A stretch of DNA of 64,000 nucleotides from an uncultured Bacteroides sp. (GTDB lineage: Bacteria; Bacteroidota; Bacteroidia; Bacteroidales; Bacteroidaceae). The stretch lies in assembly GCA_944321465.1 (NCBI GenBank), contig CALULL010000016.1, positions 1-64,000 on the forward strand, read 5' to 3'. Shown here piece by piece: positions 1 to 64,000 of this stretch. The notes below the pieces were generated by a model. It worked only from the letters and a program-made list of their open reading frames with translations. It ran no database searches and was not told the DNA's origin. The position numbers and the translations under genes were made by a program. How positions within the stretch are numbered: the first letter of the stretch is position 1; every line of letters starts with the position of its first letter.

Positions 1-196
1 CCCCAATCGGTCATTAGACCGCCTTGCCGTGTGCTTGACAGTCTTTCTACGGCTTTCCAAGCCCTTTCGTCTTGCCATCGGCATCTTGTCTGCCGCTTTG
101 TCTCGACGTAGCCCCCGCTACGCCTTCGACAAAGGCGACAGCCAATCTGCACGGCGGCAAAACGAAATCGCTTTGGACTCTAATGACCGATTTGGG
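1..196 (+). mobile_element. Fold-back MITE-like element, copy 1
   Basis: First of three near-identical 194-196 bp elements (the others are at 40271 and 47229). It begins CCCCAATCGGTCATTAGA and ends with the complementary TCTAATGACCGATTTGGG, an 18-bp terminal inverted repeat with one mismatch. The centre holds a second imperfect dyad around positions 95-135 (CTTTGTCTCGACGTAGC facing GCTACGCCTTCGACAAAG), so the whole element could fold back. It has no plausible open frame. The left end coincides with the window edge, so the left target duplication cannot be seen; the right flank is TTTAC. Confidence 0.8.
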
Positions 197-238
197 TTTA
201 CTCCCCCCTCCTGCTTCCAATCCTCCCCTTGGCAGGCA

Positions 239-304
239 CAGGTGTGCCACCGAGGAAGCACAGGAATGCCCGGCAGCGAGCGCACCTGTGCTCCCTGCCG
301 GGCA
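239..304. repeat. 22-bp tandem repeat array A
   Basis: Three consecutive 22-bp units at 239, 261 and 283, with a decayed fourth at 305. Units start CAGGTG, CAGGAA or CACCTG and continue with a TGCCC/GGGCA-type dyad. It lies 43 bp right of MITE-like copy 1 and before the end of the antiporter gene. It belongs to a family of twelve arrays in this window. Confidence 0.75.
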
Positions 305-309
305 TTCCT
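262..309. terminator. Perfect 15-bp hairpin formed by array A
   Basis: AGGAATGCCCGGCAG at 262-276 pairs exactly with CTGCCGGGCATTCCT at 295-309 across an 18-nt loop. It lies 30 bp beyond the stop codon of the minus-strand antiporter and could end its transcript. There is no clear T-run, so termination is inferred. The arms are built from neighbouring 22-bp repeat units. Confidence 0.5.
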
Positions 310-338
310 ATGCTTGTTTGGGCCTTCTGGGTAAGGTG

Positions 339-2579
339 TCAGGCTATGCGACGTATGGCCTCGGACTTGCCCACCAGCCAAAGCGTGTCGCCGACGGACA
401 GCACGGTGTCGGGGGAGGGGTTGGATAGGTTGCCGCCCGGGCGTCCGATGGCAAGGATGATACAGTCGGTAATGTCGGCCTGCCTGATGGTTTGTCCGGC
501 CAGCGGAGAGCCTGGCTCCAGTTGCACGTGCTCTATCTTCATCTCGCCCCGAGCCGTGGCGGCAGGCGCGCTTGGCGCATTGGGACATTGCTCCAGGGCC
601 TTGCGCAGGTCGGACAGCTGGTCGTCGGTGCCCACTACCGTGATGCGGTCGCAGGGATAGAGGTGCTCGTTGCCCTCGGGTATGTCGATGCGGCGTTCGC
701 CTCGGGTAATGGAAATGACGTTTACCTGATAGCGCGTGCGCAGGGCGGCTTCCTTCAGCGTCTGCCCCACGTAGGCACATTCGGGCGCGATGGTGAAGTC
801 GGCCAAGTGTAGCTCGTGCAGCTGGGCATCGTTCAGCAAGGCTTCGTCCACGCCCCTCATATCGGTGCCTCGTTTGCTTTCGTTGCCCGCGAAGTTGGCC
901 CAGAACTGTGCCTCCATGTCGTGTGACTGCTTGTGTATGTGCTTGGAATAGTAGACGATGGCCACGGCCACGGCTGCCAGCACGATGCCCACGCCCGATG
1001 CGACGTTGAACAGCCGGACAATGATGCCCGTGACGAGCACCATGCACAGCAGTATCTTGATGAGGATGAGCGAGACGAGCGAGCCACGGTTGAACACGCT
1101 GTCGGCCCACAGCTTGCGGAATTCTTCCGAGTGGTTCCCCTTGGTGATGATGCCCCACAGGAAGGGGGACACGACCACGAAGATGAGGGCAAAGCTCAGC
1201 AGGCTGCCCCAGAGGCCGGGAACGTGGCGCATGAGCCACGGCTCGGCGTAGGCGAAGAACAAGCCGATGAAGAACAGGCACATGACGGCGTAGAGAGCCA
1301 CGGACAGGAGCATGGAGCGCAACAGCTTGTGCCAGGTGCTGCGGTGGCGCACGGTCATGGTGCCCGAGGCGTAGCGGGCCAGGGCGGACTTCAGGGTGGG
1401 GGGCAGATGGCGGTCGAGCACGTTGTAGGCCGGCAGGGCAAAGCGCATCATGTAGGGCGTGAAGAAGGTCGTAATAACCGACACGGCCACGATGACGGGA
1501 TAGAGGAAGTCGTCGGTCACCTTCAAGGCGGTGCCCAGCGAAGCGATGATGAAGGCGAACTCGCCTACCTGCGTCAGCGAGAAGCCTGCTTGCATGGCCT
1601 CTTTGAGCGGCTGTCCCGAGAGCACTACGCCGAAGCTGCCGAACACGGCCTGCCCCACCAGCACCAGGACGACGAGCACGAGTATGGGGCCTATGTACTG
1701 TGCTATGACGGCGGGGTCTATCATCATGCCGACCGATACGAAGAACACCGAGGAAAACAGGTCTTTCACGGGCTGCACGATGCGCTCTATCTTGGCGGCC
1801 TCGGAAGTCTCGGCCAACAGCGACCCCATGACGAACGCGCCCAGTGCGGAGGAGAAACCGGCCTTGACGGCTATCATCACCATGCCGAGACACAGGCCCA
1901 GCGAGCCGATGAGCAGGATTTCGTCGGTGACGTAGCGGTGTATCTTCTTCAGCAGCGTGGGCACCAGGTAGATGCCCAGTACCGACCAGAAGATGAGGAA
2001 GGCGGCCAGCTTGAACACGCTTTGGAGCATCGCCATGCCCTCGAACTGCTGGCTGGCGGCCAGCGTGGAAAGCATTACCAGCATGACTACGCCCATGAGG
2101 TCTTCGACGACGAGGATGCCCAGGACGATGCCGGTGAACTTCTGTTGCAGCAGTCCCATGTCGTTGAAGGCCTTATAGACAATGGCCGTAGAGGACATAG
2201 ACATCATGCCGCCCAGGAAAATGCAGCTCATGTGCGAGAAGCCCATGATGTGTCCTGCCGTGTATCCTACGAATATCATGCCGCAGACAATGGTCATCGT
2301 GGCTACCACAGCGGTCAGGCCTACGTTCATCAACTTCTTGAAGCTGAAGCCCAGTCCCATCGAGAAGAGGAGGAAAATGACACCGATGTCGCCCCACGTC
2401 TTGATGTCGGTCATGTCGGTTACGGTGGGGAACAGGGCGATGGAGGGCCCGGCCAGCAGGCCGGCCACGATATAGCCCAGAATGACAGGTTGCTTCAACC
2501 ACTTGAATACGACCGTCACGATGCCCGCGATGATGAGTATGACGGCCAGGTCGGAAATGATAGGTGCTACTTCGGCCAT
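339..2579 (-). CDS. CPA2-family cation:proton antiporter with two TrkA-C domains
   Basis: A 746-residue inner-membrane protein of the Kef-type monovalent cation:proton antiporter family. Residues 1 to about 385 are a typical Na_H_exchanger core of about twelve hydrophobic helices. A second block of about four helices follows around 410-545. The tail has two TrkA-C-like regulatory modules, about 585-660 and 679-746; the second contains SVGDTLWLVG near its end. I see no Rossmann TrkA-N domain, so this is not a classical KefB/KefC with NAD binding. The start MAEVAPIISDL begins directly with the first helix. The likely role is K+ or Na+ export coupled to pH and osmotic control; the ion is not decided by sequence. 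Confidence 0.85.
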   Translation of the reverse strand: MAEVAPIISDLAVILIIAGIVTVVFKWLKQPVILGYIVAGLLAGPSIALFPTVTDMTDIKTWGDIGVIFLLFSMGLGFSFKKLMNVGLTAVVATMTIVCGMIFVGYTAGHIMGFSHMSCIFLGGMMSMSSTAIVYKAFNDMGLLQQKFTGIVLGILVVEDLMGVVMLVMLSTLAASQQFEGMAMLQSVFKLAAFLIFWSVLGIYLVPTLLKKIHRYVTDEILLIGSLGLCLGMVMIAVKAGFSSALGAFVMGSLLAETSEAAKIERIVQPVKDLFSSVFFVSVGMMIDPAVIAQYIGPILVLVVLVLVGQAVFGSFGVVLSGQPLKEAMQAGFSLTQVGEFAFIIASLGTALKVTDDFLYPVIVAVSVITTFFTPYMMRFALPAYNVLDRHLPPTLKSALARYASGTMTVRHRSTWHKLLRSMLLSVALYAVMCLFFIGLFFAYAEPWLMRHVPGLWGSLLSFALIFVVVSPFLWGIITKGNHSEEFRKLWADSVFNRGSLVSLILIKILLCMVLVTGIIVRLFNVASGVGIVLAAVAVAIVYYSKHIHKQSHDMEAQFWANFAGNESKRGTDMRGVDEALLNDAQLHELHLADFTIAPECAYVGQTLKEAALRTRYQVNVISITRGERRIDIPEGNEHLYPCDRITVVGTDDQLSDLRKALEQCPNAPSAPAATARGEMKIEHVQLEPGSPLAGQTIRQADITDCIILAIGRPGGNLSNPSPDTVLSVGDTLWLVGKSEAIRRIA

Positions 2580-2719
2580 GTCGTTGTGTTGTGTTTGAGG
2601 TTTGCTTTGTTAGGAGGTGCAAAATAAGGACAAAATAAGTCTACCTTGTCCTCCCGGGGAGCAAAGATTAAGTTATTTTGCACATCACTTCTCCCGTTTC
2701 TGTCGGCGGGAGGACGACC

Positions 2720-3646
2720 TCAGAACCACTTTATTTTTCGGAACAGGACGAACGTTGCCGCACTGATAAGCCCGGAGCACAGAATGATTAGGGCAAAGGC
2801 GTGCGAAGCATTTTCCAGATGTATGTCTACATTCATGCCATAGAAGCTGGCTATCAGCGTAGGGATGGCCAAGGTGATGGACAGGCTCGTCATGCGTTTC
2901 ATAATGGAGTTGACGTTGTTGGAGATGATGGAAGCGAAGGCGTCCATCGTGCCCGTGAGTATGTCGCTGTAGACGTTTACTGTGTTATAGGCTTGCTTCA
3001 GCTCGATTACCACGTCTTCGAGCAGTGCCATGTCAAGATACTCCGTGCCCTGGAAGATGTTTCTCAGCCGCCCTATCATGACTTCGTTGCCGCGTATGGA
3101 GGTGTCGAAATAGACGAGTGTTTTCTGTAGTTTCATCAGATTGAGCAGGTCCTCGTTGCGGATGCTTTTCTCCAGTTCCTTTTCGGCGGTGGACACTTCG
3201 TTGTTTATCTGTTTGAGGTACTTCAGGAACCACACGGCCGAGGAGTAAATGATGCGCAGGATGAGGTCAAGCTTGTTGCTGACCACGATGCCCTTGCGGC
3301 GCGTATGGAGTATGAAGTCGGGAATCATGTCCGTATGGTGGTAGCACACGGAGACGATGATTTTGTCGTTGGTGATGATGCCGATGGGGACGGTAATGAA
3401 CGGTATGCCGTCCTGGTTGCTGGGCATGGGAATGCGCAGGATGGTGAGCAGCCAGTCGCCTTCGGTCTCGGTGCGGGGACGTTCATCGATGTCGGCAATG
3501 TCCTCCAGAAAAGACTCGGGCACACTCAGCTCTTGCGTCAGAAAACGGAAGTCGTCACTGTCGGGGCACTCCACGTTCACCCAGCAGCCGGGTGTCCATT
3601 CGGCTTTCTCTACAAAGCCGTTTTCGCTGTACAGGTACTTTCTCAT
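2720..3646 (-). CDS. corA: CorA-family magnesium transporter
   Basis: A 308-residue protein with a long, mostly helical cytoplasmic N-terminal domain and two C-terminal membrane helices. The family signature GMN (residues 270-272, in YGMNVDIH) ends the first helix, as in CorA Mg2+/Co2+ channels. I start at MRKYLYSENGF (3646) rather than at the open frame's earlier start at 3730, because the extra 28 residues are basic, proline-rich and cover the promoter region. It is transcribed divergently from rnhB, and the two promoters form a mirror-image inverted repeat. Confidence 0.88.
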   Translation of the reverse strand: MRKYLYSENGFVEKAEWTPGCWVNVECPDSDDFRFLTQELSVPESFLEDIADIDERPRTETEGDWLLTILRIPMPSNQDGIPFITVPIGIITNDKIIVSVCYHHTDMIPDFILHTRRKGIVVSNKLDLILRIIYSSAVWFLKYLKQINNEVSTAEKELEKSIRNEDLLNLMKLQKTLVYFDTSIRGNEVMIGRLRNIFQGTEYLDMALLEDVVIELKQAYNTVNVYSDILTGTMDAFASIISNNVNSIMKRMTSLSITLAIPTLIASFYGMNVDIHLENASHAFALIILCSGLISAATFVLFRKIKWF

Positions 3647-3712
3647 ACGGTGTGTTCTTGGCCTTTTTCGTTTGGGTGGCGGTCTTGTTTCCAGGCAAAC
3701 GCCGTTCCGAAA

Positions 3713-3759
3713 CGGGGCAAAGGTAGCCAAATCCTTGAGAAATGGTTACCTTTGCCCCG
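3713..3759. promoter_or_regulatory. Mirror-image divergent promoter corA / rnhB
   Basis: CGGGGCAAAGGTA at 3713-3725 is the exact reverse complement of TACCTTTGCCCCG at 3747-3759. Each arm contains one TAnnTTTG -7 box (TACCTTTG), the left one reading toward corA and the right one toward rnhB. The arms are separated by 21 bp. Confidence 0.7.
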
Positions 3760-3780
3760 CGAATATAACAGAAAAGTAAC

Positions 3781-4407
3781 ATGCTTTTACCATACATGCA
3801 CGAGGGGCTTCTTGAGGCCGGATGTGACGAGGCAGGGCGGGGCTGCCTGGCCGGGGCTGTCTATGCCGCTGCCGTGGTGTTGCCGCCCGACTTCCGCAGC
3901 GAGTTGCTGAACGACTCCAAGCAGCTCACCGAGCGGCAACGCTACGACCTGCGTCCGCTCATCGAACAAGAAGCATTGGCCTGGGCGATCGGCGTGGCCA
4001 CGCCGCAGGAAATAGACCGGCTGAACATCCTGAACGCTTCGCTCTTGGCCATGCACCGTGCCATAGGGGCTTTGAAACTGGTGCCTCAGCACATACTGGT
4101 GGACGGCAACCGCTTCAGGCCCTATCCCGGCGTGCCCCACACCACAGTGGTAAAGGGCGACGGCAAGTACCTTTCCATCGCAGCCGCTTCTGTGCTGGCC
4201 AAGACCTACCGCGACGACTATATGGACCGTCTGCACGCCGAATACCCTTACTATGGCTGGGACCAGAACAAGGGCTATCCTACCCGCGAGCACCGGGATG
4301 CCATTGCTGCCCACGGCATTACGCCCTATCACCGCAGGTCGTTCCGGCATGTGGCCGATGCTTCCGGCCTGTGCGGCGAAGGGCGGATGCTCGACTTCCA
4401 GCCTTAG
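3781..4407 (+). CDS. rnhB: Ribonuclease HII
   Basis: A 208-residue RNase HII that cleaves the RNA strand of RNA-DNA hybrids and removes single ribonucleotides from DNA. The signature GCDEAGRG carries catalytic D16 and E17; D108 (LVDGN) and D127 (KGDGK) complete the acidic set. The glycine-rich and [10 protein letters not shown] segments are typical. Length is normal for the family. The ATG lies 27 bp after a TACCTTTG -7 box that is part of the divergent promoter shared with corA. It is convergent with the permease gene that follows. Confidence 0.95.
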
Positions 4408-4480
4408 CCGTGGATGCAGGGCGGGGGTGGGGCGGAAGTTCCGGCTCTAAGAACCGTTGTGTCGTTTCTCCTGTCTTTCC

Positions 4481-4505
4481 GACAATGGATAAAGAGGGCA
4501 TTGTC
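4481..4505. terminator. Weak hairpin between rnhB and permease
   Basis: GACAATG at 4481-4487 pairs with CATTGTC at 4499-4505 in the convergent gap. The stem is only 7 bp and there is no T-run, so the assignment is tentative. Confidence 0.3.
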
Positions 4506-4517
4506 CTTTGTCACCTG

Positions 4518-5858
4518 TCAGAACAGACAACCGAACGCCCATCCCGAAAGAGTCGCCATAGCGATTACTAAAGCCACATAGACTGCGGTTTTCTTCAGTC
4601 CGAGCACCCGGCTGATGACGAGCATACTCGGCAACGAAAGGGACGGGCCAGCCAGCAGCAGTGCCAACGCAGGCCCTTTCCCCATGCCCGAAGCTAACAG
4701 CCCCTGTATAATCGGTATCTCGGTGAGCGTGGCGAAATACATGAAGGCACCGGCAAAACTGGCAAAGAAATTGGACAGCAGCGAATTGCCGCCAACCGAC
4801 CTTTGTATCCATTCGTTAGGAATAATGCCTGCATACGAATTGCCGTCATGAGTGGAGCCAAGCAAGAACCCCGCAGTGAGTACACCTATTGCGAGCAACG
4901 GCAGAATTTGCTTTGCAAATCCCCAAGAAGCCGACAGCCATTCTTGGTTGTCTTCGCTCTTTTTGTCAAAGTATAATATCACGGACAGGCAAGTTACGGC
5001 AACTATCATCGGGATAAGAGGTACAAATCTTTCGTCGGCGACAAGCCACTTCGAAAAGCCTGCCGATACCGCTGTAGCCAACATTCCAAGCAGCACCCAT
5101 GCTGCTTTCAGTCTTAGGAACTTTATCAGCGACCAGCACAACAGCAGCGATAGGCCTCCGACGACATGCCACTTGTATGTGAATACGCTATGCCACCCTT
5201 CGTCCTCAGCAGAGGCAGGTGCTCCCCAATTGGCAAATACAAGTATCAAAACAAGGGTAAAGAAAAGAAAGGCCGTCTGCCATGCCGGACGCTCCTCTGG
5301 GGGCAGAACGATGTTCATTTGCTGCTCATGTTTGGCTTGTTCCTCCTTTCGGAAGATAAAGGCCATGACAAGTCCTATGACAATAGAGAAGGATACGGCT
5401 CCGACCACACGTGCAATGCCCATCTCCATACCTAATATCCGGGCCGTCAGAATAATAGACAGTACACTTATGGCCGGACCTGAGTATAAGAAGGCTATAG
5501 CCGGTCCCAGACCTGCACCACGCTTGTAGATACTGGTGAAAAGCGGCAAGATGGTGCAGGAGCATATGGCCAGTATGCCTCCCGAGACGGCAGCTATCGA
5601 GTAGGCCAGCCATTTCCTTGCGTTCGCGCCGAAATACCGTATCACCGAAGCCTGGCTGACAAACACGGCTATCACTCCAGCGATGAAGAACGCAGGCAGC
5701 AGACATAAGACAACATGCTCGCGGGCGTACCATTGACTAAGGTCCAGCATAGCGTCAATTGCCGAGGAAAACCGTGCGCTTTGCAGCGGCATGAAGAACA
5801 CGGCTGCAAAAAGCACTACAATCCCCAAGAGGGTTTTCAGTTCCTTTTTTGTCTCCAT
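4518..5858 (-). CDS. DUF318/ArsP-type permease
   Basis: A 446-residue polytopic membrane protein of the predicted permease family that includes ArsP (organoarsenical efflux) and SO_0444-type heavy-metal exporters. The diagnostic CSC pair (C99 and C101, in AICSCTILPLF) lies in a membrane helix and is repeated in style by GPSLSLPSM near the C-terminus. A soluble linker rich in charge around 170-190 splits two bundles of helices. It is the last gene of the minus-strand run arsR, arsF-like, arsG-like, mini-thioredoxin, permease, separated from the mini-thioredoxin by 12 bp. Context suggests export of a trivalent or organic arsenical; another soft metal is possible. Confidence 0.75.
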   Translation of the reverse strand: METKKELKTLLGIVVLFAAVFFMPLQSARFSSAIDAMLDLSQWYAREHVVLCLLPAFFIAGVIAVFVSQASVIRYFGANARKWLAYSIAAVSGGILAICSCTILPLFTSIYKRGAGLGPAIAFLYSGPAISVLSIILTARILGMEMGIARVVGAVSFSIVIGLVMAFIFRKEEQAKHEQQMNIVLPPEERPAWQTAFLFFTLVLILVFANWGAPASAEDEGWHSVFTYKWHVVGGLSLLLCWSLIKFLRLKAAWVLLGMLATAVSAGFSKWLVADERFVPLIPMIVAVTCLSVILYFDKKSEDNQEWLSASWGFAKQILPLLAIGVLTAGFLLGSTHDGNSYAGIIPNEWIQRSVGGNSLLSNFFASFAGAFMYFATLTEIPIIQGLLASGMGKGPALALLLAGPSLSLPSMLVISRVLGLKKTAVYVALVIAMATLSGWAFGCLF

Positions 5859-5870
5859 ACGCTTCCGGTT

Positions 5871-6104
5871 TTACAGGCCAAGTGCCTTTCGCACCTCAGC
5901 TTCGGTTGGGACGTGACCCTTAATCCTGACTTCTCCGTCTACCACTATGGCAGGCGTACTCAAGATGTTGTAACTCATCATCTCCACGATGTCCTCCACC
6001 TTGGTGAGCTGTGCTTCGGGCATGCTTTCGGTCACCACTTTTTCTACTACTTTATAGGCCGCCTTGCATTTGGCGCAACCCGGCCCCAAAACTTTAATCT
6101 CCAT
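5871..6104 (-). CDS. Mini-thioredoxin (TM0996/MTH895 family)
   Basis: A 77-residue thioredoxin-fold protein starting MEIKVLGPGCAKCKAA, with redox or metal-binding cysteines C10 and C13 in a CAKC motif. Proteins of this size are often encoded next to DUF318 permeases, as here. The likely role is reduction or delivery of the metal or arsenical to the permease. It lacks a signal peptide, so it should be cytoplasmic. Confidence 0.8.
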   Translation of the reverse strand: MEIKVLGPGCAKCKAAYKVVEKVVTESMPEAQLTKVEDIVEMMSYNILSTPAIVVDGEVRIKGHVPTEAEVRKALGL

Positions 6105-6143
6105 AATAAGTATCGTTCTTTTTCTTAATTAGACAATCGTGCT

Positions 6144-6863
6144 TTAGAAAAACACCGCCAGGCAATAGTACAAGCCTATGGCAAGAAACAGTATGCCGAC
6201 AACAACGCTCAGCCACTTTTGCACAGACTGTATCCGTCCGTAGATCTCGCCGATGCGTTGCGTACTGAATGCCAGTACCCACGCTACAATCAGCACGGGC
6301 AAAGCCGTGGAAACAGCAAACAGGACCGGCAGCAAATAGCCGGCCGTTACCGTGGCCGACATGGGTATTAGCATACCGAAGTAGAACACCCCACTTGTGG
6401 GGCAGAAAGCCAAGGCGAACAAAACTCCGAGCAGCAAAGCACCGGCACTGCCTCGCCTTGCCAGTTTCTCTCCATTCCCTTTGAAGCTCCAAGAGGGTAG
6501 CGGGAGCCTGTCGCCCAACAGCATGAACGCTCCTACCGCCAGCAACACGGGGCCAAGAAGCATTTCTCCGTACCGGGCAATAGCCTTCTGAATGCCAAAC
6601 AGGCTGGCCCCTTCTTTCAACACAGTTATCAGTACGAGGCCCAGCACGGTATAGGCCAATGTGCGCCCCAGCGTGTAGAAAAGCCCTTTTCTGAATATTG
6701 TCCCACGGCTTTCTATGTCTTTTCCGATAAACCCGATTGCCGCTATGTTCGTGGCCAGCGGACAAGGCGATATGGCAGTGAGCAGTCCTAACAGGAAAGC
6801 CGTGAGTGCAGGAGTCGTACTGCTGTCAAGTAACGAATGCAACCAGTCCATAAGCACGTTCAA
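6144..6863 (-). CDS. arsG: ArsG/CcdA-like efflux permease
   Basis: A 239-residue membrane protein with about six helices and the LysE/CcdA-type start (LLTAISPCPLATNIAAIGF). It matches the family annotated as aromatic aminobenzylarsenical efflux permease ArsG, distinguished from CcdA by its operon partner. Its start overlaps the stop of the ArsF-like gene by 4 bp, which implies translational coupling. Likely role: removal of trivalent aromatic or inorganic arsenicals from the cytoplasm. A thiol-electron carrier role like CcdA remains an alternative, because both neighbours are thioredoxin-fold proteins. Confidence 0.7.
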   Translation of the reverse strand: MNVLMDWLHSLLDSSTTPALTAFLLGLLTAISPCPLATNIAAIGFIGKDIESRGTIFRKGLFYTLGRTLAYTVLGLVLITVLKEGASLFGIQKAIARYGEMLLGPVLLAVGAFMLLGDRLPLPSWSFKGNGEKLARRGSAGALLLGVLFALAFCPTSGVFYFGMLIPMSATVTAGYLLPVLFAVSTALPVLIVAWVLAFSTQRIGEIYGRIQSVQKWLSVVVGILFLAIGLYYCLAVFF

Positions 6864-7291
6864 TTTAGCATTTCCCTAATCTTGTCGGCCAATCCCTTTC
6901 GGAATGCAACAGGCGACTTGCGGGCATTGCCAAACGCAAACTTGGTCATGTCTTCTGTCGCCTCCGCCCCGTTTTCGTGGTCCACAAGCACTAACGACGA
7001 CCACGTTACCTGGTACTTGTCGGCAAGTGCCTCGTTTTTGCCTATGTCCACTGCTTTGTATACGAGCCTGCCGTTAGCCACATCGTCGGCAAAGGCTGTC
7101 GACACGACGTTCTTCGCCTCTTCCTCAATCGCCCTGCAAGTGGGGCAACGTTGTGCACCATAAAAATACAATACTTCCACCACATCCGCTTTGGAGGTGT
7201 CGGTCTGCTGTTTCACTTCGCGTTCTGCCTTGCTGTTTCCGCAGGCGAACAGGCTCAGGCAGAGAGCCGTCATCAAGAAAACTTTCTTCAT
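6860..7291 (-). CDS. arsF: ArsF-like thioredoxin-fold lipoprotein
   Basis: A 143-residue lipoprotein: the signal ends at LFACG, giving lipidated C17. The mature part is a small thioredoxin fold with C49-P-T-C52 (RCPTC) after a YFYGA strand. This matches the family named nitrophenyl compound nitroreductase subunit ArsF, found with ArsG. It probably faces the periplasm and exchanges electrons with, or binds substrate for, the overlapping permease. It follows arsR by 62 bp, and that gap holds its own putative ArsR operator. Confidence 0.72.
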   Translation of the reverse strand: MKKVFLMTALCLSLFACGNSKAEREVKQQTDTSKADVVEVLYFYGAQRCPTCRAIEEEAKNVVSTAFADDVANGRLVYKAVDIGKNEALADKYQVTWSSLVLVDHENGAEATEDMTKFAFGNARKSPVAFRKGLADKIREMLN

Positions 7292-7311
7292 ATACTTTCT
7301 TTGCTATATGT

Positions 7312-7331
7312 TATTCGCAAAACAACGAACA
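7312..7331 (-). promoter_or_regulatory. Putative ArsR operator upstream of arsF
   Basis: The plus strand reads TATTCG-CAAAACAA-CGAACA. It forms a 6-8-6 dyad with one mismatch and matches the arsR promoter site at 7694-7713 at 15 of 20 positions. The centre reads TTGTTTTG on the minus strand, one base from a TAnnTTTG -7 box, so repressor binding there would block a promoter. Confidence 0.5.
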
Positions 7332-7353
7332 TGTAGGGTAAAAAGAAAGGCCA

Positions 7354-7674
7354 TCAGCTGCAGCACCTTTCTTTGTCGGGCATGTGACGATCGAAAAAGT
7401 CCTTGAACAGTTTGCTCGCCAACTGCCAATTCTCCCGGTTGATACAGTATTTCACCTTCGGGGCTTCTACCTCTCCCTGTATCAGTCCGGCTTCCTTCAG
7501 TTCCTTCAGATGTTGCGAGACCGTAGCCTTGGCTATTGGCAATTCCTCGTTTATATCGCCAAAGTAACATGTCGCACGTCGGGCAAGAAACAGAAGGATA
7601 GCTACACGCGTGGGGTGGCCTAATGCTTTGGCAAAGCGGGCAAGCCGCTCTTCGTTCATGTTTTCCGTGTCCAT
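7354..7674 (-). CDS. arsR: ArsR/SmtB-family metalloregulator
   Basis: A 106-residue winged-helix repressor: [15 protein letters not shown] is the family start, and [17 protein letters not shown] is the recognition helix. The classical ELCVCDL metal motif is absent. Candidate arsenic ligands are C36 (RATCYFG) and the C-terminal pair C104-C105, so the binding site is likely non-canonical. It is first in the arsenical cluster and would sense trivalent arsenicals. Similar dyads lie over its own promoter and before arsF. Confidence 0.85.
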
Positions 7675-7693
7675 CGTAATACATTCCGTTTGT

Positions 7694-7730
7694 TGTTTGC
7701 AAAAGTACGAACAAAATGGGGACGGGCAAA
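7694..7730 (-). promoter_or_regulatory. arsR promoter with putative operator
   Basis: On the minus strand a TACTTTTG -7 box (7700-7707) follows a TTTG -33 box (7727-7730) with a 19-bp spacer. The dyad TGTTTG-CAAAAGTA-CGAACA at 7694-7713 overlaps the -7 box completely. The related dyad upstream of arsF suggests a shared ArsR operator. Confidence 0.65.
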
Positions 7731-7816
7731 GCGATTACGCATTCTTTTTGCACCTGCGCTCCAAATTTTTCCCCGGTCTCCTCGCCTGGACTATTTGGAC
7801 CGTGCCTGTCCGGGGA

Positions 7817-7859
7817 CACCTGTGCTCCGAACGTTCGCAGGTAAGCGTCCCGCATCCTC
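7817..7859. repeat. 22-bp repeat array B
   Basis: Two units, CACCTGTGCTCC... at 7817 and CAGGTAAGCGTCC... at 7838; the first is 21 bp. A lone related segment, CAAAGGTGTGCTACC, sits near 7903. It lies in the divergent gap between arsR and the DUF59 gene. Apart from this array and the two promoters I see nothing else in the 326-bp gap. Confidence 0.55.
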
Positions 7860-7963
7860 ATTTTCCTCTTCCAGCCCCAGCCCGAAGAGCGCAAAAGCGG
7901 GAGCAAAGGTGTGCTACCTCCGTTTTCTTCCTTTCTTTGTTCGCTTTTTCCAGCTATTTTCCT

Positions 7964-7971
7964 TAGTTTTG
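7964..7971 (+). promoter_or_regulatory. -7 box for the DUF59 gene
   Basis: TAGTTTTG matches TAnnTTTG and ends 29 bp before the ATG. The -33 region is not clear: a TTTG at 7936 is 24 bp upstream. Confidence 0.55.
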
Positions 7972-8000
7972 CCAGACAAACCAATACATAGCACACGAAT

Positions 8001-8312
8001 ATGACGAAATTTGAAATAGAAGAGAAAGTTGTGGCGATGCTTAAGACCGTGTTCGACCCCGAAATCCCCGTCAACGTCTACGACCTTGGCCTGATTTACA
8101 AAATCGACGTTTCGGACGACAGCGAAGTGTCCATCGACATGACGCTTACCGCCCCCAATTGCCCGGCCGCCGACTTCATCATGGAGGACGTGCGCCAGAA
8201 GATAGAGTCGATAGAGGGAGTCAAGCAGGCCACCGTCAACCTTGTCTTCGAGCCTGAATGGGACAAAGACATGATGAGCGAGGAGGCCAAGCTGGAACTG
8301 GGCTTCCTCTGA
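8001..8312 (+). CDS. DUF59/MIP18-family Fe-S assembly protein
   Basis: A 103-residue cytoplasmic protein that is almost entirely one FeS_assembly_P (DUF59) domain: FDPEIPVNVYDLGLIYKI near the start and TAPNCPAADF in the middle, with the conserved cysteine about residue 54. Relatives (SufT, PaaD, MIP18) act in maturation of Fe-S proteins. It is first in a likely transcript with the TlpA-like gene 39 bp downstream. Confidence 0.85.
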   Translation: MTKFEIEEKVVAMLKTVFDPEIPVNVYDLGLIYKIDVSDDSEVSIDMTLTAPNCPAADFIMEDVRQKIESIEGVKQATVNLVFEPEWDKDMMSEEAKLELGFL

Positions 8313-8351
8313 CGACCGCCGCACGAACAAGAACCCTTAATCCGCACTGCA

Positions 8352-9503
8352 ATGAAAACGAAAGCATACCTTTACCTGGCCGCAGCCATAGCCCTCGGGG
8401 CCTGCCAGGCTCCCGGCGGAGAGCGAATGCGCCTGAAAGGCACGCTCACCGACCTGCCCGGCGACACGCTGCTGGTGCTCAGCCAGCCCTTGACAGCCCA
8501 GGACGACGCGGGCGATGCCCATCTGTGGCAAGACACCCTCGTGACGCAACGAGGCAAGTTCGCCCTCGACCTGCCGTCCGACACGCTTCCCCTGCAAGTC
8601 ATCCTCTGCGGAAAGACTGCCAAGGGGGGCGACTTCGACTACGACACGCGCATCAGTCTGCTGGTTCTTCCCGGCGAGACGCTGACAGTGGACGGCTCGC
8701 TGACCTACTACACCGTGGCGGGCAGCGACTTCCAGACCGCCTACGATGCCGTCTCCCCCTATTGGAAGGCCGAGGAAGATTCGTTGAGGAGGCTCCTGCG
8801 GACAGCTGAGACTACGGACACCGACAACCTCTCGTCGGCCGAGCTGCTCCAAGCTGCCAGCGCGTTGCTGACGTGGTGGACGAAGCTGACCGACAAGTAC
8901 ATCGAGTGGATACGCCTGCATCCCGACGAACCCTTGTCTGTCTATCTGGCCTATAAGTGCGACCGACGGCTGGACGAGGCACTGCCCCTGCTGGGCGACA
9001 AGGCCAAGAACAGTGCCTTCGCCCCGCTCTACCGCCAACTGGACCGCAAGCTGCGCCAGCAACAGGACGCAGAGAAGGCCGCCCAGGGCGTTGCCGAAGG
9101 CTCTCCGGCTCCCGACTTTACGCTGAAAGACCTGCAAGGACGCGACATCAGTCTCTCGTCGCTGCGCGGCAAGTACGTCGTCCTCGACTTCTGGGGCAGC
9201 TGGTGTGGCTGGTGCGTCAAGGGCATACCCGACATGAAGGCTTGCTATGCCAAGTACAAAGACCGCATGGAAATACTCGGAATCGACTGCCGGGACACCC
9301 GCAAGGAGTGGAAGGCTGCCGTCGAGCAGCACGCTCTGCCCTGGCTGCACGTGTACAACGAGGGTACCCCCGACGTTGCCCGTCTCTATGCCGTGCAGGG
9401 TTACCCCACCAAAATAGTAGTAGACCCCGAAGGGACAATCCTCAAGATAGTGCGGGGCGAGGACCCGGCCTTCTACGCCTACCTTGACGAGCTGTTCAAG
9501 TAA
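8352..9503 (+). CDS. TlpA-like thioredoxin lipoprotein with DUF4369-type N-terminus
   Basis: A 383-residue lipoprotein: the signal ends at ALGAC, giving lipidated C18. Residues about 25-125 form a beta-rich domain of the DUF4369 type common in Bacteroidota thiol-disulfide proteins, followed by a helical linker. The C-terminal AhpC/TSA-TlpA thioredoxin domain (about 240-383) has the active site C285-G-W-C288 in WGSWCGWC and the cis-proline GYPT near residue 352. It probably reduces disulfides or supports cytochrome maturation in the periplasm. Confidence 0.85.
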   Translation: MKTKAYLYLAAAIALGACQAPGGERMRLKGTLTDLPGDTLLVLSQPLTAQDDAGDAHLWQDTLVTQRGKFALDLPSDTLPLQVILCGKTAKGGDFDYDTRISLLVLPGETLTVDGSLTYYTVAGSDFQTAYDAVSPYWKAEEDSLRRLLRTAETTDTDNLSSAELLQAASALLTWWTKLTDKYIEWIRLHPDEPLSVYLAYKCDRRLDEALPLLGDKAKNSAFAPLYRQLDRKLRQQQDAEKAAQGVAEGSPAPDFTLKDLQGRDISLSSLRGKYVVLDFWGSWCGWCVKGIPDMKACYAKYKDRMEILGIDCRDTRKEWKAAVEQHALPWLHVYNEGTPDVARLYAVQGYPTKIVVDPEGTILKIVRGEDPAFYAYLDELFK

Positions 9504-9586
9504 ATCCATACGCCTTCTCCGCCGGACACCCGTCCTGGGGGGCATCCGGGAGAGGGCGGGAAACAACACCCATACAGACCACGATT

Positions 9587-10351
9587 ATGAAGAACGTATA
9601 TTTTCTTTCGGACGCACACCTCGGCTCGCGTGCCATCGACCACGGACGCACGCAGGAACGCCGGCTGGTGAACTTCCTTGACAGCATCAAGCACAAAGCC
9701 TCGGCGGTCTACCTGCTGGGCGACATGTTCGACTTCTGGTACGAGTTCAAACTCGTTGTGCCCAAGGGCTACACGCGCTTTCTGGGCAAGCTGTCCGAGC
9801 TGACCGACCTGGGCGTTGAGGTGCATTTCTTCACCGGCAACCACGACATCTGGTGCGGCGACTACCTGACGAAAGAATGCGGCGTGGTGCTCCACCGCGA
9901 GCCGCTCACCACCGAGCTGCACGGCAAGCTGTTCTACCTGGCCCACGGCGACGGGCTGGGCGACCCCGATGCCAAGTTCAAGCTGCTCCGCGCCATGTTC
10001 CACAGCCACACGCTGCAACGCCTCTTCTCCACCCTGCACCCCCGCTGGAGCGTCGAGCTGGGCTTGGAGTGGGCCAAGCACAGCCGCCTGAAGCGTGAGC
10101 AGGGCCGGGAACCCGACTACATGGGCGAGGACCGCGAGCCGCTGGTGCTCTACACCAAGCAGTACCTGAAGACGCATCCCGACATTAACTTCTTCATCTA
10201 CGGGCACCGTCACATCGAACTCGACCTGATGCTCAGCTCCACGGCCCGCGTCGTCATTCTGGGCGATTGGATCAACGCGTTCTCCTACGCCGTGTTCGAT
10301 GGCGAACACCTCTATCTCGAACAGTTCATCGAGGGCGAGACCATCCTCTGA
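9587..10351 (+). CDS. lpxH: UDP-2,3-diacylglucosamine diphosphatase
   Basis: A 254-residue calcineurin-like phosphoesterase. Metal-binding motifs are in order: D9-x-H11 (SDAHLGS), GDMFDFWYE (D46), GNHDIW (N85, H86), AHGDGLGD and GHRH near residue 202. The FDFWYE and GHRH versions are typical of LpxH, which makes lipid X in lipid A synthesis at the inner membrane face. It follows the TlpA-like gene by 83 bp and ends just before a strong hairpin. lpxK, a later enzyme of the same pathway, is also in this window. Confidence 0.88.
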   Translation: MKNVYFLSDAHLGSRAIDHGRTQERRLVNFLDSIKHKASAVYLLGDMFDFWYEFKLVVPKGYTRFLGKLSELTDLGVEVHFFTGNHDIWCGDYLTKECGVVLHREPLTTELHGKLFYLAHGDGLGDPDAKFKLLRAMFHSHTLQRLFSTLHPRWSVELGLEWAKHSRLKREQGREPDYMGEDREPLVLYTKQYLKTHPDINFFIYGHRHIELDLMLSSTARVVILGDWINAFSYAVFDGEHLYLEQFIEGETIL

Positions 10352-10375
10352 CCCTCCGCCTGACAAACAGTTACC

Positions 10376-10420
10376 GCAACGGCGCATCTGGCGAGCAAAG
10401 TGTCGCCGATGCGCCGTTGC
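10376..10420 (+). terminator. Long hairpin after lpxH
   Basis: GCAACGGCGCATC (10376-10388) pairs perfectly with GATGCGCCGTTGC (10408-10420). An inner GGCGA/TCGCC stem closes an 8-nt loop. It begins 25 bp after the lpxH stop. There is no T-run, so it may stabilise the 3' end as well as terminate. Confidence 0.65.
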
Positions 10421-10565
10421 CGCTTACATGCCTTTCCTTCCGAAATTCTCTTCCAGAGCTGCCGTAGCCCGTCGCACGTCCTCTGCGCCTGCCTTCTGTG
10501 CCCTGTGGAGGCGCCCGCCGCAAGCTCTGCGGGCACATCCGCGCCCCAATCCGTGCGAGGGAGCA

Positions 10566-10631
10566 CAGGTGTGCCCGCTTGCGGGTATGCCTCCACCCCT
10601 TCGGGGGCGAACCTGTGCCCGCCGACAGACG
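10566..10631. repeat. 22-bp repeat array C
   Basis: Three exact-length units at 10566, 10588 and 10610. The first, CAGGTG followed by TGCCCGCTTGCGGGTA, is very close to the family consensus; the third begins AACCTGTGCCCGCC. Confidence 0.75.
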
Positions 10632-10828
10632 TTCCCAAAGTCTGTCCAGAAGTCTTCTGTTTGCCCCCGCTTTTATAGGGGTGCTTTAATGCAGGGTGTT
10701 GATAACCAGCATGATGATGCTTTCTGGCTTCCTCGTTTGCAACCCGGACAGGGACCAGCCTGCAAAGAAGCCATTCTCGCGCAGCAGGGAAAACAAAGTG
10801 TCAGAAGGACGGACGGGGCGGTCGGGTC

Positions 10829-11941
10829 CTAACCGTGTTTCCGATAGCTGGCGATGGCCCATGTCCACACGCCCGCCGCGTAGGCCCCTAAGGTCCAGAA
10901 CTGGGGCGATAAGTCGGCAAACGTGCTCCCCTTCAGGTAGAGCATACGCATGGACTCGATGAAGTAGCGCAGCGGGTTGAGGCAAGTCAAGGCTCTGGCC
11001 CATGCGGGCATACAGCCCACGGGCGTCAGCAGGCCACTCATCAGGATGAAGATGACGAGGAAGAAGAACATGACAAGAGCCGCCTGCCGGGTGGTGTCCG
11101 AGTAGTTGGACACAATCAGCCCAAGGGACGAGACGACCAGAATGAACAGCGTCGCAAACAGATAGATAAGCCCCACGCTGCCCGCAGGCACCAGCCCGTA
11201 GAGGAGCCAGGACAGCAGCATGGCGTAGGTAAGGATGAACAGCCCCACGCACCAGTAGGGTATCAGTTTGGAAAAGATGAAGTCAAACCGCCCCACCGGC
11301 GTGACGTTGATTTGTTCTATTGTCCCCCGTTCCTTCTCGCCCACGATGCTGAGAGCGGGCAGAAACCCCACCACCAGCACCAGCAACATGGCTATCAGAC
11401 CGGGTACCATGAAGGCTTTGTAGTCCAGCGAGGGGTTGAACAGGTAGCGGGATGCCACGCCGGTGCCCGCGCCCGTGGCCGCCGCTGCCGCTCCGGCTTC
11501 GTCGCGCAGCTCGGCGGCATACCCGGCCACGACCTGAGCCAGATAGGAACTGCCCAGTCCGGCCTTCACGCCGTTGACGGCGTTGGCCGACACCATCACC
11601 GCGCTCTCCTCCCCGTTGGCAAGGCCGCGCTCAAAGTCCGGCCCAATCTCCAGAATGAGGTCGCCGCCTCCTTGCTCCAGGTCGCGCAGAGCGTCGTCGT
11701 AGGACGCGAACACGCCCGTCAGCACAAAGAAGTCCGAGGCCGCCAGCTTCTGCACCAGCCGCTCCGACAGCGGGCTGCGGTCGGCATCCACTACGCCCAC
11801 CTTCAGGTTCTTCACTTCCTGAGTAGCCACCAGCGGGATGATGGCGAGCAACGCCAGCGGCAGGGCAATGAATACCCGGGGCAGGACAGCGTTGCGCATC
11901 ATCTGCCTGAACTCTTTCTCCAACAAGAAACGTATCACCAT
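10829..11941 (-). CDS. ABC-2 type permease, second of pair
   Basis: A 370-residue ABC-2 exporter subunit: one N-terminal helix (FIALPLALLAIIPLVA), a large periplasmic domain (about 40-175), then five to six membrane helices. The coupling region contains GEKERGTIEQINVTP, as in YhhJ/YbhR-type permeases. It is last in the six-gene exporter operon, 15 bp after its homologue. It should pair with that homologue to form the transmembrane dimer. Confidence 0.88.
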   Translation of the reverse strand: MVIRFLLEKEFRQMMRNAVLPRVFIALPLALLAIIPLVATQEVKNLKVGVVDADRSPLSERLVQKLAASDFFVLTGVFASYDDALRDLEQGGGDLILEIGPDFERGLANGEESAVMVSANAVNGVKAGLGSSYLAQVVAGYAAELRDEAGAAAAATGAGTGVASRYLFNPSLDYKAFMVPGLIAMLLVLVVGFLPALSIVGEKERGTIEQINVTPVGRFDFIFSKLIPYWCVGLFILTYAMLLSWLLYGLVPAGSVGLIYLFATLFILVVSSLGLIVSNYSDTTRQAALVMFFFLVIFILMSGLLTPVGCMPAWARALTCLNPLRYFIESMRMLYLKGSTFADLSPQFWTLGAYAAGVWTWAIASYRKHG

Positions 11942-11956
11942 GAGTGTATCCTCCTC

Positions 11957-13060
11957 TTATTCCAGTCTTATTTTGAACATCCGCCACGCCACGCACGGCA
12001 GTGCTACGGCCATGAGCAGCAGGACAAGCGCCTCGCGGGCCACGTAGGCCATCGGCACGCCCTGTATCATCAGCCTGCGGGCCGCCTCGACGTACCAGCG
12101 CGTGGGAACCACTGCCGACACGTACTGCAACGCCAGGGGCATACTCTCCACCGGGAACATGATGCCGGAGAGGTAGATGGCCGGGACAATCGTCAGCAAC
12201 GACAGCAGCATGGCCGCCAGTTGGCTGGCTACGACCGTAGAGATGAGCAGGCCGAGGGAGAGCGACACCAGGATGTAGAGCAGCGAGACACCCACCAGCC
12301 CGGGCAGGCTGCCCGCCACGGGAATGTGGAGCACCGATACCGACAGCAGCAGGATGGTGGCCAGGTTGAGGCAGAAAACGAGGAAGTAGGGCACCAGCTT
12401 GGCCAGCACGATGCAGGCGGGCGGCAGGGGCGAGGCCAGCAACACTTCCATTGTCCCCGTCTCTTTCTCGCGCACGATGGATATGCTTGTCATCATGACG
12501 CAAATCAACATGAGTATCAGGCCGATTACTCCTGGTACGAAGTTGTACTCGCTGCGGCTCTGGGGGTTGTAGAGCAGCCGCGTGACGATGGCCACTCCGC
12601 CCGCCTGGGCCGGATGGCCGGCCTTTTCGCTTGCCGCAGGCATGCACCCGGCCAGGACCTGCTGCATGTAGCCCGTGCGCACGGCGGCCTGGTTGGGTTC
12701 GGACCCGTCGGCCAGTATCTGCACGGAGGGTTGCTCCGTCCCGGTGGCAAAGTCCTCGCCGAAGACCACGGCAAGGTCGGCCTCTCCCCTGCGGAAGAGG
12801 TCGTCGACATCGGCCATGCAGTCGGCCTGTGCCGAGAGTGAGAAGTAGCGGTTGGCAGCGATGTGCCCTATGGCGCGTGCCGTAGCCTCGTCTTTCGCCA
12901 GGTCGAGTACGGCCACGCGGGTGTTCTTCACCTCGGTCGTCACCGCATAACCGAACAGCACGATGAGTACCACCGGCATGACGAGCAGGATGAGCATCGT
13001 GCGTTTGTCGCGCAGGATGTGCCAGAACTCTTTCTTTAAGAACGCCCAGAACTGTTCCAT
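11957..13060 (-). CDS. ABC-2 type permease, first of pair
   Basis: A 367-residue ABC-2 permease with the same layout as the next gene: N-terminal helix, periplasmic domain, then a membrane bundle with REKETGTMEVLLASPL. The two are paralogues that probably form a heterodimer, as YbhS and YbhR do. It begins 17 bp after the second ATPase gene. Start MEQFWAFLKKEFWHILRDKR matches the amphipathic start of the family. Confidence 0.88.
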   Translation of the reverse strand: MEQFWAFLKKEFWHILRDKRTMLILLVMPVVLIVLFGYAVTTEVKNTRVAVLDLAKDEATARAIGHIAANRYFSLSAQADCMADVDDLFRRGEADLAVVFGEDFATGTEQPSVQILADGSEPNQAAVRTGYMQQVLAGCMPAASEKAGHPAQAGGVAIVTRLLYNPQSRSEYNFVPGVIGLILMLICVMMTSISIVREKETGTMEVLLASPLPPACIVLAKLVPYFLVFCLNLATILLLSVSVLHIPVAGSLPGLVGVSLLYILVSLSLGLLISTVVASQLAAMLLSLLTIVPAIYLSGIMFPVESMPLALQYVSAVVPTRWYVEAARRLMIQGVPMAYVAREALVLLLMAVALPCVAWRMFKIRLE

Positions 13061-13077
13061 TGTTTTCCTCCTTTCCG

Positions 13078-13824
13078 TTAGTCGCTGTTGCGCCTGGCTT
13101 TCCGGGCCAGTGTCAGGAATACTTCGTACATGCTCTCCGCCGCATAGGCTTGTTTCAACCCGGCAGGGGTGTCGAGTGCTTCAATCCTGCCGTCGACCAT
13201 GATGCTCACCCGGTCGCAGTACTCGGCCTCGTCCATGTAGTGTGTGGTGACGAATACGGTGATGCCACGGTCGGCAGCCTTGTAAATCAGCTCCCAGAAC
13301 CGGCGGCGCGTCACGGGGTCCACGCCGCCGGTAGGCTCGTCGAGGAACACAATGTCCGGCTCGTGGAAGATGCTGAGCGAGAAGGCCAGTTTCTGTTTCC
13401 AGCCTAAGGGGAGGGCCTCCACGAGTACGTCCCGCTGGTCGGTCAGCTCCAGTTCGTCGAGCAGGAGGGCGCACTTCTGGCGGATGTCCCGCGCCGACAT
13501 GCCGTAGATGCCGCCGAAAAGCCTCAGGTTCTCGTAGACCGTCAGGTCCTCGTAGAGGGCAAACTTCTGGCTCATGTACCCGATGTGCTTCTTTACCTCC
13601 TCGGGTTGCCTGCACACGTCGTAGCCGGCTACTGTGGCCGTTCCTTCCGAAGGGCGACTCAGCCCGCACAGCATCCTCATGGCGGTGGTCTTGCCTGCCC
13701 CGTTGGCCCCGAGGAAACCGAAGATTTCGCCTTCGCGGACACGGAAGCTGATGTGGTCGGTTGCCGTAAATGTCCCGAAACGTTTCGTAAGCCCCTGTGC
13801 TACTATGGCATATTTGTCTTTCAT
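13078..13824 (-). CDS. ABC exporter ATPase 2
   Basis: A 248-residue ABC ATPase: Walker A GANGAGKTT, Walker B with FLDEPTGGVDP, and the switch histidine in VTTHYMDEAEYCDR. The signature is degenerate: LPLGWKQKLAFS replaces LSGGQ, so this half may form a less active ATP site. Its start overlaps the stop of ATPase 1 by 4 bp. In the homologous E. coli ybhGFSR-type systems these two domains are fused; here they are separate proteins. Confidence 0.9.
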   Translation of the reverse strand: MKDKYAIVAQGLTKRFGTFTATDHISFRVREGEIFGFLGANGAGKTTAMRMLCGLSRPSEGTATVAGYDVCRQPEEVKKHIGYMSQKFALYEDLTVYENLRLFGGIYGMSARDIRQKCALLLDELELTDQRDVLVEALPLGWKQKLAFSLSIFHEPDIVFLDEPTGGVDPVTRRRFWELIYKAADRGITVFVTTHYMDEAEYCDRVSIMVDGRIEALDTPAGLKQAYAAESMYEVFLTLARKARRNSD

Positions 13825-14768
13825 CGGTTCGTTCCTTCCTTTTGTGAGGTGGCATTTCCCATTAGTGCGATAAAGCAGTCTTCTATCGTGGCACGGGCGG
13901 GCCTGATGTCTGTCCGGCTATGTCCCTTGGCGGCCAGGTAGGCTTCCAGGTCTTGGGGAGTGGTTCCCTTGCATGGCGTGACATGGAATGTCTCGCCGAA
14001 CGAAAAGGCAGCTTCCACCGCCGGACACCCGCGCAGGTCGTCCAGCAGGCGGTGCATGTCGGCTGTCTTCACGGCCCACAGCCTGCCCGTGTAGGAGTCG
14101 GCGATGGCTTGCGGCGTGTCTACCCGCAGGAAACTTCCGTTCTGTATCAGGGCGACGCGGTCGCACAGCACGGCCTCGTCCATGTAGGGTGTAGAGACCA
14201 CTATGGTGATGCCATGCCGGTGCTTCAGCCTCTCCAGCATGTCCCACAACTCTTTGCGCGACACCGGGTCGATTCCCGTCGTAGGCTCGTCGAGCAACAG
14301 CACGCGGGGAGCGTGTATGAGGGCACAGCTCAAAGCAAGCTTCTGCTTCATGCCTCCCGAGAGCTTCCCGGCCCGGCGGGTCTTGAAGGGTTCTATCTGG
14401 CTGTAGATGTCCTTCACCAGTCCGTAGTTCTCGTCGACGGTGGTATGGAACACGGAGGCGAAGAAACGCAGGTTCTCTTCCACCGTCAGGTCCTGGTAGA
14501 GGGAGAAACGCCCCGGCATGTAGCCTATGCAACGGCGGACGGCACGGTAGTCCTTCACCACGTCCAACCCGCCGACCGAAGCCGTGCCCTCATCGGCAAG
14601 CAGCAGCGTGGCGAGGATGCGGAAGAGTGTCGTCTTGCCTGCACCGTCGGGACCGATGATGCCATAGATTTCGCCTTCGCGGACATCGAAGTCCAGCCCC
14701 TGCAGGGCACGCACACGTCCCCGCCGGTAGCTCTTCGTCAGGTTCCTGACAGACACCGCCCTGCTCAT
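13821..14768 (-). CDS. ABC exporter ATPase 1
   Basis: A 315-residue ABC ATPase with Walker A GPDGAGKTT, signature LSGGMKQKLALS, Walker B LLLDEPTTGIDP and a C-terminal extension of about 80 residues. It overlaps the membrane fusion gene by 4 bp upstream and ATPase 2 by 4 bp downstream, so the three are translationally coupled. The switch position reads VVSTPYMDEA, with proline instead of the usual histidine, so its catalytic role relative to ATPase 2 is uncertain. Confidence 0.9.
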   Translation of the reverse strand: MSRAVSVRNLTKSYRRGRVRALQGLDFDVREGEIYGIIGPDGAGKTTLFRILATLLLADEGTASVGGLDVVKDYRAVRRCIGYMPGRFSLYQDLTVEENLRFFASVFHTTVDENYGLVKDIYSQIEPFKTRRAGKLSGGMKQKLALSCALIHAPRVLLLDEPTTGIDPVSRKELWDMLERLKHRHGITIVVSTPYMDEAVLCDRVALIQNGSFLRVDTPQAIADSYTGRLWAVKTADMHRLLDDLRGCPAVEAAFSFGETFHVTPCKGTTPQDLEAYLAAKGHSRTDIRPARATIEDCFIALMGNATSQKEGTNR

Positions 14769-15676
14769 GGTTCAAGGGGTAGGAATTTGACATCGCCGTA
14801 CATGCCCCGCTTTATCAGTCCGTCGTTGGCCACGTCGACCTTGACGGCGTAGACCAGGTTGGCCCGTTCGTCGCGCGTCTGTACGGTTTTGGGTGTGAAC
14901 TCGGCTTTGTCGGCTATCCACGACACGGTTCCTTCGTAGGCTCTGTGTCCGTCGGTGCCGCTGTCGGCATACACTGTTGCCCGCTGTCCTATCTTAAGCT
15001 CCGTCAGCTGGTCGGCAGTGACGTAGGCCCGCAAGCGCATGTGCTCCAGGTCGGCCACCTTGAAGAGCGGACGCCCGGGCTGGGCATACTCTCCGGTTTC
15101 GGCATACTTTGTCAGGACTGTGCCGGTTATGGGGCTGACGACGACCGACTTTCTTATCCGGTCCTCGACCTGGGCCAGTTGTGCCTTGATGCTTTCTTCC
15201 TGCCCGTCGAGGCTGCTGTTGTTGCTCTCCAGCTGCTCGGACGTAGCTGCCAGCCGCCGTTCGAGCACCTCGAGCTGGTAGTCTATCTCGTCCACTTGGC
15301 GGCCCGTGGCGGCATCGGCCTGCAGCAGTTCGCCGAAGCGTTGCCGTTCGCGTCGCAGGTTGGCTATCTCTTGGCGGAGCGAGGCCAGCTGACGGTCTGC
15401 GTCGAGCAGCCTGCTACTGGTGGCCCGCAGGGTGGCGGCAAGCTGTCGTTTCTGCAACGCGAGCTGCAGGGTGTCGACACATCCCAGTGCTTCGCCCGCC
15501 TGCACCTGCCGGCCTTCGTCGGCACTGAACGCGAGCAGTTCGCCCGTAGCACGGGCCGAGACGACAACCTCCGTCGCCTCGAACACGCCCGAGGCATCCC
15601 AGTCCGCGCCCTTGTCTTTGCAGCCGCTTCCCAAAAGGGCGGCCACCAACAGGAATACTAAATGATACGTCTTCAT
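14765..15676 (-). CDS. HlyD-family membrane fusion lipoprotein
   Basis: A 303-residue periplasmic adaptor. The signal ends at LLGSGC, giving lipidated C19. A biotinyl-lipoyl-like half (VVSARATGELLAF) is followed by a long coiled coil (about 70-165, rich in Q, E, R and L), the second half with SPITGTVLTKYAE, and a beta-barrel. It should link the inner-membrane ABC complex to the TolC-like protein encoded 21 bp upstream. Confidence 0.9.
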   Translation of the reverse strand: MKTYHLVFLLVAALLGSGCKDKGADWDASGVFEATEVVVSARATGELLAFSADEGRQVQAGEALGCVDTLQLALQKRQLAATLRATSSRLLDADRQLASLRQEIANLRRERQRFGELLQADAATGRQVDEIDYQLEVLERRLAATSEQLESNNSSLDGQEESIKAQLAQVEDRIRKSVVVSPITGTVLTKYAETGEYAQPGRPLFKVADLEHMRLRAYVTADQLTELKIGQRATVYADSGTDGHRAYEGTVSWIADKAEFTPKTVQTRDERANLVYAVKVDVANDGLIKRGMYGDVKFLPLEP

Positions 15677-15697
15677 AGCGTTCTATTTTTGTTGTTT

Positions 15698-17056
15698 TCA
15701 GTACGTTTGTCCGTCCTGTCCGGCGGCATCGTCCGGCTGGTTCAGGGTGTGGCGTAGCCCGGCGATGCTCTTCAGCATCTCTATCTCGTGAGCGGAGCGT
15801 TCGATGCGGGCCTGGTTTTCGCGCGTAATTTCCTGCAAGAGGTCGTTTACGCCGATGACTCCGTGCGCCAGCTTTTCTTCTGCCGCCTGCCGGACGGAAG
15901 CCCGCAGGGCGATTATTCCCTCGTCTTCGGCCATCATCTGCCGATACTGTTCCACGGCTCCGCTCTCCTGCGCCGACTGCAGGCGGCTGCCGAAGAGAAA
16001 AGCCTCCTGCTCGACTGCCACCATGCGGCGGCTGACATCGAGTTTGCGGCGGTCGTTCTTCAAGGTGTAGAGCCGTCCGATGTCCCACGTCAGCCTGAGG
16101 CCCACGATGCCGTTGAGCGACCACTTGCGCCCGAACATGTCAGCAAACATGTCGTAGCCCGGATAGCCGTAGTAGCCTTGGGCGAACAGGCTGAGGCGCG
16201 GGTGCAGCCCGGCATCCAGTTGTCGTTCTTGGGCGGTGGCCTGTGCCATGCGCGAGGCGAACAATTCAAGCTCGGGACGGCGGTTCTCGCCCGAGAGGGG
16301 TGGACTGAGGGAGGGTTTCTGAAGCTCTTCGACGGCAGCCGTCTCGCGTCCCACGAAGAGGGCAAGCATCTGCACGTAGGCCTCCCTGGCCGAGGTGAGG
16401 GCAATGCGGTCGCGGCGGGCTTCCAGGTACTCGGCCCGCATCGCGTCAACGTCCGAGCGCATGGCCGTGCCCCGCTCGCAGGCTTGTTCCAACTTGCGGC
16501 AGTTGTCGTGCAGGAGCGTTTGCAGGTCGGCGTTCAGCCTCAGCTGCTCGTCGAGCAGGAGGATGCCGAAAAACAGTTCGTCCACCTGCCGGCGCACGTC
16601 GTAGAGGCCGACCGTCGTGCGGGCCTTTTGCACGCGCCCCTCGGCGGCGGCCACCTCGCGCCGGGCGGCCAGGTCGCCGCCGTCCCAGACGACCTGGCTC
16701 AGGTCGAGCACCACGCGGTACTGGTCCTTGGCCATGCCTTTGTAGTCGTAGCCGTTGGCTTGGAGCACGTCGGCCAATGCCCCCGGCAACCGGGGCGCAC
16801 CGGACTGTAGCGAAGCCTGTCCGCTAAGGACGAGCTGGGGCAGGTTGCCACGTCTGACGTTGGCCACGGTGTAGTCAGTGGCCTGCTCCACCAGGCCGTA
16901 TTGCTTGAGGAGCGGATAGTTGTCGCGGGCCAGTCGCTGACACTCGTCCAGCGTCAGCTGCGCCCCTGCTGCGAGGGGCGACACGGTCGCAAGGAAGGTC
17001 AGAAGGGCCGTCGCGAGCCGGTTCGCTCGTCTGTGTCTGAGTACGGAGTGTTTCAT
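15698..17056 (-). CDS. TolC-family outer membrane channel
   Basis: A 452-residue outer-membrane efflux protein with a signal peptide ending near LAAGAQ and two OEP repeats of long helices (first starts LTLDECQRLARDNYP). It is the first gene of the exporter operon, so channel, adaptor, ATPases and permeases come from one transcript. The promoter on the minus strand has a TAATTTTG -7 box with TTG 20 bp upstream. A divergent AraC gene 148 bp away is the likely regulator. Confidence 0.9.
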   Translation of the reverse strand: MKHSVLRHRRANRLATALLTFLATVSPLAAGAQLTLDECQRLARDNYPLLKQYGLVEQATDYTVANVRRGNLPQLVLSGQASLQSGAPRLPGALADVLQANGYDYKGMAKDQYRVVLDLSQVVWDGGDLAARREVAAAEGRVQKARTTVGLYDVRRQVDELFFGILLLDEQLRLNADLQTLLHDNCRKLEQACERGTAMRSDVDAMRAEYLEARRDRIALTSAREAYVQMLALFVGRETAAVEELQKPSLSPPLSGENRRPELELFASRMAQATAQERQLDAGLHPRLSLFAQGYYGYPGYDMFADMFGRKWSLNGIVGLRLTWDIGRLYTLKNDRRKLDVSRRMVAVEQEAFLFGSRLQSAQESGAVEQYRQMMAEDEGIIALRASVRQAAEEKLAHGVIGVNDLLQEITRENQARIERSAHEIEMLKSIAGLRHTLNQPDDAAGQDGQTY

Positions 17057-17076
17057 ATCGATTTGGGTTTATGTTG

Positions 17077-17107
17077 CAAAATTACATTCTGTTCTCCCGT
17101 CGGGCAA
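17077..17107 (-). promoter_or_regulatory. Promoter of the ABC exporter operon
   Basis: Minus strand: TAATTTTG -7 box at 17077-17084 and TTG at 17105-17107, with a 20-bp spacer. The box ends 20 bp before the tolC ATG. Confidence 0.7.
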
Positions 17108-17192
17108 GGGCTATAGGCGACCGGGATTGAGTAAAATCGGACATCGGGCGCGTTTTTCGCTTCCGTACGGTGCTTCCCAAGCAAGGATGCCC

Positions 17193-17200
17193 TAACTTTG
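17193..17200 (+). promoter_or_regulatory. -7 box of araC, four bases before ATG
   Basis: TAACTTTG matches the consensus fully, and only CGAC separates it from the ATG at 17205. If both are correct the mRNA is leaderless or nearly so. No good -33 box is visible. Confidence 0.55.
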
Positions 17201-17204
17201 CGAC

Positions 17205-18014
17205 ATGGAAACTTTGGACTATGGCCCGACGGGAAGGAAATCGGGCATGATACTCTGCACTGCCGGACATCGCGACGTGCTGCTCAACGGCCAGCCCCTG
17301 CGGGTGCAAGAGGGCATGGTGTGCCTGTTTACACCGCTCGTCGCGCTCTTCGAGCTGTCCCGCGACGACGACTATGCCGACATTGTCATTGCCGATGATA
17401 CCACCGTGTTCTATTCGACGGTACGCACGGTCATCGACATCATAGCGAACCAGCGCATCTTCAAACGCCCCTACCTCGTGTGCACCCGCGCGTACATCGA
17501 CTACTTCAAACGCCAGCACACGGCCATCGAAGCCAAGCGGGCCAGCCTGCGCGAGGCCCGGAGCAAGGAAGAAGAGCGGTTGCTGACGCAGACCCTGCAC
17601 CTGCTGGAGCAGGAGGCCATGCTGGAGTTCGTCTACCAGTACTGTACGAACAACGGAACGGACGGTCAAGAGCTGGAGAAGGGCGACAGCATCATCTTCG
17701 GTTTTTTCTCCACCCTCTATCAGGAATGCAAGACCCGGCGCGACGTGGCCTACTACGCCGCCAAGGCCAACCTGTCGTCCAGACACTTTGCACGCATCAT
17801 CAGGAACAAGACCGGGAAGGCTCCCTCGGAGTGGATAGCCTACCTGACCGTAGTCAACGCACAGACGTTGCTGAAGCAGACCGAAAAGAGCATTAAGGAG
17901 ATAGCCGCCGAGCTGCATTTCCCCGAACAGTTCACGTTCCGCAAGTTCTTCAAGCTGCACACGGGCATGTCGCCCAAGGAATACCGCACGCGGCAGAAGG
18001 CGGATGCCGGCTGA
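17205..18014 (+). CDS. AraC-family regulator of the exporter operon
   Basis: A 269-residue protein with a cupin-like N-terminal sensing half (LNGQPLRVQEGMVCLFTP) and a C-terminal double helix-turn-helix (about 165-265: NLSSRHFARIIRNKTG and IKEIAAELHFPEQFTFRKFFK). It is divergent from the exporter operon and probably activates it in response to a substrate. The first ATG is only 4 bp from a -7 box; a second in-frame ATG at 17247 (MILCTAG) would give a normal leader and a protein 14 residues shorter, so the start is uncertain. Confidence 0.85.
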   Translation: METLDYGPTGRKSGMILCTAGHRDVLLNGQPLRVQEGMVCLFTPLVALFELSRDDDYADIVIADDTTVFYSTVRTVIDIIANQRIFKRPYLVCTRAYIDYFKRQHTAIEAKRASLREARSKEEERLLTQTLHLLEQEAMLEFVYQYCTNNGTDGQELEKGDSIIFGFFSTLYQECKTRRDVAYYAAKANLSSRHFARIIRNKTGKAPSEWIAYLTVVNAQTLLKQTEKSIKEIAAELHFPEQFTFRKFFKLHTGMSPKEYRTRQKADAG

Positions 18015-18076
18015 ACGGGTCCCCGCCCGCCCCGCTCCCCGCCGGAAACACTCACCGGAACGTCCCCGAGGAAGCA

Positions 18077-18142
18077 CACCTGTGCCTGCCGACGGGCGTA
18101 CCTGTCCGCCCGACGTGGCACAGGTGCGTCCGCAAGCGGGCA
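18077..18142. repeat. 22-bp repeat array D
   Basis: Three units at 18077, 18099 and 18121, beginning CACCTG, TACCTG and CAGGTG. A broken fourth (CAGGATAGG) follows. It lies between araC and ldcA, ending 70 bp before the ldcA -33 box. Confidence 0.75.
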
Positions 18143-18211
18143 CAGGATAGGTGGCCCGCCACCCCTGGAAAAGCCGCAAGGCGGGGTGGGAGAAGAAATA
18201 AGTGGCCGATA

Positions 18212-18244
18212 TTTGCAGATTTTGCTTCCGAATGTGTATTTTTG
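18212..18244 (+). promoter_or_regulatory. ldcA promoter
   Basis: TTTG at 18212-18215 and TATTTTTG at 18237-18244 are separated by 21 bp, a full match to the Bacteroidota consensus. The -7 box ends 7 bp before the ATG at 18252, so the transcript would be leaderless or nearly so. Confidence 0.7.
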
Positions 18245-18251
18245 CCGCTAT

Positions 18252-19196
18252 ATGGAAGATGCAACCCACAAGCTGACAATTCCCCCGCCCCTGCGCGAAG
18301 GCGACCGGGCGGTCATCGTCTCGCCCGCCAGTAAGATAGACCCCCGCTTCCTGGACGGCGCAAAGCAGCGCCTCGAAGCGTGGGGGCTGGACGTGAGGCT
18401 GGCCGCGCATGCGGCCTCGGAGCACGGCACCTATGCGGGTACCGTCGCCCAGCGGCTGGCCGACCTGCAACGTGCCATGGACGACGAGGACGTGCGCCTC
18501 ATCCTGTGCAGCCGGGGCGGATACGGCTGCGTGCACCTGCTCGAAGGGCTGCGCTTCGACGGCGTGCGCCGCGCCCCGAAATGGCTGGCGGGCTTCAGCG
18601 ACATCACTGCCCTGCACTGTCTCTGGCAGCACGAAGGGCTGGCCACGCTCCATGCGCCTATGGCCCGCCACCTGACGGTGGAGCCGCCCGACGACTTCTG
18701 CACCGTGGCCATGCGCGACGTGCTGTTCGGGCAGACAGGCAACCGGGCCGACGGCGGAACCTACGCCTGCGCCCCGCACAAACTGAACCGGCACGGAACG
18801 GGCGAAGGCATCCTGCGCGGAGGCAACCTGGCCGTGGCCTACGGGCTGAGGGGAACGCCCTATGACATACCCGCCGAAGGCACCGTACTCTTCATCGAGG
18901 ACGTGGGCGAACGCCCGCACGCCGTGGAGCGCATGGTCTACAACCTGCGGCTGGGCGGCGTGCTGCAACGGCTGGCAGGCGTGGTGGTGGGGCGGTTCAC
19001 CGGCTACGAGGAAGACCGCTCGCTGGGCAAGGAACTCTATGCCGCGCTGGCCGACGTGCTGACGTGCTGCACGTGCCCCGTGTGCTTCGGCTTCCCGGTG
19101 GGACACACGCCCATGAACGTGCCCTTGGTGTGTGGCAGCCGCGTCCGGCTGGAGGTCGACCGCAAAGGCGCACGGCTGCTGCCGCTGACGGCATAG
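18252..19196 (+). CDS. ldcA: LD-carboxypeptidase (S66 family)
   Basis: A 314-residue cytoplasmic S66 serine peptidase that trims the terminal D-alanine from L,D-linked tetrapeptides during murein recycling. Family motifs are SRGGYGC (about 80-90), the nucleophile-type GFSDITALH (about 115-123) and FPVGHTPMNVP near the C-terminus with the catalytic histidine. I use the ATG at 18252 (MEDATHKL); the earlier in-frame start at 18186 lies upstream of the promoter. It may be co-transcribed with the M28 gene 33 bp downstream. Confidence 0.88.
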   Translation: MEDATHKLTIPPPLREGDRAVIVSPASKIDPRFLDGAKQRLEAWGLDVRLAAHAASEHGTYAGTVAQRLADLQRAMDDEDVRLILCSRGGYGCVHLLEGLRFDGVRRAPKWLAGFSDITALHCLWQHEGLATLHAPMARHLTVEPPDDFCTVAMRDVLFGQTGNRADGGTYACAPHKLNRHGTGEGILRGGNLAVAYGLRGTPYDIPAEGTVLFIEDVGERPHAVERMVYNLRLGGVLQRLAGVVVGRFTGYEEDRSLGKELYAALADVLTCCTCPVCFGFPVGHTPMNVPLVCGSRVRLEVDRKGARLLPLTA

Positions 19197-19229
19197 ACAC
19201 GACACAAACGTTTGAAAAATAGATACCTT

Positions 19230-20225
19230 ATGTATAAGAAACTGCTATTCGCATCGCTGTTGCTCGCCATCATGGCCTGCGGCAACAAGAGCAACCAGAC
19301 AACGCATCAGGGCAACGCCGGGGAGGCGACGGAAGAGACCACCGTCAGCGTGCCACGGTTCGATGCCGACAGTGCCTACAGCTACGTGGCCGCACAGGTG
19401 GCCTTCGGACCCCGTGTGCCCAACACGGCCGCACACCGGGCCTGCGGCGACTATCTGGCCGCCCGTCTGCAACAACTGGGGGCCACCGTGCACAACCAGC
19501 GGGCACAACTGTCGGCCTACGACGGCACTCTGCTCGAGGCACGCAACATCGTGGGCAGCTTTCAGCCCGAGAACCGCAAGCGCGTCGTGCTGTTTGCCCA
19601 TTGGGACAGCCGCCCCTGGGCCGATGCCGACCCCGATGCCAAGAACCACCGCAGCCCCGTGCCAGGTGCCAACGACGGGGCCAGCGGCGTTGGCGTGTTG
19701 CTGGAGGTGGCTCGGCAGGTGGCGAGGCAACAGCCCCGGCTGGGCATAGACATCGTGCTGCTCGATGCCGAGGACTATGGTCCCCGGCAGGATTACGAGG
19801 GCACGCACCGCGAAGAGTTCTGGGGACTTGGCTCGCAACTGTGGTCGCGCAACCCGCACGTGGCGGGCTACAACGCCCGCTTCGGCATCTTGCTCGACAT
19901 GGTGGGCGGGGCCGAGTCGACCTTCTACTACGAAGGCTACTCGCAACAGTATGCGCCCGAGGTGAACCGCAAGGTGTGGCAGGCGGCAGCCGATGCCGGG
20001 TACGGCCACCTCTTCGTGCCACAGCAGGGCGGTTACGTGACGGACGACCACGTCTTTGTGAACCGCAACGCACGCATCCCTACCATCGACATCATTGCCA
20101 CCGACCGCGAGGGCGGCTTCTACCGCCACTGGCACACGGTGAAGGACGACATGGACGGTATAGACCGAAGCACGCTGCAGGCCGTGGGGCAAACCGTGCT
20201 GGAGGTTATCTATAGAGAAAAGTAA
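19230..20225 (+). CDS. M28-family lipoprotein, type II glutaminyl-cyclase-like
   Basis: A 331-residue lipoprotein (lipobox IMACG after MYKKLLFASLLLA). The fold is M28: AHWDSRPWADADPD, then GANDGASGVG (Zn-binding D), LLDAEDYG (acidic pair) and HWHTVKDDMD near the C-terminus. The WHT step and single-zinc arrangement are the pattern of mammalian-type glutaminyl cyclases known from oral Bacteroidota, which form N-terminal pyroglutamate on exported proteins. A true aminopeptidase is the alternative. I start at ATG 19230; a TTG 18 bp earlier is unlikely because it would precede the lipoprotein signal. Confidence 0.75.
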   Translation: MYKKLLFASLLLAIMACGNKSNQTTHQGNAGEATEETTVSVPRFDADSAYSYVAAQVAFGPRVPNTAAHRACGDYLAARLQQLGATVHNQRAQLSAYDGTLLEARNIVGSFQPENRKRVVLFAHWDSRPWADADPDAKNHRSPVPGANDGASGVGVLLEVARQVARQQPRLGIDIVLLDAEDYGPRQDYEGTHREEFWGLGSQLWSRNPHVAGYNARFGILLDMVGGAESTFYYEGYSQQYAPEVNRKVWQAAADAGYGHLFVPQQGGYVTDDHVFVNRNARIPTIDIIATDREGGFYRHWHTVKDDMDGIDRSTLQAVGQTVLEVIYREK

Positions 20226-20307
20226 AGACAAAGGAATACGGACCGCCCCGGCCCGCCCCCTGCCGCACGCGGAAGGAAAGGCGGCAAGGGCAAGACAGAA
20301 CAAGCGT

Positions 20308-20733
20308 ATGAGCATAAACGAGACACAAGACGAAATCATAGCCGAGTTCGGCGAGCTGGATGACTGGATGGACCGCTACCAGCTCCTTATAGACCTGGGC
20401 AGCGAGCTGCAACCCATAGACCCGCGCTACAAGACGGAACAGAATCTCATAGAAGGCTGCCAAAGCAACGTGTGGCTGCAAGCGGACGAACGCGAGGGCA
20501 GGCTCTACTTCCGTGCCGAGAGCGACGCTCTCATCGTAAAGGGTATCATATCCCTGCTGATGAAGGTGCTCTCGGGGCACACGCCGGACGAAATATTGGA
20601 GGCCGACCTGTACTTCATCGAGCGCATAGGGCTGCGCGAGCACTTGTCGCCTACCCGCAGCAACGGACTGCTGGCCATGGTGAAGCAGATGCGCATGTAC
20701 GCCCTGGCCTATAAGGCCAAGGAAGGCAGATGA
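20308..20733 (+). CDS. sufE: SufE-family sulfur acceptor
   Basis: A 141-residue SufE that accepts persulfide from the SufS cysteine desulfurase for Fe-S cluster synthesis. The catalytic cysteine is C51 in IEGCQSNVW, the same position as in E. coli SufE, and LSPTRSNGL near residue 115 is conserved. No sufS or sufBCD is in the window, so the gene is separated from its partners. It precedes proC by 46 bp on the same strand. Confidence 0.92.
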   Translation: MSINETQDEIIAEFGELDDWMDRYQLLIDLGSELQPIDPRYKTEQNLIEGCQSNVWLQADEREGRLYFRAESDALIVKGIISLLMKVLSGHTPDEILEADLYFIERIGLREHLSPTRSNGLLAMVKQMRMYALAYKAKEGR

Positions 20734-20779
20734 ACGACAAATCTTCTCATTCAACATAAACTTACAGAAAGAAAATACT

Positions 20780-21580
20780 ATGAGAATAGCAATTATCGGA
20801 GCGGGCAATATGGGCGGAGCCATAGCCCGCGGACTGGCCAAGGGCACCGTGGTGCAGGCCAGAGACATAACAGTGGCAAACCCCTCGCAAGCCAAGCTGG
20901 ACGCACTGAAGGCCGACTTCCCCGACTTGCACGTGACGAACGACAACCGCGAGGCGGCCGAGGGTGCCGAGCTGGTGATACTGGCCGTGAAGCCCGAGCT
21001 GGTGAAGAGCGTCTTGCGCGAACTGGACTTGCGCGGCGGACGGCAGATACTGGCATCGCTGGCCGCAGGACTGCCCTTTGAGATGCTGGCCCACTACGTG
21101 ACGGACCGCGAGATGACCATGTTCCGCATCATGCCCAACATCGCCATCAGCGAAATGGCCAGCATGACGCTCGTGGCCAGTCGCAACGCCAACGCCAGGC
21201 AGGAACAGCTGATGCTCGACCTCTTCAACCAGATGGGGCTGGCCATGCTGGTACCCGAGGAGGACTTCGATGCCTGCACCTCGATGGCCTCGTGCGGCAT
21301 TGCCTACGTCCTGCGCTTTCTGCAAGCCATGATGCAGGCCGGGTTGGAGATGGGCATACCGGGCGACAAGGGCTTGCAGATGGTAGCCCAGGTGGCCAAG
21401 GGTGCCGCCGAACTGCTGCTGAACCACCGCCAGCATCCGGCTTTGGAGATATATAAGGTGTGCACGCCCGGAGGCATCACCATCAAGGGCATCAACGAGC
21501 TGGAGCACCGTGGCTTTACGTCGGCAGTCATCGAGGCCGTGAAGGCCAGCAACGTGCCCCTCAGGGTCGAGGAAGAATAA
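20780..21580 (+). CDS. proC: Pyrroline-5-carboxylate reductase
   Basis: A 266-residue ProC that reduces 1-pyrroline-5-carboxylate to L-proline with NAD(P)H. The Rossmann start MRIAIIGAGNMGGAIA is complete, ILAVKPELV follows the second strand, and the C-terminal helical dimer domain carries the signature CTPGGITIKGINELE (about residues 228-242). It is convergent with thiL across a 217-bp gap in which I see only a short CCGCCC/GGGCGG stem at 21606. Confidence 0.93.
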   Translation: MRIAIIGAGNMGGAIARGLAKGTVVQARDITVANPSQAKLDALKADFPDLHVTNDNREAAEGAELVILAVKPELVKSVLRELDLRGGRQILASLAAGLPFEMLAHYVTDREMTMFRIMPNIAISEMASMTLVASRNANARQEQLMLDLFNQMGLAMLVPEEDFDACTSMASCGIAYVLRFLQAMMQAGLEMGIPGDKGLQMVAQVAKGAAELLLNHRQHPALEIYKVCTPGGITIKGINELEHRGFTSAVIEAVKASNVPLRVEEE

Positions 21581-21797
21581 CACGGCCCGCAGTCCGTCCC
21601 TGCCTCCGCCCTTGGGCGGGCAGGGCTTTGAGGACCTGCCCGCGACCGCCTTCCCGCCGATGCAAGCAACGCGCAACAAACTGCGTGGCGCGCACGGACG
21701 GATGAGGCAGCCGCGGGCAGTTCCCTTTTGAGGGGTGCGGGAGGAGGGGCGGAGCGGTGTTCCACGGGTGAAGGTGTGGAAATGCCGCTTCGTCGGT

Positions 21798-22850
21798 TTA
21801 TTGAGCTGCCGGGGTACTGTCGTCGGCCAGGGGATTCCAGCCTTGTGCCTTCAGCTCAAACTCTTGCCCGTCGCGGGTGATGAGGGCGCAGCCCAGTTCG
21901 GGCTTCGTTATGTGTCCGATGAGGCGGACATCCTTCATCTCCGCAACCTTTTCGTGGTCGCCTATGGGCACGGTGAACAGCAGCTCGTAGTCCTCGCCTC
22001 CGTTCAGGGCGCAGGTCGTGACGTTCATGTTCAGTTCCTCGGCCATCACCGCCGTCTGGTAGTCTATGGGGATGTGTTCCTCGTAAATGCGGCAGCCCGT
22101 CTTGCTTTGCTTGCAGATGTGCAGCAGTTCGGACGACAGCCCGTCGGATATGTCCATCATGGCCGTTGGGCGCACCCCAGCTTCGGCCAGGCGTCGGATG
22201 ATGTCTCTGCGTGCTTCGGGCTTCAGCTGGCGTTCCAGCAGGTATTCCTTGCCGGCGAAGTCCGGTTGTATGTCGTTGCCGCTGCCCTCCAGGGCCGTCT
22301 TCTCCCGCTCCAGGAGTTGCAACCCCATGTAGGCCGCTCCCAGGTCTCCGCTGACGCAGACGAGATCGGTCTCGCGGGCACCGTTGCGATAGACCGCCTG
22401 TCCTTTCTCTACGTCGCCTATGCACGTGATGCTGATGGTCAGTCCCGTGAGTGAGGAAGTGGTGTCGCCGCCCACAATGTCCACGCCGTAGCTGTCGCAG
22501 GCCAGGCGGATGCCGGCGTAGAGAGCCTCCATGTCCTCCACACTGAAACGCTTCGACAGGCCCAGCGAAACCGTGATTTGTCTCGGAGTTCCGTTCATGG
22601 CGTAAATGTCCGAGAAGTTGACCACGGCGGCCTTGTAGCCCAGGTGTTTCAAGGGGACGTACGTCAGGTCGAAGTGGACTCCTTCGAGCAGCAGGTCGGT
22701 GGTGACCAGTAGTTCCCGTCCAGCGGGGCAGGACAGCACGGCGGCATCGTCGCCCACGCCATACAGGCTTGACTCGTTTTGCAGTTGTATGCCCTCGGTG
22801 AGGTGGCGGATTAGTCCGAACTCACCCAATGTTGCGATTTCCGTCCTCAT
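21798..22850 (-). CDS. thiL: Thiamine-monophosphate kinase
   Basis: A 350-residue ThiL (PurM-like fold) that phosphorylates TMP to thiamine diphosphate. Seen motifs: GVGDDAAVL near residue 31, LLVTTDLLLEGVHFDL, FSDIYAMNG, GGDTTSS and ALNGGEDYELLFTV toward the C-terminus. It follows punA by 3 bp and ends the minus-strand run sppA-lpxK-punA-thiL, whose four genes serve different pathways. No other thiamine gene is present. Confidence 0.93.
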   Translation of the reverse strand: MRTEIATLGEFGLIRHLTEGIQLQNESSLYGVGDDAAVLSCPAGRELLVTTDLLLEGVHFDLTYVPLKHLGYKAAVVNFSDIYAMNGTPRQITVSLGLSKRFSVEDMEALYAGIRLACDSYGVDIVGGDTTSSLTGLTISITCIGDVEKGQAVYRNGARETDLVCVSGDLGAAYMGLQLLEREKTALEGSGNDIQPDFAGKEYLLERQLKPEARRDIIRRLAEAGVRPTAMMDISDGLSSELLHICKQSKTGCRIYEEHIPIDYQTAVMAEELNMNVTTCALNGGEDYELLFTVPIGDHEKVAEMKDVRLIGHITKPELGCALITRDGQEFELKAQGWNPLADDSTPAAQ

Positions 22851-22853
22851 ACG

Positions 22854-23663
22854 TCAGGCCCGGTTTATCAGTTCGCGCATGATGGCCGTCATTCTGGGCT
22901 GGGCTTCATCGGCGGCTTTCTGCACCTCTTCGTGGGACACCTCCACTATTTTGCCCTCTACGCCGAGGTCGGTGATGACCGACATGCCGAAGACACGTAT
23001 GCCGCAGTGGTTGGCCACGATGACTTCGGGGACGGTCGACATGCCCACGGCATCGGCTCCCATCGCGCGGAACATGCGGTACTCGGCCGGAGTCTCGAAC
23101 GTCGGTCCCTGCGTTCCCAGGTAGATGCCGTGGCGCACCGTTATGCCCAGTTCGGCGGCTATGTTGTCGGCGCGGGCAATCAGCTCCCTGTCGTAGGCTT
23201 CGCTCATGTCCGGGAAGCGCGGGCCGTAGTCTATGTTCCTGCCGCGCAGCGGGTGTTCAGGGAAGAAGTTGATGTGGTCGGTGATAATCATCAGGTCGCC
23301 GATGGCAAACGACGGATTGGTGCCGCCGCTGGCGTTGGACACGAAGAGCGTCCTGATGCCCAGCTCGCGCATCACGCGTACCGGGAAGGTGACCTGCTGC
23401 ATGGTGTAGCCTTCGTAGAAGTGGAAGCGTCCCTGCATGGCCATTATGTCCTTGCCGCCCAGACGGCCAAAGATGAGTTTGCCTTTGTGGCCTTCGACGG
23501 TCGAGACCGGGAAGTTGGGTATGTCCGTGTAGTTTATCTCGTACTTTTCCGTTATTTCTCCCGCCAGGCTGCCCAGTCCGGTTCCCAGGATGATGGCAGT
23601 CTCGGGGCAGGTGTGCATCTTACTTTTGAGGAAAGATGCCGTTTCTTGAATTTTCTCTAACAT
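22854..23663 (-). CDS. punA: Purine nucleoside phosphorylase (trimeric type)
   Basis: A 269-residue PNP of the trimeric class, cleaving guanosine and inosine with phosphate. Motifs: [13 protein letters not shown] for phosphate binding, [22 protein letters not shown] and [17 protein letters not shown]. Its first 44 bases overlap the end of lpxK in another frame, so ribosomes leaving lpxK pass over the punA start; coupling is likely. Confidence 0.93.
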
Positions 23664-24729
23664 AAGCTATGATGTTTTGATTGAATGCTTCTTGTTTCTC
23701 TTGCAATATTTTCACTTCCAGCGGGAGGACATAGATGTAGGGCCGGACATCTTCGGGCAAGGCCGGGTGGCGGCGCAGTCTTGCCGCGTCTTTTTCGGTG
23801 GTGACCACGATGCGTCGTCCTTTGGCCAGGCGGCGGAAGCGTGCCTCTACGCGTTTCAGGTCGGCGGTGCTGTAGGCGTGGTGGTCGGGGTAGGCCATCA
23901 GTTCCACGCTTTGCGCGTGCCGCTCCACTTCCTCCACCAGCGGGGTCGGGACGGCAATGCCCGTCAGCACCAGTACTTCCAGCTCGCGTGTGCGCAGGTC
24001 GGCGAGCGACAACGTTCCCGCTCCGTCCAGCCGGTACAAACGTCCGTAACACAGTGTGGAGAAGAACAGCTGCTGTTCCGGGCCGAGTCGCAGGCGGGCG
24101 GCTATGCGGTCGCAGGCTTCGGCCGTCAGGTCGGGCGGACATTTGGTCACCACCACCATCTGTGCCCGTGTGCTTCCTGCTTCCGGTTCGCGCAGGCGGC
24201 CCGCAGGCAGCAGCGCGTCGTCGCAATACAGGCGGCTGAAGTCCGTCAGCAGGATGTTCCACCCGGCCTGCACGTAGCGGTGTTGGTAAGCGTCGTCCAG
24301 TACGATGGCTTCTACCGGCGGGTTGGTCAGTGCCAGCAGCCGGTCTATGCCGTGGCATCGGTCTGCGTCCACAGCCACCCGGATGCCGGGGTACTTGGTC
24401 TTCAGTTGCAGCGGTTCGTCGCCTATGCTGCCCACGGTGCTCTCGGGTGTGGCCAGCACGTAGCCCCGCGTGCGTCTCCGGTAGCCCCGGCTCAGCACCG
24501 CCACGTGTATGCCCTGTTCCTCCAGCAGGCGCACCAGGTACTCGGTGTGCGGGGTCTTGCCCGTGCCTCCCACGGCCAGGTTGCCCACGCAGAGCACCGG
24601 CGCGTCGAAACTACGCTCCCGCAGCCAGCCCCAGTCGAACAGCTTGTTGCGCAGCCATACCCCCGCCCCGTAGAGCCATGAGGCTGGCAGCAGCCAGCGG
24701 TGTATCTTTACCCGAGCGTTTCTTTTCAT
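23620..24729 (-). CDS. lpxK: Tetraacyldisaccharide 4'-kinase
   Basis: A 369-residue inner-membrane-associated kinase that adds the 4' phosphate to the lipid A precursor. The P-loop is in [18 protein letters not shown] (about 47-64), after an N-terminal hydrophobic anchor ([16 protein letters not shown]). [12 protein letters not shown] and LDDAYQHR are characteristic. It sits 12 bp after sppA and overlaps punA by 44 bp, a long overlap for this gene pair. Confidence 0.92.
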
Positions 24730-24741
24730 CGGTACCTCCGA

Positions 24742-26508
24742 TCAGCGCACGTTCAGTTCAAAGGGCAGGCGGGCCTGCAGGCGTTCGCGGGGTTCCATCT
24801 CGTGCAGTTGCTTGGCCATCCGGTACAGGCCGGAGGCCTCCTCGGGCAGCAGGCGGGCTCCCATAAAGCGCGTGGGGCTTATTCTTTTCAGGCTCTCCAG
24901 GAACGGTCTGGGGGCGGGATAGGACATCAGCGTATAGTGCTCCACTCCGGCCTTCTCTACGGCTATCTCCAGTGCGCGATCCAGTCCGCCAAGCTCGTCG
25001 ACCAGTCCCAGTTCCAGGGCATCGGCACCCGTCCACACGCGTCCTTGTCCCACTTTGTCCACTTCCTCCTTCGTCATGCCGCGTCCTTGTGCGCAACGTT
25101 CCAGAAAGAGGTTGTAGCCTTCGTTCACCATCATCTGCATGAGGCTGCTCTCGTCGGCGTTCAGCGGGCGTCCAGGCGTGCCAAAGTCGGCAAAGCGGTT
25201 GGTCTTCACCACGTCGAAGTCCAGCCCTATTTTTTCCGTCAGCCCCTGCACGTTGGGGTAAAGCCCGAAGATGCCTATCGAGCCGGTCAGCGTAGTAGGT
25301 TCGGCCACAATGGTGTCGGCGCAGCACGACAGGTAGTAGCCGCCCGAGGCAGCATAGTCGCCCATCGACACAATCACGGGCTTCTCTTTCTTCAGTTCGC
25401 TGACGGCGTACCAGATTTGCTCCGACCCGTAGGCACTGCCTCCGGGCGAGTTGACGCGCAGGACGACGGCGCGCACGTCCTCGTCCTCTTTCAGGCGGCG
25501 CAGGTCGGCTGCCATTTCCTCCGAGTCGATGTACTCCGAGCCTTCGCCCTGCGTGCCGTCTATCTCGCCGCTGGCGTAGTACACTGCCACGACGTTGCCG
25601 CTTTTGTCCTTGGGCTGGTTCTTGGCCACGCCCGCCATGTCGGCCAGGCTCAGCAACGACAGGTCGTCGTCCTCGTCCAGGCCGACCCGTGCCTCCAGGT
25701 AGTCGCGCACGTCGTTCTTGTATATCAGTGTGTCGGCCAGGCCCGCCGTCACGCTTTCCTGTGCGGGATAGAACATCAGCATGCGGTCGGCGCAGGCGTT
25801 GAGCTGCTCGACCGTCAGTCCGCGCGAGGCGGCCACCTCATTCGTCACCGTGCCCCACACCGACTTCAGGTAGGTTTCTATCTGTTGGCGGTTGGCATCG
25901 CTCATTTCGGTGGCTACGAACGGCTCTACGGCAGACTTGTACGTGCCCACACGGAACACCTGCATCTCCACGCCCAGCTTGTCGAGCAGTTCCTTGTAGA
26001 ACATGGGGGTGGCCGACAGACCGCGCCATTGGATGACACCGCGCGGATTGAGCATCACCTTGTCGGCCACGCTGGAGAGGTAGTACAGCCCCTGCGTGTA
26101 GTTGTCGGCATAGGCCACCACGAATTTCCCCGACTCGCGGAAGTCCAGCAGAGCGTCGCGGATGGATTTGAGGGAGGCATAGCCCGTGCCCAGCATGTCG
26201 GCCTCGATGTAAATGCCTGCGATGGACTCGTTCTCCTTGGCTTTCCCGATGGCGGACAGCACGTCGCGCAGGGTGTAGTTACTGGTGTCGTCGCCCAGCA
26301 GAGCTGCGAAGGGAAGGTCCTCACTGCCACGCTCGGACAGCGTGCCGTTGAAGTCGAGCTTCAGCACCGACTTCTCTGGCACCTGCGTCTCCGAGTCGGA
26401 CGACCAGGCTATGCTGAACAGCATCAGCAGGCTCAGGAAGAACCCGCCCACGCAGAAAATGATAATGCCAACGACGGTGGCAAACACGAACTTGATAAAA
26501 TCTTTCAT
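24742..26508 (-). CDS. sppA: Signal peptide peptidase SppA (67K type)
   Basis: A 588-residue membrane-anchored S49 peptidase that degrades cleaved signal peptides. One N-terminal helix (about 5-30) is followed by two S49 repeats. The likely general-base lysine lies in SVADKVMLNP of the first repeat, and the nucleophile serine in YAASGGYYLSC of the second. I start at MKDFIKF (26508): the open frame extends upstream, but that part is repeat-like, arginine-rich sequence. The minus-strand -7 box TACCTTTG is at 26607-26614. Confidence 0.92.
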   Translation of the reverse strand: MKDFIKFVFATVVGIIIFCVGGFFLSLLMLFSIAWSSDSETQVPEKSVLKLDFNGTLSERGSEDLPFAALLGDDTSNYTLRDVLSAIGKAKENESIAGIYIEADMLGTGYASLKSIRDALLDFRESGKFVVAYADNYTQGLYYLSSVADKVMLNPRGVIQWRGLSATPMFYKELLDKLGVEMQVFRVGTYKSAVEPFVATEMSDANRQQIETYLKSVWGTVTNEVAASRGLTVEQLNACADRMLMFYPAQESVTAGLADTLIYKNDVRDYLEARVGLDEDDDLSLLSLADMAGVAKNQPKDKSGNVVAVYYASGEIDGTQGEGSEYIDSEEMAADLRRLKEDEDVRAVVLRVNSPGGSAYGSEQIWYAVSELKKEKPVIVSMGDYAASGGYYLSCCADTIVAEPTTLTGSIGIFGLYPNVQGLTEKIGLDFDVVKTNRFADFGTPGRPLNADESSLMQMMVNEGYNLFLERCAQGRGMTKEEVDKVGQGRVWTGADALELGLVDELGGLDRALEIAVEKAGVEHYTLMSYPAPRPFLESLKRISPTRFMGARLLPEEASGLYRMAKQLHEMEPRERLQARLPFELNVR

Positions 26509-26606
26509 GACTACTTTTGTTTTATTGCGCCGGGCGGATACTCTCCTGTCGGCGCACGATGAATACTCATTCCTGGCTTTCGGGGGGCGAAGGCCGATCT
26601 GTCTTG

Positions 26607-26614
26607 CAAAGGTA
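26607..26614 (-). promoter_or_regulatory. -7 box of sppA operon
   Basis: CAAAGGTA on the plus strand gives TACCTTTG reading toward sppA. It lies 98 bp before the ATG. No -33 box is clear at the usual distance. Confidence 0.55.
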
Positions 26615-26829
26615 CAAAAAAACAACCCTCGCGCCAATACGCGGACAGCACTTTGCCGCTGCGTTGTCGTCCGGGGTGCGTGCCCTCGTGCGGGGCATCC
26701 TGCCTGCAGCCCTCCTATGTCCGTATTTGTCGCCCGTCGCCGCCGTTTTGTCACAAGGCCGCGCCAAAAAACTCGGGCGGCAGTCTCGGTCCGCCCCGCA
26801 GGCGCGTCTTTGCTCCCTCGCGGCCACCT

Positions 26830-26917
26830 GTCCTTTGCCCGGTCGGGGGCGCAGGTATGCTCCCCGGCAGGCACAGGTTTGTCCGTCGGCGGGTGAACGT
26901 GTGCCCCCGGAGGGGGT
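26830..26917. repeat. 22-bp repeat array E
   Basis: Four units at 26830, 26852, 26874 and 26896; the second and third begin CAGGTATG and CAGGTTTG. It ends 67 bp before the helicase -33 box. Confidence 0.75.
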
Positions 26918-26984
26918 GCTGTGCTGCCTGTGGAGGCCGTTTCGGAGAAAAAACGCGGGGAAAGCACGTTTTCGGGCTCGGGCA

Positions 26985-27016
26985 TTTGGAAAGTGCATCT
27001 TTAAGTCCTACCTTTA
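26985..27016 (+). promoter_or_regulatory. Promoter of helicase-sirtuin pair
   Basis: TTTG at 26985-26988 and TACCTTTA at 27009-27016 (one mismatch to TAnnTTTG) with a 20-bp spacer. The ATG is at 27038. Confidence 0.6.
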
Positions 27017-27037
27017 CACCAACAAAACCCCTATAGC

Positions 27038-29485
27038 ATGACAACGAACCTGGAAGGAACAAGCACAGAACAACTGCCCGCCCTGCTGCCGCGCGAGCTT
27101 CCCGACGGCTGCCGCGAAGAAGTGAAAGCGTTGTTGCACGAGGTCTACGGCTACGACCGTTTCCGCACGCTGGAAATCTACGACGACCTGTCGGTCGGCA
27201 GGCAGACCGTCGGGCTGTCGCAAGGCATCCTTGTGGAGAGCGTCATCCGTCAGGCCGAGCGGGCCTGTGGCAAGGCTGCGGGCGGCTCGTCGGCCAACAT
27301 CCTGCTCACCGCGCCTACGGGGGCGGGCAAGTCGCTGCTCTTCCAGTTGCCCGCCATCTATCTGGGGCGCCGCTACGGGTTGCTTACGCTGGTGGTCTCG
27401 CCCCTGAAGGCTCTCATCGTCGACCAGGTGGAGGCGTTGCAGGACGCAGGCTACGGGCGGGTGGAGTATGCCTCGTCCGACCTCTCGCCCGAGCAGAAGG
27501 CCGAAGCCTGCCGTCGCGTGCGCGAAGGCGAGGCCGACCTGTTCTACCTTTCGCCCGAACTGCTGCTGTCCTACGACATTCGGCATTTCGTGGGCGACCG
27601 CCGCATAGGCTTGGTGGTGGTCGACGAGGCCCACACCGTCACGACCTGGGGTAAGGAGTTCCGCGTGGACTATTGGTTCCTGGGGCGTTACCTGCACGGG
27701 CTGAAGCAGGCGTTGGGCTACGACTTCCCGCTGTTTGCCCTCACGGCCACCGCCGTGTGGAACCCCCGCGGGGGCAGCGACATGGTGTTCGAGACCATAC
27801 GCTCGTTGCAGATGGAGCCGTGCGCCCTCTACATGGGGACGGTGAAACGCCACAACATAGGCTTCGACATACGCCTCCTCGAAGTGGCCGAGGGCGAGAC
27901 CTACGACAAGGCCAAACAGCGTGCCGTGGCCGCACGGGTGGACGACTTCCTGCGCGACCATAAGACGCTGCTCTACTATCCCTTTGCCGGGGGCATCGAC
28001 CAGAGGCTCAAGTCGTGGGTGCCCGCCTCGCAGTGGGGGCTGGTGGCATCCTACTACGGCAAGAAGGACAAGGCGCAGAAGGCCGCCATCGTGCAGGAGT
28101 TCAAGGACGGCACCAAGCGCATGATAGCCGCCACCAAGGCGTTCGGCATGGGTGTGGACATCAGCGACATAGACCGCGTGTACCACGTCGCGCCGTCAAG
28201 TTCCTTCGTCGACTACGTTCAAGAGATAGGACGCGCCGCCCGGGATGCCAGCGTGCGGGGCGTGGCTGCCACCGACTTTCACGAGCGCGACTTCTACTAC
28301 ATGAAACGTCTGCACCAAAGCGGGAACATCGCCCAGGAGCAGCTGGCCCTCATCCTGCGCAAGCTGATGCAGGTCTACCGCATGAAGGGCAAGCCGCGCG
28401 AGATGCTCGTGTCGCTCTCCGACTTCGAGTTTGCGGTGAAGCTCCCGAGGACGAAATACAAGATAGAATACGAGGCCGAGTTGGGGCAGCTCATCAAGAC
28501 AGCCCTGCTGTGGATTGAGGACGACCTGTCGCGCCGCTACGGCAAACGTCTGCTCGAAGTGTCTCCCCGCAACCTGCTGGCCGATGGCTACGTGCAGGAC
28601 AAGACGGGCGATGCCTTCTACCGCCGCTACGCTGCCTACATGCAGCCGGTGGAGGGCGAAGAAGGCGTGTACCGCACCCGTCTCGAAGCCCTGTGGGAAG
28701 CCTGTTTCCCCGAACTGGGCTACAAGGAGTTCAAACAGAAACTGGGCAGCGGCACGCTGCTCGAAGGTTCGCGTGCCGTGGCCGTGGGGAAACACGAGGT
28801 GCTGCTGCACCAGGATGCCGCCGTGCTCAAGGGAAGGCTCGATGCCCTCTTCCTCGGCCTTCGCGAACTGCTGAACGAGAAGCTGCGCACGAACAAAGGG
28901 CACTTCGACGAGGAGGAGCTGCGCGCCCTCTTCGCCCGGCACGGCCTGGACGTGCGCTCGGCCAAGCGTTTTCTCGGTTCGCTGCTCGAGAGCCGCACCG
29001 AGGAAGGGCGCAGCGTGAGCTACATCTCCAGTGCGAAGAAAAAGGAGAGCAACGAGCTGACGTTCACCGTCACCCGTGGCTTCGACCTGCTGCTCTCGCG
29101 CTACCAGAAGCTCTTCGGACAGCGCATCAGCGGCAGCCAAGGCGGCAGGCTCACGCTGTACTGCACCCCCTTCTCCGACCTCAACATGCTGCTCAATCTG
29201 CTTAGTATGCTCGGTGGCTTGTCCTTTAGCGTCGAGGGCGGGGGAACGCCTTGCGTGCATGTGACGCTTGCCGACCCCGACGAGCTGCAACGACTTGCCG
29301 ATGGCGAGGACTACCGCAACCTCATTCTGGAGAACAACGAGCGTATCTTTGCCGAACAGATACGCCTGTTCACCCTCTTCTTCGGCAACGACCGCCTGAG
29401 CGACGAGCAGCGCTGGGACTTCATAGAAGCCTACTTCACCGGCACCAGCGTGGAGCAACTGGAACAGGACATGCAACATATATAA
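27038..29485 (+). CDS. RecQ-like superfamily 2 helicase with unassigned C-terminal half
   Basis: An 815-residue DNA helicase. Motifs of a RecQ-type core are clear: Walker A APTGAGKS (92-99), SPLKALIVDQV, DEAH (196-199), ALTATA (234-239), ATKAFGMGVDISD (365-377) and QEIGRAARD (395-403). Unlike housekeeping RecQ there is no zinc-binding cysteine cluster after motif VI and no evident HRDC. Instead about 400 residues (415-815) follow that I cannot assign. A separate recQ-like start is at the window end, so this is a second, divergent copy. It lies 31 bp upstream of a sirtuin gene, probably on one mRNA. Repair and defence roles are both open. Confidence 0.75.
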   Translation: MTTNLEGTSTEQLPALLPRELPDGCREEVKALLHEVYGYDRFRTLEIYDDLSVGRQTVGLSQGILVESVIRQAERACGKAAGGSSANILLTAPTGAGKSLLFQLPAIYLGRRYGLLTLVVSPLKALIVDQVEALQDAGYGRVEYASSDLSPEQKAEACRRVREGEADLFYLSPELLLSYDIRHFVGDRRIGLVVVDEAHTVTTWGKEFRVDYWFLGRYLHGLKQALGYDFPLFALTATAVWNPRGGSDMVFETIRSLQMEPCALYMGTVKRHNIGFDIRLLEVAEGETYDKAKQRAVAARVDDFLRDHKTLLYYPFAGGIDQRLKSWVPASQWGLVASYYGKKDKAQKAAIVQEFKDGTKRMIAATKAFGMGVDISDIDRVYHVAPSSSFVDYVQEIGRAARDASVRGVAATDFHERDFYYMKRLHQSGNIAQEQLALILRKLMQVYRMKGKPREMLVSLSDFEFAVKLPRTKYKIEYEAELGQLIKTALLWIEDDLSRRYGKRLLEVSPRNLLADGYVQDKTGDAFYRRYAAYMQPVEGEEGVYRTRLEALWEACFPELGYKEFKQKLGSGTLLEGSRAVAVGKHEVLLHQDAAVLKGRLDALFLGLRELLNEKLRTNKGHFDEEELRALFARHGLDVRSAKRFLGSLLESRTEEGRSVSYISSAKKKESNELTFTVTRGFDLLLSRYQKLFGQRISGSQGGRLTLYCTPFSDLNMLLNLLSMLGGLSFSVEGGGTPCVHVTLADPDELQRLADGEDYRNLILENNERIFAEQIRLFTLFFGNDRLSDEQRWDFIEAYFTGTSVEQLEQDMQHI

Positions 29486-29516
29486 AATAGGTATAACCCA
29501 AACAAGGAACAAGGAC

Positions 29517-30215
29517 ATGAAGAACTTAGTAGTACTTACCGGCGCAGGCATGAGCGTAGAGAGCGGACTCAGCACTTTCCGCGATGCCGGGGGGCTGTGG
29601 GACAAGTACCCCGTGATGCAAGTAGCCAGCATCGAGGGCTACCTGCGCGACCCCGGGCTGGTCATCGATTTCTACAACCAGCGCAGAAAAGAGCTGCTCG
29701 GCGTGCAGCCCAACGACGGCCACCGTGGCTTGGCTGCCTTGGAGGCGGCATTCCGCGTCACCGTCATCACGCAAAACGTGGACGACCTGCACGAACGCGC
29801 CGGCAGCACCCGCGTCGTCCATCTGCACGGCGAGCTGACCAAAGTCTGCTCGAGCCGCAACCCCAACGACCCGCGCTACATACGCCGGCTGGCTCCGGAG
29901 GAGTACGAAGTGAAGCTGGGCGACAAGGCGGGCGACGGCTCGCAACTGCGCCCGTTCATCGTGTGGTTTGGCGAAGCCGTGCCGCAGATGGAGACGGCCA
30001 TTGAGGCCACCGAGAAGGCCGACATCTTTGTCATCATCGGTACGTCGCTCAACGTCTACCCCGCCGCCGGGCTGCTCTACTACGTGCCCTCGCAGGCCGA
30101 GGTCTATCTCATCGACCCCAAACCCGTCGATACCCACTCGGCGCGCCACGTGCACGTCATACAGAAAGGAGCTTCGGAAGGCGTGAAGGAACTCACGGCC
30201 TTGTTGCAGCCCTAA
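29517..30215 (+). CDS. SIR2-family NAD-dependent deacylase lacking zinc cysteines
   Basis: A 232-residue sirtuin with all NAD-site motifs: GAGMSVESGLSTFRD, TQNVDDLHERAG, the catalytic histidine in HLHGEL, and GTSLNVYPAAGL. The four zinc-binding cysteines of CobB are absent: only C103 follows HLHGELTKV, and the insertion reads PNDPRYIRRL. FYNQRRKEL supplies a Y-x-x-R pair like that of class III desuccinylases, so the substrate may be an acidic acyl-lysine. It shares a likely transcript with the helicase. I did not give a gene symbol because orthology to cobB is not certain. Confidence 0.85.
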   Translation: MKNLVVLTGAGMSVESGLSTFRDAGGLWDKYPVMQVASIEGYLRDPGLVIDFYNQRRKELLGVQPNDGHRGLAALEAAFRVTVITQNVDDLHERAGSTRVVHLHGELTKVCSSRNPNDPRYIRRLAPEEYEVKLGDKAGDGSQLRPFIVWFGEAVPQMETAIEATEKADIFVIIGTSLNVYPAAGLLYYVPSQAEVYLIDPKPVDTHSARHVHVIQKGASEGVKELTALLQP

Positions 30216-30262
30216 GGCTGTGCGAGGCCGCCTGCCGCCATTCCCTTACAAGAGACACACCT

Positions 30263-31384
30263 ATGAATACTCCCTACGATTACCTCGTTGTGGGCGCGGG
30301 CCTCTTTGGTTCCGTCTTTGCCCACGAAGCCCGCAAGGCCGGTCGCCGGTGCCTGGTGGTGGACCGTCGCACGCACACGGGCGGCAACATCTATTGCCGC
30401 GACGAGGACGGCATACAGGTGCATGCCTACGGTGCCCACATCTTCCACACGGGCAATGGCGAGGTGTGGCGGTACGTCAATGGCCTGACTGCCTTCAACC
30501 GCTTCACCAACAGCCCTGTGGCACGCTACGGCGACCGCCTCTACAGCCTGCCCTTCAACATGAACACCTTCTATCAGCTGTGGGGCACGCGCACGCCTGC
30601 CGAGGCCCGCGCCAAGATAGAGGAACAGCGGGCGGCCTATGCCCACATCGAGCACCCGCGCAATCTGGAGGAGCAGGCCCTGAAGCTCTGCGGCGACGAC
30701 ATCTACCGCCTGCTCATCAAGGGCTACACCGAGAAGCAGTGGGGGAGGCCCGCCACGGAGCTGCCCGCCTTCATCATACGCCGCATACCGTTGCGCTTCA
30801 CCTTTGACAACAACTACTTTGACGACCCCTTTCAGGGCATCCCCACGGGCGGATACAACCGTCTTACCGACGCCTTGCTCCAAGGTGTCGAGACGCGCCT
30901 TGGGACCGACTACCTGGCCCACCGCGCCGGGCTGGACACGCTGGCACGCCGCATCGTCTACACGGGTTGCATCGACGAGTTTTTCGACTACCGGCTGGGG
31001 AGGCTCGAATACCGCAGCCTGCGCTTCGAGCACCAGCGGCTGGACGACACGGACAACTACCAGGGCAACGCCGTGGTGAACTACTGCGAGCGCAGCGTGC
31101 CCTATACGCGCATCATCGAGCACAAGCACTTCGACTGCGGGCAGCAACCCTTCACGGTCGTTACCCGCGAGTACCCCGATGCCTTCGGGCCGGGCAAGGA
31201 ACCTTACTACCCCGTGAACGACGAGCGCAACAACCACCTCTACGAACACTACCGCCGGTTGGCCGACATGCGTCCCGACGTGCTCTTCGGCGGGAGGCTG
31301 GGACGCTACGCCTACGCCGACATGGACGACACTGTGGCTGCCGCCCTTGCCCTGTGGAGGCAGGAGGCGGAGCGGGCGGTCTGA
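30263..31384 (+). CDS. glf: UDP-galactopyranose mutase
   Basis: A 373-residue flavoenzyme that converts UDP-galactopyranose to UDP-galactofuranose for surface glycans. The FAD Rossmann start is VVGAGLFGSVFAHEA; GGNIYCRDEDGIQVHAYGAHIFH follows and is a hallmark of Glf. KGYTEKQWG and the C-terminal GRLGRYAYADMDDTV are also typical. It lies 47 bp after the sirtuin on the same strand. No other glycan gene is nearby, so it is isolated from its pathway. Confidence 0.93.
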   Translation: MNTPYDYLVVGAGLFGSVFAHEARKAGRRCLVVDRRTHTGGNIYCRDEDGIQVHAYGAHIFHTGNGEVWRYVNGLTAFNRFTNSPVARYGDRLYSLPFNMNTFYQLWGTRTPAEARAKIEEQRAAYAHIEHPRNLEEQALKLCGDDIYRLLIKGYTEKQWGRPATELPAFIIRRIPLRFTFDNNYFDDPFQGIPTGGYNRLTDALLQGVETRLGTDYLAHRAGLDTLARRIVYTGCIDEFFDYRLGRLEYRSLRFEHQRLDDTDNYQGNAVVNYCERSVPYTRIIEHKHFDCGQQPFTVVTREYPDAFGPGKEPYYPVNDERNNHLYEHYRRLADMRPDVLFGGRLGRYAYADMDDTVAAALALWRQEAERAV

Positions 31385-31444
31385 CCGCCGGGCCGCCCCT
31401 CGCGGCACCCTCCGGGCAGCCTCTGCGCCGGGCCTGCGGTGGCA

Positions 31445-31532
31445 CACCTGTGCCCGTCGGCGGGGACACCTGTGCCACCGTGGGGGCAAACGTTTGCCAG
31501 CGGGCGGACGGACCTGTGCCCGCTGGCAGCGC
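31445..31532. repeat. 22-bp repeat array F
   Basis: Four units at 31445, 31467, 31489 and 31511 (starts CACCTG, CACCTG, AACGTT, GACCTG), between glf and hppA. Confidence 0.75.
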
Positions 31533-31592
31533 AAGCGGCATCCGGGCGGTGTCTTAACGAAAGCCATAAACTATTAAAGAAACCTTTCGGGC

Positions 31593-31624
31593 TTTGCGTA
31601 TGTCGCAAATAGAGTGTAGTTTTA
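31593..31624 (+). promoter_or_regulatory. hppA promoter
   Basis: TTTG at 31593-31596 and TAGTTTTA at 31617-31624 (one mismatch) with a 20-bp spacer, 47 bp before the ATG. Confidence 0.6.
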
Positions 31625-31671
31625 AGCAGTTTATTTTCGATTGTCCTATAAACCTTTTAAAATTGTACTTT

Positions 31672-33876
31672 ATGGAACACATTCTCTTCTGGCTCGTCCC
31701 GGGTGCATCGGTGCTGGCTCTGTGCTTTGCCTGGTACTTCCACAGGCAAATGATGAAAGAAAGCGAGGGAACACCCCGCATGGTGCAAATCGCCGCTGCT
31801 GTGCGCAAGGGGGCCATGTCCTACCTGAAGCAGCAGTACAAGATTGTCGGCCTGGTGTTCATCGGGCTGGTCGTGATGTTCTCTGTCATGGCCTACGGCT
31901 TCGATGTCCAGAACCACTGGGTGCCGGTGGCCTTCCTTACGGGCGGCTTCTTCTCGGGCCTGTCGGGCTTTCTGGGCATGAAGACGGCCACCTATGCTTC
32001 GGCCCGCACGGCCAATGCCGCCCGAGGCTCGCTCAACGCAGGTCTGCGCATAGCCTTCCGCAGCGGTGCGGTGATGGGGCTGGTGGTCGTGGGGCTTGGG
32101 CTGCTCGACATCTCCTTTTGGTACTTGCTGCTCAACGCCGTCATACCCGAGGACCTGCTGACACCTACCAGCAAGTTGTGTGTCATCACCACCACGATGC
32201 TCACCTTCGGCATGGGAGCCTCCACGCAGGCTCTGTTTGCCCGCGTGGGCGGGGGCATCTATACCAAAGCCGCCGACGTGGGGGCCGACCTGGTGGGCAA
32301 GGTCGAAGCGGGCATTCCCGAGGACGACCCGCGCAACCCTGCCACCATAGCCGACAACGTGGGCGACAACGTGGGCGACGTGGCCGGCATGGGTGCCGAC
32401 CTGTACGAGAGCTACTGTGGCTCCATTCTCTCGACCGCCGCGCTGGGAGCGGCCGCCTTCCTGCACAGCGGCGACACGCTAATGCAGTTCAAGGCCGTCA
32501 TAGCCCCTATGCTGATTGCCGCCGTGGGCATACTGCTCTCCATTGCCGGTATCTTCGCCGTGCGCACCAAAGAGGATGCCACCATGAAAGACCTGCTGCG
32601 GGCCCTGAGTCTGGGCACCAACCTCAGCTCGGTGCTCATCGTGGTGGCCACGTTCCTCATACTGTGGCTGCTGGGGCTTGACAACTGGCAAGGCATAGCG
32701 GCTTCGGTGGTTGTGGGGCTGGTAGTAGGCGTTGTCATAGGCCGGTCTACGGAGTACTACACCTCGCAGTCTTACGCCCCGACCCGCCGCCTGAGCGAAA
32801 GCGGCAAGACGGGACCGGCCACGGTCATCATCTCGGGCATCGGGCTGGGGATGCTTTCCACGGCCATACCGGTGATAGCCGTCGTGGTGGGTGTCATAGC
32901 TTCCTACCTGTTTGCTTCGGGCTTCGACTTCGGCAATGTGGCTATGGGCCTCTACGGCATAGGCATAGCTGCCGTGGGCATGCTCTCTACGCTGGGCATC
33001 ACGCTGGCCACCGATGCCTACGGGCCGATAGCCGACAACGCCGGGGGCAATGCCGAGATGTCGGGGCTGGGCGAGGAGGTGCGTCGGCGCACCGACGCGC
33101 TGGATTCGCTGGGCAACACCACGGCGGCCACGGGCAAGGGCTTTGCCATAGGGTCGGCAGCCCTGACGGGGCTGGCTCTGCTGGCATCCTACATCGAGGA
33201 GATACGCATCGGGCTGGAGCGCATCGGCGAGACGGTGCTCAACGTGGGCGGAGGCTCGACGGTGCAGGTACGGGAGGCCACGTTCTTCGACTTCATGTAC
33301 CACTACGATGTCACCCTGATGAACCCAAAGGTGCTTGCGGGTATCTTCATCGGCTCGATGATGGCCTTCCTGTTCTGCGGACTGACGATGAACGCCGTGG
33401 GGCGAGCCGCAGCCCACATGGTAGACGAGGTGCGCCGACAGTTCAGGGAAATCAAGGGCATCCTGACGGGCGAGGCTGAGCCGGACTATGAACGTTGCGT
33501 GGCTATCTCGACCAAGGGGGCGCAACGCGAAATGGTGGTTCCCTCGCTGCTGGCCATCATAGCCCCGGTAGTCACGGGCCTGGTGTTTGGCGTGCCCGGT
33601 GTGCTGGGCTTGCTTATCGGTGGCCTGAGCAGCGGTTTCGTGCTGGCCATTTTCATGGCCAACGCGGGCGGAGCGTGGGACAATGCCAAGAAATACGTCG
33701 AGGAAGGGAACTTTGGAGGCAAGGGCGGCGAAGTGCACAAGGCCACGGTGGTGGGCGATACGGTGGGCGACCCGTTCAAGGATACCTCCGGCCCCAGTCT
33801 TAATATCCTCATTAAGCTGATGAGTATGGTTGCCATCGTCATGGCGGGCCTCACGGTGTCGTGGAGCCTGTTCTGA
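31672..33876 (+). CDS. hppA: Membrane-bound ion-pumping pyrophosphatase
   Basis: A 734-residue integral membrane pyrophosphatase with about 16 helices that couples PPi hydrolysis to Na+ and/or H+ export. The catalytic signature [20 protein letters not shown] and the acidic DNVGDNVGD are present, as is [12 protein letters not shown]. The [10 protein letters not shown] motif has alanine where K+-independent enzymes have lysine, which marks the K+-dependent class; several gut Bacteroidota members of that class pump Na+. I start at MEHILFW (31672); the longer frame would begin within the promoter. Confidence 0.93.
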
Positions 33877-33904
33877 CCGGACACCTGTTCGTCAGGAAAA
33901 AGGC

Positions 33905-33939
33905 AGAGGGGTGCAGCCCGCTTGGAGCTGCACCCCTCT
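33905..33939. terminator. Bidirectional terminator hppA / efp
   Basis: AGAGGGGTGCAGC pairs perfectly with GCTGCACCCCTCT around a 9-nt loop, between two convergent genes. Confidence 0.8.
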
Positions 33940-33974
33940 GTGTGAAAATAGGTATATATCCGCTGTGGCTGGTC

Positions 33975-34541
33975 TTATGCCTTTATGCGGCTGACGTAGG
34001 AGCCGTCGCGTGTGTCTATTTCAATGGTCTCGCCTTGGTTGATGAACAGCGGCACGCGCACTGTGGCTCCCGACTCAACGGTGGCAGGCTTCAGCGTGTT
34101 GGTGGCGGTGTCGCCTTTCAGGCCCGGTTCGGTGTAGGTGACTTTCATCTGCACTTTGACAGGAACGTCGGCGTAGAGTACCGTTTCGGTAGAAGCGTCT
34201 GAAACGACATCGACAACCATGCCTTCGAGCAGGAAGTCAACGCCGTTGATGAGGTCGTGGGCGATGGGCACCTGGTCGAACGTCTCTTGGTTCATGAAGA
34301 TGTAGTCTTCTCCTTCTTTATAGAGGAACTGGTGGGGACGGCGTTCTACACGGACATCTTCCAGCTTTTCACCGATGTTGAAGCGGCGTTCCAGTACGTA
34401 GCCGTTTACTACATCTTTCAGTTTTGTGCGCATGAAAGTATTTCCCTTCCCGGGTTTTACATGCAGGAAGTCGATGCAGAAATACAGTTTGCCGTCCATG
34501 CGGATGCATGTGCCGATTTTAATGTCTTGGGCATTAATCAT
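33975..34541 (-). CDS. efp: Elongation factor P
   Basis: A 188-residue EF-P with three beta-barrel domains that rescues ribosomes stalled at polyproline. The loop that is post-translationally modified in other bacteria reads VKPGKGNTF, with lysine 32 at the tip. The C-terminal domain ends ETIEIDTRDGSYVSR as expected. It is divergent from rpmH and has a well-formed promoter. Confidence 0.95.
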   Translation of the reverse strand: MINAQDIKIGTCIRMDGKLYFCIDFLHVKPGKGNTFMRTKLKDVVNGYVLERRFNIGEKLEDVRVERRPHQFLYKEGEDYIFMNQETFDQVPIAHDLINGVDFLLEGMVVDVVSDASTETVLYADVPVKVQMKVTYTEPGLKGDTATNTLKPATVESGATVRVPLFINQGETIEIDTRDGSYVSRIKA

Positions 34542-34599
34542 ATCCTATAGGTTTTATAATGTAATAGTTATTAAGAAGTTCTTTGCTTTTTCGCGGGTG

Positions 34600-34631
34600 C
34601 AAAAGTAATGGAAATCGGAAAAAAACACAAA
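34600..34631 (-). promoter_or_regulatory. efp promoter
   Basis: Minus strand TACTTTTG at 34600-34607 and TTTG at 34628-34631 with a 20-bp spacer. Confidence 0.75.
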
Positions 34632-34658
34632 ATCTTTTGAGGGAAAAAGAGTTATCTC

Positions 34659-34689
34659 TTGGTTTTATTGAAAAAAGTGCCTAATTTTG
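34659..34689 (+). promoter_or_regulatory. rpmH promoter
   Basis: TTG at 34659-34661 and TAATTTTG at 34682-34689 with a 20-bp spacer, 48 bp before the ATG. Confidence 0.7.
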
Positions 34690-34737
34690 CAGCCCGAATT
34701 AGCAAAAGAGTAGAAACATAAATAAAGAAAGATAGCG

Positions 34738-34899
34738 ATGAAGAGAACATTTCAACCCTCGAACAGAAAGAGAAAGAACAAACATGGTTTCCGCGAGAGA
34801 ATGTCTACGCCTACGGGGCGCAGAGTATTGGCAGCACGTCGTGCGAAAGGTCGGAAGAAACTGACCGTGTCCGACGAATACAACGGCGTGAAGGCTTGA
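34738..34899 (+). CDS. rpmH: 50S ribosomal protein L34
   Basis: A 53-residue, very basic protein beginning [18 protein letters not shown], the universal L34 start, and continuing [21 protein letters not shown]. The short C-terminal tail [13 protein letters not shown] is of the Bacteroidota type. In many bacteria rpmH lies near the replication origin beside rnpA and dnaA; here neither is adjacent. A strong terminator follows 45 bp after the stop. Confidence 0.97.
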
Positions 34900-34944
34900 T
34901 AGCCTGTGCCACAGGAAGTGTAACCATAGTTACGGTCCCATCGA

Positions 34945-34978
34945 AACCGTCCAGCCGCGTGGCTGGACGGTTTTTTTT
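34945..34978 (+). terminator. Rho-independent terminator of rpmH
   Basis: AACCGTCCAGCC and GGCTGGACGGTT form a perfect 12-bp stem with a GCGT loop, followed by a run of eight T counted from the stem end. Confidence 0.9.
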
Positions 34979-35065
34979 GTTGGCGGGCGGCGGTCTGGCA
35001 GCATAGGGACGCAGGTTGCAGCCATCATTTATCCTTAATTAAGGAAATATTTCGATATTACTTCT

Positions 35066-35073
35066 TACCTTTG
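35066..35073 (+). promoter_or_regulatory. -7 box of fumarase gene
   Basis: TACCTTTG, 43 bp before the ATG. The -33 region (ATTTCG around 35050) is not convincing. Confidence 0.6.
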
Positions 35074-35116
35074 CCGTGTGATTGACTAACTTATCAAAAC
35101 TTATATAGAAGTAATT

Positions 35117-36754
35117 ATGGCAACACCTCCGTTTAAGTATCAGCCCATGTTCGAGAAAGGCAAGGATACGACCGAGTATTATCTGCTCACCAAGGACTAT
35201 GTGTCGGTGGGCGAGTTTGAGGGGAAACCCATCCTGAAGATTGAAAAGGAAGGCTTGACGGCTATGGCCAATGCGGCCTTTCGCGATGTGTCGTTCATGC
35301 TACGCCGCTCGCACAACGCGCAGGTGGCCAAAATATTGACCGACCCCGAGGCCAGTGCCAATGACAAATACGTCGCTCTCACGTTCCTGCGCAATGCCGA
35401 GGTGGCAGCCAAGGGTGTGCTCCCTTTCTGTCAAGATACAGGCACGGCCATCATACATGGCGAGAAGGGCCAGCAGGTGTGGACCGGCTATTGCGACGAA
35501 GAGGCCCTTTCGTTGGGAGTGTATAAGACCTACACCGAAGAGAACCTGCGCTATTCGCAGAACGCTCCTCTGAGCATGTACGAAGAAGTGAATACAAAGT
35601 GCAACTTGCCTGCCCAGATAGACATAGAGGCAACCGAAGGCATGGAGTATGAGTTCCTCTGCGTTACCAAAGGAGGCGGCTCGGCCAACAAGACCTACCT
35701 CTATCAGGAAACAAAGGCCATCCTGAATCCCGCCACACTGGTTCCCTTCCTGGTGGAGAAGATGAAAACGCTCGGCACGGCGGCCTGCCCTCCCTATCAC
35801 ATAGCCTTTGTAATCGGAGGAACCTCGGCTGAGAAGAACCTGCTGACCGTTAAGCTCGCTTCTACGCACTTCTACGACAATCTGCCTACGACGGGTAACG
35901 AATACGGGCGTGCTTTCCGTGACGTGGAGCTGGAGCAGAAGGTCTTGGAAGAGGCGCATAGAATTGGTTTGGGCGCGCAGTTCGGCGGCAAGTACTTTGC
36001 TCACGACGTGCGCATCATTCGTCTGCCTCGCCATGGCGCTTCGTGTCCCGTTGGGCTTGGCGTGTCCTGCTCGGCCGACCGCAATATTCGTTGTAAGATA
36101 AACAGGGACGGCATTTGGATCGAGAAGCTGGACAGCAACCCCGGTGAACTGATTCCTGCAGAGCTGCGTCAGGCGGGCGAGGGAGATGTGGTTCGGATAG
36201 ACCTCAACCAGCCTATGTCGGCAGTGCTGAAAGAACTGACGAAATACCCCGTTTCCACCCGTTTGAGCCTTAACGGAACGATTATCGTTGCCCGTGACAT
36301 TGCCCACGCCAAGCTGAAAGAACGCCTGGATCGTGGTGAGGATCTTCCGCAGTACTTCAAGGATCATCCGGTCTACTATGCAGGTCCTGCCAAGACACCA
36401 CAAGGCATGGCTTGCGGCTCTATGGGTCCCACGACGGCCAATCGCATGGACCCCTACGTAGATCTCTTCCAGGCGCATGGGGGCAGTATGATTATGCTGG
36501 CCAAGGGTAACCGCAGCCAGGTGGTGACAGATGCCTGCAAGAAACATGGCGGCTTTTACCTCGGTTCCATTGGAGGTCCGGCTGCTATCCTGGCACAGAA
36601 CAACATCAAGAGCATTGAGTGTGTGGAGTATCCCGAACTTGGTATGGAGGCCATCTGGAAAATAGAAGTGGAGGACTTCCCGGCCTTCATCCTGGTGGAC
36701 GATAAAGGCAACGACTTCTTCAAGCAGTTGAAGCCTTGGAATTGTAAGAAGTAA
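35117..36754 (+). CDS. Class I fumarate hydratase
   Basis: A 545-residue oxygen-sensitive [4Fe-4S] fumarase that interconverts fumarate and malate, a key step in the reductive branch used by Bacteroidota for succinate production. The alpha domain contains [13 protein letters not shown] and the beta domain ends with [17 protein letters not shown]. Cysteines in [16 protein letters not shown] context and [12 protein letters not shown] are the expected cluster region. Codon use is less GC-biased than in most neighbours, which fits high expression. It is monocistronic, between its own promoter and terminator. Confidence 0.95.
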
Positions 36755-36782
36755 TTCCGCTTTGGCGGCAGTTACAGACGAT

Positions 36783-36822
36783 AGAGGGCAGCCCCGTTCG
36801 CGAGGCTGCCCTCTGTTCTTTT
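36783..36822 (+). terminator. Terminator of fumarase gene
   Basis: AGAGGGCAGCC (36783-36793) pairs perfectly with GGCTGCCCTCT (36804-36814), followed by GTTCTTTT. It may also serve the convergent GNAT gene. Confidence 0.85.
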
Positions 36823-36846
36823 AGGTTGTGTGGCTGTTGAGTCGCT

Positions 36847-37863
36847 TCAGTTGAGCATCAGGCTCATGTAGGGATGTAGCGGAGTCAGCACGTAGGCGGC
36901 CAGTCCGGCAATGTCGAAGTTGAGGTGAGTTCCCCGCAGGCGTTCGGCCGACCTCATGCATTTGCCGTTATTAAGGTAATAAAAGCCGCTGTTCGATGTC
37001 AGCTGAGGGTCGGTGAGGGCGATGTTTACGTCCAGTTGAGGATGGGCGGCGGCGTAGAGGCGCAGCACGGTGGTGGCATCGATGATGCGGGCCATTCCGA
37101 GAGGTTTGGCCGGTTCGTCCCCTTCCGCCGGGCGCAACAGGCGCACGGAGCCAAGCCCGTGGCGGCGGCATACCTCGTTGAGCAGCAGGTTGGCAGCCTT
37201 GTCATTGTCGGCCAGCAGTTCGGCACAGGTCAGCCCTTTCCCCGCGGGGTAGAACAGGGCGAAGGCCTGAAGCGCATTTCCGTTTCTCAGCGTGTAGGCA
37301 CAACCGTGACTGATGGGTAGTTCGGCCATGACTACCCGCATGTCTGCCGCCGTGTGTTGCAGGCAGCAAGGGCGTTCGTGCATTTTGCGGTCCACGTAGT
37401 CGTAGGCATCGGTGTCGAGAACCGTTTCCTCCTTGGCTTCCGTCCCCTTGGGCATGGCTGTCTGTCCGGCTGCAAAGGTTTGCTCGGCATAGCCGAACAC
37501 GGGTGCATAGCCGCTGTGTGCATAGTAGGCCGCCAAGCTCTCCGTGGCCGGGATGAGGGTAGACAGCAGCACGCCCCGTTGCCTCATTTGGGCAAAGGCT
37601 TGTGCCAGCAGTTCGCGCATGGCTCCACGGCGGCGGAAGTCGGGGTGCGTACAGGCCCCCGATATGTAGGCTGTGTCTATCTGTGTGCTACAGAACGTCA
37701 TGGGGTAGGGCAGCATCTGCAATGCCGACACCACGTCCTCGCCCACCCGTATGGCCAGGTTCACGTCGTTGTTGTAGCGCATGCGGAAGTATAGTTCGAC
37801 GAATTCGGGGTTGTCATCGGGAAAACAGAGCTTCCACAGCTCTTTTACTTCATTCTTTATCAT
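36847..37863 (-). CDS. Eis-like GNAT acetyltransferase
   Basis: A 338-residue protein. The N-terminal GNAT domain has the acetyl-CoA loop RRRGAMRELL with GACTHPDF before it, and YAHSGYAPVFGY ends the domain (about residue 130). The C-terminal 200 residues resemble the second GNAT plus SCP2-like parts of the Eis family. I start at MIKNEVKELWKLCFPD (37863), which overlaps the end of the DUF2156 gene by 14 bp; the upstream frame is just that gene read out of phase. Substrate unknown. Confidence 0.75.
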   Translation of the reverse strand: MIKNEVKELWKLCFPDDNPEFVELYFRMRYNNDVNLAIRVGEDVVSALQMLPYPMTFCSTQIDTAYISGACTHPDFRRRGAMRELLAQAFAQMRQRGVLLSTLIPATESLAAYYAHSGYAPVFGYAEQTFAAGQTAMPKGTEAKEETVLDTDAYDYVDRKMHERPCCLQHTAADMRVVMAELPISHGCAYTLRNGNALQAFALFYPAGKGLTCAELLADNDKAANLLLNEVCRRHGLGSVRLLRPAEGDEPAKPLGMARIIDATTVLRLYAAAHPQLDVNIALTDPQLTSNSGFYYLNNGKCMRSAERLRGTHLNFDIAGLAAYVLTPLHPYMSLMLN

Positions 37864-38800
37864 AGGCCGTGTATTTTTCCAGCACCACCGCAGGCTGGTA
37901 GGAGAGTTTGGCCTTGCGCAGCCCGGGGATACCGAGGTCTTCTTCTCTGTTGAGGTAGATGTATTGGCTGGGGACGCGACGTGCAAACTCCATGTTGATC
38001 ATGGCGTATGAGCCTTCTATGCGCGTATCTGCTTTCTCCACGTGCACACCGAAGGTGTCTTCGCAGATAGGCATTCCGAAGCTGAAGGCCACCGTCTGCC
38101 CGCCCGTGCGCAGCAGTCCGCCCGTCAGGCCCAGTTCCTCGAAATGGCGCAGGGCATACTCCAGGGCGCGTCGTTCGTTGCCCGTGCCCGCTTGTTCGTC
38201 GCAGTTGTTTTCGCGGCACCACCGTTCTTCTACCTCCAGGCACTCTTGTACGAGTTGCGGCGTGATGGGCAGGTACTCATAGTCGGGGTACGTGCGGCGA
38301 AACCTGTTGACGTGGTTGCGCTTGGCTTGCAGCTTCTTGCCTTCCAGTGTGGCCAGGTCGGTGCGCAGGTACAGGTAGTCGGCATAGTCGCGGTCCGCCT
38401 CGAAGCGGAAGCGCCCTGGCATACAGGCTTCCAGTTCCGCGCACAGGTCGTGGCATACGCCCATAATCTGCAACGGCTCGCCTTCGCGGCGTGCATCGTC
38501 GGCCAGGGCTTCGACGGCTTGCTTCAGGTCGCCCTTGCCCACGGGCATCATGTAGGCCAGTCTGCCCTCCACCCGGAACTTCAGCAGCAGCCAGCCCTCG
38601 TATTCGGCATACTGTGTGCCATAGAGGAAGCGCCAGCAGCACAGGTTGGAGAATGACAGGTCGCAGTTGCGCCGTTGGCCGGTCAGGGTGTAGGCCGTTA
38701 TCGCCTCTTTGTCTGCTATTTCGATGTCCTTGAAGGCCAGCGGCGTTCTTGCTTCTTCCGTCGGTTGTCCTTGCCGGGAGTGTGTCTGTAGGGATGTCAT
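37850..38800 (-). CDS. DUF2156 phosphatidylglycerol-lysyltransferase-like protein
   Basis: A 316-residue protein made of two GNAT-like halves of the DUF2156 family, related to the catalytic domain of MprF/LysX. ITAYTLTGQRRNCDLSFSN opens the domain, and KLQAKRNHVNRFRRTYP is the typical basic helix. It has no membrane segment, so it is not a full MprF flippase. It is coupled to the GNAT gene by a 14-bp overlap, and both may modify related amine substrates. Function not established. Confidence 0.75.
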   Translation of the reverse strand: MTSLQTHSRQGQPTEEARTPLAFKDIEIADKEAITAYTLTGQRRNCDLSFSNLCCWRFLYGTQYAEYEGWLLLKFRVEGRLAYMMPVGKGDLKQAVEALADDARREGEPLQIMGVCHDLCAELEACMPGRFRFEADRDYADYLYLRTDLATLEGKKLQAKRNHVNRFRRTYPDYEYLPITPQLVQECLEVEERWCRENNCDEQAGTGNERRALEYALRHFEELGLTGGLLRTGGQTVAFSFGMPICEDTFGVHVEKADTRIEGSYAMINMEFARRVPSQYIYLNREEDLGIPGLRKAKLSYQPAVVLEKYTAYDKE

Positions 38801-38873
38801 GGCTGTCGTCTTGGGTTTATGTATGGTTTGTTCTCTTATCTTTCTTTGTGGTTGTCTTGGGGGCGGCAGGGGC

Positions 38874-39566
38874 TTACAGCCCCATCAGGCTCAGTATCGA
38901 GGGTGTCAGCAAGGCGGTCAGGATGCCGTTCAGCGTCAGCCCCAGGCTGGCGAAGGCTCCGTACTTGTGGCTGGCATCCATCGCCGCCGCCGTTCCCACG
39001 GCGTGCGCGGCGGTTCCCAAGGAAAGCCCTTGGGCCATAGGGCTGCCAATGTGGGACAGGTGCATGGCCTTGAAACCCAGCATACCGCCCAGCAGGCCTA
39101 CACACACCACTACGGCTGCCGTCAGCGAGGGTATGCCGCCTATGGACTGTGACACTTCCATCGCGATGGGGGTGGTCACCGACTTGGGGGCCAGCGAATA
39201 GATGATTTGCGGCGTGGCTCCCAGGAGCTTGGCCAGCAGGGTGACGGAGGCGATGCCCGTCACGCATCCGGCCAGCTGCGACAGCAGGATGGGCAGCAGC
39301 TGCTTCTTGATGGTTTCCAGTTGCAGGTAGAGCGGCACGCCCAGGGCCACCACGGCAGGTTTCAGCCAGAACTCTATCAGGTGCCCTCCCTGGCTGTAGG
39401 TCTCATAGCTCACGCCCGTGCACTTCAGCAGCACGATGAGTGCGGCTATGGTGAGCAGTATGGGGTTGAGCAGCATCAGTCCCGTGCGGCGTTGCAGCCA
39501 CTTGGCCAGAAAGAACAGACCGAACGTGGCCGCTATCAGAAAGAACTCGTTCTCCAGAAAGCTCAT
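38874..39566 (-). CDS. lrgB: LrgB-family membrane protein
   Basis: A 230-residue polytopic protein of the LrgB/CidB family. APKSVTTPIAMEVSQSIGGIPSL is the family core, and GTAAHAVGTAAA is also conserved. The pair with LrgA is thought to act as holin/antiholin-like modulators of murein hydrolase or as a carboxylate transporter. I start at MSFLENEFF (39566), which overlaps the lrgA stop by 4 bp (ATGA). Confidence 0.9.
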   Translation of the reverse strand: MSFLENEFFLIAATFGLFFLAKWLQRRTGLMLLNPILLTIAALIVLLKCTGVSYETYSQGGHLIEFWLKPAVVALGVPLYLQLETIKKQLLPILLSQLAGCVTGIASVTLLAKLLGATPQIIYSLAPKSVTTPIAMEVSQSIGGIPSLTAAVVVCVGLLGGMLGFKAMHLSHIGSPMAQGLSLGTAAHAVGTAAAMDASHKYGAFASLGLTLNGILTALLTPSILSLMGL

Positions 39567-39904
39567 CTTATTTTCCTCCTTGCTATTTGGTGAACCCACC
39601 CCGTTACCACAATGACCAGCATCGTGCTCAGGGCCGCCGACAGCACGATGGGCCAGAACTGGGCGGTGATGATGTCAAAATGCAGCATGAGGGCCACGCC
39701 CGGCGGGACGAAGAAAAAACCGAGGTTGGCTATCAGGAAGTCGCTCAGGCCCTGAACCCATTGCAGCTTCACCCAGCCCAACTTCAAGAACAGCGTCAGC
39801 AGCAGCATTCCGATGATGCTCGACGGCAGCCTGACTCCCGTGAGCCACACCGCCAGCTCGCCCAGCGCAAGACATCCGAAGAGGATGGCACATTGACGGA
39901 TCAT
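39563..39904 (-). CDS. lrgA: LrgA/CidA-family membrane protein
   Basis: A 113-residue protein with four membrane helices. LPSSIIGMLLLTLFLK and LGFFFVPPGVALM are the LrgA/CidA signatures. It is first of a two-gene operon with lrgB, with 4-bp translational coupling. The -7 box TACCTTTG is at 39982-39989 on the minus strand, giving a leader of about 75 bases. Confidence 0.9.
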   Translation of the reverse strand: MIRQCAILFGCLALGELAVWLTGVRLPSSIIGMLLLTLFLKLGWVKLQWVQGLSDFLIANLGFFFVPPGVALMLHFDIITAQFWPIVLSAALSTMLVIVVTGWVHQIARRKIR

Positions 39905-39981
39905 GATTTCAATACCTTTTTATAATACAAAAACGGCCACGGGCTTGCGCCCTTGGCATGTTTCTATCCTGAAAATTTTTG

Positions 39982-39989
39982 CAAAGGTA
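39982..39989 (-). promoter_or_regulatory. -7 box of lrgAB
   Basis: CAAAGGTA on the plus strand gives TACCTTTG toward lrgA. No clear -33 box. Confidence 0.5.
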
Positions 39990-40137
39990 GTAAGAAAACT
40001 GTTAGTTCCTCTCCTCTCCTCCTGTTTTTTGTCATCGTGCCCGTGTGGTGTCCGTCTTCCGGCCCGGCCTCTCGCCCGGCGAGCCTGGTTCGTCCCGGGG
40101 CGTTCCCGACGACGGTGCCGTAGCCTCGTGCGGAGCC

Positions 40138-40225
40138 TGCCTTTGCCCGCTTGCTGGCTCTCCTCTGCCCGCTTGCAGGTGCTCCTTTGCCCGGTGGCGG
40201 GCGTTCCTTTGCCCGCATGGCCGTG
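40138..40225. repeat. 22-bp repeat array G
   Basis: Four units at 40138, 40160, 40182 and 40204, each with a TTTGCCCG or TCTGCCCG core. It is the most regular array on inspection of its cores and lies 45 bp left of MITE-like copy 2. Confidence 0.8.
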
Positions 40226-40256
40226 CCGGGTGCGTCGGGTTCCGGCACGGCCATGC
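40215..40256. terminator. Perfect 15-bp hairpin, role unclear
   Basis: GCATGGCCGTGCCGG (40215-40229) pairs exactly with CCGGCACGGCCATGC (40242-40256). Its left arm is in the last unit of array G. It lies between two divergent genes, so no upstream transcript is obvious and the type is provisional. Confidence 0.4.
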
Positions 40257-40270
40257 GGCTTTGGGTTTAA

Positions 40271-40464
40271 CCCAAATCGGTCATTAGACCGCCTTGCCGT
40301 GTGCCTGACAGTCTTTCTACGGCTTTCCAAGCCCTTTCGTCTTGCCGTCGGCATCTTGTCTGCTGCTTTGTCTCGACGTAGCCCGCTACGCCTTCGACAA
40401 AGGCGACAGCCAATCTGCACGGCGGCAAAACGAAATCGCTTTGGACTCTAATGACCGATTTGGG
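40271..40464 (+). mobile_element. Fold-back MITE-like element, copy 2
   Basis: A 194-bp copy with perfect 18-bp terminal inverted repeats (CCCAAATCGGTCATTAGA and its complement). It is flanked by TTTAA on both sides (40266-40270 and 40465-40469), consistent with a target duplication that includes TTAA. It is nearly identical to copy 1 and in the same orientation. Confidence 0.85.
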
Positions 40465-40488
40465 TTTAACGGGGAATGTGTATCTTTG
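40459..40488 (+). promoter_or_regulatory. Methyltransferase promoter overlapping MITE end
   Basis: TATCTTTG -7 box at 40481-40488. The best -33 box, TTTG at 40459-40462, lies inside the right inverted repeat of MITE-like copy 2, with an 18-bp spacer. Confidence 0.6.
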
Positions 40489-40512
40489 TACCCCAAAAGA
40501 CAGGTTCGCATT

Positions 40513-41484
40513 ATGGTAGCAGACAAACAACGGGCCGGACGCAACCGGACGCTGACCGTGGACGATGCCGAGCGCGCTCTCCTGCGGCAGGACATTCTCG
40601 GCGGTGCCGACGTGGCAGGCGGCCAGGAGTTGACCGACCGCTTTGTCAACGCCGACTTCATGGACGTAGTGAGGTTCATCCCCGACGGCTTTGCCCATCT
40701 CATCATCGTCGACCCGCCCTACAACCTGAGCAAGACGTTCAATGCCTCACGGTTCGCCTCGCGTTCCGACGAAGCCTATGCCGACTACCTGCGCAGCTGG
40801 TTCTACCCCCTGTGCGCGAAGCTCCGTCCCGGCGGCTCGCTCTACATGTGCGGCGACTGGCGTTGTTCGGCGGCGCAGCAGCGGGTGATAGCCGAACGCC
40901 TGACGGTGCTCAACCGCATCACCTGGCAGCGCGAGAAGGGACGCGGGGCGGCAGCCAACTGGAAGAACGCGATGGAGGACATCTGGTTTGCTGTGGCCGA
41001 TAGGAAAGACTATTACTTCAACGTCGAGGCCGTCAAGCAGAAACGCCGGGTGCTGGCTCCCTACCGAAGGTCCGACGGCCGCCCCAAGGACTGGGAGGAG
41101 ACGCAGGAGGGCAACTTCCGCCTCACTTGCCCCTCCAACTTCTGGGACGACATCAGCGTTCCCTTCTGGTCGATGCCCGAGAACACCGATCACCCCACCC
41201 AGAAGCCCGAGAAGCTGATAGCCAAGCTCGTGCTGGCCTCGTCGCGTCCGGGCGACATCGTGCTCGACCCCTTCGCGGGCAGCGGCACTACGTGCGTCGT
41301 GGCCAAGAAGCTGGGGCGGCACTACCTGGGGGTGGAGCTTGACGGGGAGTATAGCCTGTGGGCGGCCAAGCGTCTCCGCATGGCCGACGGCGACAAGCAG
41401 ATACAGGGCTACAGCGGCGGCTGCTTCTGGGAGCGCAACACGCCCGTTGCCCGGCAGGACGAGGGCTGCGGCAGCCGACGGTAG
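40513..41484 (+). CDS. Orphan beta-class DNA methyltransferase
   Basis: A 323-residue SAM-dependent DNA methyltransferase. The catalytic DPPYNLSK (about 62-69) precedes the SAM-binding DPFAGSGTT near residue 256, the order of beta-class enzymes that make N6-methyladenine or N4-methylcytosine. HPTQKPEKLIAKLV lies just before it. No restriction gene is adjacent, so it is an orphan, perhaps YhdJ-like. The ATG at 40513 follows the promoter; the longer frame begins within the MITE-like element. The C-terminal 35 residues are low-complexity and may be variable. Confidence 0.85.
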   Translation: MVADKQRAGRNRTLTVDDAERALLRQDILGGADVAGGQELTDRFVNADFMDVVRFIPDGFAHLIIVDPPYNLSKTFNASRFASRSDEAYADYLRSWFYPLCAKLRPGGSLYMCGDWRCSAAQQRVIAERLTVLNRITWQREKGRGAAANWKNAMEDIWFAVADRKDYYFNVEAVKQKRRVLAPYRRSDGRPKDWEETQEGNFRLTCPSNFWDDISVPFWSMPENTDHPTQKPEKLIAKLVLASSRPGDIVLDPFAGSGTTCVVAKKLGRHYLGVELDGEYSLWAAKRLRMADGDKQIQGYSGGCFWERNTPVARQDEGCGSRR

Positions 41485-41537
41485 GGCGTGTAGCCGCAAT
41501 GCAACGCCGTCGTAACGTCGGCGTAACGCCCGGGCCG

Positions 41538-41545
41538 TACTTTTG
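41538..41545 (+). promoter_or_regulatory. -7 box of GDPD gene
   Basis: TACTTTTG, 29 bp before the ATG. The upstream region has a tandem CGTAACG at about 41511 and 41522 but no TTTG. Confidence 0.55.
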
Positions 41546-41574
41546 CCGGAAGTATAACCGTAAATACCTGTCAG

Positions 41575-42528
41575 ATGTTTGGCAATAGACTCTTCCCCTT
41601 GTCCGCCGTCCTGCTGGCATCGGCCCTGTTGTTGCAAGGGTGCCGGGTTCCGGCGGACGACAAGTTGCCCCTGGTTCATGCCCATAGGGGCGGCGCGGCA
41701 CTCTACCCCGAGAATACGATTGTGGCCATGACGCATTCGGCAGCCTCAGGCGTGCCGGTGATGGAGCTGGACTTGCAGGTGACGCTCGACAGCCAGGTTG
41801 TCGTGGCGCACGATGCCTGCCTCGCCCCTTCGCGCACCCTTGGCCCCGACGGGACGCTGCTGGCCGACGGACCGGCGATGGAATACCGCATCTACGGCAT
41901 GTCCTACGACAGTCTGCGCCGTTACGACGTGGGCACGGTGCCCGACCCCGCCTTCCCACGCCGTCGCAGCGTGAAGGCTTGCGTGCCGCTCGTCACCGAC
42001 CTCATCGGGTGCGTTGAGCAGACCGTGCGAAACCATAGGCTGCCTTCGGTGGGCTATAACGTCGAAATCAAGTCCAGTCCTTCGTCCGACGGCGTTTATA
42101 CGCCCGGCTATCGCGCCTATGCCGACCTCTGTATGCGGGCTCTCCTTTCGTGCCGTCTGGGCGACCGCCTGCTTGTCCAGAGCTTCGACCCGCGCGTCCT
42201 CGACTATCTCCATACGGCCTATCCCGGCGTGCGTCTGTCCTATTTGGTGGAAGATAGCACGCTTTCCTTCGACAGGCAACTGGCCCTCCTTTCGTTTGTT
42301 CCCCAGGTCTATAGTCCCCAAAGCCGTATGCTCACAGACTCGGTTTTCGTCCGGGCGCGTTCGCTGGGTATGCAGGTGGTTCCCTGGACGGTGGACGACA
42401 GGGAAGAGACGCTGCGACTGAAACGCCTCGGTGTCGATGCCGTCATTACGAATTGCCCGGACAGTGTGATGTCTTGGCTGGGCTATCCGGCCGGGGGTGC
42501 CGATGTCGTCGGTTACCTGGGCTACTGA
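41575..42528 (+). CDS. Glycerophosphodiester phosphodiesterase lipoprotein
   Basis: A 317-residue GDPD-family lipoprotein (lipobox LLQGC, lipidated C23). The fold starts at VHAHRGGAALYPENT, with the catalytic histidine-arginine pair, and MELDLQVTLDSQVVVAHD supplies the metal ligands. VEIKSSP, LVQSFDP and VPWTVDD follow in order, as in TIM-barrel GDPDs. It probably hydrolyses lipid-derived glycerophosphodiesters in the periplasm. It ends at a strong bidirectional terminator shared with rpsO. Confidence 0.88.
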   Translation: MFGNRLFPLSAVLLASALLLQGCRVPADDKLPLVHAHRGGAALYPENTIVAMTHSAASGVPVMELDLQVTLDSQVVVAHDACLAPSRTLGPDGTLLADGPAMEYRIYGMSYDSLRRYDVGTVPDPAFPRRRSVKACVPLVTDLIGCVEQTVRNHRLPSVGYNVEIKSSPSSDGVYTPGYRAYADLCMRALLSCRLGDRLLVQSFDPRVLDYLHTAYPGVRLSYLVEDSTLSFDRQLALLSFVPQVYSPQSRMLTDSVFVRARSLGMQVVPWTVDDREETLRLKRLGVDAVITNCPDSVMSWLGYPAGGADVVGYLGY

Positions 42529-42620
42529 GTCCCAGTCGGACATTAGCGTCCAGGCCCGGGGCCGGTCTGTCTGCCGGGCAGGAGGCGGCAGGCTGGCAGG
42601 ACGGAAAGCCCGGATACGAA

Positions 42621-42664
42621 GAAACCGGGAAGGGTTGCCGATGGTCGGCATCCTTCCCGGTTTC
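42621..42664. terminator. Bidirectional terminator GDPD / rpsO
   Basis: GAAACCGGGAAGG pairs with CCTTCCCGGTTTC, with an inner TGCCGA/TCGGCA stem. CCTTTTC follows on the plus strand. Confidence 0.8.
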
Positions 42665-42696
42665 CTTTTCTCTTCCTTCGTGCAGGCGACGGGATG

Positions 42697-42966
42697 TCAC
42701 TTGCGCAGGCCGAGTTCCTTTACGATGGCGCGATAGCGTTCGATGTCGCGGTCCTTCAGGTAGGACAACAGTCTGCGACGTTTGCCTACCAGCATCGTCA
42801 AGGCTCTCTCTGTGCTATAATCCTTTCTGTTGAGCTTCAGGTGCTCAGTCAGGTGGGAAATACGGTAGGAGAACAAGGCAATCTGGGACTCGGGGGAACC
42901 AGTATCCGTGTTGGACTTTCCGTACTTACCAAAGATTTCTTGCTTCTTAGCAGCGTCTAAATACAT
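42697..42966 (-). CDS. rpsO: 30S ribosomal protein S15
   Basis: An 89-residue S15 that binds 16S rRNA. TGSPESQIALFSYRISHLTEHL and LVGKRRRLLSYL are the universal core. It ends DIERYRAIVKELGLRK as expected. It is monocistronic with its own promoter. pnp, a frequent neighbour in other phyla, is not adjacent. Confidence 0.97.
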   Translation of the reverse strand: MYLDAAKKQEIFGKYGKSNTDTGSPESQIALFSYRISHLTEHLKLNRKDYSTERALTMLVGKRRRLLSYLKDRDIERYRAIVKELGLRK

Positions 42967-43012
42967 AACGTTTAATTAAGTGTGTTAGAAAAAAAAGTTT
43001 CTTTCGAGGGTG

Positions 43013-43042
43013 CAAAGGTAAGCATTATCTTTTATGCCGCAA
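43013..43042 (-). promoter_or_regulatory. rpsO promoter
   Basis: Minus strand TACCTTTG at 43013-43020 and TTG at 43040-43042 with a 19-bp spacer. Confidence 0.7.
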
Positions 43043-43103
43043 TGCTTTGCCCCCGTATTTTTCTTGCTTGTCCGCCGACGGGGCAAAAAGAGCAAGCCTC
43101 TGC

Positions 43104-43134
43104 TTGGGCTGGTAGGGGATAAGGCATATCTTTG
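43104..43134 (+). promoter_or_regulatory. Promoter of M50 peptidase gene
   Basis: TTG at 43104-43106 and TATCTTTG at 43127-43134 with a 20-bp spacer. Confidence 0.65.
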
Positions 43135-43169
43135 TCCCCTTGTTGATAGTCTTTCAATTCTTTCCGTAT

Positions 43170-44327
43170 ATGAAAACGTTTCTGAAAATTCTTGGAGGCT
43201 TCCTGGCGGGAGCCGTTGCGGGGTTGCTGCTGGCCGGGGCGGGGGGTGTCCTGTTTGGCGGCATGAGTTGTTCCGAGTTCCTCGGTGCTTTGTCTGCTTT
43301 GGGGTGGGCCGAGGCTTTGGGCATCGCGCTCTTGTCCATCGTCCTGTTCTTTGTCTGCATGGTGCTGCACGTGGCGTTGCACGAGGCTGGGCATCTGGTG
43401 TGCGGCCTGGCCACGGGTTACCGTTTCGTGTCGTTCCGCATCTTCAGTCTGACGCTTGTGCGCCAGGACGGTTGCCTGAGGCTTAAACGCTACCGTTTGG
43501 CCGGGACGGGTGGGCAGTGCCTGCTGGAGCCGTCCGAAGGGAATGACGGACGGATACCTGTCTTTTGGTACAACGCCGGGGGCGTGCTGGCCAACCTGTT
43601 GGTGTCGGCGGTCGCCCTGTTCCTGTGGCTTTTGCCGGGAGAGCAACCCTTGCCGCTGTCCCTTTTCCTGCTTCTGTTAGCCTTGTCGGGCTTTTTCCTG
43701 GCAGTGCTCAATGGCTTTCCGATGAAGGTGGGCGGGATGCCCAACGATGCCTACAACATCCGCTTGCTGAGGAACAGCGTCGACAATCGTCGCCTGATGT
43801 GCCTCCAGCTTCGTGTCGCGGCCCGTGTCTTGGCCGGTTTGCGTCCCGGGGAACTGCCCGGCGAGTGGTTCTTCCACCTTAAGGAGGTGGATTATGCCAA
43901 TCCCTTCCAGGTAGCTTCCGCTTTGTTGGACGTTTCCTGGCTGGAGGACGTGGGGGAGTGGGAAGAGGCTTACGCCCGTTTGGAGGCGGCGTATGTCCAT
44001 CGGCACGAATTGCCGGAGGTATTTGGCTTGGAGGTCTGCTCGGAACTGCTTTTCACCGCTCTGGCAACGGGGCGCGGCCAACAGGCCGACCAGCTGCTTA
44101 CGCCCCGGCTAAGGCGTTACCTGGAGCAATACAAAACGGTGGGCAGCACCCGGCAGCGTGTCCTCTTTGCCATCGCCCTTTGTCTGGAGCACGACGAGGC
44201 TCGTGCACGCGACATCCTGCGCATCGTCGAGGCACAGTCCGACCGCTACCTCATGCAGGGCGAGGTGGCGATGGATGTCGCCCTGATGCACGAGATGCTT
44301 GCCCGGCAGAGCCCGGACAAGGCGTAG
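43170..44327 (+). CDS. M50-family membrane metallopeptidase
   Basis: A 385-residue protein. Two N-terminal hydrophobic segments are followed by the zinc motif H71-E-A-G-H75 at the end of a membrane helix, then a second hydrophobic block with LNGFPMKVGGMPNDAYN, where the aspartate can be the third ligand. The C-terminal 160 residues are soluble and helical. This is the layout of site-2-protease-like intramembrane peptidases, but no PDZ domain and no known partner are present. The substrate is unknown. I prefer ATG 43170 (MKTFLK) over a TTG at 43140. Confidence 0.75.
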   Translation: MKTFLKILGGFLAGAVAGLLLAGAGGVLFGGMSCSEFLGALSALGWAEALGIALLSIVLFFVCMVLHVALHEAGHLVCGLATGYRFVSFRIFSLTLVRQDGCLRLKRYRLAGTGGQCLLEPSEGNDGRIPVFWYNAGGVLANLLVSAVALFLWLLPGEQPLPLSLFLLLLALSGFFLAVLNGFPMKVGGMPNDAYNIRLLRNSVDNRRLMCLQLRVAARVLAGLRPGELPGEWFFHLKEVDYANPFQVASALLDVSWLEDVGEWEEAYARLEAAYVHRHELPEVFGLEVCSELLFTALATGRGQQADQLLTPRLRRYLEQYKTVGSTRQRVLFAIALCLEHDEARARDILRIVEAQSDRYLMQGEVAMDVALMHEMLARQSPDKA

Positions 44328-44337
44328 CCCGGAGGCG

Positions 44338-44425
44338 CAGGTCTGCTCCCTCGCTGGCTCTCCTTTGCCCCCGTGGGCGCACAGGTCTGCCCGTTTGCTG
44401 GCACAGGTGCGTCCCCGGGGCGGTT
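44338..44425. repeat. 22-bp repeat array H
   Basis: Four units at 44338, 44360, 44382 and 44404 (starts CAGGTC, CTCCTT, CAGGTC, CAGGTG), between the M50 stop and the typA promoter. Confidence 0.8.
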
Positions 44426-44451
44426 GCCTGCTGCGTCGGTCGTGGTGCTGT

Positions 44452-44482
44452 TTTGTTTTTTGCCGAATAACCGCTATCTTTG
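44452..44482 (+). promoter_or_regulatory. typA promoter
   Basis: TTTG at 44452-44455 and TATCTTTG at 44475-44482 with a 19-bp spacer. Confidence 0.75.
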
Positions 44483-44507
44483 CAGCCCGAAATAAGTAGG
44501 TATTAAT

Positions 44508-46310
44508 ATGCAGAACATTAGGAACATTGCCATCATCGCCCACGTGGACCACGGCAAAACGACGCTCGTCGACAAGATGCTGTTGGCCGGACACCTGTTC
44601 CGCAACAATCAGGCCACGGGTGAGCTGATGCTGGATAACAACGACCTGGAGCGCGAGCGCGGCATAACCATCCTGTCGAAGAACGTCTCCATAAACTATA
44701 AAGGAACCAAGATAAACATTATCGACACGCCGGGGCACAGCGACTTCGGAGGCGAAGTAGAGCGTGTGCTCAACATGGCCGACGGTTGCCTGCTGCTGGT
44801 CGATGCTTTTGAAGGTCCCATGCCTCAGACCCGCTTCGTGTTGCAGAAAGCCTTGCAGATAGGCTTGAAGCCCATCGTAGTGGTCAATAAGGTGGACAAG
44901 CCCAACTGTCGCCCTGAGGAGGTCTACGAGATGGTGTTCGACCTCATGTTCAACCTCAATGCCACGGAGGACCAGCTGGACTTTCCCGTCATCTACGGCT
45001 CGGCCAAGAACGGCTGGATGAGTACCGACTGGCAGAAACCTACCGGCGACATCACTCCCCTGCTGGACTGCATCCTGGAGCACATCCCCGCCCCGCAGCA
45101 GCTGGAGGGCACGCCGCAGATGCTGATAACCTCGCTGGACTATTCGTCCTACACGGGCCGCATCGCCGTGGGACGTGTGCACCGGGGCACGCTGCGCGAG
45201 GGCATGAACGTGTCGCTTGCCAAGCGCGATGGCACGATGCTGAAGACAAAGATTAAGGAACTGCATACCTTCGAGGGCATGGGACGCGTGCGCGTGTCCG
45301 AAGTGTCCTCGGGCGACATCTGCGCATTGGTGGGTATCGACGGTTTCGAGATAGGCGACACCGTGTGCGACTACGACAACCCCGAACCGCTGCCACCCAT
45401 AGCCATCGACGAGCCTACGATGAGCATGTTGTTCACCATCAACGACTCGCCTTTCTTCGGGCGCGACGGCAAGTACGTCACTTCCCGTCACATCCAGGAC
45501 CGACTGGTGCGCGAACTGGACAAGAACCTGGCTTTGCGCGTCCGCAAAAGTGAGGAAGACGGCAAGTGGATTGTTTCGGGCCGGGGCGTACTCCACCTCT
45601 CGGTGCTCATCGAAACGATGCGCCGCGAGGGATACGAGTTGCAGGTGGGACAGCCACAGGTGATTTTCAAGGAGGTAGACGGCGTTCGTTGCGAGCCGGT
45701 AGAAGAACTGACGGTGAACGTCCCCGAGGAGTATGCCAGCAAGATTATAGACATGGTGACGCGCCGTAAAGGCGAAATGACCAAGATGGAGACTGCGGGC
45801 GACCGCGTGAACCTGGAGTTCGACATGCCCTCGCGGGGCATCATCGGCCTGCGCACCAACGTGCTGACAGCCAGTGCAGGCGAGGCCATCATGGCGCACC
45901 GCTTCAAGGAGTACCAGCCCTACAAGGGCGAGATAGAGCGGCGCACCAACGGCTCGATGATAGCTATGGAGAGCGGGACGGCGTTTGCCTATGCCATTGA
46001 CAAACTGCAAGACCGTGGCCGCTTCTTCATCTTCCCGCAGGAGGAAGTCTACGCCGGACAGGTGGTGGGCGAGCACTCCCACGAAAACGACCTGGTGGTG
46101 AACGTCACCAAGAGCAAGAAACTGACCAACATGCGGGCAAGCGGTTCGGACGAAAAGGCGAGGCTCATTCCGCCCGTGCAGTTCTCGCTGGAGGAGGCAT
46201 TGGAGTACATCAAGGAGGACGAATATGTGGAGGTGACTCCCAAAGCCATGCGTATGCGCAAAATCATTTTGGACGAGTTGGAGCGCAAGCGGGCTAATCG
46301 GAAAGATTAA
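44508..46310 (+). CDS. typA: Translational GTPase TypA/BipA
   Basis: A 600-residue ribosome-associated GTPase. G motifs: [27 protein letters not shown] and NKVDKPNC. The EF-G-like domains and the BipA-specific C-terminal domain ([20 protein letters not shown], ending [21 protein letters not shown]) are complete. It aids ribosome assembly and stress adaptation. It is monocistronic, between its own promoter and a strong terminator. Confidence 0.96.
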
Positions 46311-46330
46311 TGGGTTGATAATAAACGTCG

Positions 46331-46374
46331 AAAGCCGGGCAGGAGGACTGAGTTCCGTTGCCCGGCTTTTTTTT
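46331..46374. terminator. Terminator typA / DJ-1 gene
   Basis: AAAGCCGGGCA (46331-46341) and TGCCCGGCTTT (46359-46369) form an 11-bp stem; the T-run continues to 46374. Confidence 0.85.
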
Positions 46375-46395
46375 GTCCCGGCGTGGGGGGTGCGG

Positions 46396-46926
46396 TCAGG
46401 CTTTCAGGGCTTCGAGCACCGAGGGAATGAGGGCGGCGAGGTGCTTCTCGTCTTGTGCCGTGAGGTAGTTGCCGTCCACCTCGAAGGCCGAGTCGGTGCC
46501 TGTGGCGTGCTGCACGGCATTCTTCACCATCGGGTGCAGGGCCACGCGGCGGCCTTGTGCGGCTCCGGCAATGTCAAATATCAGGGCGGCGGCGCAGTGG
46601 CCTACCATCAGCTTGCCCTTGTCGGCAAATGCCTTGATGACGGCCAGCATGTCCTGGTTGGGCTGCTCGCTTGCGTGCCGGGCAAAGACGGGGATGGCAT
46701 CGCCGCAGGCAAACACCAGCGCGTCGTAGTCGTCCTCGTGTCCTTTCAGGTTGGCCACCGTGTCGTCCACGGTGAGGGCAATGCCCGAGTTCGTGCGTAT
46801 TTCTTTGCTCTCGGCCACGGCATATACTCTGTAGGAGATGCCGTTCTCAAAGAATGTCTCCAGGTACTGAAAGAGGCCGAACCCGTTGACGGGGTTGACA
46901 GCCAAGATTGCTACTTTTTTTGCCAT
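46396..46926 (-). CDS. DJ-1/PfpI-family protein
   Basis: A 176-residue protein of the DJ-1/ThiJ/PfpI superfamily. The nucleophile elbow is GHCAAALIF with the cysteine at about residue 117, and the partner acidic residue is probably in LAVNPVNGFGL near the start. Relatives are glyoxalases, deglycases or chaperones; the substrate is not predictable. I start at MAKKVAIL (46926). Confidence 0.82.
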   Translation of the reverse strand: MAKKVAILAVNPVNGFGLFQYLETFFENGISYRVYAVAESKEIRTNSGIALTVDDTVANLKGHEDDYDALVFACGDAIPVFARHASEQPNQDMLAVIKAFADKGKLMVGHCAAALIFDIAGAAQGRRVALHPMVKNAVQHATGTDSAFEVDGNYLTAQDEKHLAALIPSVLEALKA

Positions 46927-46953
46927 AATCTGTTCGTTTTTTGTTTTACGCAG

Positions 46954-46984
46954 CGAAGTTATGCCTTTTGCTCCGGGCGGACAA
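46954..46984 (-). promoter_or_regulatory. Promoter of DJ-1 gene
   Basis: Minus strand TAACTTCG (one mismatch) at 46954-46961 and TTG at 46982-46984 with a 20-bp spacer. Confidence 0.5.
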
Positions 46985-47108
46985 GAAGGCACCGGGACGT
47001 AAGTTGCTTACCTGCGGGTAACCAATGTTGGGCCACAGGACGGTAGGGAACGTTAAAAAGACTGAAGATTTGTCCTTCCTCCGGGGCTTGTTTTCTTCGG
47101 CGGGGGCA

Positions 47109-47196
47109 CAAGTGTGCTGCTTCGGGGGTAAAGGTGTGCCCGCCGGGGAGCAGACCTGTGCGCTCAGCCGGGCACAGGTGCGCCCCTGCGTGCTCG
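47109..47196. repeat. 22-bp repeat array I
   Basis: Four units at 47109, 47131, 47153 and 47175 (starts CAAGTG, AAGGTG, GACCTG, CAGGTG). It ends 32 bp before MITE-like copy 3. Confidence 0.8.
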
Positions 47197-47228
47197 CCGG
47201 GAGGCCCTTGCGGGCGCGTCCCGCTTAG

Positions 47229-47422
47229 CCCAAATCGGTCATTAGAGTCCAAAGCGATTTTGTTTTGCCGCCGTGCAGACTGGCAGTCGCCTTTGTCGAA
47301 GGCGTGGCGGGCTACGTCGAGACAAAGCGGCAGACAAGATACCGGCGGCAGGACGAAAGGGCTTGGAAGGCCGTAGAAAGACTGTCAGGCACACGGCAAG
47401 GCGGTCTAATGACCGATTGGGG
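47229..47422 (-). mobile_element. Fold-back MITE-like element, copy 3
   Basis: A 194-bp inverted copy. Its ends are CCCAAATCGGTCATTAGA and TCTAATGACCGATTGGGG, with one mismatch. TTAG occurs directly on both sides (47225-47228 and 47424-47427), as expected for a 4-bp target duplication. The right-hand TTAG contains the aroA stop codon (TAA on the minus strand). Confidence 0.85.
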
Positions 47423-47423
47423 T

Positions 47424-48674
47424 TTAGTCGCGGCTCAGCCCGAACCCGGCCCGGCGCAGGTCTTCCCAGTAGCCGGGATAGGACTTGTCCACCACTTCGG
47501 GATGTGCTATGCGCACCCGTCCCAGGCGCAGGCAGGCAGGCGCGAAGGCCAGAGCCATGCGGTGATCGTCGTAGGTGGCGATGAGGGGAGCGGCTTGGGC
47601 TTCCTGCCGCGTGCCGTCCCATGTCAGGGTGCCGTCGTCCTGCCCCGGGCGCAGCGCGTAGCCCAGCTTGCCCAGCTCGGTGCAGAGGGCGGCTATGCGG
47701 TCGGTCTCCTTGATGCGCAGGCTGTGCAGGCCGCTTAGGCGGAAGGTGACTCCCAGCAGGCAGCAGGTGACGACCACGGTCTGAGCCAGGTCGGGGATGT
47801 CGGCCATGTCGGCCTCCAGGTGCGGCTTGGGAGTGGCCTTGCGGGTGAGGCACACGTCGCCGGTGGCCGGGTCGGGGCACGTCTCCACGCCGAGGTCGGC
47901 AAACAGCTCCGCGCCCCGGCAGTCGCCTTGTGCGCTGGGCAGGCGCAGCCCCTGCAGGCGCACGCAGCCGCCTCCCAGGGCCACTGCTTCGTACCAGTAG
48001 GAGGCGGCACTCCAGTCGGCTTCCACTTCGAACGGCGTGTCGTGCAGGCCGCCCTCGGCCACCTCCAGCTCGTCGGAGGCTGTCCAGCGGGCCTGTGCGC
48101 CGTAGTCGCGCAGCAGTTGCAGCGTCAGGTCGATGTAGGGGCGCGAGGCTATGCGTCCCCTCAGTTTGAGGCGCAGGCCACCGGGCAGGGCGGGGGCGAT
48201 GAGCAGCAAGGCCGATATGTATTGGGAGCTGACGTTGCCCGGCAGGGCGATGTCTCCGCCGTGCAGGGCGGTCCCCGTGATGCGCAGCGGCGGGAAGCCC
48301 TCCTGTCCGGCATAGGCTATCTGTGCCCCGGTCTGGCGCAAGGCATCTACCAGGATGCCTATGGGGCGTTGCTGCATGCGCGCCGAGCCGGTGAGCGTGT
48401 GCGTGCCGGGCAGGGTGCAGAGGTAAGCTGTGAGGAAGCGCATGGCCGTGCCTGCTCCGTGGATGTCGATGACGGGTGGCAGGTCGCGCAGGGCGGAGCG
48501 CAGCACGCGGGTGTCGTCGCAGTCGGCCAGGCCCGCAGGGAGGGTCGTTCCGCCCGTCAGGGCACTCAGTATCAGCGCACGGTTGCTGATGCTTTTCGAG
48601 GCAGGTAGCCGCAGGACGGTGTTCAGCAGAGGGGGCGGGGTGAGGCTGAGGGAGGATGTGTCGTTTTTGTCCAT
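47424..48674 (-). CDS. aroA: 3-phosphoshikimate 1-carboxyvinyltransferase
   Basis: A 416-residue EPSP synthase of the shikimate pathway. LPASKSISNRALILSAL is the substrate-binding start, GAGTAMRFLTAYL follows, then SARMQQRPIGILVDALRQTG; the C-terminal half has LRIKETDRIAALCTEL. I start at MDKNDTSSL (48674), 7 bp after the AraC gene stop, since the upstream frame is that gene read out of phase. Its stop codon is part of the duplication flanking MITE-like copy 3, so the insertion left the protein intact. Confidence 0.93.
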   Translation of the reverse strand: MDKNDTSSLSLTPPPLLNTVLRLPASKSISNRALILSALTGGTTLPAGLADCDDTRVLRSALRDLPPVIDIHGAGTAMRFLTAYLCTLPGTHTLTGSARMQQRPIGILVDALRQTGAQIAYAGQEGFPPLRITGTALHGGDIALPGNVSSQYISALLLIAPALPGGLRLKLRGRIASRPYIDLTLQLLRDYGAQARWTASDELEVAEGGLHDTPFEVEADWSAASYWYEAVALGGGCVRLQGLRLPSAQGDCRGAELFADLGVETCPDPATGDVCLTRKATPKPHLEADMADIPDLAQTVVVTCCLLGVTFRLSGLHSLRIKETDRIAALCTELGKLGYALRPGQDDGTLTWDGTRQEAQAAPLIATYDDHRMALAFAPACLRLGRVRIAHPEVVDKSYPGYWEDLRRAGFGLSRD

Positions 48675-48681
48675 AGGTGTG

Positions 48682-49665
48682 TTATTTGTAAAGTTCGTGT
48701 CGGGTGGAGGCCGGGGTGTCGGGATGCGCTTCTGCAGGTCGGGCCGCCGGTGCCGTCTTCTGTAGCCCGGGAGCGGACACAGAAGCCGAGGCCTGTCTGA
48801 AGAGCGATGGCGGGACTCCCATGTGGCGGCGGAAGAACTTGCCGAACGAGGACTGGTCGGCAAAGCCCAGGGTATCGGCTATGTTCTTCACGTCTAAGTC
48901 AGTGGTGGTAAGCAGCTTGCGTGCATCGGCGCAGAGCAGTTCGCCTATGTGGTAATAGACAGTGTGCCCCGTGAGCTTCTTTACGATGCGCGAGAGGTAG
49001 ACGGTCGATACCGACAGGGCATCGGCGTAGAAGTCCAGGCCGTGCCGGGTGCGGTAGTGCTCCAGCAGCAGTTTTTTGAAGTCGCGGAAGAGCTCCTGCG
49101 AATGGCTGGTAGGCGATGCCTGTCGGCGTTGTCCCGCCGAGGCGAGGACATCGGCTATCTGCAACAGGCAGAAGTCACATAGGTGCCTCGCCATGCCTTC
49201 GAGACGCGGGCTGCCGCTGCCGGGGTGGTGCAGGAAGAGCGACAGTGTGCGGCGCAGGCACGACAGGGCCGCCCCGCCGATGGCGAAGGGCACCGGGCTG
49301 CCGCCGGGACTGAGCATCACCAGCTGGCTATAGACTTGCTGGCTGGCCGAAAGGCTGTCGAAGAACAGCGGCTCGAGTAGCAGGCACAGGGCGGAAAAGT
49401 TGCCCTCGGGCGTGCCGAGGCGTGCTTCCATGCTGGGCGACAAGACGACCATCTGGCCGGGACGCAGGCTGGCAAACGGCTCGTCCGTCACGGAGAGGAG
49501 GCGCACCGAGCCGTTCAGAGGGAGCAGAAAGAAGAACATGGCTCCGCTCAGGACGGGCTGGCCGGGGGAAAAGTCGGTCGCCGTCAGTCGCAGGCAATAA
49601 GCCCTGTCGGCGTAGACCGAGGCGTGTGCCTGTCGTTTTATCCAGTTGTAAAGGCTTGTCTCCAT
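48682..49665 (-). CDS. AraC-family transcriptional regulator
   Basis: A 327-residue regulator with a cupin-like N-terminal half (PGQPVLSGAMFFFLLPLNG) and a C-terminal AraC domain (DALSVSTVYLSRIVKKLTG and DVKNIADTLGFADQSSFGKFFRRHMG, about 185-285), then a proline/alanine-rich tail. I start at METSLYNWIK (49665), after a strong promoter. It is 7 bp upstream of aroA on the same strand. The pairing of a regulator with aroA is unexpected and may be incidental read-through. Confidence 0.85.
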   Translation of the reverse strand: METSLYNWIKRQAHASVYADRAYCLRLTATDFSPGQPVLSGAMFFFLLPLNGSVRLLSVTDEPFASLRPGQMVVLSPSMEARLGTPEGNFSALCLLLEPLFFDSLSASQQVYSQLVMLSPGGSPVPFAIGGAALSCLRRTLSLFLHHPGSGSPRLEGMARHLCDFCLLQIADVLASAGQRRQASPTSHSQELFRDFKKLLLEHYRTRHGLDFYADALSVSTVYLSRIVKKLTGHTVYYHIGELLCADARKLLTTTDLDVKNIADTLGFADQSSFGKFFRRHMGVPPSLFRQASASVSAPGLQKTAPAARPAEAHPDTPASTRHELYK

Positions 49666-49699
49666 TCCCGTTCGTCCGGCCTTGTCGGCCTTCTGCCTG

Positions 49700-49731
49700 C
49701 AAAAGTACGTTTTGTTTTGTCTTGCACCAAA
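49700..49731 (-). promoter_or_regulatory. Promoter of AraC gene (and aroA)
   Basis: Minus strand TACTTTTG at 49700-49707 and TTTG at 49728-49731 with a 20-bp spacer, a full consensus match. Confidence 0.75.
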
Positions 49732-49877
49732 ACAGGTTGCAATGAAAAGAACCGAATGTGGGAAAATAGTCGGACTTTTGCAGCCTGAAACGCCGCTCCT
49801 GCCGTCTGTCAGTACCTTGCTGCGGACGGGGGAGGCAGGCGGCCTTGTAAGGGCAAAACCTATAAACCCTGTTGACA

Positions 49878-51269
49878 ATGGAAAAGAAAGAGAAACCGGC
49901 TGCCGTTTCCCCGTCGCGGCCACAGGCTCCCGGGCAGGCCGGGAAGCTCGAAGGACATTTCATGGCACACCGTTACGGGTTGTTCCTGATAGCCATCTTC
50001 GTCAATTCGTTTGGTATCGCCGCCATCACGAAAGCCTTGCTGGGCACGTCGCCCATTACGAGCGTCAACTATGTGCTTAGTATGTTCACGCCCCTGACTA
50101 TGGGCCAGTGGACCATCGTCGTCAACCTCCTCTTCGTGGTCGTTCAGCCGCTGCTTATGTCGCGCACCGAGCTGCGGAAAGACCTGCGCATGTACCTGTT
50201 GCAGATACCCATAACGCTCTGTTTCGGCACCTTCATCGACATCTCCATGCAAGCCCTCTGGTGGGTCGATCCCTCGGGCAGCTACCTCTTGCAGTTGCTT
50301 AGCCTGGCCATAGGGTGCTTCATCCTGGCTGTGGGGATAGCCATTGAGGTGAAGGCCGATGCTGCCATGCTGGCGGGTGAGTACATGGTGCGCGTCCTCT
50401 CCAAACGCCTGCGCCGCGAGTTTGGCTACGTCAAGCTGGGTTTCGACGTGTCGCTTGTCGCGCTGGCCTGCCTCCTGTCGCTGGTGTTCATGGGCGAGGT
50501 GCGCGGCGTGCGCGAGGGGACGGTGGTGGCCGCCCTGGTGGTTGGTCCCATTGTACACTTCATTAGTCCCGCTTTCCGCGTTTTCGACCGCTGGATTGGG
50601 ACCGGCCTTCCTGCCGAGGCCGTGGCTGCTGTCGGCATGCGTGCCCCTGCGCCTGTCATCACCATCGCCCGCGAGTATGGCAGCGGGGGCCACCGTCTGG
50701 GCGAAGAACTGGCCCGGAGGCTGGGCATAAGCTACTACGACAGCGAGCTTATCGCGCTGGCAGCCCGCGAGAGCGGGCTGTCCGAGCAGTATGTGTCGGC
50801 CAACGAGCAGTCCATCTCGCCCCTTTGGCTGAAAAACCTGTTCACGCAGGACTACGAGTCGCCCGTGGAGCGCAGCCTCTCGTCGCGCGATGCCTTGTTT
50901 GTGGCCCAGAGCCGCGTTGTCCGTCGGTTGGCCAACGAAGGCTCCTGTGTCATCATAGGGCGTTGTGCCGACTACGTGCTGGCCGACGACCCACAGCTGG
51001 TGCGTGTGTTCTGCTACTCGGACCTCGACAGTGCCCGCCGCCGCTGCACCGAGCAGTATGGCATTGCCCCCGACCGGGCCGAGGCCGAGATAAAGCGCGT
51101 GAACGCCGCCCGAGTGGCCCACTACGAGTACTATACGGGCCGTCATTGGGCCGACCCCCATCACTACGACCTGATGCTCAACATGGGCGTGCTCGACATG
51201 GGTTCGGCCTGCGACATCGTGGAGAAGCTCTACCGCCTGCGCCTGGACCGCCGGGCGGAGGGCCGTTAA
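49878..51269 (+). CDS. Membrane protein fused to cytidylate-kinase-like domain
   Basis: A 463-residue two-part protein. Residues about 30-235 form five to six membrane helices of the YczE/YitT-like type (FVNSFGIAAITKALLGTSP, then MFTPLTMGQWTIVVNLL). Residues about 258-463 are a soluble P-loop domain like the cytidylate kinase-like family: TIAREYGSGGHRLGEELA (P-loop GSGGHRLG, 268-275), then SCVIIGRCADYVL. The result would be a membrane-tethered nucleotide kinase. I start at ATG 49878; a TTG 6 bp earlier is less likely. No convincing -7 box is seen upstream. Function is unknown. Confidence 0.78.
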   Translation: MEKKEKPAAVSPSRPQAPGQAGKLEGHFMAHRYGLFLIAIFVNSFGIAAITKALLGTSPITSVNYVLSMFTPLTMGQWTIVVNLLFVVVQPLLMSRTELRKDLRMYLLQIPITLCFGTFIDISMQALWWVDPSGSYLLQLLSLAIGCFILAVGIAIEVKADAAMLAGEYMVRVLSKRLRREFGYVKLGFDVSLVALACLLSLVFMGEVRGVREGTVVAALVVGPIVHFISPAFRVFDRWIGTGLPAEAVAAVGMRAPAPVITIAREYGSGGHRLGEELARRLGISYYDSELIALAARESGLSEQYVSANEQSISPLWLKNLFTQDYESPVERSLSSRDALFVAQSRVVRRLANEGSCVIIGRCADYVLADDPQLVRVFCYSDLDSARRRCTEQYGIAPDRAEAEIKRVNAARVAHYEYYTGRHWADPHHYDLMLNMGVLDMGSACDIVEKLYRLRLDRRAEGR

Positions 51270-51308
51270 GCTCTTGCCCGGGGAGGCCGGACAGCCCCTT
51301 TGGGGGCA

Positions 51309-51395
51309 AAGGTCTGCCCGTCTGTCCGCGCACCTGTGCCCGCTCGGGAGTACACCTGTGCTCCCCGGCGGGCACAAGTGTGCCTAGCCGGGGCG
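51309..51395. repeat. 22-bp repeat array J
   Basis: Four units at 51309, 51331, 51353 and 51375 (starts AAGGTC, CACCTG, CACCTG, CAAGTG), in the convergent gap between the kinase fusion and copA. Confidence 0.8.
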
Positions 51396-51442
51396 TTTTG
51401 CCGCCCCCGGCGGATGCAGAGGCGCGGAGGCATCCTGCGCCG

Positions 51443-51655
51443 TCAGTCGCTCAGCGTGTACTCGCCTGCCTCTTCGCTGACTTGCTTCTGTAGCTCGTCG
51501 AGCGTGTAGGTCCTGTCGCCGGTGAAGGTAACGGTGGCTACGGGCGGGTCGAGGGTCACGGTGGCGCTTACGCCTTCGAGCTTGTTCAGGGCTTTCTCTA
51601 CGTGCATGCGGCAGTGGTTGCACATCATGCCGCTTACGTTGAACTTCTTTTCCAT
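51443..51655 (-). other. Possible internal CopZ-like reading frame within copA
   Basis: The last 70 codons of copA, from an in-frame ATG at 51655, look like a complete copper chaperone (MEKKFNVSGMMCNHCR...). A purine-rich stretch (ACGAAGAGAAGACA) precedes this ATG and could support internal initiation. Whether a separate CopZ is made is unknown. Confidence 0.35.
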
Positions 51656-53968
51656 TGTCTTCTCTTCGTTTATAGGTTGATGGTCTGCGGCGGGCGTTGT
51701 GTCCGTCGTTGTGGAGTTTTCGGTGGTTTCGGGGTGCTCGTCGTCCGACAGGCGCTTGCGTCGCAGGCGCAGGCTGTTGGTCACCACGCTGACGCTGCTG
51801 AAGGCCATTGCCGCGCCGCCTATCATGGGGTTGAGCAGGAAGCCGTTGAGGGGGTAGAGCACTCCGGCGGCGATGGGCACACCTATTATATTATATATGA
51901 ATGCCCAGAACAGGTTCTGGCGGATGGTGCGCACCGTCAGGCGCGAGAGGCGCAGGGCTTCGGGCACTTTGTTCAGGTCGGACGAGATGATGGTCATCTT
52001 GGCCACCTCCATCGCTATGTCGCTGCCGTTGCCCATAGCGATGCTCAGGTCGGCCTGTGCCAGCGCGGCACTGTCGTTGATGCCGTCGCCCACCATGCCT
52101 ACGGTCTTGCCCTCGGCCTGCAGTTGCTTGATGTAGGCCGCCTTCTCCTGCGGCAGCACCCCGGCGCGGTAGTGGCCTATGCCGGCTTGTGCGGCCACAG
52201 CCCGGGCGGTGGCTTCGTTGTCGCCCGTCAGCAGGTGCACCTCGATGCCGCTGTCCTGCAAGGTGCGTATGGCCTGTACGGAGGTGGGTTTCACGCGGTC
52301 GGCTATCCCGGCCACGGCCAACACGCGCGCCTCGTCGGCAAACCAAACGACGGTCTGCGCCTCGGCCTCCCAGTCGCTGGCAGCCTTGCTCAGGGCGGGG
52401 GGCAAGTGTCGGCCCTCGATGAGGCGGCGGTTGCCTGCGCAGTAGGTTGCCGGGCCGCACGTGCCCCTCACGCCTTGTCCCGTGACGCTCTCGAACGCCT
52501 CGATGCCTGCGGGCGTGGCCTTGTCGGCCAGGTGGGCGGCCAGTGCTTCGGCCAGCGGGTGCTCCGACCGCAGTTCCAGCCCCAGCAGGATGGAGGTGGC
52601 ATGGCGTTGGGCCTCGGGGTCGGCCCACAGGAGGTGTTGCACCTGCGGATGCCCCTCGGTGACGGTTCCCGTCTTGTCAAGCACCACCGCGTCGACCTTG
52701 CGTGCCGTCTCCAGGCTCTCGGCATCCTTGATGAGGATGCCCCGCTCGGCTCCCTTGCCTATGCCCACCATGATGGCCGTGGGGGTGGCCAGGCCCAGGG
52801 CGCAAGGACAGGCAATGATGAGCACGGTGACAAGAGCCAGCAGGCCGTGGGTGAAGCCGCTGTCGGCATCGAGCAACAGCCAGAGGACGAAGGCAAGCAC
52901 CGCGATGCCCATGATGGTGGGCACGAAGACGGCGGCCACGCGGTCCACCAACTTCTGCACCGGTGCCTTCGAGCCTTGTGCCTCCTGCACCAGGTGGATG
53001 ATGCGTGCCAGCAGCGTGTCGGTGCCCACGCGCCCGGCGCGGAAACGGAAGCTCCCCTTTTGGTTGATAGTTCCGGCATAGACCTTGGCATCCTGCCGCT
53101 TGGCCACGGGGACGGGCTCGCCGCTCAGCATGCTTTCGTCGACGTAGGACGCGCCTTCGGTCACCGTGCCGTCCACGGCCACGCGCTCGCCGGGATGCAC
53201 TACGATGAGGTCGCCGGGGCATATCTGCCCGATGTGTACCTCTTCCTCGCGCCCCGATGCAGTCAGGCGTGTGACCGTCTTAGGCTGCAGGCCCATCAGC
53301 TTCTTGATGGCCTGCGACGTGTTGCCTTTGGCACGTTCCTCGAGCAGGCGGCCCAGCAGGATGAAGGCTATGATGACACTGGCCGCCTCGAAGTAGACGT
53401 GGGGCGTGATGCCGCGCGACAGCCAGAACTGAGGGAAGAACAGATTGGACAGACTGAACACGTAGGCCACGCCCGTGCTGCTGGCGACCAGCGTGTCCAT
53501 ATTGGCCGCACGGTGCCGCAGCTGCTTCCAGGCGTTGGCGTAGAAAGGCCGTCCCAGGCCGAAGACGACGGGCGTGGAAAGCACCCACGTCGCCCACCAG
53601 GCCCACGGCTCGTCCATGAAGGCCATGTCGATGACGGCGATGGGTACGGCCAGCAGGATGGCCCAGATGGTGCGTCGCCGCAGGGAGGCGTAGTGGCGGG
53701 CATGTGCTTCTTCCGCCTCGTCGGCGGCGTGCCCGTCGCGGGCTACGAGCAGGTCGTAGCCCGCGTCCTGCACGGCGTGTCTCAGGGCCTCGGGAGAGGT
53801 CTGGGCGGGGTCGTACTCCACGGTGGCCGTGGCGGCGGCATAGTTCACGGCGGCACGGCAGACGCCTGTCTGCCGGTTCAGCGTCTTGTCCACGCGCGTG
53901 GCGCAGGCGGCGCAGCTCATTCCCAGCACGGGGAAGGTCTCTTGGCGGGTATGTATGTCTGTGTTCAT
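51443..53968 (-). CDS. copA: Copper P1B-type ATPase with C-terminal CopZ-like domain
   Basis: An 841-residue Cu+ exporter. The N-terminal HMA domain has GMSCAACATRV. The pump core has the TGE step in SMLSGEPVPV, ACPCALGLATPT with the CPC metal site, DKTGT for phosphorylation and GDGINDSAALAQADL. Unusually, after the last helices a second HMA domain follows (772-841, GMMCNHCRMHVEKAL), joined by a short Thr/Pro/Glu linker. It starts MEKKFNVSG, like a free CopZ, so the gene may be a copA-copZ fusion. I start at MNTDIHT (53968); the upstream frame lacks homology. It follows an HMA-bearing AraC gene. Confidence 0.9.
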   Translation of the reverse strand: MNTDIHTRQETFPVLGMSCAACATRVDKTLNRQTGVCRAAVNYAAATATVEYDPAQTSPEALRHAVQDAGYDLLVARDGHAADEAEEAHARHYASLRRRTIWAILLAVPIAVIDMAFMDEPWAWWATWVLSTPVVFGLGRPFYANAWKQLRHRAANMDTLVASSTGVAYVFSLSNLFFPQFWLSRGITPHVYFEAASVIIAFILLGRLLEERAKGNTSQAIKKLMGLQPKTVTRLTASGREEEVHIGQICPGDLIVVHPGERVAVDGTVTEGASYVDESMLSGEPVPVAKRQDAKVYAGTINQKGSFRFRAGRVGTDTLLARIIHLVQEAQGSKAPVQKLVDRVAAVFVPTIMGIAVLAFVLWLLLDADSGFTHGLLALVTVLIIACPCALGLATPTAIMVGIGKGAERGILIKDAESLETARKVDAVVLDKTGTVTEGHPQVQHLLWADPEAQRHATSILLGLELRSEHPLAEALAAHLADKATPAGIEAFESVTGQGVRGTCGPATYCAGNRRLIEGRHLPPALSKAASDWEAEAQTVVWFADEARVLAVAGIADRVKPTSVQAIRTLQDSGIEVHLLTGDNEATARAVAAQAGIGHYRAGVLPQEKAAYIKQLQAEGKTVGMVGDGINDSAALAQADLSIAMGNGSDIAMEVAKMTIISSDLNKVPEALRLSRLTVRTIRQNLFWAFIYNIIGVPIAAGVLYPLNGFLLNPMIGGAAMAFSSVSVVTNSLRLRRKRLSDDEHPETTENSTTTDTTPAADHQPINEEKTMEKKFNVSGMMCNHCRMHVEKALNKLEGVSATVTLDPPVATVTFTGDRTYTLDELQKQVSEEAGEYTLSD

Positions 53969-53995
53969 AGGTTTGCGGCTTTCGGTTCCCGGCAG

Positions 53996-54003
53996 CAAAG
54001 GTA
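53996..54003 (-). promoter_or_regulatory. -7 box of copA
   Basis: Minus strand TACCTTTG, 27 bp before the ATG. There is no clear -33 box, which would suit an activator-dependent promoter. Confidence 0.55.
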
Positions 54004-54066
54004 GTGAGGGGCGGGGCCTCGCGGCTTACGGTTTTGTGGATAAGATTTATGTTTTCCACCCGCTCT

Positions 54067-54642
54067 CTACAGTGCGTCGAGTGCCTTGCGGTCTTTGTCG
54101 CGGGCTTGGCGGTAGGCGGTGGGCGTGAGGCCCGTCACGGCCTTGAACTGCGTGCTGAGGTAAGCCGCGCTCGAATAGCCCAGACGGTCGGCTATCTCGT
54201 TCAGGTTAAGCTCGCCGTAGGCCAGCAGTTCTTTGGCCCGTTCAATCTTCTGCGCGATGGCATACCGTTCGAGGGTGGTGCCCGTCTGTTCGGAAAAGAG
54301 CTTGCTCAGCGCGCTGTACTCGCGGTGGAAGCGGCGGCTGAGGTAGTCGGACAGGTTCTCGCGCGGCTCGCGGTCGGCGTAGTGCACCTGCTCGATTACC
54401 GCGTTCTTGAGTTGCTCCACCAGCTGCAGGCGCGGGTCGTCGAGCAGTTCGAAGCCCAAGGCCTCAAGCCCGGTGCGCAGCCGTTCCAGCGCGTCGGGGG
54501 CGGGGGACTGTGCCAGCACGGCGGTGCCCAGCCCCACCGACAGGGGCTGGAGGCCCGCGTCGGCGAGACATTGGCGCACGGCCATGATGCAGCGCGGGCA
54601 TACCATGTTCTTGATGTGCAGGGTTGTGGTCTGTTCAGTCAT
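54067..54642 (-). CDS. AraC-type regulator with N-terminal HMA-like metal domain
   Basis: A 191-residue protein. Residues about 5-72 resemble a heavy-metal-associated domain (TLHIKNMVCPRCIMAVRQCL, with C-P-R-C as ligands), and residues about 90-190 are a complete AraC DNA-binding domain (LNEIADRLGYSSAAYLSTQFKAVTG). The combination suggests direct copper sensing by an activator of copA, encoded 98 bp downstream. I start at MTEQTTT (54642), just after a -7 box at 54692; upstream codons are array-derived. Confidence 0.82.
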   Translation of the reverse strand: MTEQTTTLHIKNMVCPRCIMAVRQCLADAGLQPLSVGLGTAVLAQSPAPDALERLRTGLEALGFELLDDPRLQLVEQLKNAVIEQVHYADREPRENLSDYLSRRFHREYSALSKLFSEQTGTTLERYAIAQKIERAKELLAYGELNLNEIADRLGYSSAAYLSTQFKAVTGLTPTAYRQARDKDRKALDAL

Positions 54643-54691
54643 AGCAACGTGTGGCAGGCCGACGGCTCCGGGGCCTGGCTTCTGCTCCCGG

Positions 54692-54699
54692 CAAAAGTA
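54692..54699 (-). promoter_or_regulatory. -7 box of HMA-AraC gene
   Basis: Minus strand TACTTTTG, 49 bp before the ATG; no clear -33 box. Confidence 0.55.
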
Positions 54700-54786
54700 G
54701 CAAGAATGTTTCAGAAAACGCACGCCCGTGCCCGGAAATGTGTCCTTGCACGCCCGGAGACCCGCCGGACGGGGGCTGTGGTGGCA

Positions 54787-54864
54787 TAGGTGTGCCCGGA
54801 CGGAGGCACAGGTTTGCCCGCCGCCGGGCACAGGTGCGCTCCCGAAGGGGCAGACCTGTGCTGC
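54787..54864. repeat. 22-bp repeat array K
   Basis: Three full units at 54787, 54809 and 54831 plus a part at 54853 (starts TAGGTG, CAGGTT, CAGGTG, GACCTG), in the divergent gap between the HMA-AraC gene and the TetR gene. Confidence 0.8.
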
Positions 54865-54907
54865 AAAATGCAGGTAGGAGGGGGCGAAAATACCCGACAA
54901 GTAGGTA

Positions 54908-54938
54908 TTGACCGCGTGGCCGAAAGGACGCAACTTTG
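54908..54938 (+). promoter_or_regulatory. TetR gene promoter
   Basis: TTG at 54908-54910 and CAACTTTG (one mismatch) at 54931-54938 with a 20-bp spacer. Confidence 0.55.
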
Positions 54939-54965
54939 CATTCGTAAACCAACGTGAGACGAGAC

Positions 54966-55577
54966 ATGCAATATCCCAAGGACGACGTAAGGCGGAAGTT
55001 GCTGGAGGCCGCAGCCCGCATCTTTGCCCGGAAGGGCTACTTGAAGGCTTCTATGCGCGACATCGCGGCGGAGTCGGGCGTGGGGCTGAGCAACATATAC
55101 AACTACTACGACAGCAAGGACGAACTGTTTCGCCACGTCGTCGGTCCCGCCGTGCAGGTGCTCGAACGCCTGCTCGACGAGCATCACGGGCGGTGCGGGA
55201 CGGACATCATGGCCATGTGCTCGCCCGACTACTGCGAGCGTGTCGTGGGCGAATACGTCGGTTTCATCGACTGCCAGCGCCGCCCGCTGGCCCTGCTGTT
55301 GTTCCGGGCGCAAGGTTCGTCGCTCGAAAACTTCCGCGAGGAGTTTGCCGACCGCGCCACCCGGCTCGTGGAGCAGTACTTTGCCGACATGAAGCGGCGG
55401 CACCCGCAGATAGCCGCCGACGTGTCGGGCTTCTCGATACGGATGCATACGGTGTGGATGTTCGCGCTCCTCGAAGAAGTCGTGAAGCGCGACGTGGGGC
55501 CGGACGAGCTGAGGCAAATCGTCTCCGAATACGTCACTATCGAGATGGCGGGCTGGAGGGAACTCATGAAACTGTGA
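54966..55577 (+). CDS. TetR-family transcriptional regulator
   Basis: A 203-residue regulator with the usual N-terminal helix-turn-helix: RRKLLEAAARIFARKGYLKASMRDIAAESGVGLSNIYNYYDSK in segments, then a ligand-binding helical domain. I use ATG 54966 (MQYPKDD) rather than GTG 54954. Its stop codon lies within the right arm of the terminator hairpin that follows. It precedes a set of methyltransferase and exporter genes that it may control. Confidence 0.9.
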   Translation: MQYPKDDVRRKLLEAAARIFARKGYLKASMRDIAAESGVGLSNIYNYYDSKDELFRHVVGPAVQVLERLLDEHHGRCGTDIMAMCSPDYCERVVGEYVGFIDCQRRPLALLLFRAQGSSLENFREEFADRATRLVEQYFADMKRRHPQIAADVSGFSIRMHTVWMFALLEEVVKRDVGPDELRQIVSEYVTIEMAGWRELMKL

Positions 55578-55598
55578 GTTCCCTCCGCTTTTTTTTTT
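55555..55598 (+). terminator. Terminator overlapping the TetR stop codon
   Basis: GGAGGGAACTCA (55555-55566) pairs perfectly with TGAGTTCCCTCC (55575-55586), followed by GC and ten T. The TGA at 55575-55577 is the TetR stop. Confidence 0.9.
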
Positions 55599-55705
55599 GA
55601 ACACCTGCTGAGCGTTGTTCGCTAATGAGGGGCCGGGGCGCAGCCTCCGTGCCGCCGCCGGGCCGGGCAGGAACAAGAAGGAAAGAAGACTTAAAAACAA
55701 CCGAT

Positions 55706-56536
55706 ATGGAACAAGAGAGACATCCTTTTCAGAACATTGTGGCCGAGACGTTGCTCATCCCCCTCTACATGAGGGCCAAGGAGAGCCGCCGGGGGCCGGA
55801 GGCCATCCTGCACGACCCGATGGCCGAGCAACTTGTGGAGAAAATAGACTACGACTACGGCAGGCTGGACACAGCCCCGCTGAGCGAGGTGGGGTGCGTG
55901 GTGCGGGGCTGGTACTTCGACCGGGCGGTGAAGCGTTTCGTCGAAGCCTGTCAGGGCGAGGCTGTGGTGGTGAACGTGGGCTGCGGGCTCGACACGCGCT
56001 GGCAACGCCTGGCCGACAGCCGGGCTGCCTTCTACGAACTGGACCTGCCCGAGGTCATCGACCTGCGCAGGCGGCTCATCCCCGAACCCGCTGCCGACCG
56101 CTATCTGGCTGCTTCGCTGCTCGATACGGACTGGATGGACACTCTGCGGAGCAACCACCCCGAGGCCCGCTTCATCTTTGTGGCCGAGGGAGTGCTGATG
56201 TACTTCTACGAGTCGCAGGTACGTAGCTTTGTGCGGGCCGTGGCCCGTCGCTTCGGCGGGGGCGAACTGTGGTTTGATGTCTGTGGCAGCATGATGAGCC
56301 GCCGGGGACTGAAGCCCGACTCGCTGCGCGGCCATCAGGCCCAGATACGCTCGGGCATCGACGATGGCCGGACGGTGGAGGGCTGGGACAGCCGCCTGCG
56401 TCTGCTGCGGCAGGACAACTACATGCGCTTCTTCCGCCCGCGCTGGGGCTTCCTCTACGGGCAAGTGCTAGGGCGGATGACACGGCTGTGCTACCGCTTC
56501 AGCTCGCTGCTGGGATATGAGATAAGACAAGTATAA
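55706..56536 (+). CDS. PPM1/LCMT-type SAM methyltransferase
   Basis: A 276-residue class I methyltransferase of the leucine carboxyl methyltransferase-like family. VVNVGCGLDTRWQRLA is motif I, FYELDLPEVIDLRR is motif II (acidic SAM contact) and FVAEGVLMYFYESQV is the family signature. Bacterial members often act on small molecules. I start at MEQERHPF (55706). It is first in the run methyltransferase, small membrane protein, methyltransferase; the following genes are spaced 22 and 3 bp apart. Confidence 0.85.
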   Translation: MEQERHPFQNIVAETLLIPLYMRAKESRRGPEAILHDPMAEQLVEKIDYDYGRLDTAPLSEVGCVVRGWYFDRAVKRFVEACQGEAVVVNVGCGLDTRWQRLADSRAAFYELDLPEVIDLRRRLIPEPAADRYLAASLLDTDWMDTLRSNHPEARFIFVAEGVLMYFYESQVRSFVRAVARRFGGGELWFDVCGSMMSRRGLKPDSLRGHQAQIRSGIDDGRTVEGWDSRLRLLRQDNYMRFFRPRWGFLYGQVLGRMTRLCYRFSSLLGYEIRQV

Positions 56537-56558
56537 ACCAATCGAAATGTAACCTGTT

Positions 56559-56963
56559 ATGGAAAAGTACAGAACCAGGGCCGTCGCCCTGTGGATTTTG
56601 CTCTCGGCAGGCTTCGCCCTGCACTGTGTGGCCGACGTGTTGCCTATCTTCTGGAGCGTGGACGTGGCCGTCGACGCTTCGGCCCAGATGCCGCAGGCCA
56701 TGCTCCTGTTTATGATGTCGCTCAGCTTCTTTGTCCCCGCCGTGGGGGTGCTGAGCCTGCTCTACAGCGACAGCCGCTGGACACGGGCCGTCAACCTCGT
56801 GCTGGCGGTGGCGGTGATGCTCTTCAACTTTGTACATTCTGCCGAGCTGGGCACGCTGGCCAACTGGGGACAGCTGGCCATACTGCCGCTGATGGACGTG
56901 CTGGGCGTGCTGCTCGTGGCCGACTCGGTGCGCCTGTGCCGGGCGAAAGAGGAAGGACGGTGA
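56559..56963 (+). CDS. Small four-helix membrane protein, unknown
   Basis: A 134-residue protein with four predicted membrane helices (about 9-28, 45-65, 75-95 and 100-125) and short charged ends. I do not recognise a family. It lies 22 bp after the first methyltransferase and 3 bp before the second, so the three are probably one transcription unit. A role in positioning or export of a methylated product is only a guess. Confidence 0.65.
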   Translation: MEKYRTRAVALWILLSAGFALHCVADVLPIFWSVDVAVDASAQMPQAMLLFMMSLSFFVPAVGVLSLLYSDSRWTRAVNLVLAVAVMLFNFVHSAELGTLANWGQLAILPLMDVLGVLLVADSVRLCRAKEEGR

Positions 56964-56966
56964 GGC

Positions 56967-57590
56967 ATGGGAAAGAGTCTGCTGAACCGCTTCTTGCAGC
57001 ACACGAGACTGCCCCGGGGCCTTGCGGGGCGGCTGGTGCTGCGCGGCATGAACTGCGGGCACGCCCGCATGGCGGAGTGGGGGCTGTCGTTCGTGGCTTG
57101 GGGAGCCGACTGGCGGGTGCTCGACGTGGGCTGCGGCGGGGGAGCCAACCTGCGCCGCCTGTTGAGGCTGTGCCCTCACGGAAGGGTATGGGGCATTGAC
57201 TGCTCGGAAGAGAGCGTGGCCTTTGCCCGGAGGGTGAACCACCGGGAGCTGGAACGCCGCTGCTTCGTGGAGCAGGGGAGTGCCGGGGCGTTGCCCTACG
57301 CCGATGCCGCTTTCGATGCAGTGACGGCCTTCGAGACCGTTTACTTCTGGCCTGACCTGCCACAGGCGTTTGCCGAGGTGAAGAGGGTGTTGCGTCCCGG
57401 CGGGTTGTTCCTTGTCTGCAACGAGGCAAGCGACCCGTCCGACACGCGGTGGACGAGCCGCATCGAGGGCATGAGGGTGTACGGCGAGGCTGAGTTGGAA
57501 CGGCTTCTGTCTGAGGCCGGGTTTGTCCGTGTGGAGACGCACCGTCGGGGGCGCGAGGGGCTGTGCCTGCTTGCCGGGAAGCCGAAGTAG
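56967..57590 (+). CDS. Class I SAM-dependent methyltransferase
   Basis: A 207-residue Methyltransf_11-type enzyme. LDVGCGGGANLRRLL is motif I (about 51-65), VWGIDCSEESV is motif II, and LPYADAAFDAVTAFETVYFW spans motifs III-IV. FAEVKRVLRPGGLFLVCNE follows as expected. Substrate unknown; UbiE-like and small-molecule methyltransferases share this layout. It starts 3 bp after the membrane protein gene. Confidence 0.88.
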   Translation: MGKSLLNRFLQHTRLPRGLAGRLVLRGMNCGHARMAEWGLSFVAWGADWRVLDVGCGGGANLRRLLRLCPHGRVWGIDCSEESVAFARRVNHRELERRCFVEQGSAGALPYADAAFDAVTAFETVYFWPDLPQAFAEVKRVLRPGGLFLVCNEASDPSDTRWTSRIEGMRVYGEAELERLLSEAGFVRVETHRRGREGLCLLAGKPK

Positions 57591-57637
57591 GCTGCCGCGA
57601 TGCGTCGGGGCCGGGCGGTAGCGGGGAAACAGGTGCC

Positions 57638-58969
57638 CTATGGGTGGCCGTCCGGCTGGTTGCCGAACGCCTTGCGTTCCACGCTGCGTGCCAGCCCCGT
57701 CTGCACCAGGCCGCGCACGAGCAGGTAGAGCAGGAAGGCCAGCCACAAGGCGTGGTTGCCCAAAGCGGGCGCGAGCAGGTAGAAGACAAGGAAGAACGTG
57801 GCTGCCGCCACGGACATGGACAGCAGCATGGCGCGTGTGGCCGTGGCTCCGATGAACACGCCGTCCCACACGAAAGCCGCCGTGCCAGCCAGCGGTATGG
57901 CCAGTGCCCAGCCCACGTAGCTGTGGGAGGCGCGGACCACGTGCGGCTCGTCGGTAAGCAGCGACAGGAAAGCGTCGCCCCCCAGGGCGTAGGCCAGCGT
58001 GAAGGCTGCGGCCATGATGCCGCCCCATGCGAACAGGCGGCCTACGGCCAGCCGCAGCCCCGGGCGGTTGCAGGCTCCGATGAGGCGTCCGCTAAGGGCC
58101 TCGCCCGCGTAGGCAAAGCCGTCCATGACGTAGGAGTAGAGCGTGAAGAGCTGCATCAGCAGGGCGTTGACGGCCAGCACCACCTCGCCCTGCCGGGCAC
58201 CGGCCGAGGTGAAGAACAGCGTGACTGCCACCAGGCAGAGCGTGCGTAGGAAGATGTCGCGGTTGACGGCAAAGAAGCGTCGCATGGCACCCCGGGCAAG
58301 CAACCCGCGCCACACGGCGTGGCGGCGCAGCCGCCCGTAGCAGCCCGCCCATAGCGCAGCGGCCATGAGGAAGCCTGCCCACTGGGCGATGAGCGTGCCC
58401 AAGGCTACGCCCTCGACCTTCAGCCCTGCGGCGTAGACGAGCAGGAGGCTGGCGACGATGTTGACGACGTTCTGGGTGATGGCGACCAGCATGGGGATGC
58501 GTGAGTTCTGCATGCCGATGTACCAGCCGGTGAAGGCGTAGAGGCCCAGCATGGCAGGTGCCCCCCAGATGCAGATGTCGAAGTAGACGGCGGCCAACCG
58601 GCGCACTTCGCCCGGCGGCCCGACGAGGGCCAGCGCGGCCTGGCGCAGGGGATGTTGCAGCAACAGCAGAAGGGCGGCTGCCGCAAGGCCTATGCCCAGC
58701 GAACGAACCAGCAGGCGCACGACCTCGGACAGATCGCGGCGGCCAAAGGCTTGTGCCGTGAGTCCGCTGGTGCCCATGCGCAGGAAGCCCAGCAACCAGT
58801 AGGCAACGTTGAACACCATGCCGCCCACGGCCACGGCACCGATGTAGGCTGCCGAGCCTAAATGGCCGGCTATGGCTACATCGACCAGGCCCAGCAGGGG
58901 AACGGTGATGTTGCTCACAATGGCGGGCAGGGCAATGCGCAGGATTTGTCGGTCGATGGCGTTCGGCAT
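57638..58969 (-). CDS. MATE-family efflux transporter
   Basis: A 443-residue, 12-helix multidrug and toxin extrusion transporter. IALPAIVSNITVPLLGLVDVAIAGHLG is the classical start of the N-terminal lobe, and MVFNVAYWLLGFLRMGTSGLTAQAFG follows; the second lobe repeats the pattern around IFLRTLCLVAVTLFF. It most resembles the DinF branch. It is convergent with the methyltransferase genes and lies 7 bp after a small lipoprotein gene. Confidence 0.92.
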   Translation of the reverse strand: MPNAIDRQILRIALPAIVSNITVPLLGLVDVAIAGHLGSAAYIGAVAVGGMVFNVAYWLLGFLRMGTSGLTAQAFGRRDLSEVVRLLVRSLGIGLAAAALLLLLQHPLRQAALALVGPPGEVRRLAAVYFDICIWGAPAMLGLYAFTGWYIGMQNSRIPMLVAITQNVVNIVASLLLVYAAGLKVEGVALGTLIAQWAGFLMAAALWAGCYGRLRRHAVWRGLLARGAMRRFFAVNRDIFLRTLCLVAVTLFFTSAGARQGEVVLAVNALLMQLFTLYSYVMDGFAYAGEALSGRLIGACNRPGLRLAVGRLFAWGGIMAAAFTLAYALGGDAFLSLLTDEPHVVRASHSYVGWALAIPLAGTAAFVWDGVFIGATATRAMLLSMSVAAATFFLVFYLLAPALGNHALWLAFLLYLLVRGLVQTGLARSVERKAFGNQPDGHP

Positions 58970-58976
58970 GGAGGCG

Positions 58977-59396
58977 TCAGTAGTAGCTGCGGAAGGTCAT
59001 CATCTGTCCGTCGAAGTAACACGAAAGCATCCCGCCGCTAAGCCAGATGTTGTCCATATAGAGGTAATCGCCCGGACCGTAGCGCATCTCGATGGAGGAG
59101 AAGGCCCACGAGGTCCACCGCCAGTCGAAGTCAAAGCGGTCGACATACGAGGCATGGGGGTAGTCACTGTAGATTTCCTCCATCCCCGTCCCGTTGGGGT
59201 AGAACGTGAGGAAATGGTCGACGTAGGCTCCGTCATAGGCTGTGTAGGAAGTCTGCCACACATAGCGGCACAGCTCGCGGGTGGCCTCGCGCTCGTCCAG
59301 AGGCTGATCGCCTATGTGGACCTCGCAGGCGGCAAGGCACAGGGCGGTCGCGGCGGTAGCCAGCAGGTGCAGGGCATGGGTGAGGGTCTTGCTCAT
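58977..59396 (-). CDS. Small lipoprotein, unknown
   Basis: A 139-residue lipoprotein: signal peptide with lipobox CLAAC, then about 115 residues rich in Tyr, Trp and Asp (ELCRYVWQTSYTAYDGAYVDHF, FDFDWRWTSWAFSS). The pattern recalls the short lipocalin-like or META-like lipoproteins of Bacteroidota, but I cannot assign it. It is 7 bp upstream of the MATE gene on the same strand, and the two likely share a promoter. Confidence 0.75.
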   Translation of the reverse strand: MSKTLTHALHLLATAATALCLAACEVHIGDQPLDEREATRELCRYVWQTSYTAYDGAYVDHFLTFYPNGTGMEEIYSDYPHASYVDRFDFDWRWTSWAFSSIEMRYGPGDYLYMDNIWLSGGMLSCYFDGQMMTFRSYY

Positions 59397-59473
59397 GTGG
59401 ATTGTCGTTGTAGTGGGTGCTTGCGCGTCGGGCAGGCGGGTCGGTCGTGGTGGCCGCTTTCCCTTCGGTAGGG

Positions 59474-59481
59474 CAAAGGTA
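59474..59481 (-). promoter_or_regulatory. -7 box of lipoprotein-MATE unit
   Basis: Minus strand TACCTTTG, 77 bp before the ATG; -33 not clear. Confidence 0.5.
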
Positions 59482-59629
59482 AGCAAAAAATGCGGTCGCG
59501 CGCTTACAGTCTGTGCTTTTTTGTACGGACGGAGCATCGGGACGGCGGCCGGACGAAGGGCGGACTGGCCGGTCGGATGGGACAGTCAGGGGGCGTCCGC
59601 AGAGGGCTTGGAAGGCGGGTCCGAGGGCA

Positions 59630-59736
59630 GAGGTCTGCTCTCAGGCGGGCGATAGTCTGCTCTCAGGCGGGCGATAGTCTGTCCTCTGGCGGGCACAGGT
59701 AGACCGGCAAGCGGGCAAAGGTGTGCCTGCCAGAGG
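59630..59736. repeat. 22-bp repeat array L
   Basis: The longest array: units at 59630, 59652, 59674 and 59696 plus a fifth partial at 59718. Units one and two differ only in their first three bases, pointing to recent duplication. Confidence 0.85.
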
Positions 59737-59878
59737 ATGTTCTGAAAGGTTGTGCAAAGCGTTCTCTTATCAATATAATCAGCTGTCTTCTAGTTGTTTG
59801 ATGGCGTTCTTTATTTAGAAACCTTACAAATTGCAACGAAAACGCCGCTTATTGTGCACAACCGACGGGGAAAACGCT

Positions 59879-59886
59879 TACCTTTG
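59879..59886 (+). promoter_or_regulatory. -7 box of ferredoxin gene
   Basis: TACCTTTG, 47 bp before the ATG. A TTG at 59852 gives a longer than usual 24-bp spacer. Confidence 0.6.
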
Positions 59887-59933
59887 CCGCTACCAAATTT
59901 TAGTTCTAATTCATTAATTAAATCTGAAGAATC

Positions 59934-60107
59934 ATGGCTTACGTAATTAGTGACGATTGTATAGCTTGCGGTACTTGTATTGACGAGTGCCCGGTTGGCG
60001 CTATTTCTGCAGGTGACGAGCACTACTCTATCGACCCTGAGGCTTGCACCGAATGTGGTACTTGCGCAGACGTTTGTCCGTCTGAAGCAATTCATCCGGC
60101 AGAATAA
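59934..60107 (+). CDS. 2[4Fe-4S] ferredoxin
   Basis: A 57-residue clostridial-type ferredoxin: MAYVISDDCIACGTCIDECP, then DPEACTECGTCADVCPS. Two CxxCxxCxxxCP sets (C9, C12, C15, C19 and C38, C41, C44, C48) bind two cubane clusters. It carries low-potential electrons, for example for pyruvate:ferredoxin oxidoreductase. Codon use is AT-richer than neighbours, as in highly expressed genes. It is monocistronic, with its own promoter and terminator. Confidence 0.97.
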   Translation: MAYVISDDCIACGTCIDECPVGAISAGDEHYSIDPEACTECGTCADVCPSEAIHPAE

Positions 60108-60133
60108 TACAATCCTGAGAAATGGGTTAATGT

Positions 60134-60170
60134 TAGGGGGCGGGCCTTTGAGGGCACGTCCCCTTTTTTT
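60134..60170 (+). terminator. Terminator of ferredoxin gene
   Basis: AGGGGGCGGGCC pairs with GGGCACGTCCCCT with one G-A mismatch, followed by seven T. Confidence 0.8.
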
Positions 60171-60261
60171 ACGCTTGCGGACGGGTGGCCGGGAGGTGCG
60201 TTCGGAATGGGTAAAGTGGTGATAACGTGCGTTAATCTGCACATGTTTTTTAGGAATGTTT

Positions 60262-60292
60262 TTTGCTGTTTAGAAGAATAACGCTACTTTTG
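60262..60292 (+). promoter_or_regulatory. tig promoter
   Basis: TTTG at 60262-60265 and TACTTTTG at 60285-60292 with a 19-bp spacer. Confidence 0.75.
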
Positions 60293-60344
60293 CAGCTCGT
60301 TTAACCGGAATAAAAAGTATAAATCATAATAACAAGAAGTAAGA

Positions 60345-61700
60345 ATGAACGTTTCTTTGCAAAACATCGACAAGGTGAGCGGCTTGCTCACCGTGAAGTT
60401 AGAGAAAGCAGACTATCAAGAGAAAGTTGACAAGGCACTGAAAAGCCTGCGCCAGAAAGTTCAGATGCCGGGCTTCCGCAAGGGCATGGTGCCGGCATCG
60501 TTGGTGAAGAAGATGTACGGCAAGTCGGTCAAGGCCGAGGAAGTGCAGAAAATATTGTCGGAGGAAGTATATAAATACCTGAGAGAAAACAACGTGAACA
60601 TACTGGGCGAGCCGATGCCTGCCGAGGACAAACAGCCGGAGATAGACTTCGAGTCGATGGACGAGTTTGAGTTCTTGTTTGACATCGCTTTGGCTCCCGA
60701 GTTCAAAGCCGAAGTGGGCAAGGACGACCACGTGGACTACTATAACATCGAAGTGAACGACGAGATGGTGGATAACCAGCTGAACGTTTATGCCCGTCGT
60801 AACGGTAAGTACGACAAGGTGGATGCCTATGCCGACGGAGACATGCTGAAGGGAACGCTGGCCGAACTGAACGACGACGGCACGGTGAAAGAGGGCGGTA
60901 TCGTGGTGGAAGATGCCGTAATGATGCCTTCCTACATGAAGAACGACGAGCAGAAGGCAATCTTTGCCAACGCCAAGGTGAACGACGTGCTGGTGTTCAA
61001 TCCGCACACGGCATGGGACGGCAACGGCGTGGAGCTGGCCTCGCTGCTGAAAATCGACAAGGAGGCTGCTGCCGAGATGAAGTCCAACTTCAGCTATCAG
61101 GTGACGGAAATCACTCGCTTCGTTCCGGGCGAACTGACTCAGGAAGTGTTTGACCAGGTGCTGGGCAAGGACGTGGTGAACAACGTTGACGACTTCCGCG
61201 CGAAAGTGCGCGAAATCATTGGCCGCCAGTTCGTGTCGGACAGCGACTATAAATTCCTTTTGGACTTCCGTCAGTACATGCTGAACAAGGTGGGCAAGCT
61301 GGAGTATTCCGATGCCTTGCTGAAACGCTACATGCGTATCAGCAACCCTGACAAGGACGAGAAGTTTGTGGAAGACAACTACGACAAGAGCATAGAGGAA
61401 CTGACGTGGCACCTCATCGAGGAGCAACTGGTGAAGGCCAACGAGATAAAGGTGGAAGATGCCGACGTGAAGGAGATGGCCCGTGAGGCAACGCGTGCTC
61501 AGTTTGCCCAATACGGCGTTTTGGCTTTGCCCGACGAGCTGGTAGAGCAATATGCCACAGAAATGCTCAAGAAGAAGGAAAGCGTGAACGGGCTGGTGAA
61601 TCGTGTGGTGGAAAGCAAGCTCGTGGCTGCCCTGAAGAGCCAGCTGACGCTGGATGAAAAGAGCATAACGGCAACCGACTTTGCCAAGATGGTGGGTTAA
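60345..61700 (+). CDS. tig: Trigger factor
   Basis: A 451-residue ribosome-bound chaperone. The N-terminal ribosome-binding motif is near MPGFRKGMVPASLVKK (the FRxGxxP signature, about residues 45-51). The C-terminal arms are helical and acidic. The central peptidyl-prolyl isomerase-like part is diverged, as in other Bacteroidota. It heads the tig-clpP-clpX cluster; a 185-bp gap to clpP contains a short CGCAG/CTGCG stem but no strong terminator. Confidence 0.95.
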   Translation: MNVSLQNIDKVSGLLTVKLEKADYQEKVDKALKSLRQKVQMPGFRKGMVPASLVKKMYGKSVKAEEVQKILSEEVYKYLRENNVNILGEPMPAEDKQPEIDFESMDEFEFLFDIALAPEFKAEVGKDDHVDYYNIEVNDEMVDNQLNVYARRNGKYDKVDAYADGDMLKGTLAELNDDGTVKEGGIVVEDAVMMPSYMKNDEQKAIFANAKVNDVLVFNPHTAWDGNGVELASLLKIDKEAAAEMKSNFSYQVTEITRFVPGELTQEVFDQVLGKDVVNNVDDFRAKVREIIGRQFVSDSDYKFLLDFRQYMLNKVGKLEYSDALLKRYMRISNPDKDEKFVEDNYDKSIEELTWHLIEEQLVKANEIKVEDADVKEMAREATRAQFAQYGVLALPDELVEQYATEMLKKKESVNGLVNRVVESKLVAALKSQLTLDEKSITATDFAKMVG

Positions 61701-61885
61701 GCACGCAATACGACGCAGACATCAAGTGAGAATGCCTGCGTGACAGCCTGGTTGGGCGGACGAAGCGGAGCGATGCCACCTGTCGGTCGGGAAAGGCGGA
61801 GCAAGTGAAACGTTTTTGTCCGCTCAACTTGTGCTTATATATAATAAAAGGTATAATTAAACGGAAACAACAAAGAGGAATAACA

Positions 61886-62548
61886 ATGGACGATTTCAGA
61901 AAATATGCCACCAAGCATCTGGGCATAAACAGTCTGGTGCTTGACGACGTGATAAAGGCGCAAAACGGGTATCTGAACCCCTACATCCTGGAGGAACGCC
62001 AGCTGAACGTAACGCAGCTCGACGTGTTCTCGCGCCTGATGATGGACCGCATCATTTTTCTGGGAACCGCGATTGATGACTATACGGCCAATACCTTGCA
62101 GGCACAACTGCTCTATCTGGACTCTGTGGACCAAGGGAAGGACATCTCTATCTACATCAATTCTCCGGGTGGTTCGGTGTATGCCGGGCTGGGCATCTAT
62201 GACACGATGCAATTCATAGGAAGCAAGGTGGCAACCATCTGTACCGGCATGGCAGCGAGCATGGCTGCTGTGCTGCTGGTGGCCGGAGCGGAAGGCAAAC
62301 GCGCGGCATTGCCCCATTCGCGCGTCATGATACATCAGCCGATGGGCGGCGCGCAGGGACAGGCTTCGGACATAGAGATAACGGCCCGTGAGATACAGAA
62401 ACTGAAAAAGGAACTCTATACCATCATAGCCGACCATTCGCATACGCCCTTTGACAAGGTGTGGGCCGACTCGGACCGCGACTATTGGATGACTGCCCAG
62501 GAGGCCAAGGAGTATGGTATGGTGGACGAAGTGTTGGTGAGAAAATAA
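61886..62548 (+). CDS. clpP: ATP-dependent Clp protease proteolytic subunit
   Basis: A 220-residue serine peptidase forming the double-heptamer chamber. The nucleophile is S125 in GMAASMA and the general base is H150 in SRVMIHQP, followed by MGGAQGQASDI. I start at MDDFRKYATKH (61886), after an AAAGAGGAA-rich leader; the earlier in-frame start at 61805 lacks similarity. It works with ClpX, encoded 12 bp downstream. Confidence 0.96.
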   Translation: MDDFRKYATKHLGINSLVLDDVIKAQNGYLNPYILEERQLNVTQLDVFSRLMMDRIIFLGTAIDDYTANTLQAQLLYLDSVDQGKDISIYINSPGGSVYAGLGIYDTMQFIGSKVATICTGMAASMAAVLLVAGAEGKRAALPHSRVMIHQPMGGAQGQASDIEITAREIQKLKKELYTIIADHSHTPFDKVWADSDRDYWMTAQEAKEYGMVDEVLVRK

Positions 62549-62560
62549 GGAAACCTCAAC

Positions 62561-63805
62561 ATGGCAGATTCAAAACGAACTAAGAACCGCTGTAGCTTCT
62601 GTGGACGCACGGAAGAAGAGGTACAGTTTCTCATTACGGGCCTGAACGGTTGCATCTGCGACAGCTGTGTAACGCAGGCTTATGAAATCACGCAAGAGGC
62701 TTTGAAGGCACGCAAGGGAACGGAAACAACCAAACTGAACCTGGCGGAATTGCCCAAGCCGATGGAGATAAAGGCTTTTTTGGACCAATATGTGATAGGG
62801 CAGGACGCGGCCAAGCGCTTCCTTTCCGTCTCGGTCTACAACCACTATAAGCGTCTGCTGCAAAAGGATGCGGGTGATGATGTGGAGATAGAAAAATCCA
62901 ACATCATCATGGTGGGAAGTACGGGGACAGGCAAGACGTTGCTGGCGCGGACCATTGCAAAACTGTTGCATGTGCCTTTCACTATTGTGGACGCTACGGT
63001 GCTCACCGAAGCTGGCTACGTGGGTGAGGACATCGAGAGCATCCTGACCCGCTTGCTTCAGGTGGCCGATTACAATGTGGCTGAGGCCGAACGTGGCATC
63101 GTGTTCATAGACGAAATCGATAAGATTGCACGTAAGGGAGACAACCCTTCGATTACACGCGACGTGAGTGGAGAAGGCGTGCAGCAGGGCTTGTTGAAAC
63201 TGCTCGAAGGTTCTATCGTGAATGTTCCCCCACAGGGCGGACGTAAGCATCCAGACCAAAAGATGATACCGGTGAATACGAAGGACATTCTCTTCATTTG
63301 CGGCGGAGCATTCGATGGCATCGAGAAAAAGATAGCCCAGCGGCTTAATACGCATGTAGTGGGTTACAACGCCGTGCGCAATACTGCGGCGGTGGACCGT
63401 GGCAACTTGATGCAGTATATAGCTCCGCAAGACTTGAAGGCTTTCGGGCTGATACCCGAAATCATAGGCCGTCTGCCGGTACTTACTTACTTGCAACCGT
63501 TGGATCGTTCGGCCTTGCGTGCCATCTTGACAGAGCCGAAGAACTCGATTGTCAAGCAGTATATCAAGTTGTTTGCAATGGATGGCGTAGAACTCTCCTT
63601 CGACGAGGACGTGCTGGAATATATCGTGGACAAGGCAATCGAGTTCAAACTCGGAGCACGCGGTCTGCGGTCCATTGTTGAAACAATTATGATGGATGCG
63701 ATGTTCGAGGTTCCCTCGGAGAATAAGAAGAGCCTGACTGTGACGTTGGCTTATGCCAAGGCCCAGCTGGAAAAGGCCAATGTAGCTCGGCTTCAGAACT
63801 CCTAA
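62561..63805 (+). CDS. clpX: Clp protease ATPase subunit ClpX
   Basis: A 414-residue AAA+ unfoldase. The N-terminal zinc domain has [11 protein letters not shown] and CICDSC (four cysteines). Walker A is GSTGTGKT, Walker B is [11 protein letters not shown], and the pore-loop GYVGEDIES precedes it. The ClpP-contact loop and sensor GARGLRSI are present. Start ATG is 12 bp after clpP, so the two are co-translated in one operon. Confidence 0.97.
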
Positions 63806-63872
63806 GGCTCTGATAGAGTGGGCGTGAAAGGAAAATTATGTTTTTTATCGAAAAATATTGTGCTTTTTATGC

Positions 63873-63902
63873 TTGGGTTTTCCAAAGTTGTTTATAACTT
63901 TG
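63873..63902 (+). promoter_or_regulatory. Promoter of recQ-like gene
   Basis: TTG at 63873-63875 and TAACTTTG at 63895-63902 with a 19-bp spacer. Confidence 0.65.
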
Positions 63903-63953
63903 TTAGGACACTTGAAAGGACTAAAATAAGCAAAAGGAAAAAAGATAAGAATC

Positions 63954-64000
63954 ATGACAGGGAAGCAGATAAATTTGACAGATGAACTGAAGCGCTATTT
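63954..64000 (+). CDS. recQ: Start of probable recQ helicase, cut by window edge
   Basis: Fifteen complete codons are visible: MTGKQINLTDELKRY. This start, its place after clpX and its own promoter match the recQ gene that follows clpX in Bacteroides-type genomes. Only the amino end can be seen, so the call depends on gene order. Confidence 0.6.
   Translation, partial: MTGKQINLTDELKRY

What the first reader, a model, noticed from the sequence alone, without database searches (positions are those of the whole stretch)
239..59736. Twelve intergenic arrays of a strictly 22-bp periodic repeat
Arrays A-L (starting at 239, 7817, 10566, 18077, 26830, 31445, 40138, 44338, 47109, 51309, 54787 and 59630) hold two to five units each, about 43 units in all. 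The unit is a CASSTG hexamer (CAGGTG or its complement CACCTG) plus a palindrome near TGCCCGCYKGCGGGCA. Units differ in sequence but almost always keep the 22-bp length, about two helical turns. Arrays never enter a gene, occur in divergent, convergent and tandem gaps, and recur about every 5 kb. I do not know a described family that fits. Dyads at two-turn spacing suggest a DNA-binding protein or nucleoid role; transcript-end hairpins are the other option.
Basis: partly seen in the sequence, partly recalled or inferred. Interest (0 to 1): 0.85.

Follow-up and report, generated by a model that had tools for sequence, protein, structure and literature searches.

The report
Evenly spaced four-site DNA arrays
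A gut bacterium of the Bacteroides group carries, about every 8 to 9 thousand bases and outside its genes, a fixed set of four look-alike DNA sites two helix turns apart, and relatives carry four-site sets of different sequence, which points to an undescribed protein that marks or organises the chromosome.

Summary
In 864 kb of this 2.5-Mb genome I find 100 elements; 85 hold exactly four dyad sites (GCAnA[GG or CC]TnTGC) 22 bp apart. Held-out DNA gives 50 elements at spacing 22, one at 23, none at the others tried (18-26), none in reversed sequence. Of the 100, 99 touch no called gene. They are evenly spaced: CV 0.47 against 0.76 for random placement in the same gaps (0 of 5000; held-out half P 0.0008 or lower); a MITE-like repeat in the same genome is not. 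No base-pair covariation and gap types used as available speak against hairpins or terminators here. The sequence is confined to this species among 158 genus genomes, yet 29 of 67 relatives' loci hold other 21-23-bp dyad tetrads. Best reading: arrays of dimer sites for an unidentified protein that marks or anchors the chromosome at intervals. Against it: no protein found, tetrads in two relatives ride on dispersed repeats, and density differs widely between relatives. The papers searched do not describe it.

The parts
237..324 (.). array A: four 22-bp sites
   Evidence: slot scores 23.9, 17.0, 23.1, 13.1; the neighbouring registers score -18.3 and -22.3
7815..7925 (.). array B: remnant, two sites 89 bp apart, inner sites lost
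   Evidence: sites at 7815 (16.3) and 7904 (22.6); not called by the four-site model
10564..10629 (.). array C: three sites (26.5, 6.7, 23.2), fourth missing
18075..18162 (.). array D: four sites, 60 bp after a stop codon in a tandem gap
26828..26915 (.). array E: four sites between divergent sppA-like and recQ-like genes
31443..31530 (.). array F: four sites, tandem gap
40136..40223 (.). array G: four sites, divergent gap
44336..44423 (.). array H: four sites, 8 bp after a stop codon, upstream of typA
47107..47194 (.). array I: four sites, tandem gap
51307..51394 (.). array J: four sites, convergent gap
54785..54872 (.). array K: four sites, divergent gap
59628..59737 (.). array L: five sites, two of them a near-exact local duplicate

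Best explanation
Each element is a fixed array of four dyad-symmetric double-stranded DNA sites, consensus GGGCACA(GG or CC)TGTGCCC, with centres 22 bp (two helix turns) apart, so four protein dimers would sit side by side on one face of the helix. About 290 such arrays (100 in 864 kb, scaled) are kept in intergenic gaps at even intervals of some 8.5 kb. The most likely role is a chromosome-scale one: an unidentified sequence-specific protein binds the four sites cooperatively and uses each array as a periodic anchor or domain mark. Shown: fixed number, phase, dyad, lack of pairing, avoidance of genes and of gene starts, even spacing. Inferred: that a protein binds, its cooperativity, and the architectural role. 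Relatives would use tetrads of other sequence, each with its own binder.
For: Four and only four: 85 of 100 elements have exactly four good registers; 196 of 200 registers next to the four score 3 or below, median -19. Phase: 50 elements at 22 bp in held-out DNA, one at 23, none at the other spacings tried from 18 to 26, although units agree at only 55-58% of positions. A MITE-like repeat of the same genome shows inner distances of 155-179 bp (30 copies), so indels do occur there. All four slots carry similar information, 15.6-16.3 bits. Central dinucleotide GG or CC in 366 of 400 sites, GC or CG in 5. Watson-Crick fraction at symmetric positions does not exceed shuffles notably at any of 22 pairs (largest z 1.3). 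Even spacing: CV 0.47 against nulls of 0.76 and 0.83, 4 intervals under 3 kb against 19-24 expected, replicated in a held-out sample (P 0.0008 or lower); no gap holds two; MITE control CV 0.84, null 0.71. Gene starts avoided: 2 of 115 start distances under 50 bp, against 23 of 84 stop distances. An unrelated site in genome G190: 14 of 18 arrays show four registers with up to 3 mismatches, 17 of 17 tested are intergenic, spacing CV 0.48 against 0.70, P=0.04.
Against: No binding protein was found; the genome's HU and HU-HIG proteins (about 2 and 3) are candidates by fold only. In P. massiliensis only 10 period-22 tetrads lie in 500 kb, in P. vulgatus none in 80 kb, so dense, even spacing is not general. 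In G190 and P. massiliensis copies share homology over about 420-700 and 220-310 bp, which suits mobile elements. Some own arrays have lost inner sites or decayed. In G190 9 of 17 arrays lie in convergent gaps and several end in T runs. Pooled tetrads of relatives gave an excess of pairing (265 against 221.5, z 4.7, 50 tetrads), by eye partly from windows lying in the flank, but real in L023/L054. A looser G190 count gave exactly four in 9 of 17 runs.
Confidence: 0.45

Rival explanations
1. The tetrads are (or descend from) small mobile elements: four sites are what a transposase or recombinase needs, copies spread per species, and families replace one another. Even spacing would come from target immunity, by which a bound end-like array blocks new insertions nearby (Mu and Tn7 immunity recalled, no call).
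For: Copies in G190 and P. massiliensis share flanks over hundreds of bases; several families per genome; a locus with a family-A tetrad in L071 where L055 and L057 have a shorter intergenic sequence without it; the best eight pairs of own elements agree at 72-84% against a mean of 56%; an IstB-like ATPase match (a family that rang in 13 of 14 control genomes).
Against: Own elements are strongly diverged (mean identity 0.556) yet keep phase, which the MITE-like copies do not. No RAYT (Y1_Tnp) match in the genome (control rang in 5 genomes). The Mu-type transposase search found nothing, but its control did not ring either, so it says nothing.
Confidence: 0.28
2. Topological sites: the arrays recruit DNA gyrase or another wrapping enzyme to each supercoil domain, as BIMEs do in enterobacteria (recalled).
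For: Mean interval of 8.5 kb is near reported supercoil-domain sizes (recalled); GC-rich core of 88 bp (AT 0.30 against 0.35-0.36 in the 40 bp on each side).
Against: Gyrase is conserved (recalled) while the site differs completely between relatives, which asks for an adapter; the four slots are alike, with no special centre.
Confidence: 0.1
3. RNA hairpins at transcript ends (terminators or stabilisers).
For: The unit is palindromic; 23 of 84 array-to-stop distances are under 50 bp; in G190 9 of 17 family-A arrays lie in convergent gaps and several end in T runs and begin after A runs; compensatory arms by eye in L023/L054.
Against: No covariation in the own family or in 12 of 13 pairs of G190 family A (one pair at z 3.4); in the own genome convergent gaps hold 13 of 99 arrays, 19.3 expected by bases, and divergent ones 28, 23.8 expected; no outward flank position beyond the last site with T above 0.35.
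Confidence: 0.06
4. A variable-number minisatellite grown by slippage.
For: Tandem 22-bp units; array L holds a recent duplicate; units of one array slightly more alike than expected (z 4.8).
Against: Exactly four good registers in 85 of 100; the within-array excess is small, 0.58 against 0.55.
Confidence: 0.02

Closest known systems
REP sequences and BIMEs with RAYT transposases
   Same: species-specific dyads in intergenic DNA in many copies, mosaics with other modules in G190
   Different: no hairpin covariation, no Y1/RAYT match in this genome, four sites at 22 bp, even spacing, not depleted from divergent gaps
STAR elements of staphylococci (PMC3532100, passages seen)
   Same: intergenic GC-rich repeats, different loci in each species, function unknown
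   Different: STAR: 14-bp motif with at least 40 bp between motifs, mostly one and up to 7 motifs per locus, 32-39 loci in S. aureus; here 22-bp phase, four sites, about 290 loci by scaling
BrickBuilt MITE of Porphyromonas gingivalis (PMC4596501, passages and section 5 read)
   Same: same order of bacteria, 23-nt intergenic tandem repeats
   Different: 1 to 22.8 repeats per element, 19 elements, leader and tail with IS5-like inverted ends
ParR centromeres and plasmid iterons (recalled, no call)
   Same: a few sites of 20-22 bp in helical phase, bound cooperatively
   Different: one locus per replicon, not hundreds of chromosomal copies
Chromosome-marking site systems such as MatP/matS, SlmA, Noc (recalled, no call)
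   Same: many dyad sites over the chromosome for one protein
   Different: single sites, no four-site array with species-specific sequence

Membership tests
REP/BIME | palindrome selected as hairpin (compensatory changes) | tested here: not met
   pairing not above shuffles at either dyad axis (largest z 1.3); own palindrome axis z -0.57
REP/BIME | RAYT (Y1_Tnp, PF01797) gene in the genome | tested here: not met
   0 matches, 5 control genomes rang; genome 90.7% complete
REP/BIME | mostly 3' of genes, rare between divergent genes (recalled) | tested here: not met
   divergent 28 of 99 against 23.8 expected by bases; arrays do lie nearer to stops than to starts
Minisatellite / VNTR | variable number of repeats | tested here: not met
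   85 of 100 have exactly four good registers (5 with two, 6 with three, 4 with five); strains not compared
MITE (BrickBuilt kind) | terminal inverted repeats and target duplications | tested here: inconclusive
   no recurrent end sequence in 98 own flanks; flanks shared in G190 and P. massiliensis; target duplications not tested
STAR elements | 14-bp motif TNTGTTGNGGCCCN with spacers of 40 bp or more | tested here: not met
   own unit is a 22-bp dyad without spacers; the STAR motif itself was not searched
Intrinsic terminator | GC hairpin followed by T run downstream of genes | tested here: not met
   for the own family; T runs and 9 of 17 arrays in convergent gaps occur in G190
Known structured RNA | match to an Rfam family | tested here: not met
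   no match in the window at gathering scores
Chromosome-organising protein array | bound by a specific protein in the cell | not testable with these tools
   needs pull-down or ChIP
Chromosome-organising protein array | non-random placement along the chromosome | tested here: met
   CV 0.47 against null 0.76, MITE control not even

The most novel reading that the evidence does not exclude
Bacteroidaceae genomes carry an undescribed chromosome ruler: four-dimer DNA arrays at two-turn phase, kept at even intervals, read by a fast-evolving protein whose site is re-invented in each species while the four-by-two-turn geometry stays. It would be a bacterial periodic anchor system in which architecture, not sequence, is conserved.
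Probability: 0.3. Interest if true: 0.95.

Novelty: categorically new. Interest (0 to 1): 0.85.

Why it matters
If it holds, an important group of gut bacteria marks its chromosome at regular intervals with a four-site array whose geometry is conserved and whose sequence is not. That would give a directly testable handle on how these bacteria fold or partition their genomes, and on how a genome-wide binding site can be replaced between species. Even on the mobile-element reading, a small element restricted to four phased sites and spaced by self-avoidance would be unusual.

Tried and rejected
Hairpin or RNA role: no pairing signal in the own family. The first pooled test on relatives gave z 4.7; read array by array (by eye), several of the top contributions come from a first or last window lying in the flank, with real compensation in L023/L054; so hairpins are not excluded for every family.

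RAYT, HU and HU-HIG, Mu-type transposase (control silent, so uninformative) and IstB (matches broadly) searches did not name the binder. One exact-pattern scan of viral contigs found nothing.

A flank profile of the own elements gave no extra module. The 193-bp MITE-like repeat seemed at first tied to the arrays; 22 of 44 copies lie within 1 kb of a tetrad, against 18.5 expected for random placement in gaps (P 0.15), so no tie is shown. Conserved position: in the 67 relatives' loci, read by eye and not tested formally, L072 and L039 show a periodic array shortly upstream of the recQ-like gene where the window has array E (L039's dyad score, 0.59, is weak); not all loci reach that far.

Rows dropped: arrays with fewer than four registers were not taken into the set (among them C1 81882 and the window's array B), nor was C1 87502, which lay in a called gene. 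For the covariation counts 5 of the 49 were dropped as misregistered; for the gene context one of the 49 was dropped and four were re-registered. The final model was trained on the 44 and applied without hand selection. For G190 the intergenic and spacing tests took 17 of the 18 arrays; the one cut by the contig end was left out. The reversed control gave 2 hits, both in contig C2, against 18 real arrays. Start positions stored by the final detector are one base too high (compare); this does not affect the statistics.

Literature: open-access searches found no description of such tetrads in the listings shown; two returned no paper at all, as did 64 (HU-HIG). Passages were seen of PMC5771137, PMC12306157, PMC4596501 (and section 5) and PMC3532100. 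Subscription journals are not covered.
Full report
What was checked. The window is contig C16 of a 2.495-Mb, 41-contig genome, 90.7% complete. A recQ-like protein of the window matches many Bacteroides and Mediterranea loci at 72-77% identity, so the organism lies near Bacteroides. A 22-position profile from 43 window units, applied to 400 kb elsewhere in the genome, gives 244 hits above 12 bits against 14 in reversed and 26 in Markov-simulated DNA, and neighbouring hits on one strand fall almost only at 22, 44 and 66 bp. The whole genome has 175 matches to the 24-letter consensus with up to three mismatches and none to the reversed pattern.

What it is. Aligned in register, most arrays have four sites. 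A dyad model trained on 44 elements and applied to a held-out 400 kb finds 50 elements at every threshold tried from 15 to 30, none in reversed sequence, and by spacing 50 at 22 bp, one at 23, none at 18-21 or 24-26. Over 864 kb there are 100 elements: 85 with exactly four good registers, 4 with five, 6 with three, 5 with two; of 200 registers just outside the four, 4 score above 3. Scaled to the genome this is about 290. The four slots carry 15.6 to 16.3 bits each. The conserved part is GCAnA-SS-TnTGC; the central SS is GG or CC in 366 of 400 sites and GC or CG in 5. Units in one array are only slightly more alike than units of different arrays, 0.58 against 0.55 (z 4.8), so the arrays are not recent tandem duplications; array L has one such duplicate.

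Not hairpins here. For 44 elements the fraction of Watson-Crick pairs at symmetric positions was compared with shuffles at eleven pairs around each of the two dyad axes; the largest z is 1.3. In an unrelated family A of genome G190 (77 units) 12 of 13 pairs show no excess (z 1.3 or less) and one has z 3.4; a small second family (25 units) has two of 15 pairs at z 3.1 and 2.0. This fits double-stranded sites read by protein dimers. Against this, pooled tetrads of relatives gave more pairing than expected (z 4.7, 50 tetrads); by eye, several top contributions come from windows lying in the flank, but L023 and L054 show genuine compensatory arms.

Placement. Of 100 elements 99 touch no called gene (noncoding fraction 0.196). 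The 99 in classified gaps divide into 58 tandem, 28 divergent and 13 convergent, against 55.8, 23.8 and 19.3 expected by bases, or 61.0, 24.6 and 13.4 by number of gaps. Gene starts are avoided: 2 of 115 start distances are under 50 bp, against 23 of 84 stop distances. Along the chromosome the elements are evenly spaced: CV 0.45 in the first sample, 0.49 in the held-out one, 0.47 together, against nulls of 0.73-0.84 in which the same numbers are placed in the same gaps; P was 0.0008 or below in each test. Four intervals of 92 are under 3 kb where about 19 are expected, and no gap holds two elements. A MITE-like repeat in the same intergenic DNA is not even (44 clusters, CV 0.84, null 0.71), shows length variation between its ends, 155-179 bp (30 copies), and is not tied to tetrads beyond chance. 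So the rigid phase and the even spacing are peculiar to the tetrads.

Relatives. The consensus is nearly absent elsewhere: 79 hits in this genome, one hit in each of 6 and none in 151 others of 157 genus genomes. But a search for any four-unit periodic array in 67 loci of relatives (1.22 Mb) found 25 at period 22, 10 at 21, 6 at 23 and 8 at all other periods from 15 to 40, against none in third-order Markov simulations (several period-21 hits look coding). With a dyad filter the periods found between 17 and 29 are 21 (5), 22 (20) and 23 (8) only, against one simulated hit, in 29 of 67 loci. The sequences differ between species and between families in one genome. In G190, 109 forward and 126 reverse matches with up to one mismatch exist for the core of family A, consensus GGCCTACACATACGTACGTGTAGGCC. 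In a 320-kb sample 14 of 18 arrays show exactly four registers with up to 3 mismatches, one has five, one three and two (one cut by a contig end) two, with 2 hits in the reversed control; a looser count gave runs of four in 9 of 17, of five in 5. Of 17 tested, 17 are intergenic, 9 in convergent, 4 in tandem and 4 in divergent gaps, with spacing CV 0.48 against 0.70 (P=0.04). In 4 of 8 clusters family A lies beside a second tetrad family, 53-60 bp start to start in three of them and 31 in one, and copies share homology over about 420-700 bp. In P. massiliensis 10 period-22 tetrads of two families lie in 500 kb, 10 of 10 intergenic, 8 in tandem gaps, and copies of one family share 220-310 bp; in P. 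vulgatus none was found in 80 kb. One intergenic spot carries different 23-bp arrays in close relatives, L020 against L023 and L054, with flanks 87-93% identical.

Interpretation. Four dyads at two-turn phase, alike in strength, without pairing signal, kept out of genes and away from starts and set at even intervals, are best explained as cooperative protein-binding arrays with a chromosome-wide role. The protein is unknown; the cooperativity and the role are inferred. The main rival is a mobile element with a four-site requirement and self-avoidance on insertion; shared flanks in two relatives favour it, the strict phase in strongly diverged own copies speaks against plain neutral relics. Both could be true in turn: mobile origin, later use.

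Known systems. REP/BIME, STAR, BrickBuilt, minisatellites and terminators each fail at least one feature tested or compared here (membership table and Closest known systems). I found no description of these tetrads in six open-access searches; subscription journals were not covered. Parallels with ParR centromeres, iterons, gyrase sites and target immunity are from memory.

Noticed in passing
window 1-196, 40271-40464, 47229-47422; 192 end matches genome-wide: A MITE-like repeat with inverted ends CCCAAATCGGTCATTAGA, mostly about 193 bp long, in intergenic DNA; not evenly spaced and not tied to tetrads beyond chance.
   Followed up: partly
L020 18232-18400, L023 8736-8840, L054 18245-18370: The same intergenic spot in close relatives (flanks 87-93% identical) holds quite different 23-bp arrays: array presence kept, sequence replaced.
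   Followed up: partly
G190 (L117 7299-7500, L118 526-735, L121 4871-5095, L155, L156): Two tetrad families lie side by side, mostly 53-60 bp apart, in both orders, inside a dispersed repeat of about 420-700 bp.
   Followed up: partly
G000 C6:12054, C6:33638, C6:39699: Three elements have strong outer sites and weak or decayed inner ones, yet the outer sites stay exactly 66 bp apart.
   Followed up: no
G190, e.g. L157 6372, L160 14152: Several family-A arrays start after an A run and end in a T run, and 9 of 17 lie in convergent gaps, unlike the own family.
   Followed up: no
L049 7849-8040 (Prevotellaceae MAG): Near-identical 23-24-bp palindromic tandem repeats, several in a row, a young array unlike the diverged tetrads.
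   Followed up: no
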